Source: Sabellastarte sp. h YS-2021
Lineage: Eukaryota; Annelida; Polychaeta; Sabellida; Sabellidae
Length of the DNA: 64,000 bases
Assembly (NCBI GenBank): GCA_964017235.1
Contig: OZ024940.1
Span: 29,568,573 to 29,632,572, forward strand
Direction of reading: 5' to 3'
Each line of letters begins with the position of its first letter. Position 1 is the stretch's first letter. The translations under genes were made by a program, and so were the position numbers. Under the pieces are notes generated by a model, which ran no database searches, had not been told where the DNA came from, and saw only the letters and a list, made by a program, of their open reading frames with translations. Shown one piece after another: positions 1 through 64,000 of this stretch.

Positions 1-537
1 ACCAATTTGGTTCTGATAAACTTATTTTGAAGTTTTTAATTTAGCGTGTCCAGTGAGTCCTAGAATTATTATTTTCTCAATACACATTGGGGATATATGT
101 ACAGGGGGGAGACAAATTAAGCAGTCATATTTCAGCTACAGTCAAATAAAATACTGCAATTTTTTTGTACAGTTTTTGCAGTACAACAGCTTAAATCACA
201 CTAAAATAAGTTAACGTAAATCAAGCTGTAATGTTATGCCAATAACACAAAATGTATATATTTTGTCCTTAACAGAGTAAAAACTGATTTACTTCACAAA
301 GTACAAGCTTTTGCGAAGAGGTTTGCAGGCAATGAGAATATATGAAGTAGTTTGAGGGCCATAGGTCACAAACCAGGTGCCTCAACTAGATAGTTATTAT
401 TGCCTTAAATTCAGGACAAAAGCATTCCAGCTCACAAAATAAAAGCTCAAGCTTTTACACACAAATACACCACACCGCAAGTCATTCACAACTCGGCTTC
501 ATTTTTTTAATTTCAACACTCCCCTCCCGGGCTGACA

Positions 538-655
538 TTCACAAAAAGGGATCAGGCTCAAGATGAGCCAAAAGTCCCTTCAAGTTTACAGCTGTTTACA
601 CTAAACTTGAGCTGATTTTTGGCTAAACTCGAGCTTGATTTCCCTTTCATGAACA
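538..655. mobile_element. Foldback MITE, family 1
   Basis: Palindromic element bounded by TTCACAAAAAGGGATC and its inverted, slightly diverged partner. The arms contain CTCAAG...GAGCC and GGCT...GAGCTTG. Related copies lie at 3931-4046, 21468-21571 and 32465-32560. Confidence 0.6.
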
Positions 656-1499
656 TGGACTCTGATTAATAAATGATAATGGACAAACATGTACACATCT
701 TCTTAATTCTTTTTGTCACTCTCATAAGAAGGTATTTAGGGTGAAATTATACCACAAAAAACAATCCAAACATATAGAAAAAAAAGAATTATTTTCCTAG
801 TCCTGTGCAATGTGAACTTACTAAGTCTTTATCTCAACAAAGCCTTCTACGGATTCTCAGACATTCACTTAATGGTTACATTGGCAACGGCTATGGATAG
901 ATGATTTTTTTGTTAAATCAGATTCCGGTGTTGAGCCTTAGAGTCTGGCTGACAGAGATTAAGTGCTATAAAAGTACACAATAGAATAGTTACAACAGAC
1001 AGAGCAGATGTTTCACCCTGTCACTTTGATTATTCTTATACTCCGTTCACACTGCCCCGTTGTGGCCTCATGAGCATCGTACAAGTGTAAAATACTCAAC
1101 TCGTTGGGGATTGTTTGTAGATTCAATGCGTTTCATATTTTAATCATATCCACAAATAGGTTTAATAAATCAAGATTCATACATGGCTACGACACAGAAT
1201 GGAAACTTTTTGTGTACATAACACAATTTTTCTAAACGTTTGAAAAAAAAAACGTCATGAACTCTAACATGCTAAACTAAACTGAACAACCTGAAGGGGT
1301 GATGTGGGGGGGAAATAGAATTGCAATACAACGTAGCTTTTCTTTATATATCTGTACCTCCCACATAGGAGGTCAGTGTGAACAAGCCTTAAGATAAAAC
1401 TGTGCGTGGGCGGACTTTTTTTGCAAATTTTTTATAATACGCTATTCCACCCACACACAAATTTGTCAGACCCACCTTTTATAAGCTATGGCTGGTGAT

Positions 1500-1830
1500 C
1501 CGGGTTAATAATCATAATGGCCTCTTATATACAGCGCTTTTTTCTATTAATAGCTCAAAGCACTTTACACAGTATTACCCCAGCAAGGATAGCTAGCCTT
1601 GGTAACCTTACCTATTGCTGCCATGCAAGGCGCAGAAGTCGGTATCCCCTTATAGCTGGGCACCCATATTTTCCCCCTGGGTGGAGAGAGAGGCACAGTC
1701 CAGGTTGACATCTTACCCCAAGGATGTTATTCCACATGAAACCAGTTGGCATCAGTGGGGATCGAACCCACGACCCTTGGATTATGACTCCAACACCCTA
1801 CCAACTGAGCCACATGAGACCCTATTGTGT
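1500..1830 (-). mobile_element. SINE with tRNA-Met-like head (SINE-D)
   Basis: In minus-strand sense it begins with a tRNA-like head: A box TGGCTCAGTTGG, an anticodon-arm-like hairpin with CAT in the loop, and B box GGTTCGATCCC. The acceptor stem does not close, so it is not a working tRNA. The body ends in a 'tatatagcgc'-type tail common in animal SINEs. It is the only copy with this head here. Confidence 0.7.
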
Positions 1831-3629
1831 GACATTTCTAATTTTAGAAAAATCTCAAATCGGCAACCTGAACTGTAATGCACTTCTTAGTGATGTTTAA
1901 GTTATTAACAGTATTTTTTATAAATTTTACTCACCTGTCACAAACATCCAAGGTCTTCACTCAAAAATGATTTTGTGTAGGTAGAAACAAAGAAAATTTC
2001 ACTTTACAATTTTTATTGTATATATTTCGACACGACAACATCCAAACATCGACACACAAATTTACATCGCATAATATATGATACAGCTGTAATATTATAT
2101 AGTAATAAATACGTTCAAACATAAACTTTACAAAATCAAAAAAACAACAACAAATGGTGTGTAACTGATTGCCATTTTTGCCCCGAGGATCAATTTCATG
2201 GCAATGCTAACAGGGCGGATACAAACGGCAATAAATGGCAAAAATGTGGCAAAAAGTGGCAAATTCTTTGAGCTCAACAGGCTCTCTCTTTCATAGCCAA
2301 AAATATACAATTTCATCAGAGATTAAGATGGAGCCCTTCTCAGTCCCCAGACGTAAAGGTCAAGGTGATTGGCGCAACAATGGAAGGTCAACCAAGGTCA
2401 AACAGCATCTGCAGCAAATTTAAGGCTAGCTGGTGATAACTTGTTTGTTTCTTTCATATCTGGGGTATAACACTGAACATTTTATGAACATCTCTAACCT
2501 TACATGATATCTAAACTAATTGTTATAGCACTTAATCTATATCACTCTAAGGTACAATAGGTACTACACATTCTCTCATATTTGTCATGCAGAAAAAGAC
2601 AATTTTTTTTTTGAAGAAATTATGAGAAAGAGACATAGAATAGGACAATCTGTAGACTCAGTATAACTAGAACCTACACATTTCCACAAGATTCAGTTCT
2701 AGTTATGGCTAAATGCCTACAAAACTTCAAAAATTCTGCATTTTCTTATGTTGCAAGGTTAAACTTGGTGCCACTTAAACTTAAATTCAACTTACTGTTG
2801 CAAGTAGCTTATGGTCAAATTTTTACCTCATTTCTTTAAATGTTTCAAACAGATATTTTAACCCCCTTAAGACTATTTTTAGCAAAAAAATGTCATTACT
2901 ATTTCTGTGAATACAATTGTAAGTAAATACAGTCAAATATGCACCCCCACCAAAAAAATGAATAAATAAATAAATGGGGATTAAATATAATCTCTTGAAG
3001 ATTAGACTGTGAGAAATATTTGTCTAATACTGCAACGGTTCATCGTGTTAATTATAACAGATTGACTTCTTATAGGATTTGTTTACTTACTCTAGATTAA
3101 CTATAAACAACAACGACTAACGACATTATAAACAAACTGTAAACAAAATAATAACAATAATAATAATGCTTAAAAAACACTGGAAAAATATAGGACAACG
3201 AAGCAAAATAACGACATTAACGAGATTCAATACAATAATTATCAACCTGACTCATTAAATATTCACAAAACAGTGAAGCCTCTAATATACTCAGCCACAT
3301 TGTCTGGAGAAGTGTTTTCCATTGAAACATTTAACCTGATATCTAGAAGTACTGGGTAGGTTGAAGTATTTTTCTGTGGACTTATTCAACAAAAGGTCTC
3401 TTAGCTAAGACTTAGGGCTTAATTTTTGTATAAAAATATACCCAACTTAAGTCTGAGATTATGTCTGAATTATAGAAAATTGGAGACCATTTTCTTTGTT
3501 ATGTGCAACATATAAATTGGTATCTACTGTGCTGGCAAAGTTAGACCTATTCTTAGCAAAACCATTTCAAAAACTTAGAGGGGATTTATTGCAGGCAGGC
3601 AGACGTGTGATCTGCGCAAGTCTAATGAT

Positions 3630-3725
3630 ATTATATATACAGCAGAAACTACAGCATCAACTGGTCTTCTACCATTTGTTGATTTCCAAAAGGCATTTGA
3701 CTCTATCTTTTTGAAATTTTTTTAC
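3630..3725 (+). pseudogene. LINE reverse-transcriptase fragment
   Basis: One frame reads LPFVDFQKAFDSI, the conserved reverse-transcriptase motif around the catalytic Asp in non-LTR retrotransposons. Only some 30 residues are legible and neighbouring sequence is out of frame, so this is a dead remnant. The clade cannot be told. Confidence 0.6.
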
Positions 3726-3930
3726 TCTTTACTTTTTGGGGTTTTAGTGAAGTCTGAAATTTGGCTAAGAACTTTTGTGAATACGCCCCAAAGCTGGTCG
3801 CTTGAAATTCTGCATTGAAGTGTAGTTGCATGAAATTAGTATCAGACAGGTCGGAAGGTTGTCATCCTGTGATAGTGAAGATGAGTTTACAATCTCCAGA
3901 CAATACTGGCTGCTATAACAGGGTTGGTTA

Positions 3931-4046
3931 TTCACAAAAGGGATCAAGCTCAAGTTGAGCCCAAAATCGGCTCAAACTTACAGTTGTTTTATACTAAGCT
4001 TGAGCTGATTTTCTGCTCAACTTGAGCTTGATCGCTTTTGTGAATA
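3931..4046. mobile_element. Foldback MITE, family 1
   Basis: Clear inverted repeat: TTCACAAAAGGGATCAAGCT on the left and its near-complement on the right (AGCTTGATCGCTTTTGTGAA), with a short centre. About 116 bp with no coding capacity. Confidence 0.7.
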
Positions 4047-5634
4047 CGGTCCCAGAGGTTTCGCAGTGCAATACAGTTCTCAATCACTGCCTGGCTTGAT
4101 AATTTGGCAACTGCCTTAAATCGGCACAAACGATGACTTCAGACTCTAGCCAATCGGGATAGCTGATATAAGAACACTGATTTGTAAGCTGTATTTTGAT
4201 TGGTCAGAAGCTGATCTGGGGGATCTAAGTTCGAGTAGATAGTTTATTATTCGCCCCTTTAGAAATCAACTCAAAAAAGCATAATTGGTTGGTCATTTTC
4301 ATTTGTCTGCGAATGTTTTGACTGGAAAGAATTTACACTGATTTGCATAAAACAAGCGCTAATAATGGTTACTGTGTTCAAACTAAGACAACTTATCAAG
4401 TTAAGTGACAGACTGAGTATAAATCAATATTGACTTCAAAGCAATTGGGATGGTCTTTTTTGTTTTTTTTTTCACCAATTTTCAGATATAATTCACATTA
4501 ATCTCTTATCTAATGTTATCTAAAAACAACTGACTCCCAGATCTTAGTCTGGGACATAAAATACCCAAACATCTTACTCATAGTTTCTTACTTGTGGCAT
4601 CAAATGTTTCGGTGAATTCGTGTTCTAATTCACTTTTATGTCACTTCTTACTAAATTTTCATGTTTGCTCAACCCTTTTGTTGTGCTTTCATCAAATGAC
4701 ATTGTTCTTGTTCATAATATTTTCCAAATTTTCCAAGAATTGTTCCACGTGTATAAACTAATCTCCATACTGCTTGTGTGAAATGGTGGCACATTTTATA
4801 AATTCTGATCGACTGACACAGAAGTTTCAGAAGTTTTCTTTTTTTCTTATGGTTTGAATTCAGCTTTTAATAGGAGAATGTCACTAATTCGTTTCTTGTG
4901 CCACCTTGCCAGATCTACAACTGGAACGTGTGGGGTTCAAGTCCGAGCCATCTACTTCTATATTTGTGTCACACTAAGATCCTCTTCCAATCTAAATTTC
5001 TACTTTTTTCTATCAAAACTTTTTCCTGTAATCTCTTGCTATTAATGGTTGTAATATTGAGATGAAGGAGCATAGTAAATCCTACCTATGCATCACAGAG
5101 TGTATAAAATTTTATATTTCTTTTACTACTGATCAGTTCTTTCTGTAGAATTGACTTCAAACTTAGTGGCAGTCTTCTGATATTTATTCAAATTTTCAAA
5201 TTAGAACATTTCTAGGCTGAAGGGTAGTGAATGAACTAAAAGCAACTCATTATAATTTTAGTATATTTTTATGATCTATAAACCTGAGCAGTTTTCTTCA
5301 AACCATTCATTTTCAATGTAAATGTTCTAAGTTTGAATTTATAGCTTCGTGGCATTTTCGTCATCTGCATATTTCAAGTGTATCATCTTGCAAGATCTTT
5401 CTTTGTTATTCTCTGTTGGGTTTTCGAAAATTCCTTGTCCTTACATCAGTTCAATAGGCTTGCTGTTAGATGTAAGGTATGGTGACCTTAGAAAATCACT
5501 TGTTGTCCTTACACCAAGGTCACTTCCAAAAATAATCAGTTTTTGTTGTTCTATTTTAGTCCGAAAAAAAGGTGGCATAACATCATCAATTTACACTCGA
5601 AGTATGACATTCCCCCCCTCCCCCGCCCCCTCTA

Positions 5635-6404
5635 CTAATATGGGTTCTGGTGACCTCTGAAGGACACCTGCCTGTGCTCTGACCTCTGCTGTCCAGGCAT
5701 GGGTATAACCACCATGTCAACCGGTGATCTCATATCACACCGGCTCTCTGGTCTTCCATACGGTTGGTCCGGCCGGTCATACTCCCTGTCTCTCCTTGTG
5801 TACTGGAGTGGGTCTCCATCTAGGGGTTCGAGCTCAAGTGTCCCGGCTTCCCAGTCCAGTGGAGACCTTGTTGGGGCATGGCTGATTTTTCTCGCCGGGC
5901 TGGCAAGCTTTCTGACAATCCAAGATGGTTCGGAGGCTGATGCTTGTGAGGTTTCAGCTGCTTCAGCCACCTGCGTCACATCTTCCATGTCAATGACCTC
6001 GCCATCCTCCGAATTGCGGTTGTTGTTGTTCTTGTTCTTCTTGCTGCCCTTGCCGCCACCTTTGCCGCCCTTCTTCTCCTTGCCCTTCTTGCCTCCTTTC
6101 TCCTTCTTGCCTCCTTTCTCCTTCTTGCCTCCTTTCTCCTTTTTGCCTCCTTTGCCTTTCTTGCCCCCCTTTTTGCCCCCTTTCTTTTTGCCACTTTTCG
6201 TTGTTGCACCCTGTTCTGCTTGTTCTTCATCCTCATCACTCGAGTCTGGATCAACCTGGTCCTCCGCCAGTCCGGTCTGGGAGTTGGCACGCGCCACCTC
6301 AGCAATAGCAGTGTTCATGGGGGGTACGTCGATGTTATTGACACTAATGTCCCCAGGTGACATCACTCCAGTGGGCTCGGGGGTAGGCGGACCAGGTTGG
6401 GCCT
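5635..6404 (-). CDS. Exon 20: terminal exon with Lys/Gly hexapeptide repeats and stop
   Basis: 770 bp, residues 746-1001, acceptor CTTTACAG, stop TAG at 5635-5637. Pro-rich start, then an acidic patch DSSDEDEEQAE (about 799-809), then a Lys/Gly-rich block at about 815-870 built on GGKKEK units, then a short Asn run, and a Tyr/Arg/Pro-rich C-terminus ending in Asn-Pro-Tyr. The Lys/Gly block reflects an 18-bp repeat in the DNA (about 6065-6190) and is low complexity. A long plus-strand frame over the same bases is only its antisense shadow. Confidence 0.88.
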
Positions 6405-9400
6405 CTGTAAAGAAATTAGAATAGTAAAAATTTGAATAAAGTGGGTCTGTATAACATTAATGAAGTGAAAAATTTTAAAAAAATGAATAAGGTAGTGACT
6501 AAGAATAAATTAAGCAGTGAACAAAAATAAATTCAAAAAGAATCTGAATATAACATTAAACAACAATTAATCGGAATAGTCACAAGACATTTATTTCAGA
6601 TATTTTAATGGTTTTAAATGGTCACAGGTAAGAAAACTAATTCCCAGTGAGATTTAAAATCTGTATTAATCTATCAAGTAGAAACAGAGCAGAAGTGACA
6701 ATTGCTGCCATTCTCCCCGAGCAATTTTCTGGCTATGTATATTGACTTTGTGTAATGAATCAGGTGAAAATCAAACAGCTAAAATCTGAGTGAAGGTATT
6801 GATAAATGAGATGATATAAATTGGATTACAGTGGAAGAAAGTCATCCCTGCAAGTTCGAAAGAAAATGTACACAGCAAGCAAAACACCATTTTGACAGAA
6901 AAAAAAACAAACAATCACACTCTCAGCAGAAAGCATTGAAAGCCACAGCAAATATATCGGACCTCCAACTTAAAGGATAAGTATTTTGATGATGTGTGAT
7001 AATCCACATGGCAACCACGTTAAGCTAACGTCCAGGACTGATTTCTGAGAAAGAAAACCTTCGGCTTTGTCTCAAATAGTGTAACTCTATTCAACTATTT
7101 ATTATGTACAGTAAGAACCTCTATTATCCGACCCTCTATTAGTTGAAGTTTTAATTATCAGACGTCAGACCCACTCTCCCAACTCCAGTTAAACCTGTTA
7201 TTTTAGCCCTTCCATTATCCAACCCTTCTATTATCCGCACCAACTGTTCCTACTCCAAGAAGGTCAGATAATAAACATTATAGTGTATGTGGTTTTGTGT
7301 GACTTAACTGAAACTAAAGTTCAAAGCTAGGGTTTTTTAATGTCCCATTCCACAGCCAGGGTCATATTGGGACAGGTCCTCAGCATTTGTCACTTGTGGG
7401 AGTCAAACCCACACACAGAGGAGACAGCCTGTGATTAGATGCCAAACTTGCTAACCACTAGGTCACTGAGGACTTTAAATCGAACAAGAAAAATGGTTTG
7501 TATTTTTTCAGATATTTTTTTAAAATTTACTGTTGTATTTTGAAATATGCCATATTCAACACTGCTTCAAATTCTGAATGTTTACATTTAAGTCTAATGA
7601 GCCGAAGCTTACAATGTTGTTACTTGTTTTTCATACTAAAGATTCAAAATATTCCAGAAAATACCTCAATACAACTAAAAAAACATTCAAAATGAAAAAG
7701 GCCATCCCGGAAACCACTGAAATCCACAAAATCAATGCCAAACAAAAAGTCGCAAAACCAACACAAAAATGAGTCTTAAAACTGCACACTGCAAGCATAT
7801 ATAAAGCCACAAGTTACTTATTCATTGTTTTACATCACGCCTACTACCTTAACGGTTGTATCGTAACAGGTAGTTTTGTGGCAAGATGAAACCAATATAT
7901 ACACAGTTGGTCAAAGTTCTGTAAACTGCCGACCAACTGCAAGCAACTATCAGCTTTCCAACATGAGGTCTAGCTGGGATTCGAACTCCGAGCTCAGAGG
8001 TGGGAGGCAAGTGTATTACCACTGTGCCACTGTGTTCCCCCCTTTAGAACCACAAATCTGGCAAGCCATTGGAAATAAGTGTTTAATTATTTCAAAATGG
8101 AGATTTTTGTCTTTGGTTAAATCAATCATTATCTCAATATTGTGTTTAATCGAGGCCTGGAAAAAACTGAGGTGAATTGAAAGCCCACTCAGTGGTTTTT
8201 AACTCAACAAAGCATTTAAGCGTACTAGTGACCCCACAGCAAAGCACACCACAGAAACACGGTCAGAGTTTCAGCAACAGCGAGTGTTGTACCTGGCCTG
8301 AGAACCTGCACCATGTTCTCCGCTTCCTCGTCACTCAGGAGGTTGGTCGTGTCTTCCGTGTCCATGGGCTCCTCCATGGACGCAAAAGCCAGGGCGATGT
8401 GCCTACAGGGACCAACACAAGCCGGGGGCGTCAGTTAACAACAGACCAATGGCGGGTAAAAAGTATGTCAGAATTAATGAACTGGGTGTGGGCTTAAGGT
8501 CCCAGTTAGAGGATAATTACATTTAAAGTTCAGGACATGGTGTTTTAGGGCTTAAATGGTGCCATGATAATCGACATCAAGGTGCTTACTTGGAATAAAT
8601 CATTCTTTTGAACTTTGTAATGCTCTGGAAGTTGATTTATCTATTTATTTGGGTTTTAACGTCGCTTTCAACACACTGTACAGATCATATCACGACGGCT
8701 AGTTTTGTGGGCAGAGGAAACCAGTACATACAGTTGGTGTCAAGGTTCTGTACTGTAAACTGATGACCATCAGTAAGCAACTACCAACTTTTCTATATAA
8801 GGTCCGGGGTTTGAACCACCAACCTCAGAGGTGGGAGGCGAGTGTGTTACCACTGGACCACCATGGTCCCTCGGAAGTTAATGGTAGTGATAATCGGAGA
8901 AAAGTAACTGATTGCTAACTTCGAATGAAATACTTTTTACTGGAAGGATTACAGTACTCCACTCCTGCTGTAATAATATTTAGTTTGTTTGTTTTTTTTT
9001 TAAATAAAAATGTAGTTTCTTTTAACTTAATCAAAGTCCTAGACAGTTCAATTGGCAGGTACATGAAATAAAATATGTATGAAATAGAGTCATAAGGGCA
9101 GCACTTAATATTTATTTATTTATTTATTTGGGGTTTTACGTCGCTTTCAACACTGTACAGGTCATATCACGACGGGTAGTTGGAAGGGCAGAGGAAACCA
9201 GTACATACAGTTTGTTAGGGTTCTGTACTGTAAACTGCCGACCAACGGCAAGCAACTACCAGCTTTCCCACTTGAGGCCATGACGGGGATCGAACCCCGG
9301 CCTCAGAGGTGGGAGGCGAGAGTGTTACCACTCTGCCACCGTGGCCCCGGCAGCACTTAATAAGATTCTTTCTTACATGTATTACAGTATTTTGGGTAAA

Positions 9401-12400
9401 TTTAACACCAGCCTACCAATACTATTCTCTACGTGTACAATAGTATTTTGATTTAAATGTAACACATGCCTGTCAGTTCAATATATTTTTATAAAATTAA
9501 TTATTCTAGATAAACAATTTCAGTAACTTCCAGCCTAGGAACACCACAATTCAATTGCTTTACTAGTTATGTAATACAGTAAACTGCTACTTAAATATAC
9601 CAATACACACCTGTACATAAATATTGGGATTATTATTTATATTATTTATTATTTATATTAATAATATTAATATAATTATTTACAAACAGAAAACAAAGCA
9701 ATGTTCCAAAGGCATTTAATTCTAATCGAGGTTTAGAGTGAAAATCAGAAATCTCAGTGTTATACAAAGACCAGAAATCAACTATTCACTTTCTTATATA
9801 TGAATAAATTTGAATATTAAATAGATTCAAAGGAATATTTCACTATGTCCTACAAAGGTGACAACTTGAAAATGAAGTGATTAGCTACCTGCATCTAAAA
9901 GGTTTGGAGTTATTAGTGGTAAGACCATTTAAACTGTCATTAAAATTTTCAAATATCTCCTTTAGAAGGTATTAAGGTGTTATAATGAAAGCAATGACAT
10001 AGCTGAAGAATTTTAGTTGCAGACTAGTGGTTAATTTGTCTCTTAATATAAACTAAGACATTATAAAGCATTTGAGACATTGTGAAAGCATGTCAAAGAC
10101 ATTGTGAAAAATATTTGAGACATTACTCAAATATTTGAGACAGATGAAAGTATGTGAGACATATTACTTAAGCATCTGGAACATTGTGAAAGTATGCGAG
10201 AGACATCATGAAAGCTTTTAAGACATATGACAATATGTGAAGCACAATGAAAAGTATGTGAGACAAAATGAAAGAATTTGAGACAAGATGAAGGCAGGTA
10301 TCTATAGGTATCTATAGGACAGTTTTAAGAATCTACTTACAGAGTAGTTATTTTCACTGGAAGATTTAGGATATTATATAAGACAATGAGACAAGACTGA
10401 GACGTTAGGACAGTCTTACAAAGGCACTGAGAGGAGTTAATTTTTAGTAGAAGGTTTGAGACATTTAGTAAGTCAGACCATTTGAAGAAGGCATCGAGTA
10501 AATTAAGGTACTAGCTACTGATGAAAGCATGACAGGTTTTGAGAGTATATAAGACAGCGAGACAAAACCGAGACAATGTTAAGACAATACTTATTTAGTC
10601 ATGGCGACAGAGGTTGAGAAAAAAAGCATCACACGACAGGGTTTTGACGAAGGTCGTTTACCTGCCAATACCGTGGCCAGATCGTGTCTCCTGACCTTGT
10701 GGGGGGTCGTAGTCGTCACTGTATCAATAACCAACATATTCAGAGTTATAAATACAGGAATACAGGGGCCGTATTCGCAAAAGGGATCAAGCACTATATC
10801 CCATATATCTTTAAGATTAACTTGTATATGCTAGGCTAACCTGAATCCTTATGGGTTACCAGTTTACATTAAGCTAATCTGTATCATGAGATTTACCTGT
10901 ATCTGTAAGGTTAACCTGTATCATGAGGTTTACCTATATATCTGTCAGGTTAACCTGTATCTTTATAGTCTACCTGTATCTGTAAGGTTTACCTGTATCA
11001 TGAAGTTTACCTGTATATCTGTCAGGTTAACCTCTATCTTTATAGTTTACCTGTATATCTGTCAGGTTAACCTGTATCTTTATAGTTTACCTGTACCTGC
11101 AGGATACAATATCTATCTGCATAGTGTAACTGTACATCTGTAAGGTTAACCTTTATATGTAAGGTGCACCTGTATCTTTGTTAGGTTAATGGGTACCTGT
11201 AAGGTTAACCCATGTCTGTAAGGTTTACATCCACTCACCGTGCGGTTGCTCCACCATTCAATGCGGCCAGTGTGGGGTCGTCTTCCTCCTCATCTGTCCA
11301 CACCTGACCCACAGCCTCCTCCTCTAGTGGAGCCAGCTTCCTGTGTACACAAACAATAATAAACAGTAAACAAATAGTTAACAACAAATAGTAAATCACA
11401 GATAGCCAAAGGCAAGTCTCATGAGGTTGAGAGGTGAAATTTAAGTGAAATCTTTCCTTTTGTCTCTGTGTTCCAATATGTATTATTTATTTATTTATTT
11501 TTCTCTGAAAAACACAATTCAAAAATTTGGGAATAGCCTTAACATTTTATGCTTACTGTTTCACTTATTACATAATGTTTTTTTTTTTTTCATTTTTACA
11601 ACACTGTCAGGTTACTTACAGGTAAACAATTTCTTTGTGGTTTTGTGTTCATACAATCTCACTACAAAAGGAAAGTCTGTGCCAGAACAAATAATAATAA
11701 AACATTTTGTGGCGAAAGCCTGAAGAATTCAGCAAACACAATGAAATTTATTACCGTTTTTATTTTTATTTATTTATTTAGTTATATTTTTTGTGATCTC
11801 TTTCCATGTTTTAAACTTTTTTTTCGGTTTTAGATGCAAATTCTGCATAATCAAACAGCAGACATTGTAATGCATATTTACAAGTTGGGGGAACAAATAT
11901 TGTGCAAAACTACGAAGCAAGGGGGTGTCAAATACAAGCAGACGATGACATCCCACACTGTGCTGTGATTGTGAATTGGTACAAAAACATTGGCAAAAAA
12001 ATAAAAAACCATACACACACAAGCTGCCATTACCTGGACTGTCTTACTTTGATTTTCTTGGATTTTGTAAGACTGTAAAAATGAGCAACATTGGCTTAAA
12101 AAAATGTCTGTTTTGAGTAAGAGTTTTGAAAAGCTTATTTGCATAATCTCCCCTCTTAGAAATAAACTAAAATTTCATGAATTTCTATTCATTACTTCCT
12201 GAGTAAAGTCAATCAGAAAGCCCAAATTCATTGAAAATACATTTAAAATTCAGGATTTCTTTATATCTGGAATCAGGGCAGGCTCAGTAACACCGGTATC
12301 TCGGTATCGAGACCAATTCACTTTGACACTGTGGTGACACTGTACAGCCGGTATTTCGAATGCCAGTATATGATATTGTGAGAAAACGTAAAGTTAGTAG

Positions 12401-15400
12401 AAGCAAACCTCAAATCTGAAGAAATTACAAACTTTTAATCCCATATTTTTATATATTTAGCCCTTTTGTAGTGATTTCTTTTCGGAAGATCTGTCAATGT
12501 TTTTTTTTAAATTTTACTTTCAGTTGGTGGGCCTACATTCGATTGGGGATGCCCAAGAATGCAATTTCTTTCGGTATGACGGAATTGGTATGGTTTCACA
12601 CTGGTGGGATACCGAAATGGAAAATCTCCTACAGACCCTGCCCTATCTGGAATGTTCTAGAACTTTTCCCATAATCTGATCACTTCCTCCTTTGGTCAGG
12701 ACGAAATTAGATGAATAATCGATGCTGGTTTGGTCAACGGTCGTCAAAATGGGTGACTTAAATCAGCGAGGGGAAAATTTGGAGGCGACGCCCATAATTA
12801 ACATATTTCACTGTTTTCAAGGTTACCTGGGTTTGCGTTTCTTGTTCTTCTTTGCGGGCCAGCTTTCTCTGATGAAGTGAGACGTGTCCTTCTTGTGCAT
12901 CCGCATGCGGTAGTAAGAGTCGGTGCTGGAAAGGTACGAACAGGATTGTTCAAGATTTGTAGCACAAATTTTAAAAACTTAATAATTCTGTTTAAACAAA
13001 GATTTTCAAGGTTTTTAAGATAAATTTCAAAGTTAAAGCACATGCAAGGCTCTGTTCTCTTACAAGATTTTTTTTTCAGTTAAAAATGGATCCCTCTTGG
13101 AAGCCGCATTGTCTAACAGCCCATCGTATAGTAAATGCAAAAATTTATTTTGTAGGTTAACTTGCATGAAACTTATTTATTTATTTGGGTTTTAACATCA
13201 CTGTCAACACATTAAGTAGGTCATACAATGACGCGGACGAAACCGGTACATACAGTTGGTCAAGGTTCTGTACTGTAAACTGCCAACCAACGGCAAGCAA
13301 CTACCAACTTGCCCACTTGAGGTAGGGCTGGGAACTGAACCCCGAGCTCAGAGGTGGGAGGTGAGAGTGTTACCACTCTGCCACCATGGCCCAGTGCATG
13401 TAACTTAAAACAAATATACTTAAATATACAGTAAATACAATATACGATATATTAAATATACCGATTGTGAAACGTAGGTCTTGGTGAATTCCCAGAATTC
13501 CTTGCAATGTCTGTGAGGGTTTGTGTGAGAATGCCAAGGCTCAAGGGAGTTTCTTAAGATCTAATTGTCAATTTTATTCACTTCATTCACTTTTATTCAC
13601 CAACAGTAAAGCAACTTTCACCATGACCTGACACTTAGACCCCATTTACACTTACCTGAACTGACATTTGGCCCCGTCTTCCATTTCGAAGCCACAGGTG
13701 TGGAAGCCGTCATCTCTGACATTACTCAGGGGTGGGGATTTGTGCCCCGCCCCTTCCTGTCCACGGAACACAAACACACCGTTCTGTGAGGGCTGGGGCG
13801 CCCCACCGTCACCCCGACCATCCTCTATAGGGGGGAGTACGCCGTGACGCTTCTTCTTGCCTAAACCAAGAGAATATACTGAGTTGGTGCAAAGTAACTA
13901 CACATAGAAGGGTCTGTTAGATTGAAAAATCGATGTTATTACAGAAATAAAAGCTATTTATAGTGTTAATATACTATGACAGCAGAAGTTTGTATATCTT
14001 AGAGGAACCAATCTAATCAAACCCGGCTCCTATAGGGCTTAATGTCTAAGTAGTAGATTCTTAGGTAAATCAAATAGAATTTACTATAATTCTGAAATTA
14101 CACAACAGCTGAACAAGCCATAAGCTGATGTCTCTAGTAGTGATATGGACGAAACTTAATTGTCTATATATTTTGAGAGATTAAGATTTTATTCATGTAG
14201 TATATTAAGTACACCACATGATGGTATCTTGCGATGCCCTGTGTGCACCAAATAAAATCCAATATAATTCAATCTTAAAATCAGCCAAACTGCAAAGAAA
14301 TTTTAAAATCAGACCATACGGAACAAGTTGCCATATTCACATATGGGGTGCCATGGTTGATCCGGGATTTTGAATAATTTAAAGCTTATGAATATTCATG
14401 AGGTAAAAGTAAAAAATGAAATTTCAGGTAGACATTACGTTAAGGATTTCCAGACAATAGGCAATATAATGGTAGGCAAGTTTTTTGGTAGGCAGGTTGA
14501 CAACACATCTGAAGTTGTTGAGTTGTCGACCTCTTGGTCCTTGATAACTATCTACCCTAATAATGAATATTCATATCTTTATTCTCATTAAGAGCCTCAT
14601 GAATATTCCAAATTGAATTCTGCACCCTTAGCCCGGCAATAAGTGAAAGGAAATTATGGCCATTTTGGTTGCAAACTGAGGCCAAATAGAGAGATGGGCT
14701 TTCTATTTATAACTGTGAACGGTATAATACATGTTACTGAAATAAACTAAAACATACACCCATTTGCCGATGACACCCTAGTGATTCGATAACAATTGGG
14801 AAATTCTTTTCAAACTAAAACTCGTTCGGTTTCAAATAGCGTTGCGTCATTTCTGGTGGCTGTAGATAAGATAATGTCATGTCATTATCAATTTTATTAT
14901 TGACTTTTATTGCATTTTCATTGGTGGCAAAGGGATTGTTACATTGAGACCAATACAAGATCACCTTTCTGGAAAGACCAATCATTTCTTGAGATAAACA
15001 TGAGGCGGCTGTTAGTTCAATCATCAATTTTTCTGCGGTTTCCTGCAATGGTCCTAAATGTTAGAAATCTCACTCGAATATATATTGCTTATCTCGATAA
15101 TTTGGCACGACTTAAAACATTTCTGCAATAAAGTGAGTGCCCCTATATTGGCAAAATAAGCAACCAAAATTTACCTAAGAATGTTTTATTTTGTATTAGA
15201 GAATCAGTCTGGATACACACTGAGTTTAGTGTTCACACTTTTCCTACAACCCCCCACAGAGCAAATATATTGAAATGGCTACAGTATGCTATCTTAAGAT
15301 GACACCATATATTAAAATGGTGCATAACAATTTGGTCTTTCCAGTTGTAAACTTCATGTGTAAAAGTTTCAATGTATTTAAAACATTAATTTTTAAAAAA

Positions 15401-18400
15401 ATCAATATGCATGAGTTTTAGTATATCTGGCCAAAACACCTTGAACAAAGAGGCTTCCGGAGATGAACCACATTTTACCCGACATTTCCATTCCGCGACA
15501 GAGAGTCCGTGTTTTGCAAATGGTCGCCCCTAGTTTTCGCCATAATCAGGCCACTTAGCTAGTGCGTTCAAGGAGTTTTGGGATAATTGACTTCTAGTCA
15601 GAAATAAAAACTTAAAAGTTTTTTAGGTTCAGTAAGTGCAATCACTTGATTCTGGTGGCATGCTTAAACTCTGGACGATCAGTGCAAAACACGGCTCCTG
15701 TTTTTTTTGGGGGGGGGATTTTTTGTTGTTCTTTTCTCGAGGGGGGGAGGGGGGGAGAGATTTGAATAAGGAGTAGGGGAGGGGGAATATTTTATAAGAA
15801 ATTTATAGCCAAGTCGCTACCAAAACACTCCACCACCACACAACCGCCACCGCATGGTCAACCGCTGTAGGAAAATGCTTGGTATGAATTTATTATCGCA
15901 TTTTTTTATATTGTTATTATTAATTTGAAAACCAAGAGATTCATGCACAAATTATGCACCACAAAATGGACAAATATTGCAGTTCAATGTAAAAAAGGGG
16001 GCGCAATCAAGGTTTTACTGTGCATATGGTGGTCACTTACATAAGGCATAATATCAACAAACAACGGCTTATGTACAAACAAAACAGATTTTCATTTATT
16101 GATTTAAAGAGTTTCAAAATATACAATTATAGCTGGTCGACAAAAATGCGAAAAAAATTTTTGTTGAAAACCTGCTTTGTTTCATTTCAGTCCTCCTGGG
16201 ATTAAAGGAAATGTTGTTTTGGATTTGACAGGCAAGCAAGTGGTGGCTTACTTTTACGAGTTGGTTTTTGTCCACGAGTTGGAGGGTGGTGAGTTTTGAG
16301 GGCGACTTTGACTCTATACTATGTATAACCAACTCACCCTGTTTTTTACATGAGTTTGTATGTTTTTGGCGCCGCCTCCCACGTGACCATCCAGAGATAA
16401 GCATTTTCCAGCAAAAAAACCACGAGATTGCATCAAACCGAGCCAAAAAAAAAAAAATACTCTTGACAACTTGTAATAAATTCAATAGTCTACCACCTTT
16501 AAATGTCAAGGATCTTATTTTGATGGCAAATCAGCCTAATTGGTGGTCAACACAGTTTATAAAAACTTGACGGGCCTGCGTGAGACATATATCAGTCTAA
16601 TGCCTCATCCTGACAACACTACTCGCACATATGAGGAGGGTTCTGTCATGGAAACAAATATACCAACAAACAGTAACAAATGGTCACTTCAGCCTAAACT
16701 AAATCAAAATAATAATAATAATAATGTCAAAAGTAAGTACGAGTTCACCATTAAACTAAAACCCCTCAGAGTATTGGCAGTATCGAGAGCCTGTGGGGAT
16801 CATAGCCAAACTTGGTAGTCCATAGCAAGAAAGCTGTTAATAGGGAACCATTACTTCTGATGATCAATCTGTGTAGTCAGTTTACAAAATAACAAACTTT
16901 AACCGGACTTTGATGAACAAAAAAGATAATGCATGAACCTTTACAAGGCCAAAACAAACTAATAGTTTCTGATAGCTTTTAACAGTCGATCTTCTTTCAA
17001 TGTTTGTGACATTTCTGATGGCGAATTACACTCCATTTTTGTCAAACTAATTTGTGGGTAACAGTTTTATGTCGACTGCCGTCTGTGATATAGATTTGTA
17101 TTTATTTGGGGTTTTACGTCGCTTTCAACACTGTACAGGTCATATCACGACGGGTAGTTTTGTGGGCAGAGGAAACCAGTACATACAGTTGGTGTCAAGG
17201 TTCTGTACTGTAAACTGCCGACCATCGGCAAGCAACTAACAACTTTCCCACATAAGGTCCTGGGTTTGAACCGCCGACCTCAGAGGTGGGAGGTGAATAA
17301 GATGATTTGATGTCCCCTGTTGAAGCAGGTACCTCTACATAATTGCCGGGCATTGGTAAGCAACAAACAGCTTTCCCAACTAGAGTCAGGCCAAGGGTTC
17401 AAACCAAATACCTCAGAAGTGGAAGACAAGTATATTACCCCCAACACCCTTTAATTCTGTACTGATTTATCATTACTCTGTGATATACTCTACTGCGACT
17501 CTTTTCAGTGTAAAAATGGCCAGAAAATCTGTGATTTTCTTTTTATAAGTTAGAGAAAATGGTTCGCCTGAGGTCATATTTACAACAAGACTGATAAATA
17601 CAGTGGAACCTCTATTATCTGACCCTCTATTATCCGAATTTTCAATTATCCGAACTCCAATCCACCGTCCCAACTCCATTTAAACCTGTTATTTTAGGCT
17701 TTCCATTATCCGACCTTTCTATTATCCGACCTAATTGTTACTCTCCCAAGAGGGGCGGATAATGGAGGTTGTTCTGTATTGTGAAACTGCTGAAAATAGA
17801 GATCTGTTCTCTTAAGCTTTCACTTCGAACATTTCACAGCTCTATTCAGTCTGGAATCAGACTCACTCGCCCTCACACAGTTACGCACACACACACACAC
17901 ACAAGCACACCCACACACTGTATGTGCCCCTACCGTACACACGTAATATACACATATTTTAGTGCCATTGCATCCAAGTAAGCGGATACAGCTTGTGGCG
18001 AGTAATTCAGAAGTGTTAGAAGGAATATTTGCTTATTTCTTTTCGATTTATATTTATTTTTAGTTTTACATCACATTCAACAGCCAGGGTCATGTTGCGA
18101 CGGGTAGTTTATGGGTGGAGGAAACCAGTGCATACTAGTTGGTCAAGATTCTGCCACTGTAAACCACCGGGCATCGGCAAGTAACTACCAACTTTCCAAC
18201 ATGAAATGCCCGGGTTGAGATTTAAACCGGTGACCTCAGAGGTTGAAGGCAAGCACTCTAACCGCTACACCTTCGAGCAGTGACCAAATTTTGTGGCATT
18301 CATGAGCTCCCACCAGATAGTTGGGGATATATATTCTGGAAGACATTTCGGGTTATTTGGATATCAAAATTTGCGAAAATTAATCAAGCCACACCAGCAA

Positions 18401-21400
18401 GGAGACATCTGCACAAATGGAAAAAAGTACGCTTACACCATTCACTGTTTCAGTATATTTATCACATTCAGTACAGAGTGAGGATTGTCCAATTCATATC
18501 CTAGTTATTACGTACACTGTAAAAGTCCTGTCAAGGTCATTTCACCTCTCTCACACAATGCCAGAACGTAATCTAGCGTCTATTTTATAGTGGTGGGCCT
18601 TAACGCCACCAACCAAAACATCTTGCAAAAAACATTGCTTTATTCCGATAATTCCCCATTAAAGTGATGTACGGCAATTGACTGCTATTTTAGTTCGGCC
18701 CCCACGACACCAGGGCTAGACTTGCTTACAAATACTTACTTAGCATAGCATTCTTTCTTAAAACACTGACTGAATGAATGAGTCTTGGCTAATAGTCATA
18801 AAAAGGTTTCAAAAACTCAGTCTCAAACTCAGCCCTACGGTATAAACTCAGACTTAGCATCCTCAAGTGAAATCCTGACTAAGTAGTATACATACTCAAA
18901 TTCAAATCAAAACATGGTAAAACAAAAATTAATGTAGCCATAATGTCAAATGTTTAAGACTCCTTTCAACCAAACTTAAATGTAATTCTCCAATTATAGG
19001 GAGCATAGATGACTCTGGCCTGAGTTTAAGTATATACCTACTTAAGACTAGGCGTCATATTTCAGTTTCAGCTTAAACTCAAATTTTAGGATGGAAACCC
19101 TAAATTATACGGATTGTAAATTTTTATAGGATTTAACCCCTATATTATAGGTATTATGGATTTTTAAAGGATTTAACCCCTAAATTATAGGGATTATAGA
19201 TTTTTATAGGATTTAACCCCTAAATTATAGGGATTATAGATTTTTAAAGGATATCAGCTTTGGATTTTACACCCTGACTGGAAATAAAGGGAAATGGTTT
19301 TGGAGAAGCCCAGTGCACTTAAGGAAGTACCTTACCTCTAGGTCTAAGTACCAATACATAATTAGGTACTTGTAACTTTAATAACATCCACCTTTTTACA
19401 ATGATTAAAAAAGATAGTATCGCTAAATTAAATACTAGCTCTCTCACAGAGAATTTAAATCCAGTGTTTTGCAAAGCAAAATTCTGTTGCCACAAAAGAA
19501 GTCATTCAACAACAGCCAATCAGTACATTTATCCAAATCTCACGCTTACACGGGCAAAATTACTCAACAGGGCTATCTGCATTAAACCGATAAGCAAAAG
19601 ATCAGCAAAGAATCAGCTCAAGTTTGAAGCTGTGTACTTTTGATAATTTTAGGTTGATTTTTGGTTGATTCTTGTCGTGAATTGTCGTAGAATGGCTTCT
19701 ACTGGCGTAGATACCAGGAGAAATACTCCTAAAAGCCACTCACAAAACACGAGCCAAAGATTTCAGGCAAATTTTAAGCACATAGGACTGGTATACTCGA
19801 GTTAATTTTGTTTTTGCTGACTTTTTGCTTGTTCCTTTTTAAGTGAATACCATCCAAGAAGGGCAAAGAATATAATATACACGTGTGTGTAACCCTTCTG
19901 TGTACAAACGTAGAAAAAATTTAAGAAAATTATGTCATAATAATATCAAAACTCATGCAAATTACATACCACACACTTGCAATACATTTTTACTTGAAGA
20001 AACCTCAGGTTCTAGAAATGATCCAATTTCGTTCAAATTATGTATTACACTTCTCTGTAATTAGCACATTATATCAGATAGCTTTACCTCCGCTGAAGAA
20101 GTGGTCGACTTCGGGGTCGTTGGGTTCACGCAGGTGCATGTGATCGTACATCACTGGGTTGCCTGACTTGGGTCGCAGGGTCCACACTGGCTTGCCTGAA
20201 ACGTACATCAGGCAGTGCTCGTAAAGTGAGAGTTTATATACAAAGGGCTTGCTTTAAATGTACATCAGGCAATGCTCATAAAGTGAGAGTTTATACAAAG
20301 GGCTTGCCTGAAACTTACATCAGGCAATGCTCATTAAATGAGAGTTTATACACAGGGCTTTCCTTGAAATGTACATCAGGCAACGCTCGTAAAGTGAGAG
20401 TTTATATAAAGGGCTTGCCTGAAACATACATCAGGCAAAGCTCGTAAAGTGAGATTTATACAAAGGGCTTGGCAATGCCTGAAATGTGCATCAGGCAACG
20501 CTTGTAAAGTGAGAGTTTATACAGAGGTTTTTGCCTGAAACATACACCAGGCAACGCTCGTAAAGTGAGAGTTTATACATAGGGCTTGCCTGAAATGTAC
20601 ATCAGGTAACGCTTGTAAAGTGAGAGTTTATACAAAGGGTTTGCCTGAAATGTACATCAGGCAACGCTCGTAAAGTGAGAGTTTATACAAAGGGTTTGCC
20701 TGCAACGTACATCAGACAACGCTCATTAAGTGAGAGTTTATACAAAGGGCTTGCCTGAAACATACATCAGGCAACGCTCGTAAAGTGAGAGTTTATACAA
20801 AGGGCTTGCCTGAAATGTACATCAGGCAACGCTCGTAAAGTGAGAGTTTATACAAAGGGTTTGCCTGAAACGTACATCAGGCAACGCTCGTAAAGTGAGA
20901 GTTTAATATAGGCCCAAGGGCAATATCACTTGGCCAAGGGCTTCATAAATACAATACTGCCCAGAAGGAAGGTTTTTATTCTGTTTATCATACCAAAAGT
21001 ATTCATGACTTCTATTTTTTTGTAGCAGTAATTATATAAAGAAATCCTTGTAAATCCCATTCATTAAATCAAATGTGAGGTCACAAACCAATTCAACACA
21101 CAAAAGTATTACGCTTAACATTTCCTAGTTAGCAGTAATTGTATGATTGTAGTAGTTATTTCCAGTCTATTAAAAAAGTGTAACGTCGTTTTTTATCTGT
21201 AACATTTGAAACATTTGAGCGCATTTTTTCGTGATATCTAAAAATGTTGGCAAAGGTCTCTCCAAATACATTAAATGTGAGGTCACAAATTCCATTGCTG
21301 TATTTCACCACACTGAAGACAAAGATGGACAAAAATCTATATCCAAACACTAAATAACTATATCCAAACACTAAATAACTATATCCAAACACTAAATAAC

Positions 21401-24400
21401 ATTCTAAAGTAAACAACATCCACTTTGTTTACATTTGCAACAAAATTGGCATCAGGAGCTGAATTCACAAAAGGCAGCAAGCTCAAGTTGAGCCAAAAAT
21501 CAGCTTAGTGTAAACAGCTGTAAACTTGAGCTGATTTTGGGCTCAACTTGAGCTTGATCCCTTTTGTGAATGCCAACCCAGACTGATATTTCTTTATCCA
21601 AAACGGGCAATATCACTTTATATTGGGCGCAAATACTAAAATCTGATTGGCTGATACGCACTTGAGGTACAATAATTGATTTTATTGCATTAAAATCCAT
21701 GAACAAATGGCGGAAAAATCTCAAGTTAAAAAATCAAAAATTTTTATATTTGCTAATGCCCTTATTAATAAGACAAACTCACTGCTTATTATTTTGCTCA
21801 ATATTGCCTTATTTTACGTAAGATTGAAGCATATTGGAGCTTCATGAACATAACACAACCCGGTACATATTAAAGGCACAACTTTGTGTACTTTCACATC
21901 AACAGTTAGAATTTGGATTTATTGGAGAATCTGAGCTCTAAGACCAATGTTTGTTGCATCTTACAAGTCACATGATCATCACATGACCACTTACCGTGTT
22001 CCCCGTCGTAGCTGAGTCCTCCGTTAGTGTAGTGGGCTCCCGATGTCGGCTCGACCCTGAAAAACAAGGTCAATATCAACCTGAGGTCAGTTTCATAAAG
22101 GGTCTTAGGCTTAGCCTGGACTTAAGGCTACACCAGGGACTTTAATCTGAGCCTTTTGTCTTGGCTAAGTCTTAAATGGATATCACAAAGCGTGACTTAG
22201 CAAAGACCAGGGATACCAAATAACCACAGTGGTTTTCTAGGTCATGTGACCTCTTATTTCTACTCAAAATATTCTACTTGTGACGTATTTCCTTTGTTTA
22301 CAAATTTTATCTCGAGTGAAATGCTGTTTTTTCAATGGAAAACTTTGTAACTATACAAAAAAATGTCCAGAAACTAATTTAGGAAGGTGTCTTATATATT
22401 TAGTCTTGATTTTTAGGCATGTGAAATTTTGAAGCCACAAAATTCACAAAATTCGCGGCGGCCATATTTAAGTCTTTGTTTACAAAAGTTAAGCCCACTC
22501 CCGGGTAGACTTAGCCGAAGCCCCTAGACTTAGCAGCTTTGTGAAACCCAATAAGTCTAAGACTACAGACTTAAGCCTCATTTTAAGACAAATGTCTTAA
22601 CTTTAAGTCAAAGTCTGGGCTAAGTCCTTTTGTGAAACCAGTTTTTGGTGGTCAAACAAAAGCATTTAGGAAGCTTGATTTTAATTTAGTGCACATTTGA
22701 ATCAGCTCGAGATTAGATTAGAAGAGATTAGGCTGGATAAAAGTATAATTAGCTTAGCCTGAGCTTGACAGCAGATTCTAGGCATATGGGGTAAAAATAA
22801 CAGAATAAAACTTTGGTGAATAATGCTTCTGTTAATTTCGATGCATTTCCAACATTTTTCATAAAAAAAAAATATGAAAAGCAACTATCTCACTTTGAGA
22901 CCAAAAATTCTACAAGAATTGGAATTTGCTTTCCCTGCTTGTCGACAACATCTGAGATTTATCAAGAACTTTTTTCTCAAGTATCTTTGTTTATTATAAA
23001 AAATATTTAAACTTACTAGCTATTAAAGCAATATATCTAACTTCTTTTCTTATTGTATGAAAGTGTAAAGCTATATATATTGAGTACGTATGGACAAGAA
23101 TATGTACTTCTGTTTTTGTAGCCCTTATATGTCAATAGAAAATGATAAATGAATAAAAAAACTTTGAAAAAAAAAATAAATAAGAGAGTGCCTACTTCTT
23201 GTCATCCTCTGGCTTCTTCCAAGGTCTCTTGATCAGCAGAATGACGACAACCACACCAATACCCAGCAGGCCTATCACCAGCAGGGCGACTGAAATACAC
23301 AGAATACAGTTAAATACAGTGAAATACACAGAATACAGTCAAATACACAGAATACAGGTAAATGCAAAGAATACAGTCAGATACACAGAATACAGTGAAA
23401 TACACAGAATACAGTCAAATACACAGAATACAGGTAAATACACAGAATACAGTCGAATACACAGAATACAGATAAATGCAAAGAATACAGTCAGATACAC
23501 AGAATACAAGTAAATACACAGAATACAGTCAAATACACAGAATACAGGTAAATACACAGAATACAGTCAAATACACAGCATACAGGTAAATACAAAGAAT
23601 ACAGTCAGATACACAGGATACGGAAAAATACACAAAATACAGTCGACTACACAGGATATATAGTCAAATACAAACTGTTTTGTAAAACACTTAAAAATTT
23701 TTGATTTGTTTATTTGGGGTTTTTTACGTCGCTTTCAACACTGTACAGGTCATATCACGACGGGTAGTTGGAAGGGCAGAGGAAACCAGTACATAGAGTT
23801 CGCTAGGGTTGTGTACTGTAAACTGCCGACCAACGGCAAGCAACTACCAGCTTTCCCACTTACGGCCATGACGGGGATCGAACCCCGGCCGCAGAGGTGG
23901 GAGGCGAGAGTGTTACCACTCTGCCACCGTGGCCCCTTTAAAAATTTTTGAAAACATTCCTAAAGTTTACTGGGTGTGGACTATTCTATGAATTCCTCTG
24001 ACTGTACATTTTGTAACATTAATTTTCACCGTGAATACTCTATTTTGTTTTGCACTTACTTGCCCATGGGTACTGGCAGGCAAAGGTATCACAGGCAGTA
24101 GAGGCTTCACCTGTAACAAAAGTACATCTGCACTACAGTCAGGTGCACAAGCACTATTAGTTAGTACATGGGTCCCTACTGGACACTGAAAGAATATGTG
24201 AAAAAAATAAAATTAAGCATATTTGTATTGCTGAGACCTTGAAATTTAGATTGCAAAAACGGCAATGTAGAAATAGTGAATTTTTGATGCACTTATTGAT
24301 AAACTGTATTTATAATTATTTGACCAGTCCTTGACCTTGACCACAGACTTTCAAAATTTTAACTGACTCCCACTATAAGAATATAATAGTATCTATCATC

Positions 24401-27400
24401 ACTCTATTGAGTACTTAGTCCTTCTTGTACAGACCAATCACCCTTTACTTTGGTATTGACAGACTTTTGACTTAAACAAGTACTTACACTTAAAACTTAC
24501 CATTTACTTTAATGAGTACTTATTTCTTGCTTTAACGAGTACTTAAGCATGCTTACATTTGGTACTTGTTTACTTTTCAGCAAGACCTCACTTGTACTTT
24601 AATTTTATAAGTATTCCCTTGCTCTCTACTTGTCAAATACTTATTGAATACTTGTTATATACTTACTGAAAACTCAGTACTGCTGAACTAGTTTGCCCAC
24701 AACCTACAAGTGCCATTCTTAAGGACTGCGTTTGTACCACAAAGAGTTTTGGCCTCATCATCATGTACCCACTGCTTGCCCACTTTACGTGGGGTACTTT
24801 AAGTACTTTACGTTAGGTACCTGAGTACTTACCAGCCACGCAGCCTTCACCCTGGTAGTTGAAACCACTTTTACACCTACAGGTGGACGTGCCCGCCTCA
24901 CACTCGGCATTGGCAATATGCGTGCAGTCTGCACTGTCGCATTTTTTGTTATCTCCCACCTTAAAACGTTCGCAATTCTGAAAACCAGAGGGAAAAGAGA
25001 GCAAATACAAGTAAGTGCTATACATCCCAGGTGTCGGGGGGATGGGGGGGGGCATGTGGATACAGGGGGGTAACACACCGAGATTCCACCTCACAGGTCA
25101 TGAAATATTTCCATATTTCTCATACACTGTTTATTTTGAATTTATAACTAATAATTTAATTTGCAAATTTAGTCAAACATCTTAAATCCATATTAATAAA
25201 TTTATGTTATCTGTGTTAAAATCTGTAAACGTTTTTTTTCATAAAAATTTTGAAAACTGTGACACTTTTCAGAATGGCTGTCAAAAATGGCTGCCTCTAC
25301 TTAAAAATACACAAATGAAAGTTGACCAGACTTCATTATGTCAGACAGTAACTCAGTGCTAAGTTATAATACATCACAAACTGTTATTTTAATATCACAG
25401 TCAGAAGGTATTGAGACCCTGTCGTAACTTGTTGAAACATATTGTGTAATACCGGTGTAACAGGCCAGAGTAACCCCAGACCAATTTTAACCCCCAGGAT
25501 TAAAGTAGGCTGGCCCAAATTAACACTGGTTAAAATAAGCCTAGGCAAAAATATCTCCCAGCCACAAATCTGTCCCGGCCTAATCTTTAAATATATAGTG
25601 ATGATCTATATTTTTGGGTCGTATACTATTAAGGTACTTGTACTTATAATTTTTCCAAGGTACTTGTACTCGAGTGTTGACACCAGTACTTGTACTTGAG
25701 TCTTGACACCAGTAGTTTTACTTGCCACTTGGCAAAGTACTTGTACTTGACTCCATGTACTTGACCCCACGTTTGTAATCTATACCAAGGTATAATATGA
25801 GACAGGAGCTACATCTTGGGCTCTCCCAAAGAATAACACAAGGATCATTCTGGGTTTGCCCAAATATATCTAATCTAATCTAATCTAATCTACTGCTTTG
25901 CAGGCGCAATATCTTCCCCATCAAGGGGAAGTCAGTGCGCTAAGTTAACAAAAATCATTTTTAATAAGGAGAGTTGAGGGGCGTTCAAGGTCAGTAATCC
26001 GGAGTTGTGGGTGAGACCGAGAGGGAAGGAGACTAAGTTGGGAAACTGGAATTGAAAAGGTGGGTTTTGAGGTGTTTCCTGAAAGATGCGACAGAGGGAC
26101 TGTTTCTTGTATGGAAGGGGAAAGAGTTCCAAAGAACCGGGGCGTAGTGAATAAAAGAATTAGAAAATTGTTTAACTGATTTATGAACTCCGTGGTCAGA
26201 AGTGGGCGTATGAAGGAACCTGAGTTTAGGGGTACTACGCCCTTGTATTTCTGGAAGAAGTGTGAATTAATTCTCTCAGGTAAACAGGTTGACCTTGGTT
26301 GAGGATTTTGTATGTAATTAGGCCTATTTTGAATTGTACCCTATACCTAACTGGGAGCCAATGGAGTTTTTTCAGTTGAGGGGTGATGTGAGAAAATTTT
26401 GACAATATAATATAGCAGCATTATTCTGATAAGGGGTGAATCTTGCCTGCCACACCAGTAATATAAGTGTACTTACTACCCAACCGTTCTCATAGTAGGT
26501 GCTTGCACATTTGCAGACATTGTTGTCACAGGCCGAATTGGTAAAGTGTAAAGTGCAGTTGACATCGCTGTCACAATGCAGCTCCGTCAGACCTAGAATA
26601 CAGTAAAATACACAATACAGATCCCTCAAATGGAAAATACAATACACCAAATAAACACTCGCTACTCTGTCCTCAGACCCAAAATAAAGCTAAATATACT
26701 AAACATGCATTATATTTACAGAACTACAGCACAAATACAAAGGATGTGTATTATTTAGTTTTGACTAAAATTCAAACAGTAGAACCAGTACATAGGCAAG
26801 TTGTGAGTTTCAACATATTAAGGTAGCAAACAGATATATTAGGTACACGTGAGGTACCTGTGAGATACCTCAAATTGTCCAAGTATGTAGGAGTGGAATG
26901 AAACCAGGCAAGTGTGGTACAGATGAGATACCTGTAAGATACAGTTGACATACATTTCAGGTACAGGTGAGGTACCTGTAAGGTACAGGTGACATACGAG
27001 TAAGATTCAGGCAATGGACCTGCAAGCTACAGGCAACATACCTGCAAAGTACCAGTGAGGTACCTGTGAGGTACTTACCATAAGCACAACTGCCCTTCAG
27101 GTAGTCCACGTAAAGACTGCTGGGGTTACACTTGCAGGTTTTGGTCGCATCGTCGCACACGCCATGGGTGATGAGGTTACAGTCCGTCGACTCTGTACAG
27201 CTAACAAAACAAGCAGCCATCTGTCAAGCCATTCATTTGGTTTCTCAACACGCTATGTCACAATGTGTTGGTGGCTGGGCAAACACTTATAGGGTTCGTG
27301 TGTTAACCAACATTGCTAAAGAGTTATATCCTGTAATTTCTGTAGTAAATGCCAAGGGGTTAATGCATTTTTTTCTCGAAAGTAAGACATTTTGAAGTAA

Positions 27401-30400
27401 CTACTTTAAAATATTCGATGAATATTCTTCTCTCCAGTAATTTTTGAACTGACTTGTTGAAAATTGTTGGCATGAAGATCGGGGAGGTGAGGTGGGGCAC
27501 AATTAAAAAGGGGGCATTTATTACAGAAATTACGTTTAATTCATAGGATTGAACATGAATTTGTGCCTTATTTGTCAGCACTTGTCCCTTGATCAATTTT
27601 GAGTCGGAGGCTCCACTTTCACAAGTGGCTTTTGAACGGGATTCTTCTGTCCGGCAAATCCGGGACCTTTCCTTTGTAAGTGGAAACAAACCATTTCTGG
27701 GACAGAGAAAACTGGGAAATTATCAAAATTAATTTATGCAATTACTGTATATTAACACACATATATATTGTAAGAATTATTATTGTAAATAGAGGAATAA
27801 ATTATTTTGTTTTGTTTTACCTTACCGATTTGACCTACTTCGAAGTAGGTCACTTATGACGCGTTACCGGACAGAAGAATGTTAAAAACCCTAATTTGGA
27901 CCTTGGGACACACATACATTCACCCAGACTGGCAAGAACACACAAACAGGCAGACACACACTTAGACATACTGGTAGATGGACAGACAAGAGCACAAATC
28001 AATACAGACTTTTTTTTATGACACTTACTTGTCATCCACAAACCGCTTGATGCAGTCCGTGCCGGCTTCGTTTGCGAAAGATCCGAGCTGACACTCGCAG
28101 GTGCTGTTGTCACCACATTTGGAGTAGGTCATGCCTGTAATTATGATGTAAACTGTGTGTCATGTTCTTGCCATTAAAATACTCGTAACAGGCTCTGTAA
28201 TGGTCATAGATGATTTACATGATTTCCTAGCAATTTGTCTCACTTTCTGAACCTCTGGGACCAATGATATAAGCATGATCCAATGCATTTTATTGTGACA
28301 ACGCTGTTAGAACTTGAAGCAGCTTCAAACTCAATCATTCAAAAAGATTCACAACCCATGATTTTCTACACTTCATTTAACTTTCTGAACCTCTGGGCCC
28401 ATGATTTCCTATAATTTGTTTAACTTTCTAAACCTCTGGAGTCTGAACCCATGATTTCCTATACTTTGTTTAACTGTTTGAACTGCTGGGCCCACAATTT
28501 CCTATACTTCGTTTAACTTTCTGAATCTCTGCTCCCATGAATTCCTATACTTTGTTTAACTTTCTGAACCTCTGGGCCCATGATTTTCTATACTTTGTTT
28601 AACTTTCTGAACCTCTGGGCCCATGATTTCCTATACTTTGTTTAACTTTCTGAATCTCTGGGCCCATGATTTCCTATACTTTGTTTAACTTTCTGAATGT
28701 CTGGGCCCATGATTTCCTATACTTTGTTTAATTGTCTGAACCTCTGGCCCCATGATTTTCTATACTTTGTTTAACTGTCTGAACCTCTGGGCCCATGATT
28801 TCCTATACTTTGTTTAAGTTTCTGAATGTCTGGGCTCATAATTTCCTATACTTTGTTTAACTTTCTGAACCTCTGAGCCCATATTTACAAAGATTCTCAA
28901 ACTCATGTTAAAACTCACTAATAAGCTCATTTCGATGAGTTTATTGCTTAAACTCAAACTTCTTCCAACTTAAAAATCCTTAAACTCCTCTTAAATCTTA
29001 GCCATGACATCATTTTCATTTACTAAGTTTAAGCTTAAACTCAAAGAGAACAGTTGACTGCCTTTGTTTTGGTTCCCTGTGTGAGTATATTTTAAAACAA
29101 TAGCCCCCCGAAAAAATCTTTTCCCATTTTTTTTAATGCCAACGAGCCATCCCACCCCAATACAGTACAGTTCAAACCACAACTTAAGTTGTACCCAGGC
29201 CATGGTGGGGCAGTGGTAACACACTCACTTCCCACCTCTGAGGTCAGTGGTTCAAACCCCGGACCTTATGTGGGAAAGATGGTAGTTGCTTACCGATGGT
29301 CGGAAGTTTACAGTACAGAACCTTGACACCAACTGTATGTACTGGTTTCCTCTGCCCACAAAACTACCCATTGTGATATGACCTGTACAGTGTTGAAAAC
29401 GATGAAAAAAACCCCAAATAAATAAATAAAGAAGCTACCGACCTTTCTGACACTGGGTGTCCACAGAGCAGTGGTCGTTCAGTTTGCGGATGTTGCAGGT
29501 GGCGTTCAGACTGCCCACCAGGTAGTCAAACTCGCACTGACACGTGAGGTTGTCACACTGGGAGTTGGGGATAGGTGTGGAACACTCCGTGTCTATGGTG
29601 CAGTTCTCGTAGATCTTGTCTGACAATTGGAAAGAAGACAGTTGTAAAGACAGGAGGTCTAAATGTTTGTGTAAAGTAGATCTAAATCTAAGTGTAACAT
29701 AGATATAAAAGTCAGGATAAGGACATAAATGCTAATGTAAATTAGATATAAATGTAAGTGTAAGGTAAAAAAAAATAAAATCTTTGGGTGAAGTAGACAT
29801 AAATGCTAGTAGATCTAAATGTAACTGTAAAATATATCTAAATATTAATGTAAAGTAGAAAGAAATATAAGGGTAAAAGTAGATCTGAATGTTAGTGTAA
29901 AGCAGATAAAAAGTAAATGTAAACTTGATGTAAATGCAGATATAAATGTCAGTGTAAAGTGGATCTAAATATAAGTGTAAAGTATATATAATATGAGTGT
30001 CAGTGTAAATAAGATATAATTGTAAGGGTAAAGTAGATCTAATTTTCCTGTTTATACTCACCAGGAATACAGTTTATACTCACAGGAATACAATTTATAC
30101 ACACAAGGAATACAGTTTAGATTCATTGGGAATAGTTTACACATATTGAAAATAAAGTTTTATACAGAATAAAAAGAGTTTTATATTAACTGGGAATCCA
30201 GCTTATAATCACTAGGAATACAGTGTGTACACTAGGAATACAGTTTATACTCACTAGGAATACAGAATCCGGGGTCAGTCACATCCTCGTAGTATCCCAC
30301 CTCACAGGTGCAGTTTTTGTGGGTGTCATCGCAAACCAGCCCCGCACGCGAGTCCCAGCAGTCAGCTCGCACCTCACAGGCATCTCCCAGTACACCTAGA

Positions 30401-33400
30401 TAGACAGACAGAGGGATAGACAGACAGGCAGACACAAATTCCAGCAGTCAGCACACACCTCACAGGTGTCTCCCAGTACACCCGGATAGACAGACAGTGG
30501 GATAGAGAGACAGACACACAAATTACAGCAGTCTCCATGGACCTCACAGACATCTCCCAGTACATCTGGATAGACAGACAGAGAGACAGACAGACAAACA
30601 TAGACACAAATTCCAGCAGTCAGCTTGGACCTCACAGGCATCTCCCAGTACATTTGGATAGACAGAGGGATAGACAGACAGACACACAGACACACACAAA
30701 TTCCAGCAGTCAGCACACACCTCACAGGTGTCTCCCAGTATACCCGGATAGACAGACAGTGGGATAGACAGACAGAGGATTAGACAGACAGACACACAAA
30801 TTACAGCAGTCCTCATGCACCTCACAGACATCTCCCAGTACATCTGGATAGACAGAGGGATAGAGAGACACAGAGACGGACACAAATTCTAGGAGACATG
30901 CATGTACTTATTTTTTGTCTTTCATGAATTGAGGCGTAGCATGATGACTGTCTGTCTTTTACAAAAGCTAAGCAGCAATGGGTTACGTTAGTACTGGGAT
31001 GGGTGACCACTTCAGTGCACTACTCGTGACTTGTGGCTTGCCCTAATAGACCGAGAACCCTTTCGGCTTTGTTTAACCATCAATTCTGACTGGACATTAT
31101 CTTTCATATTCTTGCCATAATGAAAAATAACATTAAACCATTTACTCTTTAGCATTTGCCAATTAATATCAATTTAAACTGCATTGAAAGATGGACTGGC
31201 AATTTCTGTTATGTCCTGTAACATTTTTGAGAGTTTTATGAATGATTTGGTATGCTGGTTCACTTTGTACACTGTAATAAAGTCATTTGAAAGATGCCTT
31301 GATATAATCTTTAAAGCAAGTGCTACCTAAGGTTCAATTATCAAATATGTTTATAACCAACAATCAATTCTTTTTAAACAAAAAAAAAATTGCTCAAACT
31401 TGAGAAATTTTTCTCATTTTAAAGACTAAGAAGGGATTGTTGTTGTACTGTGTATTTATACTCAGCACAATATCTCCATGTACTACAGGACTCAAAGTCC
31501 CAATATGACCCATCCGACTGTACTAGTACAGTCCAACTAACAAGTAACTGACATTCCCCTCTAACTGAAAGACAGAGGCTCAAGGGTGACCATTTATCAA
31601 CGTCCTTGAGGTTCTTTAACCTGCCACTGGGGATAGGACCCAATGACAGAGGACCGCCATTTTAAGTAATAATCTGAGTCCCTATAGGTCTGCCTGTACC
31701 AGGGTTCAAACCCATGTCCTGTGTTTCTAGGTGGCTGTGTTACCCACTAAGCCACAGTAGCAGATGAGGGATAAGGAATATATGTAAATGTAAGCTCAAA
31801 TACAAAGAATTTGCAGGATATGTTATTTTTAGATACTTACGCAGAGCACAGTTTGTTCCTTCATCAATGACTTTGCGGCCAGACTTGCACTCGCACTGAA
31901 AACTCGAGTTGCAGAAGGATTCGGGCATGTACTTCACGCAGGTGAACTCGGTCAATCCATTAAAACAGGTGTCTCCGATATAAATCTCTGAAAGATATGA
32001 ACACAATGAATTGTAGGCATTTCTCTATGCAGATGCAATATACAGCTTGCAGATGAGGCAAAAAGTTCCATCTATTCAATCTATTGGTGATAGTGCTGAC
32101 AAAGCCAAGAAGGGCTACCAGAACAGAGGGGCTGGTTCACAAAGTCTCCTTAAGATAAAGGTCACCTTAAATTCAAGGATTTCCTTGAATTTCTCTCTCC
32201 TTTAAAAATTCTCAGTTTCACAAGGAAGCTAGGGCCTGCCTTAAATTTAACGGATTACAAAATGTCCTTCAAGGAATCTGTTATAACTTTAATGAACATT
32301 TGCTCCCTCCTGAACTTTCAAGGAAGACCTTTGGTAAGGAGAGTTAAAGGAAGCTTTGTGAAAATGAATTTTAAGGAGGCCTTCTCAAAGGAATAGAAAT
32401 GACCTTCCTTTAGTAAAGGAGGTCTTTTCCAAAGGAGGCTTCTTCAAACTGGTCCCAGGAGCGGTATTCACGAAAAGTCAACATTTGGGCTCAAGTTGGC
32501 TATATATTTTTACACAAAAGTTAAGCTCAAGGACTTGGCTGAGACCTTTCGTGAATATTACCCCAGTGCTCAGAGACCATTGCAGAGTCTAAATTTGACA
32601 CAGAAGCAAGAGGTGATGTTCCTGCCAATTGTAGAAATTTACTTGTAAGCACTTTTGTTACATTGATAAAATTTGGCTTTATTGTAAAAATTTCATTGAA
32701 ATATGAATTTTTTCTTTTATTTTTTCCCCAGTGAATAAATTCAATTCCACAAGTTAACATATAGTACCATTTAACACACTTTAAAGGCGTAAGTTCCCTG
32801 TCACATTTTTAAGTGTGATCTCTAGCGAGGCTGGAGCTTATAGAGATCACTTTTTTTTGCGTCCAGACTTTCATGAATTGTGGCGTGGCCTTAATGACTG
32901 TCTGTATTTTACAGAATTTGAGCGGCGATGGGCTACATTAGTACTGGGATGGGTTACTGCTTCAGCACACTACTCATGTCTCTGATGGCTTTGCAGCTCG
33001 CTCTAGTAGACCCAAACCCCTTTTGGCCTTGTCCGCTTGCTGTCCCCAGAAATTGCTTGGTCAGAAGCAATACTTAGCTTGTAGAAAACAAAATTTTCAA
33101 ATTAAGTTCCAGAGTCATTGGGGAAGCATATTTAGAGGTAATTAACATTAAACTTAAACTGGGAGGAACTTGCTCATGCAAAGGATGAGAGTTTGAGTCA
33201 CTAAATTTAAGCTAATAATATGAAGGTGCGTCTGTCTGTTACTCACGTTCATCAGAGTCATCAGGGCAATCGGAGCTGTTGTCCTTTCTGAAGATGGTAC
33301 AGTAAGTAGCACTCCAGTCGGCTGTACCGCTCATCGTACACTTAAACTGGTCGTACGTCTCCCCAAGAAAAGTCTTTTGGGGGCACGAGTAGAGGTAACC

Positions 33401-34615
33401 TGTAAAATGTAGACAGGCAGTAAATACACATGGAACAATGTCTGCAAGTACACAGATAATCTGCCAATACACTGAGAATGCACAGAGATTCTGTAAATAC
33501 ACAGAGATTCTGCAAATACACAGAGTCTGTGAATACACAAAAATACACAGAGAATCTGTAAACACACAGAGAATCTATAAAATACACAGAGAATCTATAA
33601 AATACACAAAGAATCTGTGAATACACAGAGACTCTGTAAATGCACAGAGAATCTATAAAATACACAAAGAATCTATAAGATACACAGAGAATCTGTAAAA
33701 ACACAGAGAATCTATAAAATACACAGAGAATCTGTAAATACACAAAGAATCTATAAAATAAATAGGGAATCTGTAAATACACAGAGAATCTATAAAATAC
33801 ACATGTTCTGTAAATATACACAGATTCAGGTTCTGCAAATACACAGATGATCTGTAAATACACAGGAAATCTGTAAATACACAGAGAATCTGTAAATACA
33901 CAGAGAATCTATAAATACCCAGAGGTTCTGTAACTACACAGAGGTTTTGTAAACTACAGGGCGGCTTAGCTTGGTACAATTTGGATCAATTTGTAGCTTA
34001 GAGGAACTTAACTTAAAATCTCATCGTAGGAACCTACCTTCCACAAGAATAAATGCTCACTATAGGTTTGTTCTTCCTGAGTAATTATTCAGAGATTAGA
34101 CTCACCTTCGTCAGAGTTGTCCCCACAGTCGTTGCGTTTGTCCTGGAACTTTGTACAGGGAATCATGTTATTATTGTTACACGTGAACGTCCCACTACTG
34201 TCCCTCTCACAGGAGTGCTCTGAAAAATTCAAAGAAAATCAGTCGTTGTAATGGCGTTGTTTTGTCTGTATTCACACTCAGTATTATATCTCTTTACTAC
34301 AGGGGCCAGTTTTGCTAAAAGGGCTTAGCCCGGATTTTGACTTAAAGTTGAGACTTTTTGAGACAAGTTTGCATTAGTACGTCAGACAATAGTTGAAGGA
34401 CAGGGACGTTTTACAAGATGCCTACTACTGCCGGGTTTACCACCTGTATAGTGTAACTGGGCTATAAGTCTGTGGTCTTTGACTTGGTGGTTTGATAAAG
34501 TAGCAAATTCAAAGCTTCCACTCCCTCGATGACTTAACTTATTGCAAACATAGACTCAAATATGGTGTCCAAAATTTTCTCTCCACTTCAAAATTTGAAA
34601 TGGCTGAAAATAAAG

Positions 34616-34652
<37 letters not shown>

Positions 34653-37600
34653 CACCCTTCATTTTTCATATGATCAGATGAGTCAAACAAAGGATATATT
34701 TCATCAGTAACATATTTTAAGTAAATATAAAGGGTTATATGACACAGAAAACCACTGTGGTTATTTAATAAAGCAGTCTACGCTTGGTCTTAGCTAGGCC
34801 CTCTCTTGTGAAGGCCATTTAAGTCCAAGAACCAGCCAAAACAAAAGGCTCAGCTTATTTAGTTTCTTATGTGGAAAATGACTCAGTGACTCACACCTTG
34901 GACTCAATGACTCATACACTACGAACTCAGTGAGTCACACATCACTGACTCAATAACTCACATCAATGACTCAATGACTCACAAATGACCAACTCAGTCA
35001 TACATCCCTAACTCAGTGACTCACACACCACTGACTCAGTGGCTGTCACCACTGGGTCAGTGACTTACCAACGTTGACTAAATGACTCAAACACACCACT
35101 GACTCAATGACTCACACTGCTGACTCAGTGGATCGCACACCACAAATTCACTGACTCATTGACTCACGTTCATCGCTGTTGTCCCCACAATCATCGGTGC
35201 CATCCTTCCACTTGGAGCACGACACTCCGGGGGTACCATTGTCACAGGGGAAATCCCCACTGGGAGTGGTCTGACAGGCGTGCACTACAACACATGTATA
35301 AAAACTTAGTCACTTCCTTCTCGGATTAATTATTAAAGGGTTAAACATAACACAGCCCTGCATATATTGCACAGGTCACTTAATAATTGATACCATGGAC
35401 GGACACAAAGATAAACAGACCTGAAGATACACAATCTTCAACAATTTCCAAATATAATCGGTGTGAACAACAAAATTGCTCAAACTAAACAACACTATAT
35501 GCTTAAACAAAGCTTATCAAGCCATTTGTTATTTATTTGGTGCAACTGAATTATTCAAACCATTAAGATAAGGCAAACTCTGAAGACCGTTTATCTTCGT
35601 GTTCAGTTTACCTTTGTGTCCCAACCGTGTAGTGTCGACTTCTTCTTAATCACAACAATATCAAAGATAATGATTTCCCTCTAAAATCTCATCCATAATT
35701 TTGATTTCACAGAAGTTTTCTTTATTACACCAGGTTATTATGTTTATGGGTATGTTCGTTTGTTTGTGTTTGTGAATAACTCCAAAACTAAGGAATGGAT
35801 CTCACTGAATTGTGTTGTTTGTTTGTTTTTTTTTGTTTTTTTTTTTTGGGGGGGGGGGTGTGGGTAAAACCTGACCAAGGGAAGAAGTGATTACATTTTG
35901 GGAAAGATCCGAATCATATACTCTGGATACAAAAAGAAAATCCCAAATTTTTAATGATCCAGTATTTCAAAGCATTTTCAATGACTTTGGGTTTCTGGTT
36001 GACAGTACTCCAAAAGTTATGAGCAGATCTTCATGAAATTTTGTATGTGGGTAGGACTTGGCTAAAAGGAAGAAGTAATTACATTTTGAGAAAACTCTGA
36101 TTCACACAAAAAAAATACTTGATTCAATTTGGGAAACACAAAAAATACATAATTTAATTTGGGAAACACCAAAAATACATTATTTAATTGGAAAAAACAA
36201 AAAAATACATCATTTAATTTTGAAAGGACAAAAAAAACATGATTTAAATTGGGAAACACAAAAAATATATGATATATTTTGGGAAACACAAAAAATACAT
36301 CATTTAATTTGGGAAACACAAAAAAATACATAATTTAATTTTGAAAACACAAAAAATACATGATTTAATTTGGGAAACACAAAAAATACATGACTTAATT
36401 TGGGAAACAAACAATACATAATTTAATTTGGGAATCACAAAAAATACATGATTTAATTTGGGAAACATGTCCTAGTAGATTGCTGCTAACTTTGTCCCCA
36501 AAGTCTGTCATTTTTTTTCTTATGTACAAAGTCGTTCCCCAAATGGGGTCATGGGAAAGAAATCACCGGATTAGAACTGGGCCCGAATTCTACAGCAATA
36601 CTTAGATAAGGAGTCTTTAGATCTAAATCTGGGACTGTTTTCTCACTTAAGTTTTCTTGGACTTTATAGACACGAAATAAAATTTAGGAATGTTCAGCTT
36701 CATAATTTCTTACTTGAAATCTAAGAAAAACTTAAAATCTAAGTTAGAAATGGTCAAAGTACTGTTGTAGAACATGGCCTCTGGTCACGTCAGCCAATAG
36801 TGACACCCCCCCCCCCCCCCCCCCCCTTCCCTCCAAGTTTCACGTTATAATTGCAAGCAATACACAATAGATTTTGACCAGTTGGGAAGGAACTTTTAAA
36901 TAAATATGAAAAGTTCTATGTCTGTTTCAACTCCCACAAGTGACAGACAAATGCTGAGGACCTGTCCCAATATGACCCTGGCTGTTGAACTGCACGTAAA
37001 ACTCCCAACTTTTGACTTTAAAATAAATAAAGAATAAAGCCCTCATACGGAACACCTTGGTGAGTTATTATTGTTGCCAATGGCTTAATAAACAAAATAA
37101 TGCACTCGTACAAAACACTTTGATTAGCTTATCGTGTCACTAATGCTAGAAATAAAAACTATTTTCCCAGATCAATGTGAAACACTATGCAATTTTCTTG
37201 CAAACTGACAGAAAAAAAAAACAGATTTGCGTGAATAGATTTTCAGAAGAGGAAGGAACTTGAATGATTTCTATTGAAACAAAAGTCTATTCAAGAGTAT
37301 TTTTTTTGTTTTGGTATAGAAGCACTGCAAGGGTGCCCAGATAAATACTGGCACTGTTTCTGATGCGTCATTTAATTGTCATTCCCAGAACTTTATAAAT
37401 AAATAAATTTGAAAAAAATAAAATAATTCCAAGATTTTATGAAACTGCGGAATAAAACGCAAAATAAAATGTCTTTAGAATGTGTCACTTAATAGTTTTT
37501 TTTTAATCAATAAATTTAAATTCGTTCACAGTTAACAAGATACATTGAAGCATGAATATTAAATGGCATACTAGCAATATTAATGGTTTCCATATGGTAA

Positions 37601-40600
37601 TATTAATGACGTATATTGTCACTCGGAACAAGATGTAATTGAGAATATTTTATTAACAGTTCATTTAGTTTACGTTCAAACTGGGCTTGCAAATGATTTC
37701 TGCGAATTTAATATGTAAATTTTATTTTAAAAGCTTAAACATTTCTACAAATCAGACAAAATGCTTTTTGCCAAACTGATTATCCGTAGAGGCCACAAAC
37801 TATTAAATGCATTTGCAATTTTAAATTAATGCACACGTTGGGAATTTGCTGGGGTTTTAAAAAATAAAATTGGCATGATCAACATTTGCTGATCCGCTGT
37901 AAATAATTACTTAATTGTTTACATATTTTGTTGTATGACATTGGTTCTAAAGTATTGAAGTTTTGTGTCTGTTTAAATTCCTATTGGCTGGGCACTCCAA
38001 CAATTATTTCCATGCAGTAAATAACCAAGATAAGACATTTCACTAGAGCATGTAAAATTCTGATTTCAAAGATTCTAGTTCATAAGACAACACTAAAGAC
38101 AAAACTTTGGTATGAAAACGAAAATCTTAATTTTATATTTTAGTCTCAATTTTATACGAAACTATAATTGTACTATAATTATAATTGTTTAATTACTGGA
38201 ACCACATTTTGTCCTTAATCTATAAAATATTGGATCTTTTCTTCTCCAAAACAAACTTTGAGGTTCAATAGACAAGATCACGTCTTCATAACTCACAGAT
38301 TTTCCAGTCCAGTGTTAAAAAGGCCCCATTTATCATCACCCATCAAGCTATCAATTCTGTCTGCTAATATTCTTTGAGCCCATAATCACCCAAGAAATTA
38401 CCGTAAAACTGGAAAATTAAGCCGGGGAGACAAAATTCTACTACTGCTTATTAGAGTGGGAATTTTGAACTTTTCGCAATTGGTACTAAGAGATGAATGA
38501 AGTTAATTAAAGATTCAAAGTCAAGCCAATTAGGAATATTAAAATAAAATTATGATTTGTAAAATACTTGTTGATTTTTCCAGTACCAATCTAAGACAAT
38601 TGGCTTTTTTTTATTACTTTGTACACTAAATAGAAAAAAACAACTGTAATAGATTCAAATTTAATTATGTCCTGTTTATTACGCAGCTAAGCTCACCTGG
38701 ACCGGTTTCTTTATCTTAAAAGTTACTGGAGTTACTAAACAAGTAAGGTTTAGGCAAAAAACTGATGGGTAAAAAATATTGATGGGCAAAGTTCTATTCC
38801 TGAAAAATTGGTGATGGGCATTCTTCCCGATTGGTATTCTTCCAGATGGGGATTCTTCCATGCACCGATTATAGTAGAACCCGCAAGGGCACTCTGACTG
38901 TTTAGCTAGCATAACATTTTGGGTCAAAAGTACTTTTACATGTTGGACTTGGACATATAAGTGTTTCCATGAAAAGAAATTTCCCCCCTAATTTGCATAA
39001 AACATAAATGTAATTTGCAAAAACTAGCGCCATTAACAATTTGGAGTATATCAGAATTTCTTATTGACACAAGCGTCTCAAATTGCCACAGGACCAATCA
39101 CTATACAGATTAGAAATCTTTATTTTCTGTATCATGGATGCTGATTGGCTGTAGAACATTTTTATTGTTTATTTTTGTGTCAAATTACCAATGGTCACTT
39201 TCTGTTTGGGATATTTAATACAGATTCAGTGGAAATTCATTGAAACTTTCCAAATTTATTGAGTAAAATTAATTACCGGTGAAATTTGCTAGTTTTACAG
39301 TATTCAATAGCTGATCAGGGATTTCTTAAAAACTAGCGCCATTAACAATTTGGAGTATATCAGAATTTCTTATTGACACAAGCGTCTCAAATTGCCACAG
39401 GACCAATCACTATACAGATTAGAAATCTTTATTTTCTGTATCATGGATGCTGATTGGCTGTAGAACATTTTTATTGTTTATTTTTGTGTCAAATTACCAA
39501 TGGTCACTTTCTGTTTGGGATATTTAATACAGATTCAGTGGAAATTCATTGAAACTTTCCAAATTTATTGAGTAAAATTAATTACCGGTGAAATTTGCTA
39601 GTTTTACAGTATTCAATAGCTGATCAGGGATTTCTTTCTTTTGGGATTTGGGGGGGGAGCAAAAAGTGGCGACAAATGTGCCAGTCTTTGCGAACTGAAA
39701 ACTCCAGCTGTAAAAACAGCCTCGTTCAATGAATGGGTATTAATCCACAGACTTCAGTCCAGTTATTGATGATATAACAAGATTCCATATTGCACAAAAG
39801 TTGTATATAAATTAATGTACAAAACACAAACTGATGATTTTTTCGGCAGATATGCGCAGTACTGTTAGGTTTATTTTCATGGAAAATATTTACACCACTA
39901 ATAAAAGTAAATATTCCGGAATTCTGAAAAGAACAAAGCTTTCCCTTGGGATCTGTGTGAGCTAGTTCATATACAGTATCGAGAGGATTGCTTCTGCAAA
40001 GCTATGCAATTAAATACAGCTAATTAAAGTCCTAAATTTAACAGATTGAAGGTCATTGGGAGTCATTTATTCCTTTGTCAACTATAATGATAAAAAGTAA
40101 ACATGATAACATTTACATAGCTCTACATAATTCTTATAGATATTACCTCTTAATACTCCAAGGGTGACATTTTTATACGAAAACTTCAAAGACATAGTAT
40201 ATGACATATTTATATTTATACTGTTTTATATACCAAAGATTACTTATTGACTCCACCAGGTTATGTTTTACAGTCGCTTTAGTTTGTTCGTCTATGTTCA
40301 CGATGTCTCCAAAAGTAATTAGCGGTATCTTCATGAAATGTTTTTATGTGGGTCGGCCCTGAAAGAAGTGATTAAATTTTGGGAAACATCTGGGGCCGTA
40401 ATACTTAGACTGTTCATAACTTAGATTCTAAGTTTTTCCCAAGCTTTTAATACCTTAGATCAGTATGGTATTCATCAACATTGACAACTCTAAGGTCACC
40501 TTAGACTTCTACCTAGATTTTAAGTTATCTGCAGAGCTACTTTAGATGAGAGAATGCTTTTCTAAATATACGATCATTGCAAATAATCTTGTGTTTTATT

Positions 40601-43600
40601 GATATTAAACTGTACAACATTAAAACAGTCACAGTACAAATTATAGGGGGTTTTCCTAACTTAGAATCTAAGTAATACTTAACAAAAATAGAGGTAGATG
40701 AATACGAAAGCTAAGTAATACTTTGGTAAGTAGAAAAGCATTCCTAACTTGGATCTAAGGTGACCTTAGCAAAGTATTGTTGAAAAATACGGCCCCGGAT
40801 TGTATTCTGGATACAAAAACATCCCAAATTCTCCAGAGTCTCATTTTCAATGATTTGGGGATTGTGGGTGTAGATTATCTTCGTTAGGCTATCCCATTAC
40901 GAGGGATATAAAAAAACAACAATCTGGGGGATACTCGGGTCCCTTGGCGGAGATCTGCACTCTAAGAGCGTTCTGTAATTGTTATTTATTTATTGGGGGA
41001 TTTATCATGGCTTTCAACACACTGTACAGGTCATATCAACGACGGGTAGTTTTGTGGGCAGAGGAAACCAGTACATACAGTTGGTGTCAAGGTTCTGTAC
41101 TGTAAACTGCTGACCATCGGTAGCAAATAACAACTTTCCCACAAAAGGTCCGGGTCTGAACCGCCGACCTCAGAGGTGGGAGGCGAGTGTGTTACCACTG
41201 TGCCTCCATGGCCCACTCTCTAGTTGTTTTATATATTCAAGTAAGATTATTGACTAAAGTTGTGTGTTTGTAAATATTTATGGTTTCCAAGAGAGATTGT
41301 GTTTGGTTAAAACGTTATCTTGCAAAAATAATGGACATTTATGTTAAAATAACTGAATCCTCATTTCCCCAAGACACGGGTTCTAACCCCTGTTATCCGT
41401 CCTTTCACATTGCAACGTTTAATCAAGATATTAATGGTCAACAGCTCTACTGTAGCAAAAAATGCTCCCAGCTGATTCCTCTGGTCAGCTAATCGTAAGA
41501 TTCACCAGTCTTATTAAAATTTGATTGATTGATTGACTGATTGATTGATCGACTGACAGGAATTTAAACAATATAAAGGTCACATCATTAGCGGGGAGTT
41601 GAGGGGACTGGAGGAAACCAACCCATACCAGTTGGTGTCCAGATACTGCACTGGATGACCTTTGACTCTAACTGCCGACCAAACCCACCAGAAGATATGC
41701 CTGGTATTAAACTCAGGACAAGATAGGGGAGGGGCGAGTGTGGTGTTCCACCTCCCACCCCCACCTACCCACCCCTCTCCCACTACCCCCCCCCCCCCCC
41801 TTCCCCCAGTCCAATCACAGACACCTGACACAGAAAATATCTAGGGCCGAATTCCTTAACAATACTTTGCTAAGGTCACCTTAGATCCAAGTTGAGAATG
41901 GTTTTCTGCTTACCAAGGTATTTCTAAGATTTCATATTGATCAGCCTCTATTTTGTTAGGTATTACTTAGATTCTAAGTTAGGAAAACTCCATGTACTTT
42001 GTACTGTAACTGTAAACTTGGAAACCAGTACATCTAAGTTGGGAAGAGTCTTATTCTAGAATAATTCTTACATAAGGTGTCATTTTTTTTACTGAATCAT
42101 CTGCTTTGGTGAAAAATGGCGAAAAAGCTCTTTTGCTTGAGGAAAAATGCTGTTTTTGATATTGTGTCACAGTTTAATATCAATAAAACACAAGATTTCC
42201 TGCAATAATTTATATTTTAAAAACATTCTATCCTCTAAGGTACATCCACAGATAACTTAAAATCTAAGTAGAGGTCTAAGGTGACCTTAGAGTTAGGAAT
42301 ATTGATGAATAGCATTTTGATCTAACTTAGTAAAAGCTTGAGAAACCAACTTAGAATCCAAGTTAGGAACAGTCTAAGTATTGTGGAAAAATACGGCCTC
42401 AGAAGGAGAGTCACATAAGCTCATTTCCAGTCATAAATGTCTTTTTGTTCAGCTTTCAAAAGATATACTGCACATATTATTATTGAAGGCCTTTCTTCAC
42501 TCTTACAAGATTTGCCTTTCATTTCAAAACACTCACTAACTCAGTGACTGGGTTTGCCTTTCAAAGCGTGAAAAGGAAGTCTTTTTATGGGTGGCGTATC
42601 TAATTAACTCACTTTTGAATAGTGGGGAGGAGGGGGGGGGGGGTCGGGATGTATGAACTGGGGTATGTTTGATGTCATACGGGGGGGATTTGTATCCTAT
42701 ATTTCCAATGTCAATTAAACCGGCTTAATCCTGATTAGAGTCTCATCAACTTGTTACTTAAAGACCACACTTCTGTACTTAGGAATTTATATGACAAAGA
42801 GGTGATAAGCCAATAATAATAATAATAATGTCTTTTCAAGAATTAGATAAAATTCTACCGCGTAACTACTAGTTAATATCTGAATAGAATTTGACAGTGG
42901 CTCCGTAATTTGGCAAACAGGAACGGTTAGTTTGCGTAATTTGGCTTGAATTGTGTTTGATTTAATGTATGAATTGTAGATAGACTTTTAAAACAATCAA
43001 CTAAGTAACCTTTATAGTGTTTTTTTTTTCTTTTATTTTGTAGCAAAGGGCGATAATCTAATTTCTACACTAAATCGACGACCTTAATTGGCACATTACC
43101 AATAAGCATACAAATTTGTTAACTTTACACCTAAACAGGTTCAGGCTTCCACATTTGTGGTCATCTTTCCAGTTTTAACGTAAAACCTTAACAATCTTAA
43201 TAGCTCAACTGCTATCTTCTTAACTATATCTAACCATTGTTAACTAGAACTTAACAATTACTGTACATTCAAGGCCAAGACTCGGTTTTACAGTCACTTA
43301 TTACTCTGCATTTTTTTATTTTTTTTTTTTTGCAAAGTATGTTACTCAGTCTATTTGCTTGTTTGTTTACAACATAACTCATAAACTACTGCACGGATTG
43401 CTCTGAAATTTCCAGGGAGCATCAGAACTGTTACAAGCAGTAACTGATTCAAATTTGGGCATGATTGGCTCAATATCCTTGATTCTGGAGCGATTTCTTT
43501 TTACCCAAATCGCCCGCGTTAGCGCCCATGGGTCAATTTGGGTGAAAAATGAGATCATCCAGTTAAATGCACTGTAAGCAGACCAGTGGTTCCCAAACAC

Positions 43601-45536
43601 AGTAAGTCGATTTTTGCAAAGTATGCAGTTGGCTTGCCTTAGAGCCCCCTTGTTTGCAATGTTATATGTAAATAGTTTACCTTCCTTTTCTAGTAGGTAT
43701 ATTGTTAAACTCTTGTAAATAATTGGATATTATTTTTTTTTCTTTTAGCATGTCAAAGACTGCAACATGTTGTCCATTTATAATTCTCGTAGCAACCACC
43801 ATCATTAACTATTACTTTACGAAAGTGACCCATTGGGGCTGGGCAATTGTTTACTGTTTTATTTGATTATTGTTTACTTGTATATGCATGTTCACTATAA
43901 TAAATAAATAATTAAATAAATATAATAAAATATAACATTTTCTGAAGATAGATGTTTGTAGCAGGTTCGAGACATCAATTTCTCTGTGCCTAGCCCTTAG
44001 TATACTCTGCTCAATTCTTGAAGTATTATTTTGTTAATAGCAAGTACGATGGCATTAATTCAAATACAGGGTCGAATATTGATCCACCTCTTACCCAACC
44101 ACCCATCCCCAACCAAACACATACACATACAATAACTGTTGTATAATAATTCAATTAATTCAACTTTGATCTTTGACAAAATCAAACTTGTAGTTTCATG
44201 CGCATTAAGTCACATCAAGGCGGGTTTCTTGGTCAACCCAAAAGCGTTGTCAACATCACCATCACAAAAACCTCCTTAAGATAAAGGTCATCTTAAATTT
44301 CTCCCTCCTTTAAAAAAATCTCAGTTCACAAAGCCCCCTTCCTTAAAGGAGACCTTGAAAACTCCCTTAAATTTCAAGGAAGCTAAGGACCTACCTTAAA
44401 TTTAAGGAAGTGTCCTTCAAGGAATGTTTAATAAATTTAAAGAACATAACAACATTTGCTCCCTCCTTAAGTTTCAAGGACCTTTGATAAGGAGAGGCTT
44501 TGTGAAACTTAACTTTAACGCGGCCTTCCCAAAGGAATGAAAAAAATGACCTTCCTTTACTAAAGGCGGTCCTTTCCAAAGGAGGCTCTGTGAAACCAGC
44601 CACTGAGTTAGAACCCGCGTCCACAATGCCAAGAGACGAGTGATTAAATCCTCTAAACTCTCTTGCTAAACACATTCTGTTATTTGGACTTTGGAAATCA
44701 GTCTTGAATAAATCTCACTTCAATCACCGTTACAGAGCTGGGCATTAATTCAAACTTTTCCATTCTCTGGACCCAAAACTAGTCCTTTATTGATCTAAGT
44801 GGGATGCAAACTTAATTTGCAAAATATAAAATAAATTTGTTTTTAAGTTATACGAATTCAACCGGGTTTTGTATAAGGCACTCACTTTGAATGTGGTACA
44901 AGTGAGTCACTTTGAAAGTACATCCATCAATTTACGGCAATTTTATCTCATGGCAGCCGCAAAACTCCTTTAACTTTAACCTTTGACGCGTAATTAATGT
45001 GGTAACTCTCTAAATCTGCGTAATTCTTCAAACAACCCATTGAGGCAGTTAAAAGTTTCTTTTCTAACATTTAGCAGGTCTCTTATAAACTTTAAATTTA
45101 ACTGCGAATATATTATAAAATGACGTATTCTGATTTGTTTGTCACTATAATTATTTATATATTCAATCTTAAATATTCTTATATATTATATATATATATA
45201 TATTAAATAATATTAAATATCTTAAATTAATATTAAATATCTTATATAAATATCAACATTATAAATGTACTAACTGTATATATAAAATAACAGAACTTTA
45301 TTTTATGATATTAAATATTTACAAGTCAGATAGCTTTATGTCCTCTTTGAGGTATATAAAAAAGACCAAATCCTTTCCACCCTGGGAATTTAGAGACTAC
45401 TGAGTGGGTTTTAAAGCCAAATTCTGGTCATATAAAAAAGATCTGCGTGCTCAAGGCACTCAAACTTACCTTGGCCCTCGGCTATTGAACAGACAGCCGC
45501 CAGAAGGAGGGCCACACACCACATTGTGCCTTTCAT
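5635..45536 (-). CDS. 20-exon type I membrane protein with LDLa-like and EB/EGF-like modules (1001 aa)
   Basis: Coding exons, in gene order: 45470-45536, 35168-35284, 34106-34219, 33247-33399, 31841-31987, 30255-30395, 29443-29619, 28029-28134, 27079-27200, 26477-26592, 24833-24977, 24060-24110, 23196-23289, 21995-22056, 20088-20195, 13656-13860, 12827-12925, 11239-11340, 8293-8402, 5635-6404. All are bounded by AG/GT, every junction phase matches, and the sum (3006 nt) is a whole number of codons ending in TAG. Seen: signal peptide 1-21, three LDLa-like modules 23-150, EB/EGF-like modules from about 151 to 467, transmembrane helix 486-505, cytoplasmic tail 506-1001. The layout is that of a cell-surface receptor or adhesion protein; ligand and pathway are unknown. 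EB-module proteins of this general kind occur in many invertebrates, but I recognise no named orthologue. The least certain points are the exon 7 donor (GTCGGT) and the possibility of isoforms. Confidence 0.9.
7109..7285. mobile_element. pogo/Tigger-like MITE, copy 1
   Basis: Starts CAGTAAGAACCTCTATTATC after TA and contains repeated 'tattatccgacc' words. About 177 bp flanked by TA on both sides. The right terminus is more decayed than in the copy at 17601-17776. Confidence 0.6.
7325..7480 (-). mobile_element. SINE-C copy
   Basis: Shares its sequence with 52160-52315 (words 'ggtcctcagcatttgtcact' and 'tgattagatgccaaacttg'). In minus sense it starts with a tRNA-like A box (GACCTAGTGGTTAG) and has a B-box-like GGGTTTGACTCCC. 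Confidence 0.6.
7812..8041 (-). mobile_element. SINE-A copy
   Basis: Diverged copy of the commonest SINE here: tRNA-type head at the right end (A box and B box in minus sense), a central domain with 'tacacagttggtcaaagttc', and an AT-rich tail at the left. Confidence 0.65.
8293..8402 (-). CDS. Exon 19: acidic cytoplasmic segment
   Basis: 110 bp, residues 709-745, phase 2-1. Contains DTEDTTNLLSDEEAE, a casein-kinase-2-like acidic context that also carries a dileucine. Acceptor CTGTAG, donor CCAG|GTAC. Confidence 0.8.
8641..8870 (-). mobile_element. SINE-A copy
   Basis: Full-length copy with tRNA head at right, the 'gtcgctttcaaca' central domain and a (TTTA)n tail at left. Flanked by an imperfect target duplication GGAAGTT(G/A)AT. 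Confidence 0.8.
9111..9348 (-). mobile_element. SINE-A copy with perfect target duplication
   Basis: About 238 bp: tRNA head at right, the central 'cgctttcaacactgtacagg' domain, and a (TTTA)n tail at left. Flanked by a perfect 14-bp duplication GGCAGCACTTAATA (9097-9110 and 9349-9362), which defines the element ends and shows LINE-type retroposition. Confidence 0.88.
10030..10560. repeat. Degenerate tandem repeat in intron 18
   Basis: Many irregular copies of a unit containing 'tgagacat' and 'tgaaag', with variable spacing of roughly 30-40 bp. It does not touch a splice site. Confidence 0.55.
10800..11235. repeat. Minisatellite abutting the exon 18 donor
   Basis: Roughly 18 copies of a unit of about 20-22 bp, on plus 'ggttaacctgtatcttta' or 'gtttacctgtatctgtaa'. 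It runs up to within a few bases of the GT of exon 18. In gene sense the units contain CAGGTAAAC and CAGGTTAAC, which resemble donor sites. Its distal end starts at a truncated foldback MITE (about 10770-10795). Confidence 0.75.
11239..11340 (-). CDS. Exon 18: acidic cytoplasmic segment
   Basis: 102 bp, residues 675-708, phase 2-2, with acidic runs EEEA and DEEEDD. Donor GCACG|GTGAGT leads straight into an array of GGTAAAC/GGTTAAC words. Confidence 0.8.
11341..12826 (-). other. Intron 17
   Basis: Contains the hAT-type MITE (12274-12645). The rest is AT-rich with several (TTTA)n and poly-T runs; nothing else recognised. Confidence 0.6.
12274..12645. mobile_element. hAT-type MITE with 8-bp target duplication
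   Basis: Ends CAGGGCAGG and, inverted, CCTGCCCTA. Flanked by an exact 8-bp duplication TCTGGAAT (12266-12273 and 12646-12653), diagnostic of the hAT superfamily. 372 bp with internal 'ggtatctcggtatcg' and its partner; no transposase. Confidence 0.85.
12827..12925 (-). CDS. Exon 17: cytoplasmic tail with NLS-like cluster
   Basis: 99 bp, residues 642-674, phase 2-2. Ends in KKNKKRKP, which continues as RK across the junction (667-676). This resembles a classical monopartite nuclear localisation signal. Also has DSYYRMRM. Confidence 0.83.
12926..13655 (-). other. Intron 16
   Basis: A 730-bp intron holding one SINE-A; nothing else recognised. Confidence 0.6.
13169..13394 (-). mobile_element. 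SINE-A copy in intron 16
   Basis: Near-full copy, slightly shortened in the central domain. Flanked by a 13-bp near-perfect duplication TGCATG(A/T)AACTTA. Confidence 0.8.
13656..13860 (-). CDS. Exon 16: cytoplasmic tail with basic patch
   Basis: 205 bp, residues 574-641, phase 1-2. Begins with a Lys-Lys-Lys-Arg-His patch (575-579), then a Gly/Pro/Asp-rich linker. Acceptor TTTAG, donor CAG|GTAAGT. Confidence 0.83.
15705..15785. other. G-rich tract
   Basis: Several runs of six or more G, including 'gagggggggagggggggaga'. The spacing permits a G-quadruplex on the plus strand, which is the non-template strand's complement for this gene. No function is claimed. Confidence 0.5.
17095..17450 (-). 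mobile_element. SINE-A copy plus second SINE-A fragment
   Basis: 17095-17293 is a SINE-A lacking most of its head. It is followed by a more diverged stretch (about 17320-17450) repeating the 'gcaa(g)caac...ctttcccaac...cctcagaagtgg' part of the same family. The arrangement suggests two insertions or a partial internal duplication. Confidence 0.65.
17601..17776. mobile_element. pogo/Tigger-like MITE, copy 2
   Basis: 176 bp flanked by TA. Left terminus CAGTGGAACCTCTATTATC; right terminus, inverted, CAGAACAACCTCCATTATCC. The TA target and CAGT-start terminal repeat fit pogo/Tigger non-autonomous elements. No coding capacity. Confidence 0.75.
17885..17910. repeat. (CA)n microsatellite
   Basis: About nine CA units with one interruption. 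Confidence 0.8.
18045..18282 (-). mobile_element. Diverged SINE-A copy
   Basis: Recognisable by the (TTTA) tail, 'gacgggtagtttatgggtggaggaa' region and 'gacctcagaggtt...ggcaag' head, with many substitutions and a central part resembling SINE-C ('cagccagggtcat'). Confidence 0.65.
19100..19255. repeat. Short tandem repeat, unit about 46 bp
   Basis: About 3.5 copies of a unit containing 'ggatttaacccctaaattat' and 'agggattatagattttt'. Confidence 0.8.
20088..20195 (-). CDS. Exon 15: cytoplasmic tail
   Basis: 108 bp, residues 538-573, phase 1-1. Contains VMYDHM and an acidic EPNDPEVDHFF stretch. Its acceptor (GTTTCAG|GCAAGC) is the last of about 13 tandem copies of the same junction (20196-20910). 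Confidence 0.83.
20196..20910. repeat. Minisatellite made of the exon 15 acceptor junction
   Basis: About 13 copies of a 54-59 bp unit, on plus 'ttgcctgaaacgtacatcag' followed by 'gcaacgctcgtaaagtgag'. In gene sense every unit contains GTTTCAG|GCAAGC or a close variant, which is the true acceptor plus the first bases of exon 15. The copy nearest the exon is the one used in my gene model. Confidence 0.92.
20911..21994 (-). other. Rest of intron 14
   Basis: Holds three copies of a 21-bp unit 'ctaaataactatatccaaac' at about 21338-21400 and a foldback MITE (21468-21571). Nothing else recognised. Confidence 0.55.
21468..21571. mobile_element. Foldback MITE, family 1
   Basis: ATTCACAAAAGGCAGCAAGC on the left and the inverted GCTTGATCCCTTTTGTGAAT on the right, with arms containing CTCAAGTTGAGCC. 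About 104 bp. Confidence 0.7.
21995..22056 (-). CDS. Exon 14: membrane-proximal cytoplasmic tail
   Basis: 62 bp, residues 517-537, phase 2-1, acceptor TTTTCAG and donor GTAAGT. Two tyrosines in hydrophilic context (AHYTNG, LSYDGE). No known motif recognised. Confidence 0.8.
22085..22640. mobile_element. Foldback MITE, family 2
   Basis: Left end GGTCAGTTTCATAAAGGG, right end inverted CTGGTTTCACAAAAGGAC. The interior is made of 'cttagcctggacttaag' words in both orientations. About 555 bp; fills half of intron 13. Confidence 0.6.
22641..23195 (-). other. Rest of intron 13
   Basis: AT-rich, nothing recognised apart from 'gattagattagaagagatta' at about 22710. Confidence 0.5.
23196..23289 (-). 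CDS. Exon 13: transmembrane helix and stop-transfer
   Basis: Residues 486-516, phase 1-2. About 20 Ile/Leu/Val/Gly/Ala residues are followed by Lys-Arg-Pro-Trp-Lys-Lys, giving type I topology by the positive-inside rule. Donor GAA|GTAGGC; if the intron is retained, the frame ends at TAG just after Asp-Asp-Lys-Lys, which would give a receptor with almost no tail. Confidence 0.88.
23290..23670. repeat. Minisatellite abutting the exon 13 acceptor
   Basis: About 20 copies of an 18-bp unit 'aatacacagaatacagtc'. In gene sense the units read CTGTGTATTT(C/G)ACTG, and the real acceptor is CTGTGTATTTCAG, so the polypyrimidine-acceptor tract is itself the last repeat unit. Confidence 0.9.
23706..23937 (-). 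mobile_element. SINE-A copy in intron 12
   Basis: Full-length copy with good A and B boxes in minus sense (TGGCAGAGTGG; GGGTTCGATCCCC). Flanked by near-identical TTAAAAATTTTTGA duplications, so it is a fairly recent insertion. Confidence 0.85.
24060..24110 (-). CDS. Exon 12: short juxtamembrane exon
   Basis: 51 bp, residues 469-485, phase 1-1, with two cysteines that could pair (TACDTFACQY). It links the last module to the membrane helix. The size and symmetric phase mean it could be skipped without breaking the frame. Confidence 0.78.
24420..24832. repeat. Donor-like repeat abutting the exon 11 donor
   Basis: Irregular repetition of 'gtactta' and 'agtactt' words, in gene sense (G)TAAGTACT. 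The true donor is G|GTAAGTACT. Period is irregular, so this may be a decayed array. Confidence 0.65.
24833..24977 (-). CDS. Exon 11: end of module 6 and EB/EGF-like module 7
   Basis: Residues 421-468, phase 0-1. The first Cys closes module 6, then six further cysteines with a C-R-C pair form the last extracellular module. Donor GCTG|GTAAGTACT, followed by a long stretch of AAGTACT words in the intron. Confidence 0.84.
24978..26476 (-). other. Intron 10
   Basis: Contains a 'gtacttgtactt' patch (25620-25765), a (TCTAA)n patch (25868-25892) and a dispersed repeat of the element E family (25950-26410). 25090-25600 shows nothing recognised. Confidence 0.55.
25860..26410. mobile_element. Dispersed repeat, element E family
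   Basis: Begins at (TCTAA)n, then includes 'ggtgtttcctgaaagatgcg', 'gagttccaaagaaccgg' and 'actgggagccaatgg'. Similar wording occurs at 48205-49140 and 52440-53330. It resembles the 3' part of an old retroposon; the family is not assigned. Confidence 0.5.
26477..26592 (-). CDS. Exon 10: EB/EGF-like module 6
   Basis: Residues 382-420, phase 1-0. Five cysteines with C-K-C; the sixth comes from the first codons of exon 11 (Asn-Cys-Glu). Donor GTA|GTAAGTAC. Confidence 0.83.
26790..27078. repeat. Minisatellite abutting the exon 9 donor
   Basis: About a dozen copies of a 20-24 bp unit, on plus 'gaggtacctgtgaggtac'. In gene sense CACAGGTACCTCAC, resembling a donor (CAG|GTACCT). The true donor TATG|GTAAGTACCTCACAGG runs directly into the first unit. 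Confidence 0.85.
27079..27200 (-). CDS. Exon 9: EB/EGF-like module 5
   Basis: Residues 341-381, phase 2-1. Six cysteines with a C-K-C pair. The donor TATG|GTAAGTACC opens onto an intronic array built from AGGTACCT-like words. Confidence 0.84.
27201..28028 (-). other. Intron 8
   Basis: No repeat array or mobile element recognised. A short inverted repeat GACCTACTTCGAAGTAGGTC lies at 27831-27850. Confidence 0.5.
28029..28134 (-). CDS. Exon 8: rest of EB/EGF-like module 4
   Basis: Residues 306 to about 341, phase 1-2. Carries four cysteines (K-C, then T-C-x-C, then D-C) that complete the module begun in exon 7. Donor GACAA|GTAAGT; unspliced, the frame would stop at once. Confidence 0.82.
28370..28880. 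repeat. Minisatellite in intron 7, unit about 51 bp
   Basis: Ten or so copies of a unit containing 'tttctgaacctctgggccca' and 'tgatttcctatactttg'. Unlike most arrays in this gene it lies some 235 bp from the nearest splice site. Confidence 0.92.
29197..29430 (+). mobile_element. SINE-A copy 12 bp from the exon 7 donor
   Basis: The only SINE-A copy here on the plus strand: tRNA head at left (GGGGCAGTGGTAAC, GGTTCAAACCCC), tail (AAATA)n at right ending at 29430. The exon 7 donor GT is at 29441-29442. Confidence 0.85.
29443..29619 (-). CDS. Exon 7: EB/EGF-like module 3 and start of module 4
   Basis: Residues 247-305, phase 1-1. One complete six-cysteine module is followed by the first two cysteines of the next module, which exon 8 completes. 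The donor is weak (AAAG|GTCGGT). It is chosen because it keeps phase 1 and completes module 4; reading through meets TAG two codons later. A SINE ends 12 bp from this donor. Confidence 0.78.
29640..30030. repeat. Degenerate minisatellite in intron 6
   Basis: Many copies of 'agatctaaatgtaagtgtaa' and variants, period about 22-24 bp. It lies between the donor-derived array of exon 6 and the exon 7 acceptor. In gene sense it is pyrimidine-rich (TTACACTTACATTTA). Confidence 0.8.
30030..30254. repeat. Array built from the exon 6 donor junction
   Basis: Eight or so copies, on plus 'actaggaatacagtttatac'. In gene sense CTGTATTCCTA|GTGAGTATAA, that is the last 11 bases of exon 6 plus its donor. Two copies near 30045-30085 keep a full GTGAGTATAAAC. 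Confidence 0.88.
30255..30395 (-). CDS. Exon 6: EB/EGF-like module 2
   Basis: Residues 200-246, phase 1-1. Six cysteines in an EB-like C-x5-C-x8-C-x6-C-x-C-x13-C layout, with an Asn-Cys-Thr sequon. Acceptor ATCTAG, donor CTA|GTGAGT. Both ends of this exon are copied in tandem into the neighbouring introns (30396-30895 and 30030-30254). Confidence 0.85.
30396..30895. repeat. Array built from the exon 6 acceptor junction and exon start
   Basis: Five intronic copies (the shared 'tctcccagta' word near 30467, 30553, 30640, 30730 and 30828; spacing 86-98 bp). Each holds about 45 nt matching the start of exon 6 (coding for VLGDxCEVxxDC) joined to a pyrimidine tract (TCTGTCTGTCTATCC). Some copies have TATCCAG before the exon-like part, a plausible acceptor. 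Confidence 0.92.
30914..31140 (+). mobile_element. Repeat containing 5S rRNA-derived sequence, copy 1
   Basis: 30965-31010 closely matches the internal part of animal 5S rRNA (AAGCTAAGCAG, GTTAGTACTGGGATGGGTGACC), which contains the C box of the 5S promoter. The 5' half of 5S is not recognisable. The same longer sequence occurs at 32864-33030, so it is a dispersed element, probably a 5S-derived SINE. Confidence 0.75.
31141..31429 (-). other. Intron 5, unassigned part
   Basis: AT-rich, nothing recognised. 31770-31840 between the SINE-B and exon 5 is likewise unremarkable. Confidence 0.5.
31430..31765 (-). mobile_element. SINE-B copy
   Basis: tRNA-like head at the right in minus sense (TGGCTTAGTGGGTAACAC; GGGTTTGAACCCTG). 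The body has 'cctgccactggggatagga' and 'gacattcccctctaactgaaag', shared with 46676-46995 and 60800-61100. Confidence 0.75.
31841..31987 (-). CDS. Exon 5: EB/EGF-like cysteine-rich module 1
   Basis: Residues 151-199, phase 1-1. It starts with Gly-Asp-Thr-Cys and holds six cysteines, including the C-x-C pair (CEC) before a Gly-containing loop. This is the spacing seen in EB modules. An Asn-Ser-Ser sequon is present. Confidence 0.85.
32128..32457. mobile_element. Foldback MITE, family 4, copy 1
   Basis: Left GGCTGGTTCACAAAGTCTCC, right inverted GGACCAGTTTGAAGAAGCC. Filled with 'ttaaggaggccttc' and 'aaggtcaccttaaat' words in both orientations. A sister copy lies at 44270-44606. Confidence 0.6.
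32465..32560. mobile_element. Foldback MITE, diverged family 1
   Basis: ATTCACGAAAAGTC on the left, inverted ATTCACGAAAGGTC on the right, immediately next to the family 4 MITE. Confidence 0.55.
32864..33050 (+). mobile_element. Repeat containing 5S rRNA-derived sequence, copy 2
   Basis: Matches copy 1 across 'actttcatgaattg', 'atgactgtctgt' and the 5S-like part 'gttagtactgggatgggt' (here 'attagtactgggatgggtta'). It is more diverged from 5S rRNA than copy 1. Confidence 0.7.
33247..33399 (-). CDS. Exon 4: LDLa-like module 3
   Basis: Residues 100-150, phase 1-1. Cysteines at 105, 120, 133 and 144, Phe118, and acidic box DCPDDSDE. It is longer than modules 1 and 2 between cysteines. The acceptor (ATTTTACAG) sits beside an array of similar TTTACAG words. 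Confidence 0.88.
33405..33960. repeat. Minisatellite next to the exon 4 acceptor
   Basis: About 25 copies of a 20-22 bp unit 'tacacagagaatctgtaaa'. In gene sense TTTACAGATTCTCTGTGTA; TTTACAG matches the true acceptor (ATTTTACAG). Ends within 10 bp of exon 4. Confidence 0.9.
34106..34219 (-). CDS. Exon 3: LDLa-like module 2
   Basis: Residues 62-99, phase 1-1. Cysteines at 65, 75, 83 and 93, Phe73, and the same DCGDNSDE box. It has the same four-cysteine layout as module 1, so the loss of the fourth and sixth cysteines is shared. Confidence 0.88.
34316..34835. mobile_element. Foldback MITE, family 2-like, with (TA)n inside
   Basis: Left end GGGGCCAGTTTTGCTAAAAGG resembles family 2 at 22085. 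The right end is less clear ('ctcttgtgaaggcc' near 34820). Includes a (TA)n run at 34621-34650. A fragment of SINE-B sits just before it (34255-34310). Confidence 0.45.
34870..35167. repeat. Array built from the exon 2 donor word
   Basis: About a dozen irregular copies of 'actcacacaccactgactca'. In gene sense GTGAGTCA(T/A)TGAGTCA; the true donor is AAC|GTGAGTCAATGAGTCA, so the first unit is the splice site itself. Confidence 0.88.
35168..35284 (-). CDS. Exon 2: LDLa-like module 1
   Basis: Residues 23-61, phase 1-1. Cysteines at 26, 36, 45 and 55, Phe34 two before the second Cys, and a C-terminal acidic box DCGDNSDE typical of the LDLa calcium site. The canonical fourth and sixth cysteines are absent (Lys49 sits where the fourth would be). 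An Asn-Gly-Thr glycosylation sequon lies at 38-40. The donor is GTGAGTCA, the word amplified in the adjoining intronic array. Confidence 0.88.
35735..36110. mobile_element. Dispersed repeat, element D, copy 1
   Basis: Shares 'tccaaaagttatgagcagatcttcatgaaattt', 'gaagaagtgattacattttgggaaa' and 'ctggatacaaaaa' phrasing with 40240-40980, 43365-43620 and 46990-47190. Probably an old transposon or retroposon tail; family not assigned. Confidence 0.5.
36110..36475. repeat. Tandem repeat derived from element D
   Basis: About 12 copies of a 30-bp unit 'atttaatttgggaaacacaa' plus 'aaaatacatg'. The words 'ttttgggaaac' and 'atacaaaaa' occur in element D just before it, so the array was probably seeded from it. 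Confidence 0.85.
36577..36782. mobile_element. Foldback MITE, family 3, short copy
   Basis: GGGCCCGAATTCTACAGCAATACTT-like left end and the inverted partner (GGCCATGTTCTACAACAGTAC) at right. The interior has 'aaatctaag' in both orientations. Confidence 0.6.
36806..36826. repeat. Poly(C) tract, 21 bp
   Basis: Uninterrupted C run. Others of 13 or more lie at 41786-41800, 46044-46056, 48149-48165, 49434-49459 and 53863-53875. Confidence 0.85.
36905..37035 (+). mobile_element. SINE-C fragment
   Basis: Matches the tail part of the SINE-C copies at 7325 and 52160 in the opposite orientation ('gctgaggacctgtcccaatatg', 'accctggctgttgaac'). Confidence 0.6.
39019..39636. repeat. Exact tandem duplication of 309 bp
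   Basis: 39019-39327 and 39328-39636 read the same over the full length by eye. The unit starts 'aaaaactagcgccattaac' and ends 'gatcagggatttctt'. It contains two ATTGG/CCAAT words (one in each orientation) but no frame of note. Confidence 0.9.
40240..40980. mobile_element. Element D copy 2, split by a foldback MITE
   Basis: 40240-40391 and 40797-40980 together resemble element D. It ends in 'cccttggcggagatctgcac', a phrase also seen at 63900-63950 and near 47140. Confidence 0.55.
40392..40796. mobile_element. Foldback MITE, family 3
   Basis: Starts GGGGCCGTAATACTTAG and ends with TACGGCCCC inverted. The interior is dominated by 'aacttagattctaag' and 'cttagatctaaggtgacc' words. It splits element D. 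Confidence 0.75.
40980..41215 (-). mobile_element. SINE-A copy
   Basis: Near full-length with tail at left and head at right ('cctcagaggtgggaggcgag'). Confidence 0.8.
41550..41725 (-). mobile_element. Highly diverged SINE-A fragment
   Basis: Shares 'ggaggaaaccaacccatacc', 'agttggtgtc' and 'actgccgacca' with SINE-A; head and tail poorly kept. Preceded by a (GATT)n patch at 41522-41550. Confidence 0.5.
41848..42411. mobile_element. Foldback MITE, family 3, long copy
   Basis: Left GGGCCGAATTCCTTAACAATAC, right inverted GGCCGTATTTTTCCACAATAC. Interior as in the copy at 40392. Confidence 0.7.
43365..43640. mobile_element. Dispersed repeat, element D-like
   Basis: Phrases such as 'cataactcataaactactgc' and 'ttgctctgaaatttccaggg' parallel element D. 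Ends are not clear. Confidence 0.4.
44270..44606. mobile_element. Foldback MITE, family 4, copy 2
   Basis: Left 'cctccttaagataaaggtca', right inverted GGCTGGTTTCACAGAGCC. The interior matches the copy at 32128-32457 part by part. Confidence 0.65.
45161..45210. repeat. AT-rich simple repeat
   Basis: (TA)n core at about 45186-45204 within a longer run of 'attaaatatctta' words to about 45260. Confidence 0.7.
45470..45536 (-). CDS. Exon 1: start codon and signal peptide
   Basis: Encodes 22 residues plus one base (phase 1). The N-terminus is Met-Lys, then a hydrophobic core rich in Leu, Ala and Val, then a small-residue cleavage region (Ala-Glu-Gly-Gln). This is a classic signal peptide. The donor reads AAG|GTAAGT. 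The first ATG has A at -3; a second in-frame Met follows at codon 5. It is separated from exon 2 by a 10.2-kb intron. Confidence 0.85.
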
Positions 45537-45960
45537 CCTCTGTTTGTCTGTAAGTCCGTTGGCTAGTCCGTGTGTATGGCTATATGTGTCCTTCTGGCTA
45601 AAAGTCTTGTTTAATCAAAAGTGGTGTTTTCATGCGAAAACCCTCCCACAAACTAATTTGTGTGGTTTTTTTCCGTCGAAAGCTTCTCCTAAATGTTTTT
45701 TTCCTGTGTGTTCCCCCTATATTTGTGTGTGTGTCTCTCTGAACCTTCTGATCACCAAGGAGGTATTCTGGCAAATCTCGCGAGACTTCCCCTGACAGCG
45801 AATTTTTACGTAATACACAGAGACACTGGCTGGAGAGAGAGAGCTAGCTAATGTATATATCTGTCTCTGAGCCAAAGGAAATCCAATCAAAAGCCTAATT
45901 GATCCGGGATATAAAAAGGGGGTCCCAAACTGAATCAAGAGATATATAGTAATACCTCAC
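45537..45960 (-). promoter_or_regulatory. 5' UTR and likely promoter region of the receptor gene
   Basis: Sequence upstream of the start codon on the minus strand. The palindrome TCTCGCGAGA lies at 45776-45785, about 240 bp upstream of the ATG; this word is a known core-promoter element in animals. An inverted CCAAT word (GATTGG in gene sense) lies near 45886-45897, and AT-rich TATA-like words occur at about 45853-45862 and 45908-45918. No transcription start can be fixed by eye, and an upstream non-coding exon is possible. Confidence 0.45.
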
Positions 45961-46675
45961 AGAGGTTTTCAGCTCACAGACACATTAGAATAACTTAGGA
46001 CACAAAGATAATCCCTTAATCTGTGCCAGTCTACCAAATCTCTCCCCCCCCCCCCCACTAGCCCCCTCTTTAATCCAATGCAATAATAGCATAAAGACTA
46101 TACTGCATTATATAGGACAGGTGGAGCTTTGTATTAAGAGATATACATACATACATGTACATACAAAATGGGTTTAGAAGTCTCTTACTTTGCAAGTTAC
46201 TATAATCAATGGGCAATGACTAACAACAGTTGGGGTGAATGTATGAGGGATAATCCGCTTATTCGTGATCACCAAATGCTGTCAATAAAAAAACCAAGCC
46301 TTCTGTTGGCGTGCTTGAATTATTTGGGCAAAGATCTTGCAATCCTGCATTAAAATCCTCTATTATGACAATACTGTCAAATATACTGGGGGTATTTGGG
46401 GGGTTTATATCTTTTGCATACTCAGCAAATATAACTCTTTATATCCTATGTGTTAAAATCCCCTATTATCACAATAATGTCAAAAGTTTATGGGGGTATT
46501 TGGGGAGTTATATTTTGCAGGTTTAGTAAGTATCCCTTCACATTCGGACACGTTTTTCCTATAGCCAAAGAGTCTGAAAGCCTAATAGAACTTGTTACTA
46601 TTCTTGTACATATACATTTAACCCTGGCCAGGTTGGGTTTTTTGGGTGTGTGTCCGTCTGTCTGTCCGTTTTTGC
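45961..46675. other. Intergenic stretch upstream of the receptor gene
   Basis: Contains a poly(C) run (46044-46056) and a two-copy repeat of about 100 bp period (about 46355-46440 and 46455-46530, sharing 'gggggtatttgggg'). No gene seen. Confidence 0.5.
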
Positions 46676-46995
46676 AATCTGCCACTGTGGCCCAGTGGGG
46701 AGCACACTCACCTAGGAACACAGAGGACGTGGGTTCAAACCCAGGTACAGGCAAATACATAGTGGCTTAGATGACCACTTAAAATGGCGGTCCTCTGTCA
46801 TTGAGTCATATCTCCAGTGGCAGGTTAAAGAACCTCAGGGACATTGACAGAGACTCTGTCTTTCAGTTAAGGGGGAATGTCAGTCACTAGAGTATTTGGG
46901 CTGTACTTGTGTAGTCAGGATGGGTCAAAGAGTCAGCTTGAGTCCTGTAGTACAAGGGGATATTGAGCTGAATGTAAATAATAATCACCCCAAAA
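46676..46995 (+). mobile_element. SINE-B copy
   Basis: Plus-strand copy: A box TGGCCCAGTGGGGAGCAC, B box GGGTTCAAACCCAGG, body 'ctccagtggcaggttaaag' and 'ctgtctttcagttaaggggg'. Best-kept copy of the family here. Confidence 0.8.
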
Positions 46996-48204
46996 CTAAT
47001 TTATTATTATTATTTGGGTAGAGCCTGGCCAAAGAAATGATTAATTTTGGGGAATGTTGCTTTGGATACAAAAAAAAAAAAAATCTTGAATTGTGAGGGT
47101 TACTTGGGTGAAATTAAAATATAAGGACAATGGACTGCCTAGGCGGAGGTCTGTGATCTACGAGGCTCCTTTCTAGTCTGGGTATAAAAAATTGTTAATT
47201 TTATTTTTTTTTCTGTTTTATCACTGCAAAAATATACCACTTCTTTATAAAAAAACTTATATATGAATAAATAGAATTACAGGTTTAACGATAATGGGCC
47301 TAGCCAGGCTACTGGCGGAATGTTTATGGAGGTAGTTTGTTCACTACAATCATGTTGTCTTGTTAATGTTATTATGACAGTGTCTTGTGAATTATTTATA
47401 AACTAACGACAACACAATATGTCAGTGGTAAAAACAAACTTATATTGTAAATAGTTTACAAAACAATAGGTGATTCACTACAAGTTGTCGTGATCATAAA
47501 TAAACAAAAAATAAATACTAATGATAAGCAAAATGATGACATTGCCAAAAATTACCTGAAAATCCTGTCTACAATTTTCAATGTTCAAAGTTTTGTATAT
47601 ATATATATATATATATTTCTTTATTTTTAGTTATAACAGTTACATGCAAATACAAATTGACAACAGTAAGGCAAAATATCAATGTTTGCCCAGCCCCATA
47701 GGGCTTACAAGTGACTTCAAACATATAATTACTAGGTACAGACGGACGTGATTTTCACTCAGATATCTATACACAATGAATGAGAAACAGATTAATAACA
47801 AATAAATAAAGCACAAGTTGATTTGCTTGCAATGGAATAATTATATTAAAAAAATTGACAGTCATGTAATTTTACCGCAAGATAACACTATTTCTTGATT
47901 ATATTTTATCTTATATTCTAATTATTATACACATAACGTATCAATGATTTTTGCAACATGTAACACCATGATTGTGAATTTATATATATTGAATATAATA
48001 TTTTGTATGCAGCTAGTTTTGTTACAATGGAATTTGACGAGATTGTAGTTGCAATATTGTACACTGTACTGTTAATGTTATCTATCAACGGCCCAGCAGT
48101 GAAGGATCAAAGAGCATTGACCAAGCCTACAAATGTGTCCCTCACTGACCCCCCCCCCCCCCCCCACACACACACACAAACTCTCACACATTAACACCCC
48201 AGAT
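46996..48204. other. Intergenic: element D remnant and AT-rich sequence
   Basis: 46996-47190 resembles the end of element D ('aggcggaggtctg'). A (TA)n run lies at 47596-47617 and a poly(C)-(CA)n patch at 48149-48178. No gene recognised. Confidence 0.5.
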
Positions 48205-49140
48205 AGTCTATCTAATGTAATCTAATGTGGACTTTTATAGCGCTTAATCTCCGTCAATTGGCAAGACTCTAATGTGGGTGTTTCACCACACGACTAAGGC
48301 TCCCGATTAAGGGTTTTGGGGGTCGGTTGCAAAAATTTGCTTAGTCCCAGCCGTCCTGTAAGGGTCGGTTGTGGTCGGTTGAGGCCGTGTGAAAAATCAA
48401 ACATGTTTGATATTTCTCCCGACCTCAACCGATTATTTTTTCCCACCATTAACAAAATGTCCAGTCCCAGGCTTCCTCAGGCCTCCTCAGACCAAATTTA
48501 CACAGTCCTATGTTGTCCCAGGCCGCCTGCGACCCTTAATCCCCGACCCTTAGTCCCAGACCCTTAGTGCCTTAGTCCCAGGCCTCCTGCGACCCTTAGT
48601 CCCATTGCAAAACAAGAATCGGCCATCTCAGTCTGGGGAAGCCTGGGGACACCTCAGGACACCTTGCAGGGTCTTAGTGGGCTTAGTCCCAGGAGGCCTG
48701 AGGCGTCCTGGGACCCAGTCGGTTTGTCTACGACTAGAAAAATGGCTTAATCGGTTCTTAGTCCCAGACCAGTCTGGGGCCGCCTGGGGCCTCCTCAGGC
48801 CGATCTGAACTTAATCCCAGACTTTCAGTAGTCCCACCCATTTTACCTTTTTTGTCACAGACTGTCCACGATTAAGGGTCGGGGACAGGGTCGGGGCTTA
48901 GTCCTTTGGTGGAACAGGGGCATAAGGCGCAACAGAACATAAAACAAGGTAATTAACGTTAATCTAATGACATAGCCTGGTCATACCAAGGAGACACAGG
49001 GGTGACAGGGGAGGCTATGGCAGATAGGGATTTGCAAATGGGAAAGTTGGGAGCTATTTCCTGAAGGAGGCAATTGACGTTGCGTAGATCATCAGGGAGT
49101 TCAATTCCAGATCTTAGGAGCATCAAAAGCAACACTATGG
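48205..49140. mobile_element. Element E copy split by a GC-rich foldback element
   Basis: Outer parts (48205-48277 with 'atctaatgtggac' and 'agcgcttaatctcc'; 48916-49140 with 'ttaatctaatgacatag' and 'atttcctgaaggaggca') match the element E family. The GC-rich foldback at 48278-48915 lies between them. Confidence 0.5.
48278..48915. mobile_element. GC-rich foldback MITE, family 5
   Basis: Left TGTTTCACCACACGACTAAG, right inverted TGTTCCACCAAAGGACTAAG. The interior is made of 'ttagtcccaggcctcctg' and 'cgacccttaatcc' words in both orientations. Clearly more GC-rich than its surroundings. Confidence 0.7.
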
Positions 49141-49169
49141 CCAAAATGTCTGACTGCCACAATATAATA

Positions 49170-50060
49170 GTGTTTCATTTACATCACCGGACAAAAGCCC
49201 CATATTTTCATGACGAAAGGAATAAACCCCTCAAGATTCAGGGCACAGGCCCCCCTCTTTAATATCATAAGATGTAGTTCATCTCTGGGTTAAATCACAG
49301 GATAAAAGCCTCATAAAACCGGGACATAAGCCCCCCAATCAACATTCAGGCCCTTGAGACTACCAAGCTACCCTTCAATGAGCAGGCCATACCGTATAAA
49401 GCTCACTGAAATTCAGAACATGGAATACAAGCTCCCCCCCCCCCCCCCCCCCCCCCCCCACCACCACCACCACCACCACCCAGCTCCCTGCACTAACTGT
49501 TCAAGACCTAAACCAACTCAATACATAGCAGATAGGAAATAAGCCCCCCACCTTCCTCAATATGCACGACCATATACATAAGCCCATGTAAATACACAAC
49601 CTAGGACACAAGCCCCCTTCAATACACAGGGCACAAGTTCAAAGCCCCGTCAACATACAGGATATAAAACAAAAGCTCCTCAATATACAGGATATGGGAC
49701 AGAATATGGAATCTACAGGTCATAGAACCTGACAAGCCTCGTCAAAACAAATGTCATAGGACATTAGCCCCTGGATACGCAGAGCACAGGACATAAAGCC
49801 ACCTCAATGCACAGAACATAAACCCATCAATACACAGCACATGGGTCTGTCAATATACAGGGTACAGGACACAAGGCCATCAATTTTCGGGACATAGGAC
49901 AAAAGCCCATTAATATCCAGGGCATAGTACATAAACTCCTCAATTAGGGGGAGAATGGAGAGAAGGACCTCAATATTCAGGAAATAGGAGAGAAGCCTTC
50001 CAATATTCAGGGAATAGAGCAGTATCCCCTCAATATTCTGGCATAGAAACATTGGTCTGG
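49170..50060. repeat. Degenerate tandem array, unit about 35-45 bp
   Basis: Twenty or so loose copies of 'ataggacaaaagccc' plus 'tcaatatacaggg'. Interrupted by a 26-C run (49434-49459) followed by (CCA)n. Confidence 0.75.
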
Positions 50061-50129
50061 CTTGTACACAGAGGGGATTTTGAAAAACCATTGAACATTG
50101 TGACAACTCCTAATGTCACAGGACCAGGT

Positions 50130-50205
50130 TTCCAGCGGGCTCGAACCCAAAGGCTCTCGCTCACGAGACCCACACTCTACCAGGTGAGCTATAAGGGAAA
50201 TTTTA
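50130..50205 (-). mobile_element. tRNA-like head of a SINE
   Basis: In minus sense TAGCTCACCTGGTAGAG (A box) and GGGTTCGAGCCC (B box) are present, but the anticodon arm is not a proper five-pair stem and the acceptor stem does not pair. A SINE head or tRNA pseudogene, not a working tRNA. Confidence 0.55.
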
Positions 50206-50463
50206 TCACTTCTTGAGTTCTACACTAATACCATATGGCTAGGAGTTGCAGTAGTCTCCAGCCAACTACTCGTGGCATTTGCCAATGCAGCCCTTTGGAT
50301 ATTTGCCAGAATTACACCGTACTATAGCAAGGCATTATGGCAGTTCTAGCGGACTATTCATAATGGAATTGTCCAGTAGGGTCTGTGACATCTGCCAGAA
50401 TAAGAACACAAGGAATAGAATTCTGTCTGGCCATGTATCACAATGTCTACTTGTTGCCCAGTC

Positions 50464-50660
50464 GTATATATTTATTTGGGTTTTAATGTCACTTTCAACA
50501 CTGTACAGGTCATATCACGACGGGTAGTTTTATGGGCAGAGGAAATCAGTACATAAACTTAGTCAAGGTTCTGTATTGTAAACTGCCGACCATCGGTAAG
50601 CAACTACCAACTTTCCTCATATAAGGTCCAGGGTTGGAACCGCCGACCTCAGAGGTGGGC
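50464..50660 (-). mobile_element. SINE-A copy, head truncated
   Basis: Tail at left and central domain kept; stops within the B-box region after 'gacctcagaggtggg'. Confidence 0.75.
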
Positions 50661-51416
50661 CCAGTCCTATATGCCCGGATAATAAGATACACTAAGGATT
50701 TTCAGCAGAATAGGAGACTACTGTTCATAGCATTAGTCACCTGTACTGTAGTTTTGATAGAGTGAAACTTGCTTAATATGCAGAGATGGAGTGAAGATTT
50801 TACCATACTGGTAAACACTATTAGCAGTTTTCATGCTCAAACAAACCCAGATCTGTAATTTATTTGTTGACAAAATATAATTAAGAAAAGTGGGTGGAAA
50901 AAATGATTTCAAACAGTTTCACATTTTTTTGACTCATACTAATAACTTCAGTTTTATTTGTATTGAGGAAGTTATATTTCACAAGGCTTTGAGAAAAGGA
51001 CAGAAGAATGGAAATGAATGATTGGATATTTGGCAGTGAGCCTTTCCACTGTTAGGCTATTTGTATTGCTTTAATTTTAGTTAAGTGCAAAAAACCTTGT
51101 TTGCACTGCTCCGCTATGCTGGCCTTATTGTGTTACATACTAGCCAAAGACATTAAACTTGTCTGGATCAATGCATTTCATGGTTTAGTAGTATCCAAGA
51201 GGTTTTATAAGCCAGGAGTCGTATTTTGGACACGTTCGACACAACACATAGTGGATTATTTTAAGTGTTTGAAATAGTTGTGTCCTATTGAAAGCTGTAA
51301 TAAAATGTACAGACAGGAGGGATGAGGGGGGTGTGGGGTGGAAGGGCCATACACACGGCGGGTCATTTTTAAACATGCATCACCAAGATATGAAACCTCT
51401 CTGCAGAGTGATAACT
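50661..51416. other. Intergenic, nothing recognised
   Basis: AT-rich sequence without convincing frames, repeats or RNA genes. Confidence 0.45.
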
Positions 51417-51642
51417 TTATTTATTTGGATTTTAACGTCACTTTTGACACTGTATATAGGTCATATAAAGACATGTAGTTTTGTGGGCAGAGGAAACCAG
51501 TACATACAGTTGGTCAAGGTTCTGTACTGCAAACTGATGACCCTCGGTAAGCAACTATCAACTTTCCCACATACGGTCAGGGGTTTGAACCGCCAACCTC
51601 AGGGGTGGGAGGAGAGTGTTACCACTGCGCCACCGTGGTCCC
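51417..51642 (-). mobile_element. SINE-A copy
   Basis: Near full-length, with 'gcgccaccgtggtccc' head at right and (TTTA) tail at left. Confidence 0.78.
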
Positions 51643-52159
51643 TACAGAGTGATGACAAAAGGTCATGAAATACAACTAAAACAAGAGTTGTTATCACTGC
51701 AATAGTGTGAACATGCCTTTACAATTTGCCTCAAATTTGACAAGAATACCACTTGTGCAACATGCTTGACATTTTCATTCAAGCAGAGAAATGTTTTTAG
51801 ACAAAAAAGCTTGAACAGAATTCAGGCTGATATACACTATTAATAACGTGCACTGATTCACCAGTTAAATATTTAACTTGTGCACGGATAGTTTAACCTT
51901 TATTTTACACTGGTAAATACTTTCTTTCTTATTATTAGCTGTAATCCAATTTGTGGGTATTTCACTGCAGGCCCTTTAAACCAGGAACATAGATTTGCTT
52001 TTTATAGGAGACCACTAGTGTTTGCTGCATTATGTGAAACAGAAAAAGTGGATTGTGTCCACAGGGTGAAAGTTGGGTTGAATGCTTTCTGCCATAACTG
52101 GAATACACAACCCATATTACCCTGGCGCCGCCTCCACCCCCAGGAGAGGGGGGGGATGT

Positions 52160-52315
52160 TTGAACTTGGGGCTTTATGTCTTGTTCAACAGCCAGGGTCA
52201 TATTGGGACAGGTCCTCAGCATTTGTCACTTGTGGGGGTTGAACCCTCACACAGAGGTGACGGCCTGTGATTAGATGCCAAACTTGCCGACCCACTAGGC
52301 AACTGGGCACCTCGA
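52160..52315 (-). mobile_element. SINE-C copy
   Basis: 'cagccagggtcatattggga' body and a head in minus sense with A-box-like GCCTAGTGGGTCGG and B-box-like GGGTTCAACCCC. Confidence 0.65.
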
Positions 52316-52439
52316 GAGGGGGCTGTGTGTAATGTAATCATGTCCAGAATCATGTGGATATAACGTGAGAAACTATGTCAAATCTGGATCATATTCTCAC
52401 ACCAGGTGGCACTTGTCCATGGTTCAGTCTTACTCAGAT

Positions 52440-53330
52440 GGTTAGGATCCGTGTGTCAAGACTTCAAACCAGAATGGTTTGCAAAAGCAGACGAGACACT
52501 ATGGGCGAAAGGTTTCTTGGAAGCAGCGAGCCTTTAGCCTGCTCTTTATTGATGATAGGGTGGGAGCAGACCTTACATCCAGTTGAAATCTGTTCCAAAG
52601 TCTGTGTCAGTCATTGGCAGAATATCAATGAAAAAGAATTTTAGACTTATGGATCCAATTACAGGCTGAAACGTCTAGGCATTTCTTAAGAGCCACATCA
52701 ACTCTGGTATTAACTGAAAGACTGTACTAATTCATATGTGCATGGAAGTAGTGCACTGTACTAATTCATATGTGCATGGAAGTAGTCCAGTAGGCCTGAA
52801 TCCGGGTATAGAGGAATGGCCTGCAGCCTAGACAGCAGCTTCTGTGTTTGACAGGGAGCCAGTGGGACTTCAATACCTAAACATGCAGGTCCTCTTGCAT
52901 GTACCTGTGATAACTTGTGCTAAATGATTTTGCAGATACTGCAATCTTCTCAGGTTCCCCTTTGACGAGCCACATTATTAAGGGTTACAGTTGTCCAGTC
53001 TGCTACTGAAAACCGCAATTGCAGAAGACTGCCACTAGATATATGGATTTAAATTTGGAAATACTGAATCCCAAACTTTGTAAATCAGTGTGGCAATGTC
53101 AAAGGCAACATCGTGCTTACAGTGAGCCTTTGAATCGATCTGAAGCCAGGCATGATATGTAAAATTCTTGTTGCCATAGACCATATGTAGTGGGTTATTT
53201 TGTATACACTAAAACTTATGAAGGTTGTTCTTGGACAAGCTACGGTAGAGGGAGTTGCAGTAGTCAAGTCTGCAGCTAGTGAGTCCATTTGCCATTCATA
53301 CAGCTATAAACTTTGTCAGATGGAATCTGA
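52440..53330. mobile_element. Dispersed repeat, element E-like
   Basis: Phrases 'cagggagccagtgggactt', 'gggttacagttgtccagtctgc' and 'ggagttgcagtagtcaagtc' suggest an old retroposon 3' region also represented at 25950-26410. Diverged; ends not determined. Confidence 0.4.
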
Positions 53331-53439
53331 TCCTCTTCGGATGCCTTAGGCTTGCTAAGCAAGATCTCCACACTGCTTGAACTTGATCGGTCACTTAAAT
53401 TTGCAAATTTAACAAGTAAATTAAAGTTTTTATAATAAC

Positions 53440-56400
53440 GCACACAATGACAATTGCTAAACCAGTCAGCGCAGACTGGCCTACCAAACGTCAGAAAAAT
53501 TCTGTTTCCACTGGCAGGAAAAATTCTGTTTCCTTCCTGTCCAGACAGTCATAACATCTTTTTCGTTGTCTAAACCTTTTTAAACCCCTAGCAAACTGAT
53601 AACGCGGTCGGTTGGGAGGGCCTCACCTGTCCATTGGGTAGGGTATTAACTTGTAAAAATTTAATTTACTTATTAAATTTGCAATTGTATTGCGTTAATA
53701 CATTCTACCCAAAGGACAAATGGTAGAATAACTACCGCTTGGTAGACGGATCAGTTACCAGAGACTGCAAGCGAACTAAAAAAATAACGCAACAGTGGAG
53801 ACTCCAGTCAGTCCCATAGGTCGATTGCCGGTGTTGAGGTTGATGCCGGCATACCAACGTTGCCCCCCCCCCCCCATTTGTAACAGACCTGCTCTGAGGT
53901 AGGGGAAGAGAGATACGAGTTCAGTCCCTGGCAATAAACCTCCTGAAGGAAGCGTGTCAAGAGTTTTTTGTATATACACATATTTACAAATCTCCCCTGC
54001 TACTGGTGGATCTGCTGAGCAGCCACTACCTGGCCCAGATGGAACAGCTCTGAATCAGCCCAAGCCACACCCTTCAGATAAAATTGTGTGGTGTTATAGT
54101 ACTTCCAATGGTAGGTTGACAAATGCCGAGGAGGCGAGGGCCTCCTGATTGGAGAGCTCATAGCATAGGATCACTGTTTGATCCATGATGAGATAGTGGA
54201 AGGGGATATGTCTTTGTTGAAACGTTTCTTGAACAAGCCAATACCAGCTCCTTGTTCTGCCTGAGGTCTGAGGTCCTAGCCAAGTAGCAGCTATAGTAGC
54301 TGACCTATAACCATCAATGGTACTTGGCTGCAACTTCCTGTCCTGAAAAGGATACAGCAGGAAGTTGGCTATGAACTTTATAGGTGTTGCCTTAAAGTCA
54401 CCCGATTACTGAGGCACCTCATAGACTGATCTAGCCTAGCTCTTTGATAGTTGAGGCTCTAGGAGCCAAGTATGCAGATTTAGGTTTGACAGATTCCTGT
54501 GAGAAGTCCGATTTAAAGGCTGTGTGAGCAGGTTGGGCAGGTACAAGGGGATCTGGTTTGACATGGCCACCACATCCCAGAACCAGGCCATCCTGGAGCC
54601 ATCAGAATGATTCTACTGCACTGGTAGTCCTGCAGCTTCTCCACCACTTTGCCTACGATGGCTATAGGGGTCTTGGATCTCTTTTAGGGCCAAGATCTCT
54701 TTTAGTTTTGACTTCTGGAAGGGACCATGTTCCCCTTGCAGTGTGTTCCCCTAAGTGAGCGCCCATCCTTCTTTTGATGCATCTGTAAAAATTTGCAGAG
54801 ATGACTGAGGGGGCTGTAATGGCTGACCTTGAAGAACATTTCCTTCCAGAAGCCACCATTTTAAGCGAGTGACCTTGGTATGGGGATCACCTTTTCTAGG
54901 GATTCCGGTACCCTCCCGTTGTTTTTTGAGTGCCACTGAATAGGTCTCATGTTGCGCCGACCTAAGTGGACTTGCTGTTCTGTGGCTGTCAATAACCCTA
55001 TTAGAGACATCAGTTGCCAGACTGGAGAGGTCGGTCCAGAAAGCAGATCCTGTATCTTTGCAGTTAAGATCTGCTAGCACTCTAGGGTTAGTCTGACCTT
55101 ACCCTCTTTCATGTCAAACTGGTAGCCGACAAAGTCAAAGACTTGTTTTGGGTCCAGTTCTGATTTCTCCATGTGTGAACAACAAACCCAACTCCTGACA
55201 AATGGCTAGTAGACTGTGTATGCTGGAGACAGGCTTGGTAGGGTCTGGCTCTGACCAACCAGTCATCTAGGTACTGGTGGATTCTTATACCCTTTTGTAA
55301 TGCGATCAGTTTGACCTCCTTCGCCACCACTGTGAACTCCATGGGAGCTGTGGATGGACCAAATGGTAGTGCTTTGAATTAGGACTGACCCTGGATGTGA
55401 AAACGCAGGTATTTCTTGGAGTGGTATGGAATGGGTATGTGGAAGTAGGCATCCTTGAAATCTATTAACATTACCCACTCCCCCGCCTGGAGGGAGGTTC
55501 TTATTGTTTCCGGTGTCTTCATTTCTCTGCCTTGAGGAATTGGTTTAAGTTGCTGAGGTCCAGAATGGGTCTACACCAATCGTTGGACTTTGGTACCAAA
55601 ATAGCTGAACTGGTGCAGTCTTGCCCCTACAGGTAGATCTTGAGCAACAGCTGGAACATTTGTTACAGGTTGGACAAAACTCAAGTGACTGACACAGGAC
55701 TGACACATATTTTATTATCTGATGTTGACCATTATTATTGGAGTCTTTCTTTTGTGGCTGCCCTTTTACAATATATGCGTGATTTACAACAACTGAGTAT
55801 ACATTTAAAGTCTGTTCTGTCTGACCAGATTTTATTATCTCTCTCTTAAAAAAATCAAAGTCTGTTGTTAATGACCAGCATTGACAGTCTCTTTGCTCAA
55901 GGGCAGTCCTTGTGCAATAACGGTCATTTATTCGACGACTGACCCTTGGCCAGTTGGAATGAGTAGATGCAGGACTTGCCCTTTGTCTTATGGCTGTAAT
56001 ATCCAATGGTTTTCTGGACTTACTATCCTTTGACGTTTCAGGCATGTTGTTAGGGTGATAACCCTTTTGGCTAGAGGAACTAGAGTGGCCTTTACTTTTG
56101 TGCTGGGTGATCTCCTCCTCTGCCTTCTTCAAGATATGGTGTGGAAAAAAACGTGGCCAAGTGGATGGGACCCTGGGGCAGGGCAGCCAGAGTGTCCTCC
56201 TTGATCCCTGACTTGACATAGGCCAAGTAAGCGTCCCTCCTAATCAAAGTCAAATTAGCCATGTTTATGAAAAAAACTCAGAGATGTTCCATGGTCTTGG
56301 CCATGCACTGACTGATGCTGGAGATAAAGTTCAGTAGATACTGAAGCTCATCAGCCCATCTTCTCTGATGACTTTCCTTCCACTGTTCAGCCTGAATCAC

Positions 56401-58050
56401 CCTCAGTTGTGTCTGGACGCTTTGCTAGACCTTGCCGAGACATCTACTAAAGCTGGCCACTTGATTACATATGTATGTCAATTCGCAAGCCGACTTCTCC
56501 CACCTTCTGAATGTCTCTTTTCCAATAGAATGCAATGCTGGTGCATGGATGGACAGACCGGACAACCTGGCAATCCTACTGTAGCTACTCTTTAACCAGG
56601 CCGATGCATTGCCCCAAGAAGAAACTGAGTCTGAAGCCTTGTCCTTACTGAGATGAAGCCCATATAACTTGCTCTGTGACTTCCTGACCTTAACAAACTG
56701 GTCCTTCTGTAGCCCCCCCCCCCCCCCCCCCCCCCTTCTGATGCTCTTGATGGATAGCCTTCCATCAAGGTCAGATTGAGCTTTTCCATATTTTTACATA
56801 GCCAGTTGTCGGTAGGTTGACATTAATCTTCCATAATGGCTGTTGTTTGGGTGCTGCAAAGGGGTTGTCATCAGCACTAGAAGAGGAATTGCCCACCTCC
56901 AGGATATGTTTCCAACCCATGAAAGACCGGATTCCACACATTGTCTCATGATATGACGGGGTCAGGGGTCAGTAGCTGTGAGACCTTGTTCCAGGTTGTA
57001 CAGTTCTCCCACTTCATCCTGGCCAGTAGTAAGATCTCGGTGGGTGGGTTCAGTATCCGACTCAGTGTCCATGTCCGCTTGGTATATCTTGCTTGGTAGA
57101 CTGCAGACCAGAGGTGCTGGGCACCTGTCGCTGTGATGCCGGTGCTGGGCCAGTCAGTTGACAGGTGATGTTCAGGAGGTAGGTCACCCTGTTGATCTTG
57201 GTCACTAACTGCAGGTCGGTCGACCAGCTGGGTCGGTGCATGAAAGGGTTCGGTAGACTTCAGTGTGCTGGCTTGTGGAGTTCTTGGCTGGACTTCTCTA
57301 GACTGGACTTTGAAATAAGTAATGCATTCAGTCTACTGAAACGTTCAGACCATTTCTGGTCCAAAGCCTCTAAGTTGCTGTTGGTCGAAGATTTGGTAGA
57401 TTTGACCAGGGTAGAATATCTCTTCTTGATTCCTTTTTAGGTGTTTTCTTGGCTTCTTTGGCAACCCCTATAACAGAGACGAAGCTAGGGTCTAGTAAGT
57501 ACTAGAGTCATCTTCGTTCCTGTCTGGCCTATCAGACTTTCAATTTTCTGTTCACATCTTTCTTTTATGAAAAAAGAGAGTGTTGAAAGGTGTAACTTCT
57601 ACTCCATGGTCAGAATATTGCAGTGAGGGCAATCTTCTTTGTTAACACAGGTATCACTGCCTTTGGACTTCTCATGACACCTCACACAGTGAGCATGCTT
57701 GTCAAAAGCCACCATTAAATGGCCACAAGCTCCCCCTCTCTGACAAGGTGAAGCCATAATGAAGACAAAATTCACTAGGTGTAGTAGATAATAAAGTTCA
57801 AATTCATGAATATTTGTAGATTTCTTCATCAACTTCTGAGAACTTCTCAAAAATCCGTCTGCACGGTAGATGTGCCAAACAAAAAAGATGCTATGACATC
57901 ATGCTGTAAGTATGATGTGCCACCTGGCAAATGCACAGTACTGGACCAACCTGCAGGTGGTTACACAGGACAACTTTTTCTGTCGTTTGGTGGGCTGGTC
58001 TGCACCGACCGGATTAGCAATTGTCCATTGGGTAGGATGTATTGACTAAA
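53440..58050 (-). mobile_element. DIRS-like tyrosine-recombinase retrotransposon (decayed)
   Basis: A fossil element of about 4.6 kb on the minus strand. Inverted termini at 53440-53560 and 57845-58050 share 'gacaattgctaa' and 'gcagac(t/c)(g/a)gcc(t/c)(a/g)ccaaac'. Next to the left terminus, 53620-53725 repeats the outermost terminal words (CCATTGGGTAGG and its complement), as expected for the internal complementary region of DIRS elements. Parts in element order: a Cys/His-rich gag-like start near 57600-57780, a gag-like tail near 55900-56200, reverse transcriptase near 55110-55480 (with the YLDD catalytic motif), an RNase H-like piece with TDAS near 54750-55080, and the N-terminal part of a tyrosine recombinase near 54100-54330. 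It is broken, with roughly half a dozen or more interruptions, and therefore old. Confidence 0.78.
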
Positions 58051-59515
58051 TACCAAAAAAACTAGAAAAATGTTTCTGCTGACCAAAACGAAGCGGCCCT
58101 GATGAAAAAGAAGTCATCCATAATAGACGTCAACCTATGCATCATAAGCAATAGAAACTGTGAACTTTATTGCATTGTGTATGTTACTTGTCCCTATTTT
58201 CATGTTTAATAGGTGTGCATAATTAAACTGAGGTCAGCCGAACAATACAATAGCTGGAGATTAAAAACTCCATAATTTCACTGCAAGCTGGCCATAACTT
58301 CATTCATATTGGGATTTTAAGGTGACCATAAAATAAGAATGTCCCTTTCTCATCCTTTATAAGTGCATAAAGTTTAGCTCAGGTCAGTTGAACAATAAGA
58401 TAGCTGGAGGATGAAACTTCCTTTTTTCACTGTAAGGTGACCATAACTTCATTCATATTATGACTTTAAGGTGACCATAATATGAGAATGTCCCTTCAAT
58501 ATCAATATATGTTAGATATGGAAAAAGAAAGGGGCCAGACAGCTTTGTTCAAATGTTATGACTTTAGGGGGGGGCGAAATTATATTAACAGTTTAAGGTC
58601 ACCATAAAGTCAGGATAACCCTTTGGTTTGCCATCCTTTATAGGTGTGCACAATTTAACTGAGGTTAGTCGAAGAATAAGATACTTGGAGGCTGAAAACC
58701 CCCTTATTTCACTTTAAGGTGGCTACAAGTGCATTCATACTGAGAGTTTAAGGTGACCATAAGTATTATTTTTATCTAGTTTAATACCAGAGATAATTTA
58801 GATATAAAAAATGGAAAAAGAAAGGAGCCAGAGAATTTTATTCCAATTTGATGACTTTAAGCAGGCCATATGTCCATTAACGTTTGGAGTTTAAGGTCAC
58901 CATAAAGTCAGGATATTCCTTTGGCAAATCTTAATATATGTGCGAAGTTTGGTGAACTGGAGGGCTAAAACCCTCTTTTTTGACATTAAGGTGACCTTAA
59001 GATTCCAGATACAGGTCTAAAACTTCGGCATGTGAAAGATTATCAAAAAGTAGTTGAATTTAGTTAGTTATTCCAACAAAATGCTGAAATCCTGACCGTT
59101 TTTGAGATACAGACCAAGTACCCATTTTAAAAAAATTTACGAAAATAAAACGCCTCTCATTCAAGCATCTATAGTCCGACTGATAAGAAAATCCTTTCCG
59201 ACCTTGGAAATTTGATCTAAAATGTACTTGATAAATTTTATTGCACAGGTGTGTTTTTTCTGAAACGCGATGACGGGGTGTTTTGGACTTATGGTTAAGG
59301 TTACCTTAAGTAAAGCTTAAGGTCTGCGCAGAGTATCCCCCAAATTTTTCCCGCCCTTGTAGTTTTAAAGAAAGATAAGAAGGAAAGAAAAATTTGAAAC
59401 ACTAAGAAGTTATTCAAGGGAGACCATAATCCTGCGGTGGCGATCAGTTGAACTTCGGTGAAAGCAATTAAGCGTCCCTAACGGGCCGCTTAAAAAAGGA
59501 CGGAAGGACACGCGA
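58051..59515. repeat. Degenerate repeats between DIRS-type termini
   Basis: From about 58180 to 59050 there are several long, diverged copies of a block with 'ttaaggtgaccataa', 'gaacaataagatagctggag' and 'tttataggtgtgcac'. It could be non-coding sequence of a second DIRS-type element or an unrelated satellite. 59050-59515 shows nothing recognised. Confidence 0.5.
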
Positions 59516-59965
59516 TTGGCTGACTGGATATGACGTCAGAGGTCGCGTTCTTTTGAGCTGGCCGGTCGGTTGATGCTTTAAAAAACACCGAAGCCTGGAC
59601 CGGTGCGCTCTGAAGATGAAATCCTGGTCGGTGCAGGTCTAAAGTCGGTTGCTCAGCCGGCTGTGCACTCAAACCAGTGTCCTGGCCATCCACTACCCTT
59701 ATTACCGACACAAGGGCCGGGTCCACAAGGGTGGGACTGAGAGTGATTAAAGATGAAGTTCCTTCTATGTAAATACTAGGTGAGGTCGGCTGAATATGAG
59801 CTTGCCGGTCGACTAATGCTTTACAGCAAAGATGTCTGGACCAGTGCGCTCTGAAGAAATCTGAAGAATTCATCTCTTGCTTCTGATGAAAAAACACTAA
59901 ATACTTGAGCTAGGCTGGTGTGACTGATGCTTTACAGCAGAGAAGTCTGTACCAGTGCGCTCTGG
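59516..59965. repeat. Three loose copies of a block of about 190-250 bp
   Basis: Recurring 'gatgcttta(a/c)a' then 'accggtgcgctctgaag' or 'accagtgcgctctg' at about 59570-59625, 59815-59860 and 59930-59970. A 135-codon open frame lies here on the minus strand without recognisable domains; it may belong to the neighbouring element. Confidence 0.5.
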
Positions 59966-60359
59966 TGAAGAATGCACCTTTCATATGGGGAATTCCTTCT
60001 ATTTACAGTGTTCAAAACTACGTAGACTGAAGTTTCCGTAATTCTAATTTGTAGTACATTCAAACAAAGACACGGATAAAAATACCTGTAAATATTATAT
60101 CCATAATTCCTCAATATTGTCGATCTGCCCCTAACAACACAATGATTGAATGGGAGGAAACTAGCAAAATGGTTGCCTTCATATTCTCGTCGATCACTGC
60201 CCTATCATCAACACTAAATTGAGTCAACTAGGGAGCGTTTCCAGCAGATTTCTGAATGTATATCCATGCTTGATCAGTAGATAACACTTCTACACACAAA
60301 ATATCCACATATAAGGTTGAAAATCTGTTATAATGCACACTTTTCCTTAAAATATCTGG

Positions 60360-60600
60360 AGATGTTGAAAACACGTCTGCACAGTACACGTGCCAAACGA
60401 AAAAGATGCTGACGTCAGGTTGTCTAGACAAGAAGGAAGTACGAGGCGCCATCTGGGGAGTGCACAGTACTACGGACCAGCCAGCCAGTGGAAATCCAGG
60501 ATATCTTTTTCCGACGTTTGGCGGGCCAGTCTGCGCCGACCGGTTTAGCAAATTGTCCGTTGTCCATAGGATGTATTAATGCAATAAAAAAACATTTTTG
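60360..60600 (-). mobile_element. Lone DIRS-type terminus
   Basis: Aligns along its length with the right terminus of the DIRS-like element (57845-58050), in the same orientation. Shared words include 'gtctgcac', 'aaaaagatgct', 'gcacagtact' and 'ggccagtctgcgccgaccgg'. Either a truncated second copy or a solo terminus; a fossil. Confidence 0.7.
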
Positions 60601-60799
60601 GGCTCTGAAAAGAATCTTGTTACTGTTTAAGCATCAAGGGATACGTAGTGTTCAGGCTGGCTACACTTCCCCGGGAATAATGTGGATGTCCTAGCCTGGA
60701 AACCCATTTATTAAGCTTAAGGCCAGTATCTGGCATAAAATAAATTAACCCCTTGAGCTTCTACTCATGCCAGGTAAAGATGAATGCTGCTGCTGTGGC

Positions 60800-61100
60800 T
60801 GACTGATTGTCTGTTGTGTATTTATACTCAGTGCAATATCAGTGAGGCATTACTACAGGCCTCAAGCGCTATTTGACCCATACTACCGATGAAGCCAGCC
60901 CAGGCTCTAGAGACTGATTTTCAATTTGGGGAATATCCTTTAGTCTGCCACTGGGGATAGGACCCAATGACACAAGGCCGTCCATTTTAGGTCCTCATTG
61001 GAGCCACTATGTACCTGTCTGTATCTGGGATCGATACCCAGGTCCAAGGTACCAGTGTTTCTAGGTGAATGTTACCTACTAGGTCACAGTGGCAGATAGT
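60800..61100 (-). mobile_element. SINE-B copy
   Basis: Head at right in minus sense ('gccactgtgacctagtaggtaac'). Body shared with 31430-31765 ('gccactggggataggacccaatgacac'). Confidence 0.72.
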
Positions 61101-62640
61101 GGCTGTGATGTTTGAGTGTGACGTAAGGTACGACTGCTGCTGCTGCGACCTAAAGTGCTGCCTGATATCTTTTGTAGATGTTGCTGACTCAAAGACAGCA
61201 GCTGCTAAGTTGGAGACTAGCTGCACAAAGTTATGCTGCTGAGAGAGAGGACATTGCTGCACAAAATATTCAGGCTTGTTGTATGTGTGAAGTAAATTGT
61301 CCAGGCCAATGTGCAGAGGAAATGTTCAAACAATGTCCCTCAGGGAGCTGTGTAATGTAGGTGATAGACTTGGCCTATGGCCGGGGAAAATGATTTTTGA
61401 AAAAAAATGCCAGTTCACTCTGCAAATAACCTGGTGTTTAAAAATTTTGTCATAATCGCTCTATTTTGTATCGTTTCCGAGGTAAATGGCAGGATAACAA
61501 TTTTTGGAGGTAATGATTTCACTGAAATTGCTCAATCTCGCACCGTTTCCGAGATAACTACGTTTTTGCATTTTATACAAACATTCAAGATGGCCATCAA
61601 AAAGTGGCGGCAAAACGATTTTGGGGAAAATCTGTTTCTGAGATATTTAAGATTTTTCATTGTTAAAAAAATTGTGGTGTTTAAGTTTATCATTAATAAG
61701 ATTTTTCATTGTTAAAAAAATTGTGGTGTTTAAGTTTATCATTAATAAGTCGGCCATTTTGTATTGGATCATTTCCAAAAGTTAATGATTTCCAGACATC
61801 TATATAACAAACCCACTTGTCAATTTTTTTGTGAATAGGTGAAGCACTTTTTTAAGTTATCTTCCAGACAAGCACACCCCTTTGAAAAACATGTTTTTGG
61901 TCATGTGACTTACTGATTGGTTGAAATGTCATGACACCATATTCAGAAATTTTTCCCAGGGCTACTACATACATGTGTTAAATTTGAAGAGAATCCGCCC
62001 AGTGGTTGCTGAGCTATAAGCAGTAGAAAATGCGCGAGCCAGCAGACCCACTCTCCCCTGAATACAAACAAGTGTACCTTGCGGGATGCTTAATAACATC
62101 ATCCTTGACCTTCAGAGGAAACAGGAACAAGTTCCTTGCAGAAAGGAAAATAGCATCAGAGATGCCCGTACCCCACAGCCTAGGGAAATATTTTGAACAC
62201 CATGAGATATGGAAGTACTGTATCAGTACAAAGTTCTGGATACTTTCAGAGCACTGTCAGTTATATAAAGGTCCAAACAATGTTTAAATGGAGAAAATAA
62301 TGTCTAAAAGAAAGATAATGCATGTAAGGATGAAGTATTAAAACAAGATAATTCAATAACAAGATGACAGCATTAATCAGTAAACTAAAATTACAACACT
62401 CTTTATCTACATCTGCATGCCGAATTATGGTTTAGATGTTTTGAATATTACCATGCATACAGAAGTGGTAATACATTCAATGAATGCTTATGTGTGGTGT
62501 TGGAGCAAAATCTGTGGCTCACTTGATGAAATTCCATCTCTTACAATGGGAAGTTACAAAAGTAAAATTCTTAATAAATTCTAATATGACTTTAACAGTG
62601 CTTAATCTGCATCAAAAGACAGACCCAAAGGTGCAACAAG
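61101..62640. other. Intergenic with a 49-bp tandem duplication
   Basis: 61651-61748 is a 49-bp unit repeated twice exactly ('gatttttcattgttaaaaaa' start). 61860-62040 resembles a dispersed non-coding repeat ('gaagagaatccgcccagtgg'). A (CTG)-rich patch lies at 61130-61160. No gene supported. Confidence 0.45.
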
Positions 62641-62646
62641 ATTTTA

Positions 62647-63345
62647 AAGGTCAAGGTCACTAAGACAAGGTCAAAGGTCCAATTAAGGACACACCATGAT
62701 AATGCACACCTATTACCCTAAACCAATGTCCCTGCCAAGTATCAACTTCCTACACCTTACAGTTTCCGACATATAGCCAAGAAAAGATTTTATAGGTCAA
62801 GGTCACCACAGCAAGGTCAAATCAAGGTCAGACCATGACGTTGCACCTACACCCCCTAACCAATGTCCCTACCTAGTATCGACTTCCTACACCTTACAGT
62901 TTCCAAGATATAGTCCGGAAAAGATTTTATAGGTCAAGGTCACTACAGCAAGGTCAAATCAAGGTCAGACCATGACGTTGCACACCTACAACCCCTAACC
63001 AATGTCCCTACCAAATATCAACTTCCTACACCTTACAGTTTCCGAGATATAGCCCAGAAAAGAATTTATAGGTCAAGGTCACCACGGCAAGGTCAAAGGT
63101 CAAATCAAGGTCAGACCATGACGTTGCACCTACACCCCCTAACCAATGCCCCTAGTAAGTATCGACTTCCTACACCTCACGGTTTCTGAGATATAGCCCG
63201 GACAAGATTTTATAGGTCAAGGTCACTGTGGCAAGGTCAAATCAAGGTCAGACCATGACATTGCACACCTACACCCCCTAACCAATGTCCCTACCTAGTA
63301 TCAACTTCCTACACCTTACGGTTTCTGAGATACAGCCCGGACAAA
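62647..63345. repeat. Satellite of 137-144 bp units rich in AGGTCA words
   Basis: Five copies, each beginning near AGGTCAAGGTCAC (62647, 62794, 62931, 63070, 63214). The last runs into a shared end sequence (to about 63415) with the inverted repeat 'cagcccttaagggctg'. Each unit has AGGTCAAGGTCA and usually further AAGGTCA words. Confidence 0.9.
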
Positions 63346-63415
63346 CTTTTTCCCCATCCAGACACCATGGGTGAAAACAATACCCGGACAGCCCTTAAGG
63401 GCTGTGGGGTAACAA

Positions 63416-64000
63416 ATCGATAAACAAGAAAATCTGTAAACAGGAAGAATATGGCTTCGATGAGATATTCCGATGGTCAGTGATGACCTTAACAGTACAA
63501 ATTTCAAGGTGAAATGTCAGCATGCTTACACAGGACATATACATCTGTCCAACATTTCACCTATAAAGACATATCCTACAAATTTCAAAAGTCTAGGTAA
63601 AAAAAAGTTTTTGTGAGAGTGGCAATGAGAAAATCTCTACACTCACTGCGGACGATGTACAACAAAGCATAACCCAATGTACCGACCAGATTATTGTTAG
63701 TAGTTCAATTTTACCTAGAGGTGGAGCCTCCCTTCCCCTTGCTGGGGTCTATGCATACCCATATACCAAGATATAATTTTATTTCTTGGTCATCATAATC
63801 AGATTCACTCTGGAAGCAATAACCTTAAAGTCAGCACAACAAGTTTATATATGGCAGGTTAACGTTACGCCAGGTGGCTTTGGGTGAAGTAACACTTTGG
63901 GGATCCTCTGCTTCCTTGGCGGAGGTTTTGCACTGTACGAGTGCTTTCTGGTTGGATTTATTCTAAAGAACAAGTAACTACAAACATGCATGACAGGAAG
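63416..64000. other. Right edge of window
   Basis: 63860-63965 carries the 'cttggcggaggttttgcac' ending also found in element D copies. Otherwise nothing recognised. Confidence 0.45.

Follow-up and report, generated by a model that had tools for sequence, protein, structure and literature searches.

Tandem arrays at splice junctions of a sabellid gene probably reflect ordinary duplication tolerated by splicing

The tandem arrays that sit at splice junctions of one Sabellastarte gene probably arose by tandem duplication of the ordinary kind, in a gene rich in arrays, and were probably tolerated there since extra copies would be spliced out. In this mechanism, tandem duplication and array growth would proceed throughout the introns of the gene, slippage or unequal exchange being the presumed duplication step, and a duplicated segment that by chance spanned an exon-intron boundary would be retained. 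Such boundary-spanning duplications could be kept because the spliceosome would pick, in the RNA, whichever splice-site copy is nearest the exon, and the extra copies would leave with the intron; with all surplus copies lying in the intron, the array would then seem tied to the junction.

Results

The gene was chosen by eye and occupies positions 5635..45536 on the minus strand of the window, by which we mean the whole stretch of 64,000 nucleotides analysed; every feature described below lies on the minus strand. Its 20 exons are separated by 19 introns, all GT-AG, and form a single continuous reading frame of about 1,000 codons, so that the nineteen introns counted in the initial annotation are correct. 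Exon 1 (45470-45536) encodes a signal peptide, its start codon being assumed, exon 13 is the transmembrane exon and is followed by a long cytoplasmic tail, and exon 20 (5635-6404) ends in a stop. Cysteine-rich exons resemble LDLa and EB/EGF modules when judged by eye. A Pfam search with the protein of exons 2-18 gave nothing beyond a sub-threshold EB match, LDLa being absent at E <= 0.1; this protein (686 residues) had one distant match, covering 7% of the query. Elsewhere in the genome, myosin exons were uninformative as to the kind of animal, whereas an exon with a tyrosinase domain matched chains of hemocyanin and tyrosinase and two unnamed proteins, one of them at 99% identity; together with 44 tyrosinase matches in this genome, this would by itself have hinted at a mollusc, though the source is an annelid.

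Arrays had been reported at nine junctions of this gene. We aligned junction zones (60 nt of intron and about 30 nt of exon) to their own array core, with 300 shuffles each, and found an array within 0-10 bp at eight of the nine. At the ninth, the exon 11 donor (24816..24836), no array was demonstrable (alignment z 1.4), and a search for copies of the junction itself was borderline, with z 3.3 and 4.4 and one shuffle equalling the real score each time. The units called by TRF range from 19 to 86-100 bp.

Exon sequence lies clearly inside the repeat at three junctions only. The array spanning the exon 6 acceptor (30355..30882), with spacings of 84-100 bp, takes 41 nt of exon 6 into its unit and touches the junction (alignment z 21; self-copy z 32.6 and 34.0, extending from -39 to +41 around the junction), and a genome search turned up, apart from the array itself, just four partial matches, 32-131 bases long. 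At the exon 6 donor, a 22-bp array (30050..30265) has a unit that takes in the last 11 nt of exon 6 (TGTATTCCTA|GTGAGTATAAAC; alignment z 17, self-copy z 15.3 and 16.0). The unit of the 55-bp array spanning the exon 15 acceptor (20189..20905) includes the first 7 nt of exon 15 (alignment z 30, self-copy z 26.0 and 23.8), and this array matches only itself in a genome search that skips simple repeats.

The presence of exon and intron in one unit is marginal, with 6-7 exon nt, at the exon 4 and exon 10 acceptors. The 19-bp array at the exon 4 acceptor (33397..33958) touches the junction, with an alignment z of 6.9. The arrays of exons 2, 7, 9, 13 and 18 are without exon sequence and halt 3-10 bp before the junction: a 19-bp array ends 3 bp from the exon 13 acceptor (23293..23672; alignment z 11), a 22-bp array 4 bp from the exon 9 donor (26918..27074; z 14.8) and a 19/38-bp array 10 bp from the exon 18 donor (10833..11228; z 11.1). 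Toward the exon 2 donor, a degenerate 21-23-bp array with the word GTGAGTCA (34880..35158; z 5.9) stops 9 bp short; the array as called by TRF ends 126 bp off, and only degenerate copies extend to the junction. The exon 7 and exon 10 acceptors are additions to the junctions first named. A 23-bp array ends 5 bp from the former (29625..30044; alignment z 5.5), where the self-copy test of the junction was negative (z -0.7), and at the latter (26586..26620) a short stretch that resembles the exon 13 array is copied within intron 9 (self-copy z 5.7 and 5.2).

It is possible, though we would put it at less than an even chance, that some of these arrays are a dispersed minisatellite whose 19-21-bp unit resembles splice words by chance and has expanded beside acceptors without any copying of the junction. 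The genome contains 25 further matches to the exon 13 array, at 67-75% identity, which we grouped by hand into 13 sites; this array is similar to the exon 4 array (cross-similarity z 16), its reverse complement resembles the exon 18 array (z 11), and none of its 14 recognised copies keeps the AG. Against this, the exon 6 and exon 15 arrays carry exon sequence and have no matches elsewhere, or only short partial ones, and the likeness among AT-rich 19-20-bp arrays may be convergent. The exon 4 and exon 13 arrays resemble a dispersed 19-21-bp type and extend to the acceptor; their origin probably did not lie in the copying of a junction.

Of the 13 sites that hold relatives of the exon 13 array, ten are found in the terminal 5 Mb of a contig (several being neighbours of one another), and clustering near contig ends is limited to these relatives. 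Chromosome-end location as a cause of high array density is not supported, on thin data: array coverage averaged 10.2% in ten 840-bp stretches at contig ends and 9.1% in ten mid-contig stretches, and there was no trend with distance from the contig end over 123 sampled loci, of which only five come from the terminal 5 Mb of a contig.

According to the initial annotation, the repeat unit in nearly all cases contained the splice word itself. This holds at exon 15, where CAG is present in 9/10 recognised extra copies (two further, diverged copies were missed by the copy-recognising script), holds in part at the exon 6 acceptor (AG in 2/5) and fails at exon 13 (0/14). With hand-entered splice-site scoring matrices, which recovered 33 of 34 gene junctions, 23 decoy sites in the gene either reach the score of the real site or fall short of it by at most one bit. 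At the exon 15 acceptor, seven decoys equal or outscore the real site. The reading frame relies on the exon-proximal site at every junction; 21 of the 23 decoys would introduce a stop and the other two a frameshift, which agrees with splicing at the exon-proximal site alone. That the arrays are kept by selection, the extra splice-site copies aiding spliceosome recruitment or buffering mutations, seems to us very improbable. The near-consensus acceptors in the exon 15 copies would suit such a role, but the AG is lost from all recognised exon 13 copies and from most of those at the exon 6 acceptor, and splicing at any of the comparable decoys would leave the protein truncated or frameshifted. 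One half of the interpretation first offered for these arrays, that their growth is tolerated as long as the junction survives, fits the use of exon-proximal sites throughout and the lack of any comparable decoy usable without harm.

The other half is that splice junctions are copied by some recurrent process. From exon 2 to exon 18, merged arrays make up 17.9% of the gene. Permutation with arrays confined to introns gave p 0.004-0.05 (0.002-0.045 in an earlier run). When an overhang of one unit into the exon was allowed, p rose to 0.05-0.44 over 19 introns; a first run over 17 introns, with an arbitrary end for the last, had given 0.015-0.30, two of its eight settings falling below 0.05 (p 0.015 and 0.034). 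In self-copy tests, which searched the intron side only, 10 of the 38 gene junctions had a copy in the adjacent intron at z >= 4, nine of them unmatched in 200 shuffles. Across 34 junctions (exons 1, 19 and 20, defined later, are left out), 8/34 were duplicated, as were 9/34 positions 100 nt into the intron (p = 1). The description of the arrays as far more frequent at junctions than random placement would give is therefore weakly founded, in view of the overhang-aware p values and of a junction rate equal to that 100 nt inside introns.

For comparison we sampled exons of myosin (30 of 78 matches, 23 used after seven loci with internal stops were dropped), LDLa (42 of 150) and kinesin (60 of 126), taking loci without internal stops from the top of each list and dropping 61 of 250 candidate junctions that had no splice site scoring above 0. 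Duplicated junctions numbered 16/188 and positions 100 nt into the intron 11/176 (p = 0.43), in counts that are not independent, several exons being common to one gene and some loci overlapping, and in a moved-position control whose shorter kinesin targets favour junctions. With the target reversed as a false-positive control, matches fell to 1/188 in the sample and to 0/34 in the gene. Queries shifted 45 nt into the exon matched in 11/188 cases, some of which may reflect adjacent exons in genes with repeated domains. The refuting condition set when the arrays were first noticed, a lack of excess at junctions elsewhere in the genome, was borne out within the exons sampled.

Gene junctions were duplicated at roughly three times the sampled rate, a point against the favoured explanation: repeat runs of the sampled count gave 14/189 and 16/188, against which 8/34 has p = 0.009 and p = 0.016, respectively. 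The gene was also higher 100 nt into the intron (9/34 against 11/176). By raw counts, and less clearly, it exceeded the sample in intron interiors, where pseudo-junctions matched in 48/245 cases, compared with 33/273 in the rest of the window and 50/354 in sampled flanks; the 354 control positions come from all 59 loci L003-L061, including stop-bearing ones, and some may sit in unrecognised exons.

A junction-directed process, RNA-linked or due to break-prone exon edges, for example, that preferentially copies splice junctions is in our assessment unlikely. The intron-only permutation speaks for it, as do the two low p values of the first overhang-aware run, the exon sequence in three arrays and the edges of the gene copies, 7/8 of which start or stop within 14 nt of the junction, unlike those of the sample. 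However, neither in the gene nor in the sample did duplication favour junctions over positions 100 nt inside the intron, and the pseudo-junction matches likewise leave a recurrent junction-copying process unsupported. The sampled copies also reach widely differing depths of exon, from 0 to 45 nt (the test extended no deeper than 45 nt), and 13/16 include 18-45 exon nt; junction-spanning duplications with 24-45 exon nt copied occur at a myosin locus (L029), two kinesin loci (L100 and L120) and an LDLa locus (L051). In a pilot of 59 junctions, arrays covered 7% of the sequence within 30 nt of acceptors (4-16% further in) and 0% within 30 nt of donors (3-12% further in). Junction enrichment as such is backed by the intron-only permutation, weakened by the overhang-aware null and unsupported by the moved-position control.

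Discussion

The arrays described here are apparently of the type known from amphioxus as 'mirages', and apparently frequent in other genes of this genome too. In the excerpted text of PMC3087553 and PMC3902484, mirages are minisatellite-like tandem duplications over exon-intron boundaries, at 5' or 3' sites, with units of about 10-160 bp and many copies that carry splice signals; they are reported there from Adh3, the globins BflGb6 and BflGb9, troponin C and PGBD5, and reference titles in PMC3087553 add retinol dehydrogenase and presenilin. The amphioxus precedent for minisatellites over splice junctions, mentioned when the arrays were first noticed, is thus correct as far as the excerpt of PMC3087553 goes. 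Three junctions of the present gene (exon 6 donor, exon 6 acceptor and exon 15 acceptor) share with mirages a unit of exon and intron sequence, donor and acceptor cases both occur, with TRF units of 19 to 86-100 bp, and the unbroken frame through exon-proximal sites agrees with splicing that would be undisturbed, as in mirages. Length instability between alleles or tissues also marks mirages; the present arrays were read from a single haplotype. The present case differs in that about ten junctions of one gene are involved, with exon sequence clearly inside just three of the arrays. The amphioxus genome is about 0.5 Gb. The host genome here is 1.79 Gb, and the hosts of mirages in the excerpts of the cited work are cephalochordates. 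Among open-licence articles screened by title and abstract opening, we recognised no survey of such arrays outside amphioxus.

Two further systems bear comparison. Intron gain by tandem genomic duplication, in the Rogers model (as cited in the excerpt of PMC3087553) and in potato RdRp (excerpt of PMC4974935), likewise ties intragenic tandem duplication to splice signals, whereas here existing introns enlarge from their edges and no new intron is shown. A TSSK1-like gene of abalone has a length-variable 27-bp array in intron 3, also an intronic tandem array in an invertebrate gene, but overlap with a splice junction is not described in the excerpt of PMC6905558.

We lean, by a small measure, to the view that mirages are not a cephalochordate curiosity but are pervasive in the large genome studied here, with a recognisable self-copy in the adjoining intron at about 8% of splice junctions. 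If so, the choice that the spliceosome makes between almost identical sites could be studied here as a genome-wide natural experiment, and the duplications would form a standing reservoir from which introns might be gained or exon borders shifted. Should the sampled rate (16/188, against 1/188 with reversed targets) hold genome-wide, the set of naturally duplicated splice sites would be very large. The 23 protein-wrecking decoys of this one gene mean that RNA-seq would directly gauge the fidelity of exon-proximal choice, and the duplicated junctions would be raw material for testing intron gain via boundary duplication.

Results

The gene occupies ~5.6-45.5 kb of the window on the minus strand, and the window itself spans 29.57-29.63 Mb on a contig of 31.4 Mb; the genome comprises 1.786 Gb in 647 contigs. 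The exon count in the initial annotation was correct: there are 20 exons and 19 introns, all GT-AG, and the exons form a single frame from signal peptide to stop codon. Judged by eye, the protein combines LDLa-like and EB/EGF-like cysteine-rich modules with a transmembrane helix and a long charged tail; Pfam returned only a sub-threshold EB match for the exon 2-18 protein, and a protein search with that product yielded a single distant match. Exon 20, the last coding exon, contains an 18-bp minisatellite (6076-6165, minus strand) that encodes repeated Lys/Gly/Glu (KEKGGK) in frame, so arrays are tolerated in coding sequence too, provided that the unit length is divisible by three.

By running Tandem Repeats Finder and aligning each junction zone to the core of its array, we recovered eight of the nine junctions at which arrays had been reported, namely the donors of exons 2, 6, 9 and 18 and the acceptors of exons 4, 6, 13 and 15; no array was supported at the exon 11 donor (z = 1.4). 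The same alignment shows that the intron 6 array stops 5 bp from the exon 7 acceptor, and the exon 10 acceptor has a copy of its own segment (a self-copy) in intron 9. When all junctions of the gene were tested uniformly, 10 of 38 had a self-copy with z of at least 4, nine of them without equal among 200 shuffles. Coding bases form part of the repeat in three arrays, at the exon 6 acceptor (41 nt), the exon 6 donor (11 nt) and the exon 15 acceptor (7 nt), so these three arose by duplication of the splice junction. The exon 4 array is similar to that of exon 13, which is also similar to dispersed 19-21-bp arrays elsewhere in the genome. The gene is array-rich, with 17.9% coverage across exons 2 to 18, against 6.2% in sampled genic loci and 9-10% in twenty 840-bp stretches.

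Relatives of the exon 13 array (TGTATT/TTACCTG-type units) concentrate near contig ends (C7, C18, C2, C4, C20 and C21 of this genome, G000); 10 of 13 sites, grouped by hand and including several neighbours, lie within 5 Mb of one. At L128, a locus elsewhere in the genome, the right edge of a related array (position 725) resembles, on the minus strand, the end of an exon and an adjoining donor (GCCTG/GTAACA), and may be another junction case.

Arrays had been described as far more frequent at junctions than random placement would give. Shuffling them inside the 19 introns gave p = 0.004-0.05, varying with score cut-off and distance; allowing an overhang of one unit into the exon, a null that models what a junction-spanning duplication does, gave p = 0.05-0.44, and a prior overhang-aware run on 17 introns gave p = 0.015-0.30, below 0.05 in two of eight settings. 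As a caller-independent control, we asked whether the segment around a position recurs within the following 290 bp of intron. Self-copies were found at 8/34 junctions of the gene versus 9/34 positions moved 100 nt into the intron and 48/245 interior positions. Among myosin, kinesin and LDLa genes sampled from the same genome, the counts were 16/188 junctions versus 11/176 moved positions (p = 0.43), a comparison biased in favour of junctions by the shorter target in the kinesin share of the moved set. Positions further from the exon had a copy in 50/354 cases, and reversed targets, our false-positive control, in 1/188. Junction duplications are therefore real and frequent in the sample, without preference over other intron positions. 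The gene exceeds the sample ~3-fold at junctions (p = 0.016, and p = 0.009 in another run) and ~4-fold at moved positions (9/34 versus 11/176); the gene was picked by eye.

Anchoring, or junction-directed copying, retains some plausibility in this gene: the intron-only shuffle is nominally significant, and 7/8 copies in the gene start or stop within 14 nt of the junction, unlike the sample, where 13/16 copies include 18-45 exonic nt (the test was limited to 45). The short 19-23-bp units may, however, explain these edge-hugging copies by limiting the overhang, and junctions show no excess over moved intron positions in either gene or sample.

Several further features occur in the window. An identical 23-base word is present five times (9145, 17123, 23733, 29376 (minus), 50493), against 0.01 expected by chance; it belongs to a dispersed element a few hundred bases long that resembles a tRNA-derived SINE. 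Fragments resembling a reverse-transcriptase element lie at ~53300-57400 (minus strand), with a weak, sub-threshold Pfam match to RVT_1 at 55112-55378 and no Pfam match for two further pieces. A 309-bp segment is duplicated head-to-tail at 39019-39636 with 100% identity, and is either very recent or an assembly effect. Lastly, a 139-bp array with repeated AAGGTCA words lies at 62638-63341.

Discussion

In this study, we confirm the array anatomy of the gene, with corrections. Neither a striking enrichment at junctions nor the junction-directed copying process proposed to account for it is supported, given the moved-position controls in gene and sample and the overhang-aware shuffles.

Minisatellites over splice junctions do have the amphioxus precedent named in the initial annotation. 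Two reports describe tandem repeats across exon-intron boundaries, termed mirages, in amphioxus genes that include Adh3 and globin genes; splicing was reportedly undisturbed, and a link to intron gain has been proposed (PMC3087553, PMC3902484). Three arrays of our gene have the mirage structure. A genome of 1.786 Gb makes a cephalochordate host improbable, and tyrosinase copies together with hemocyanin matches hint weakly at a mollusc. We recognised no survey of boundary-spanning arrays outside amphioxus in the open-licence literature searched.

The alternative suggestion, that array growth is tolerated where the junction survives, is supported, since any comparable decoy would truncate or shift the protein. 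A boundary-spanning duplication would leave one exon edge intact and place a spare copy in the intron; because spare copies fall on the intron side, apparent anchoring follows from tolerance. When all AG or GT within eight arrays were scored against the real site, 23 decoys came within one bit of it or better; using them would introduce a stop in 21 cases and shift the frame in the other 2. Exon 15 has nine comparable acceptors upstream of the real one, and in its array seven AG sites equal or exceed the real acceptor in score. As all comparable decoys would be harmful, correct expression requires choice of the exon-proximal copy, a choice that, judging from the frame, the spliceosome would make. 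Both proximity preference and exon definition are well-known principles of splicing. Among script-recognised copies the splice word is kept unevenly (CAG in 9/10 at exon 15; AG in 2/5 at the exon 6 acceptor and 0/14 at exon 13), and this unevenness speaks against any general role for them.

Altogether, our data support tolerance of array growth at junctions, and what stands out most beyond this is how frequent self-copied junctions appear to be in other genes of this genome, at ~8% of those sampled.
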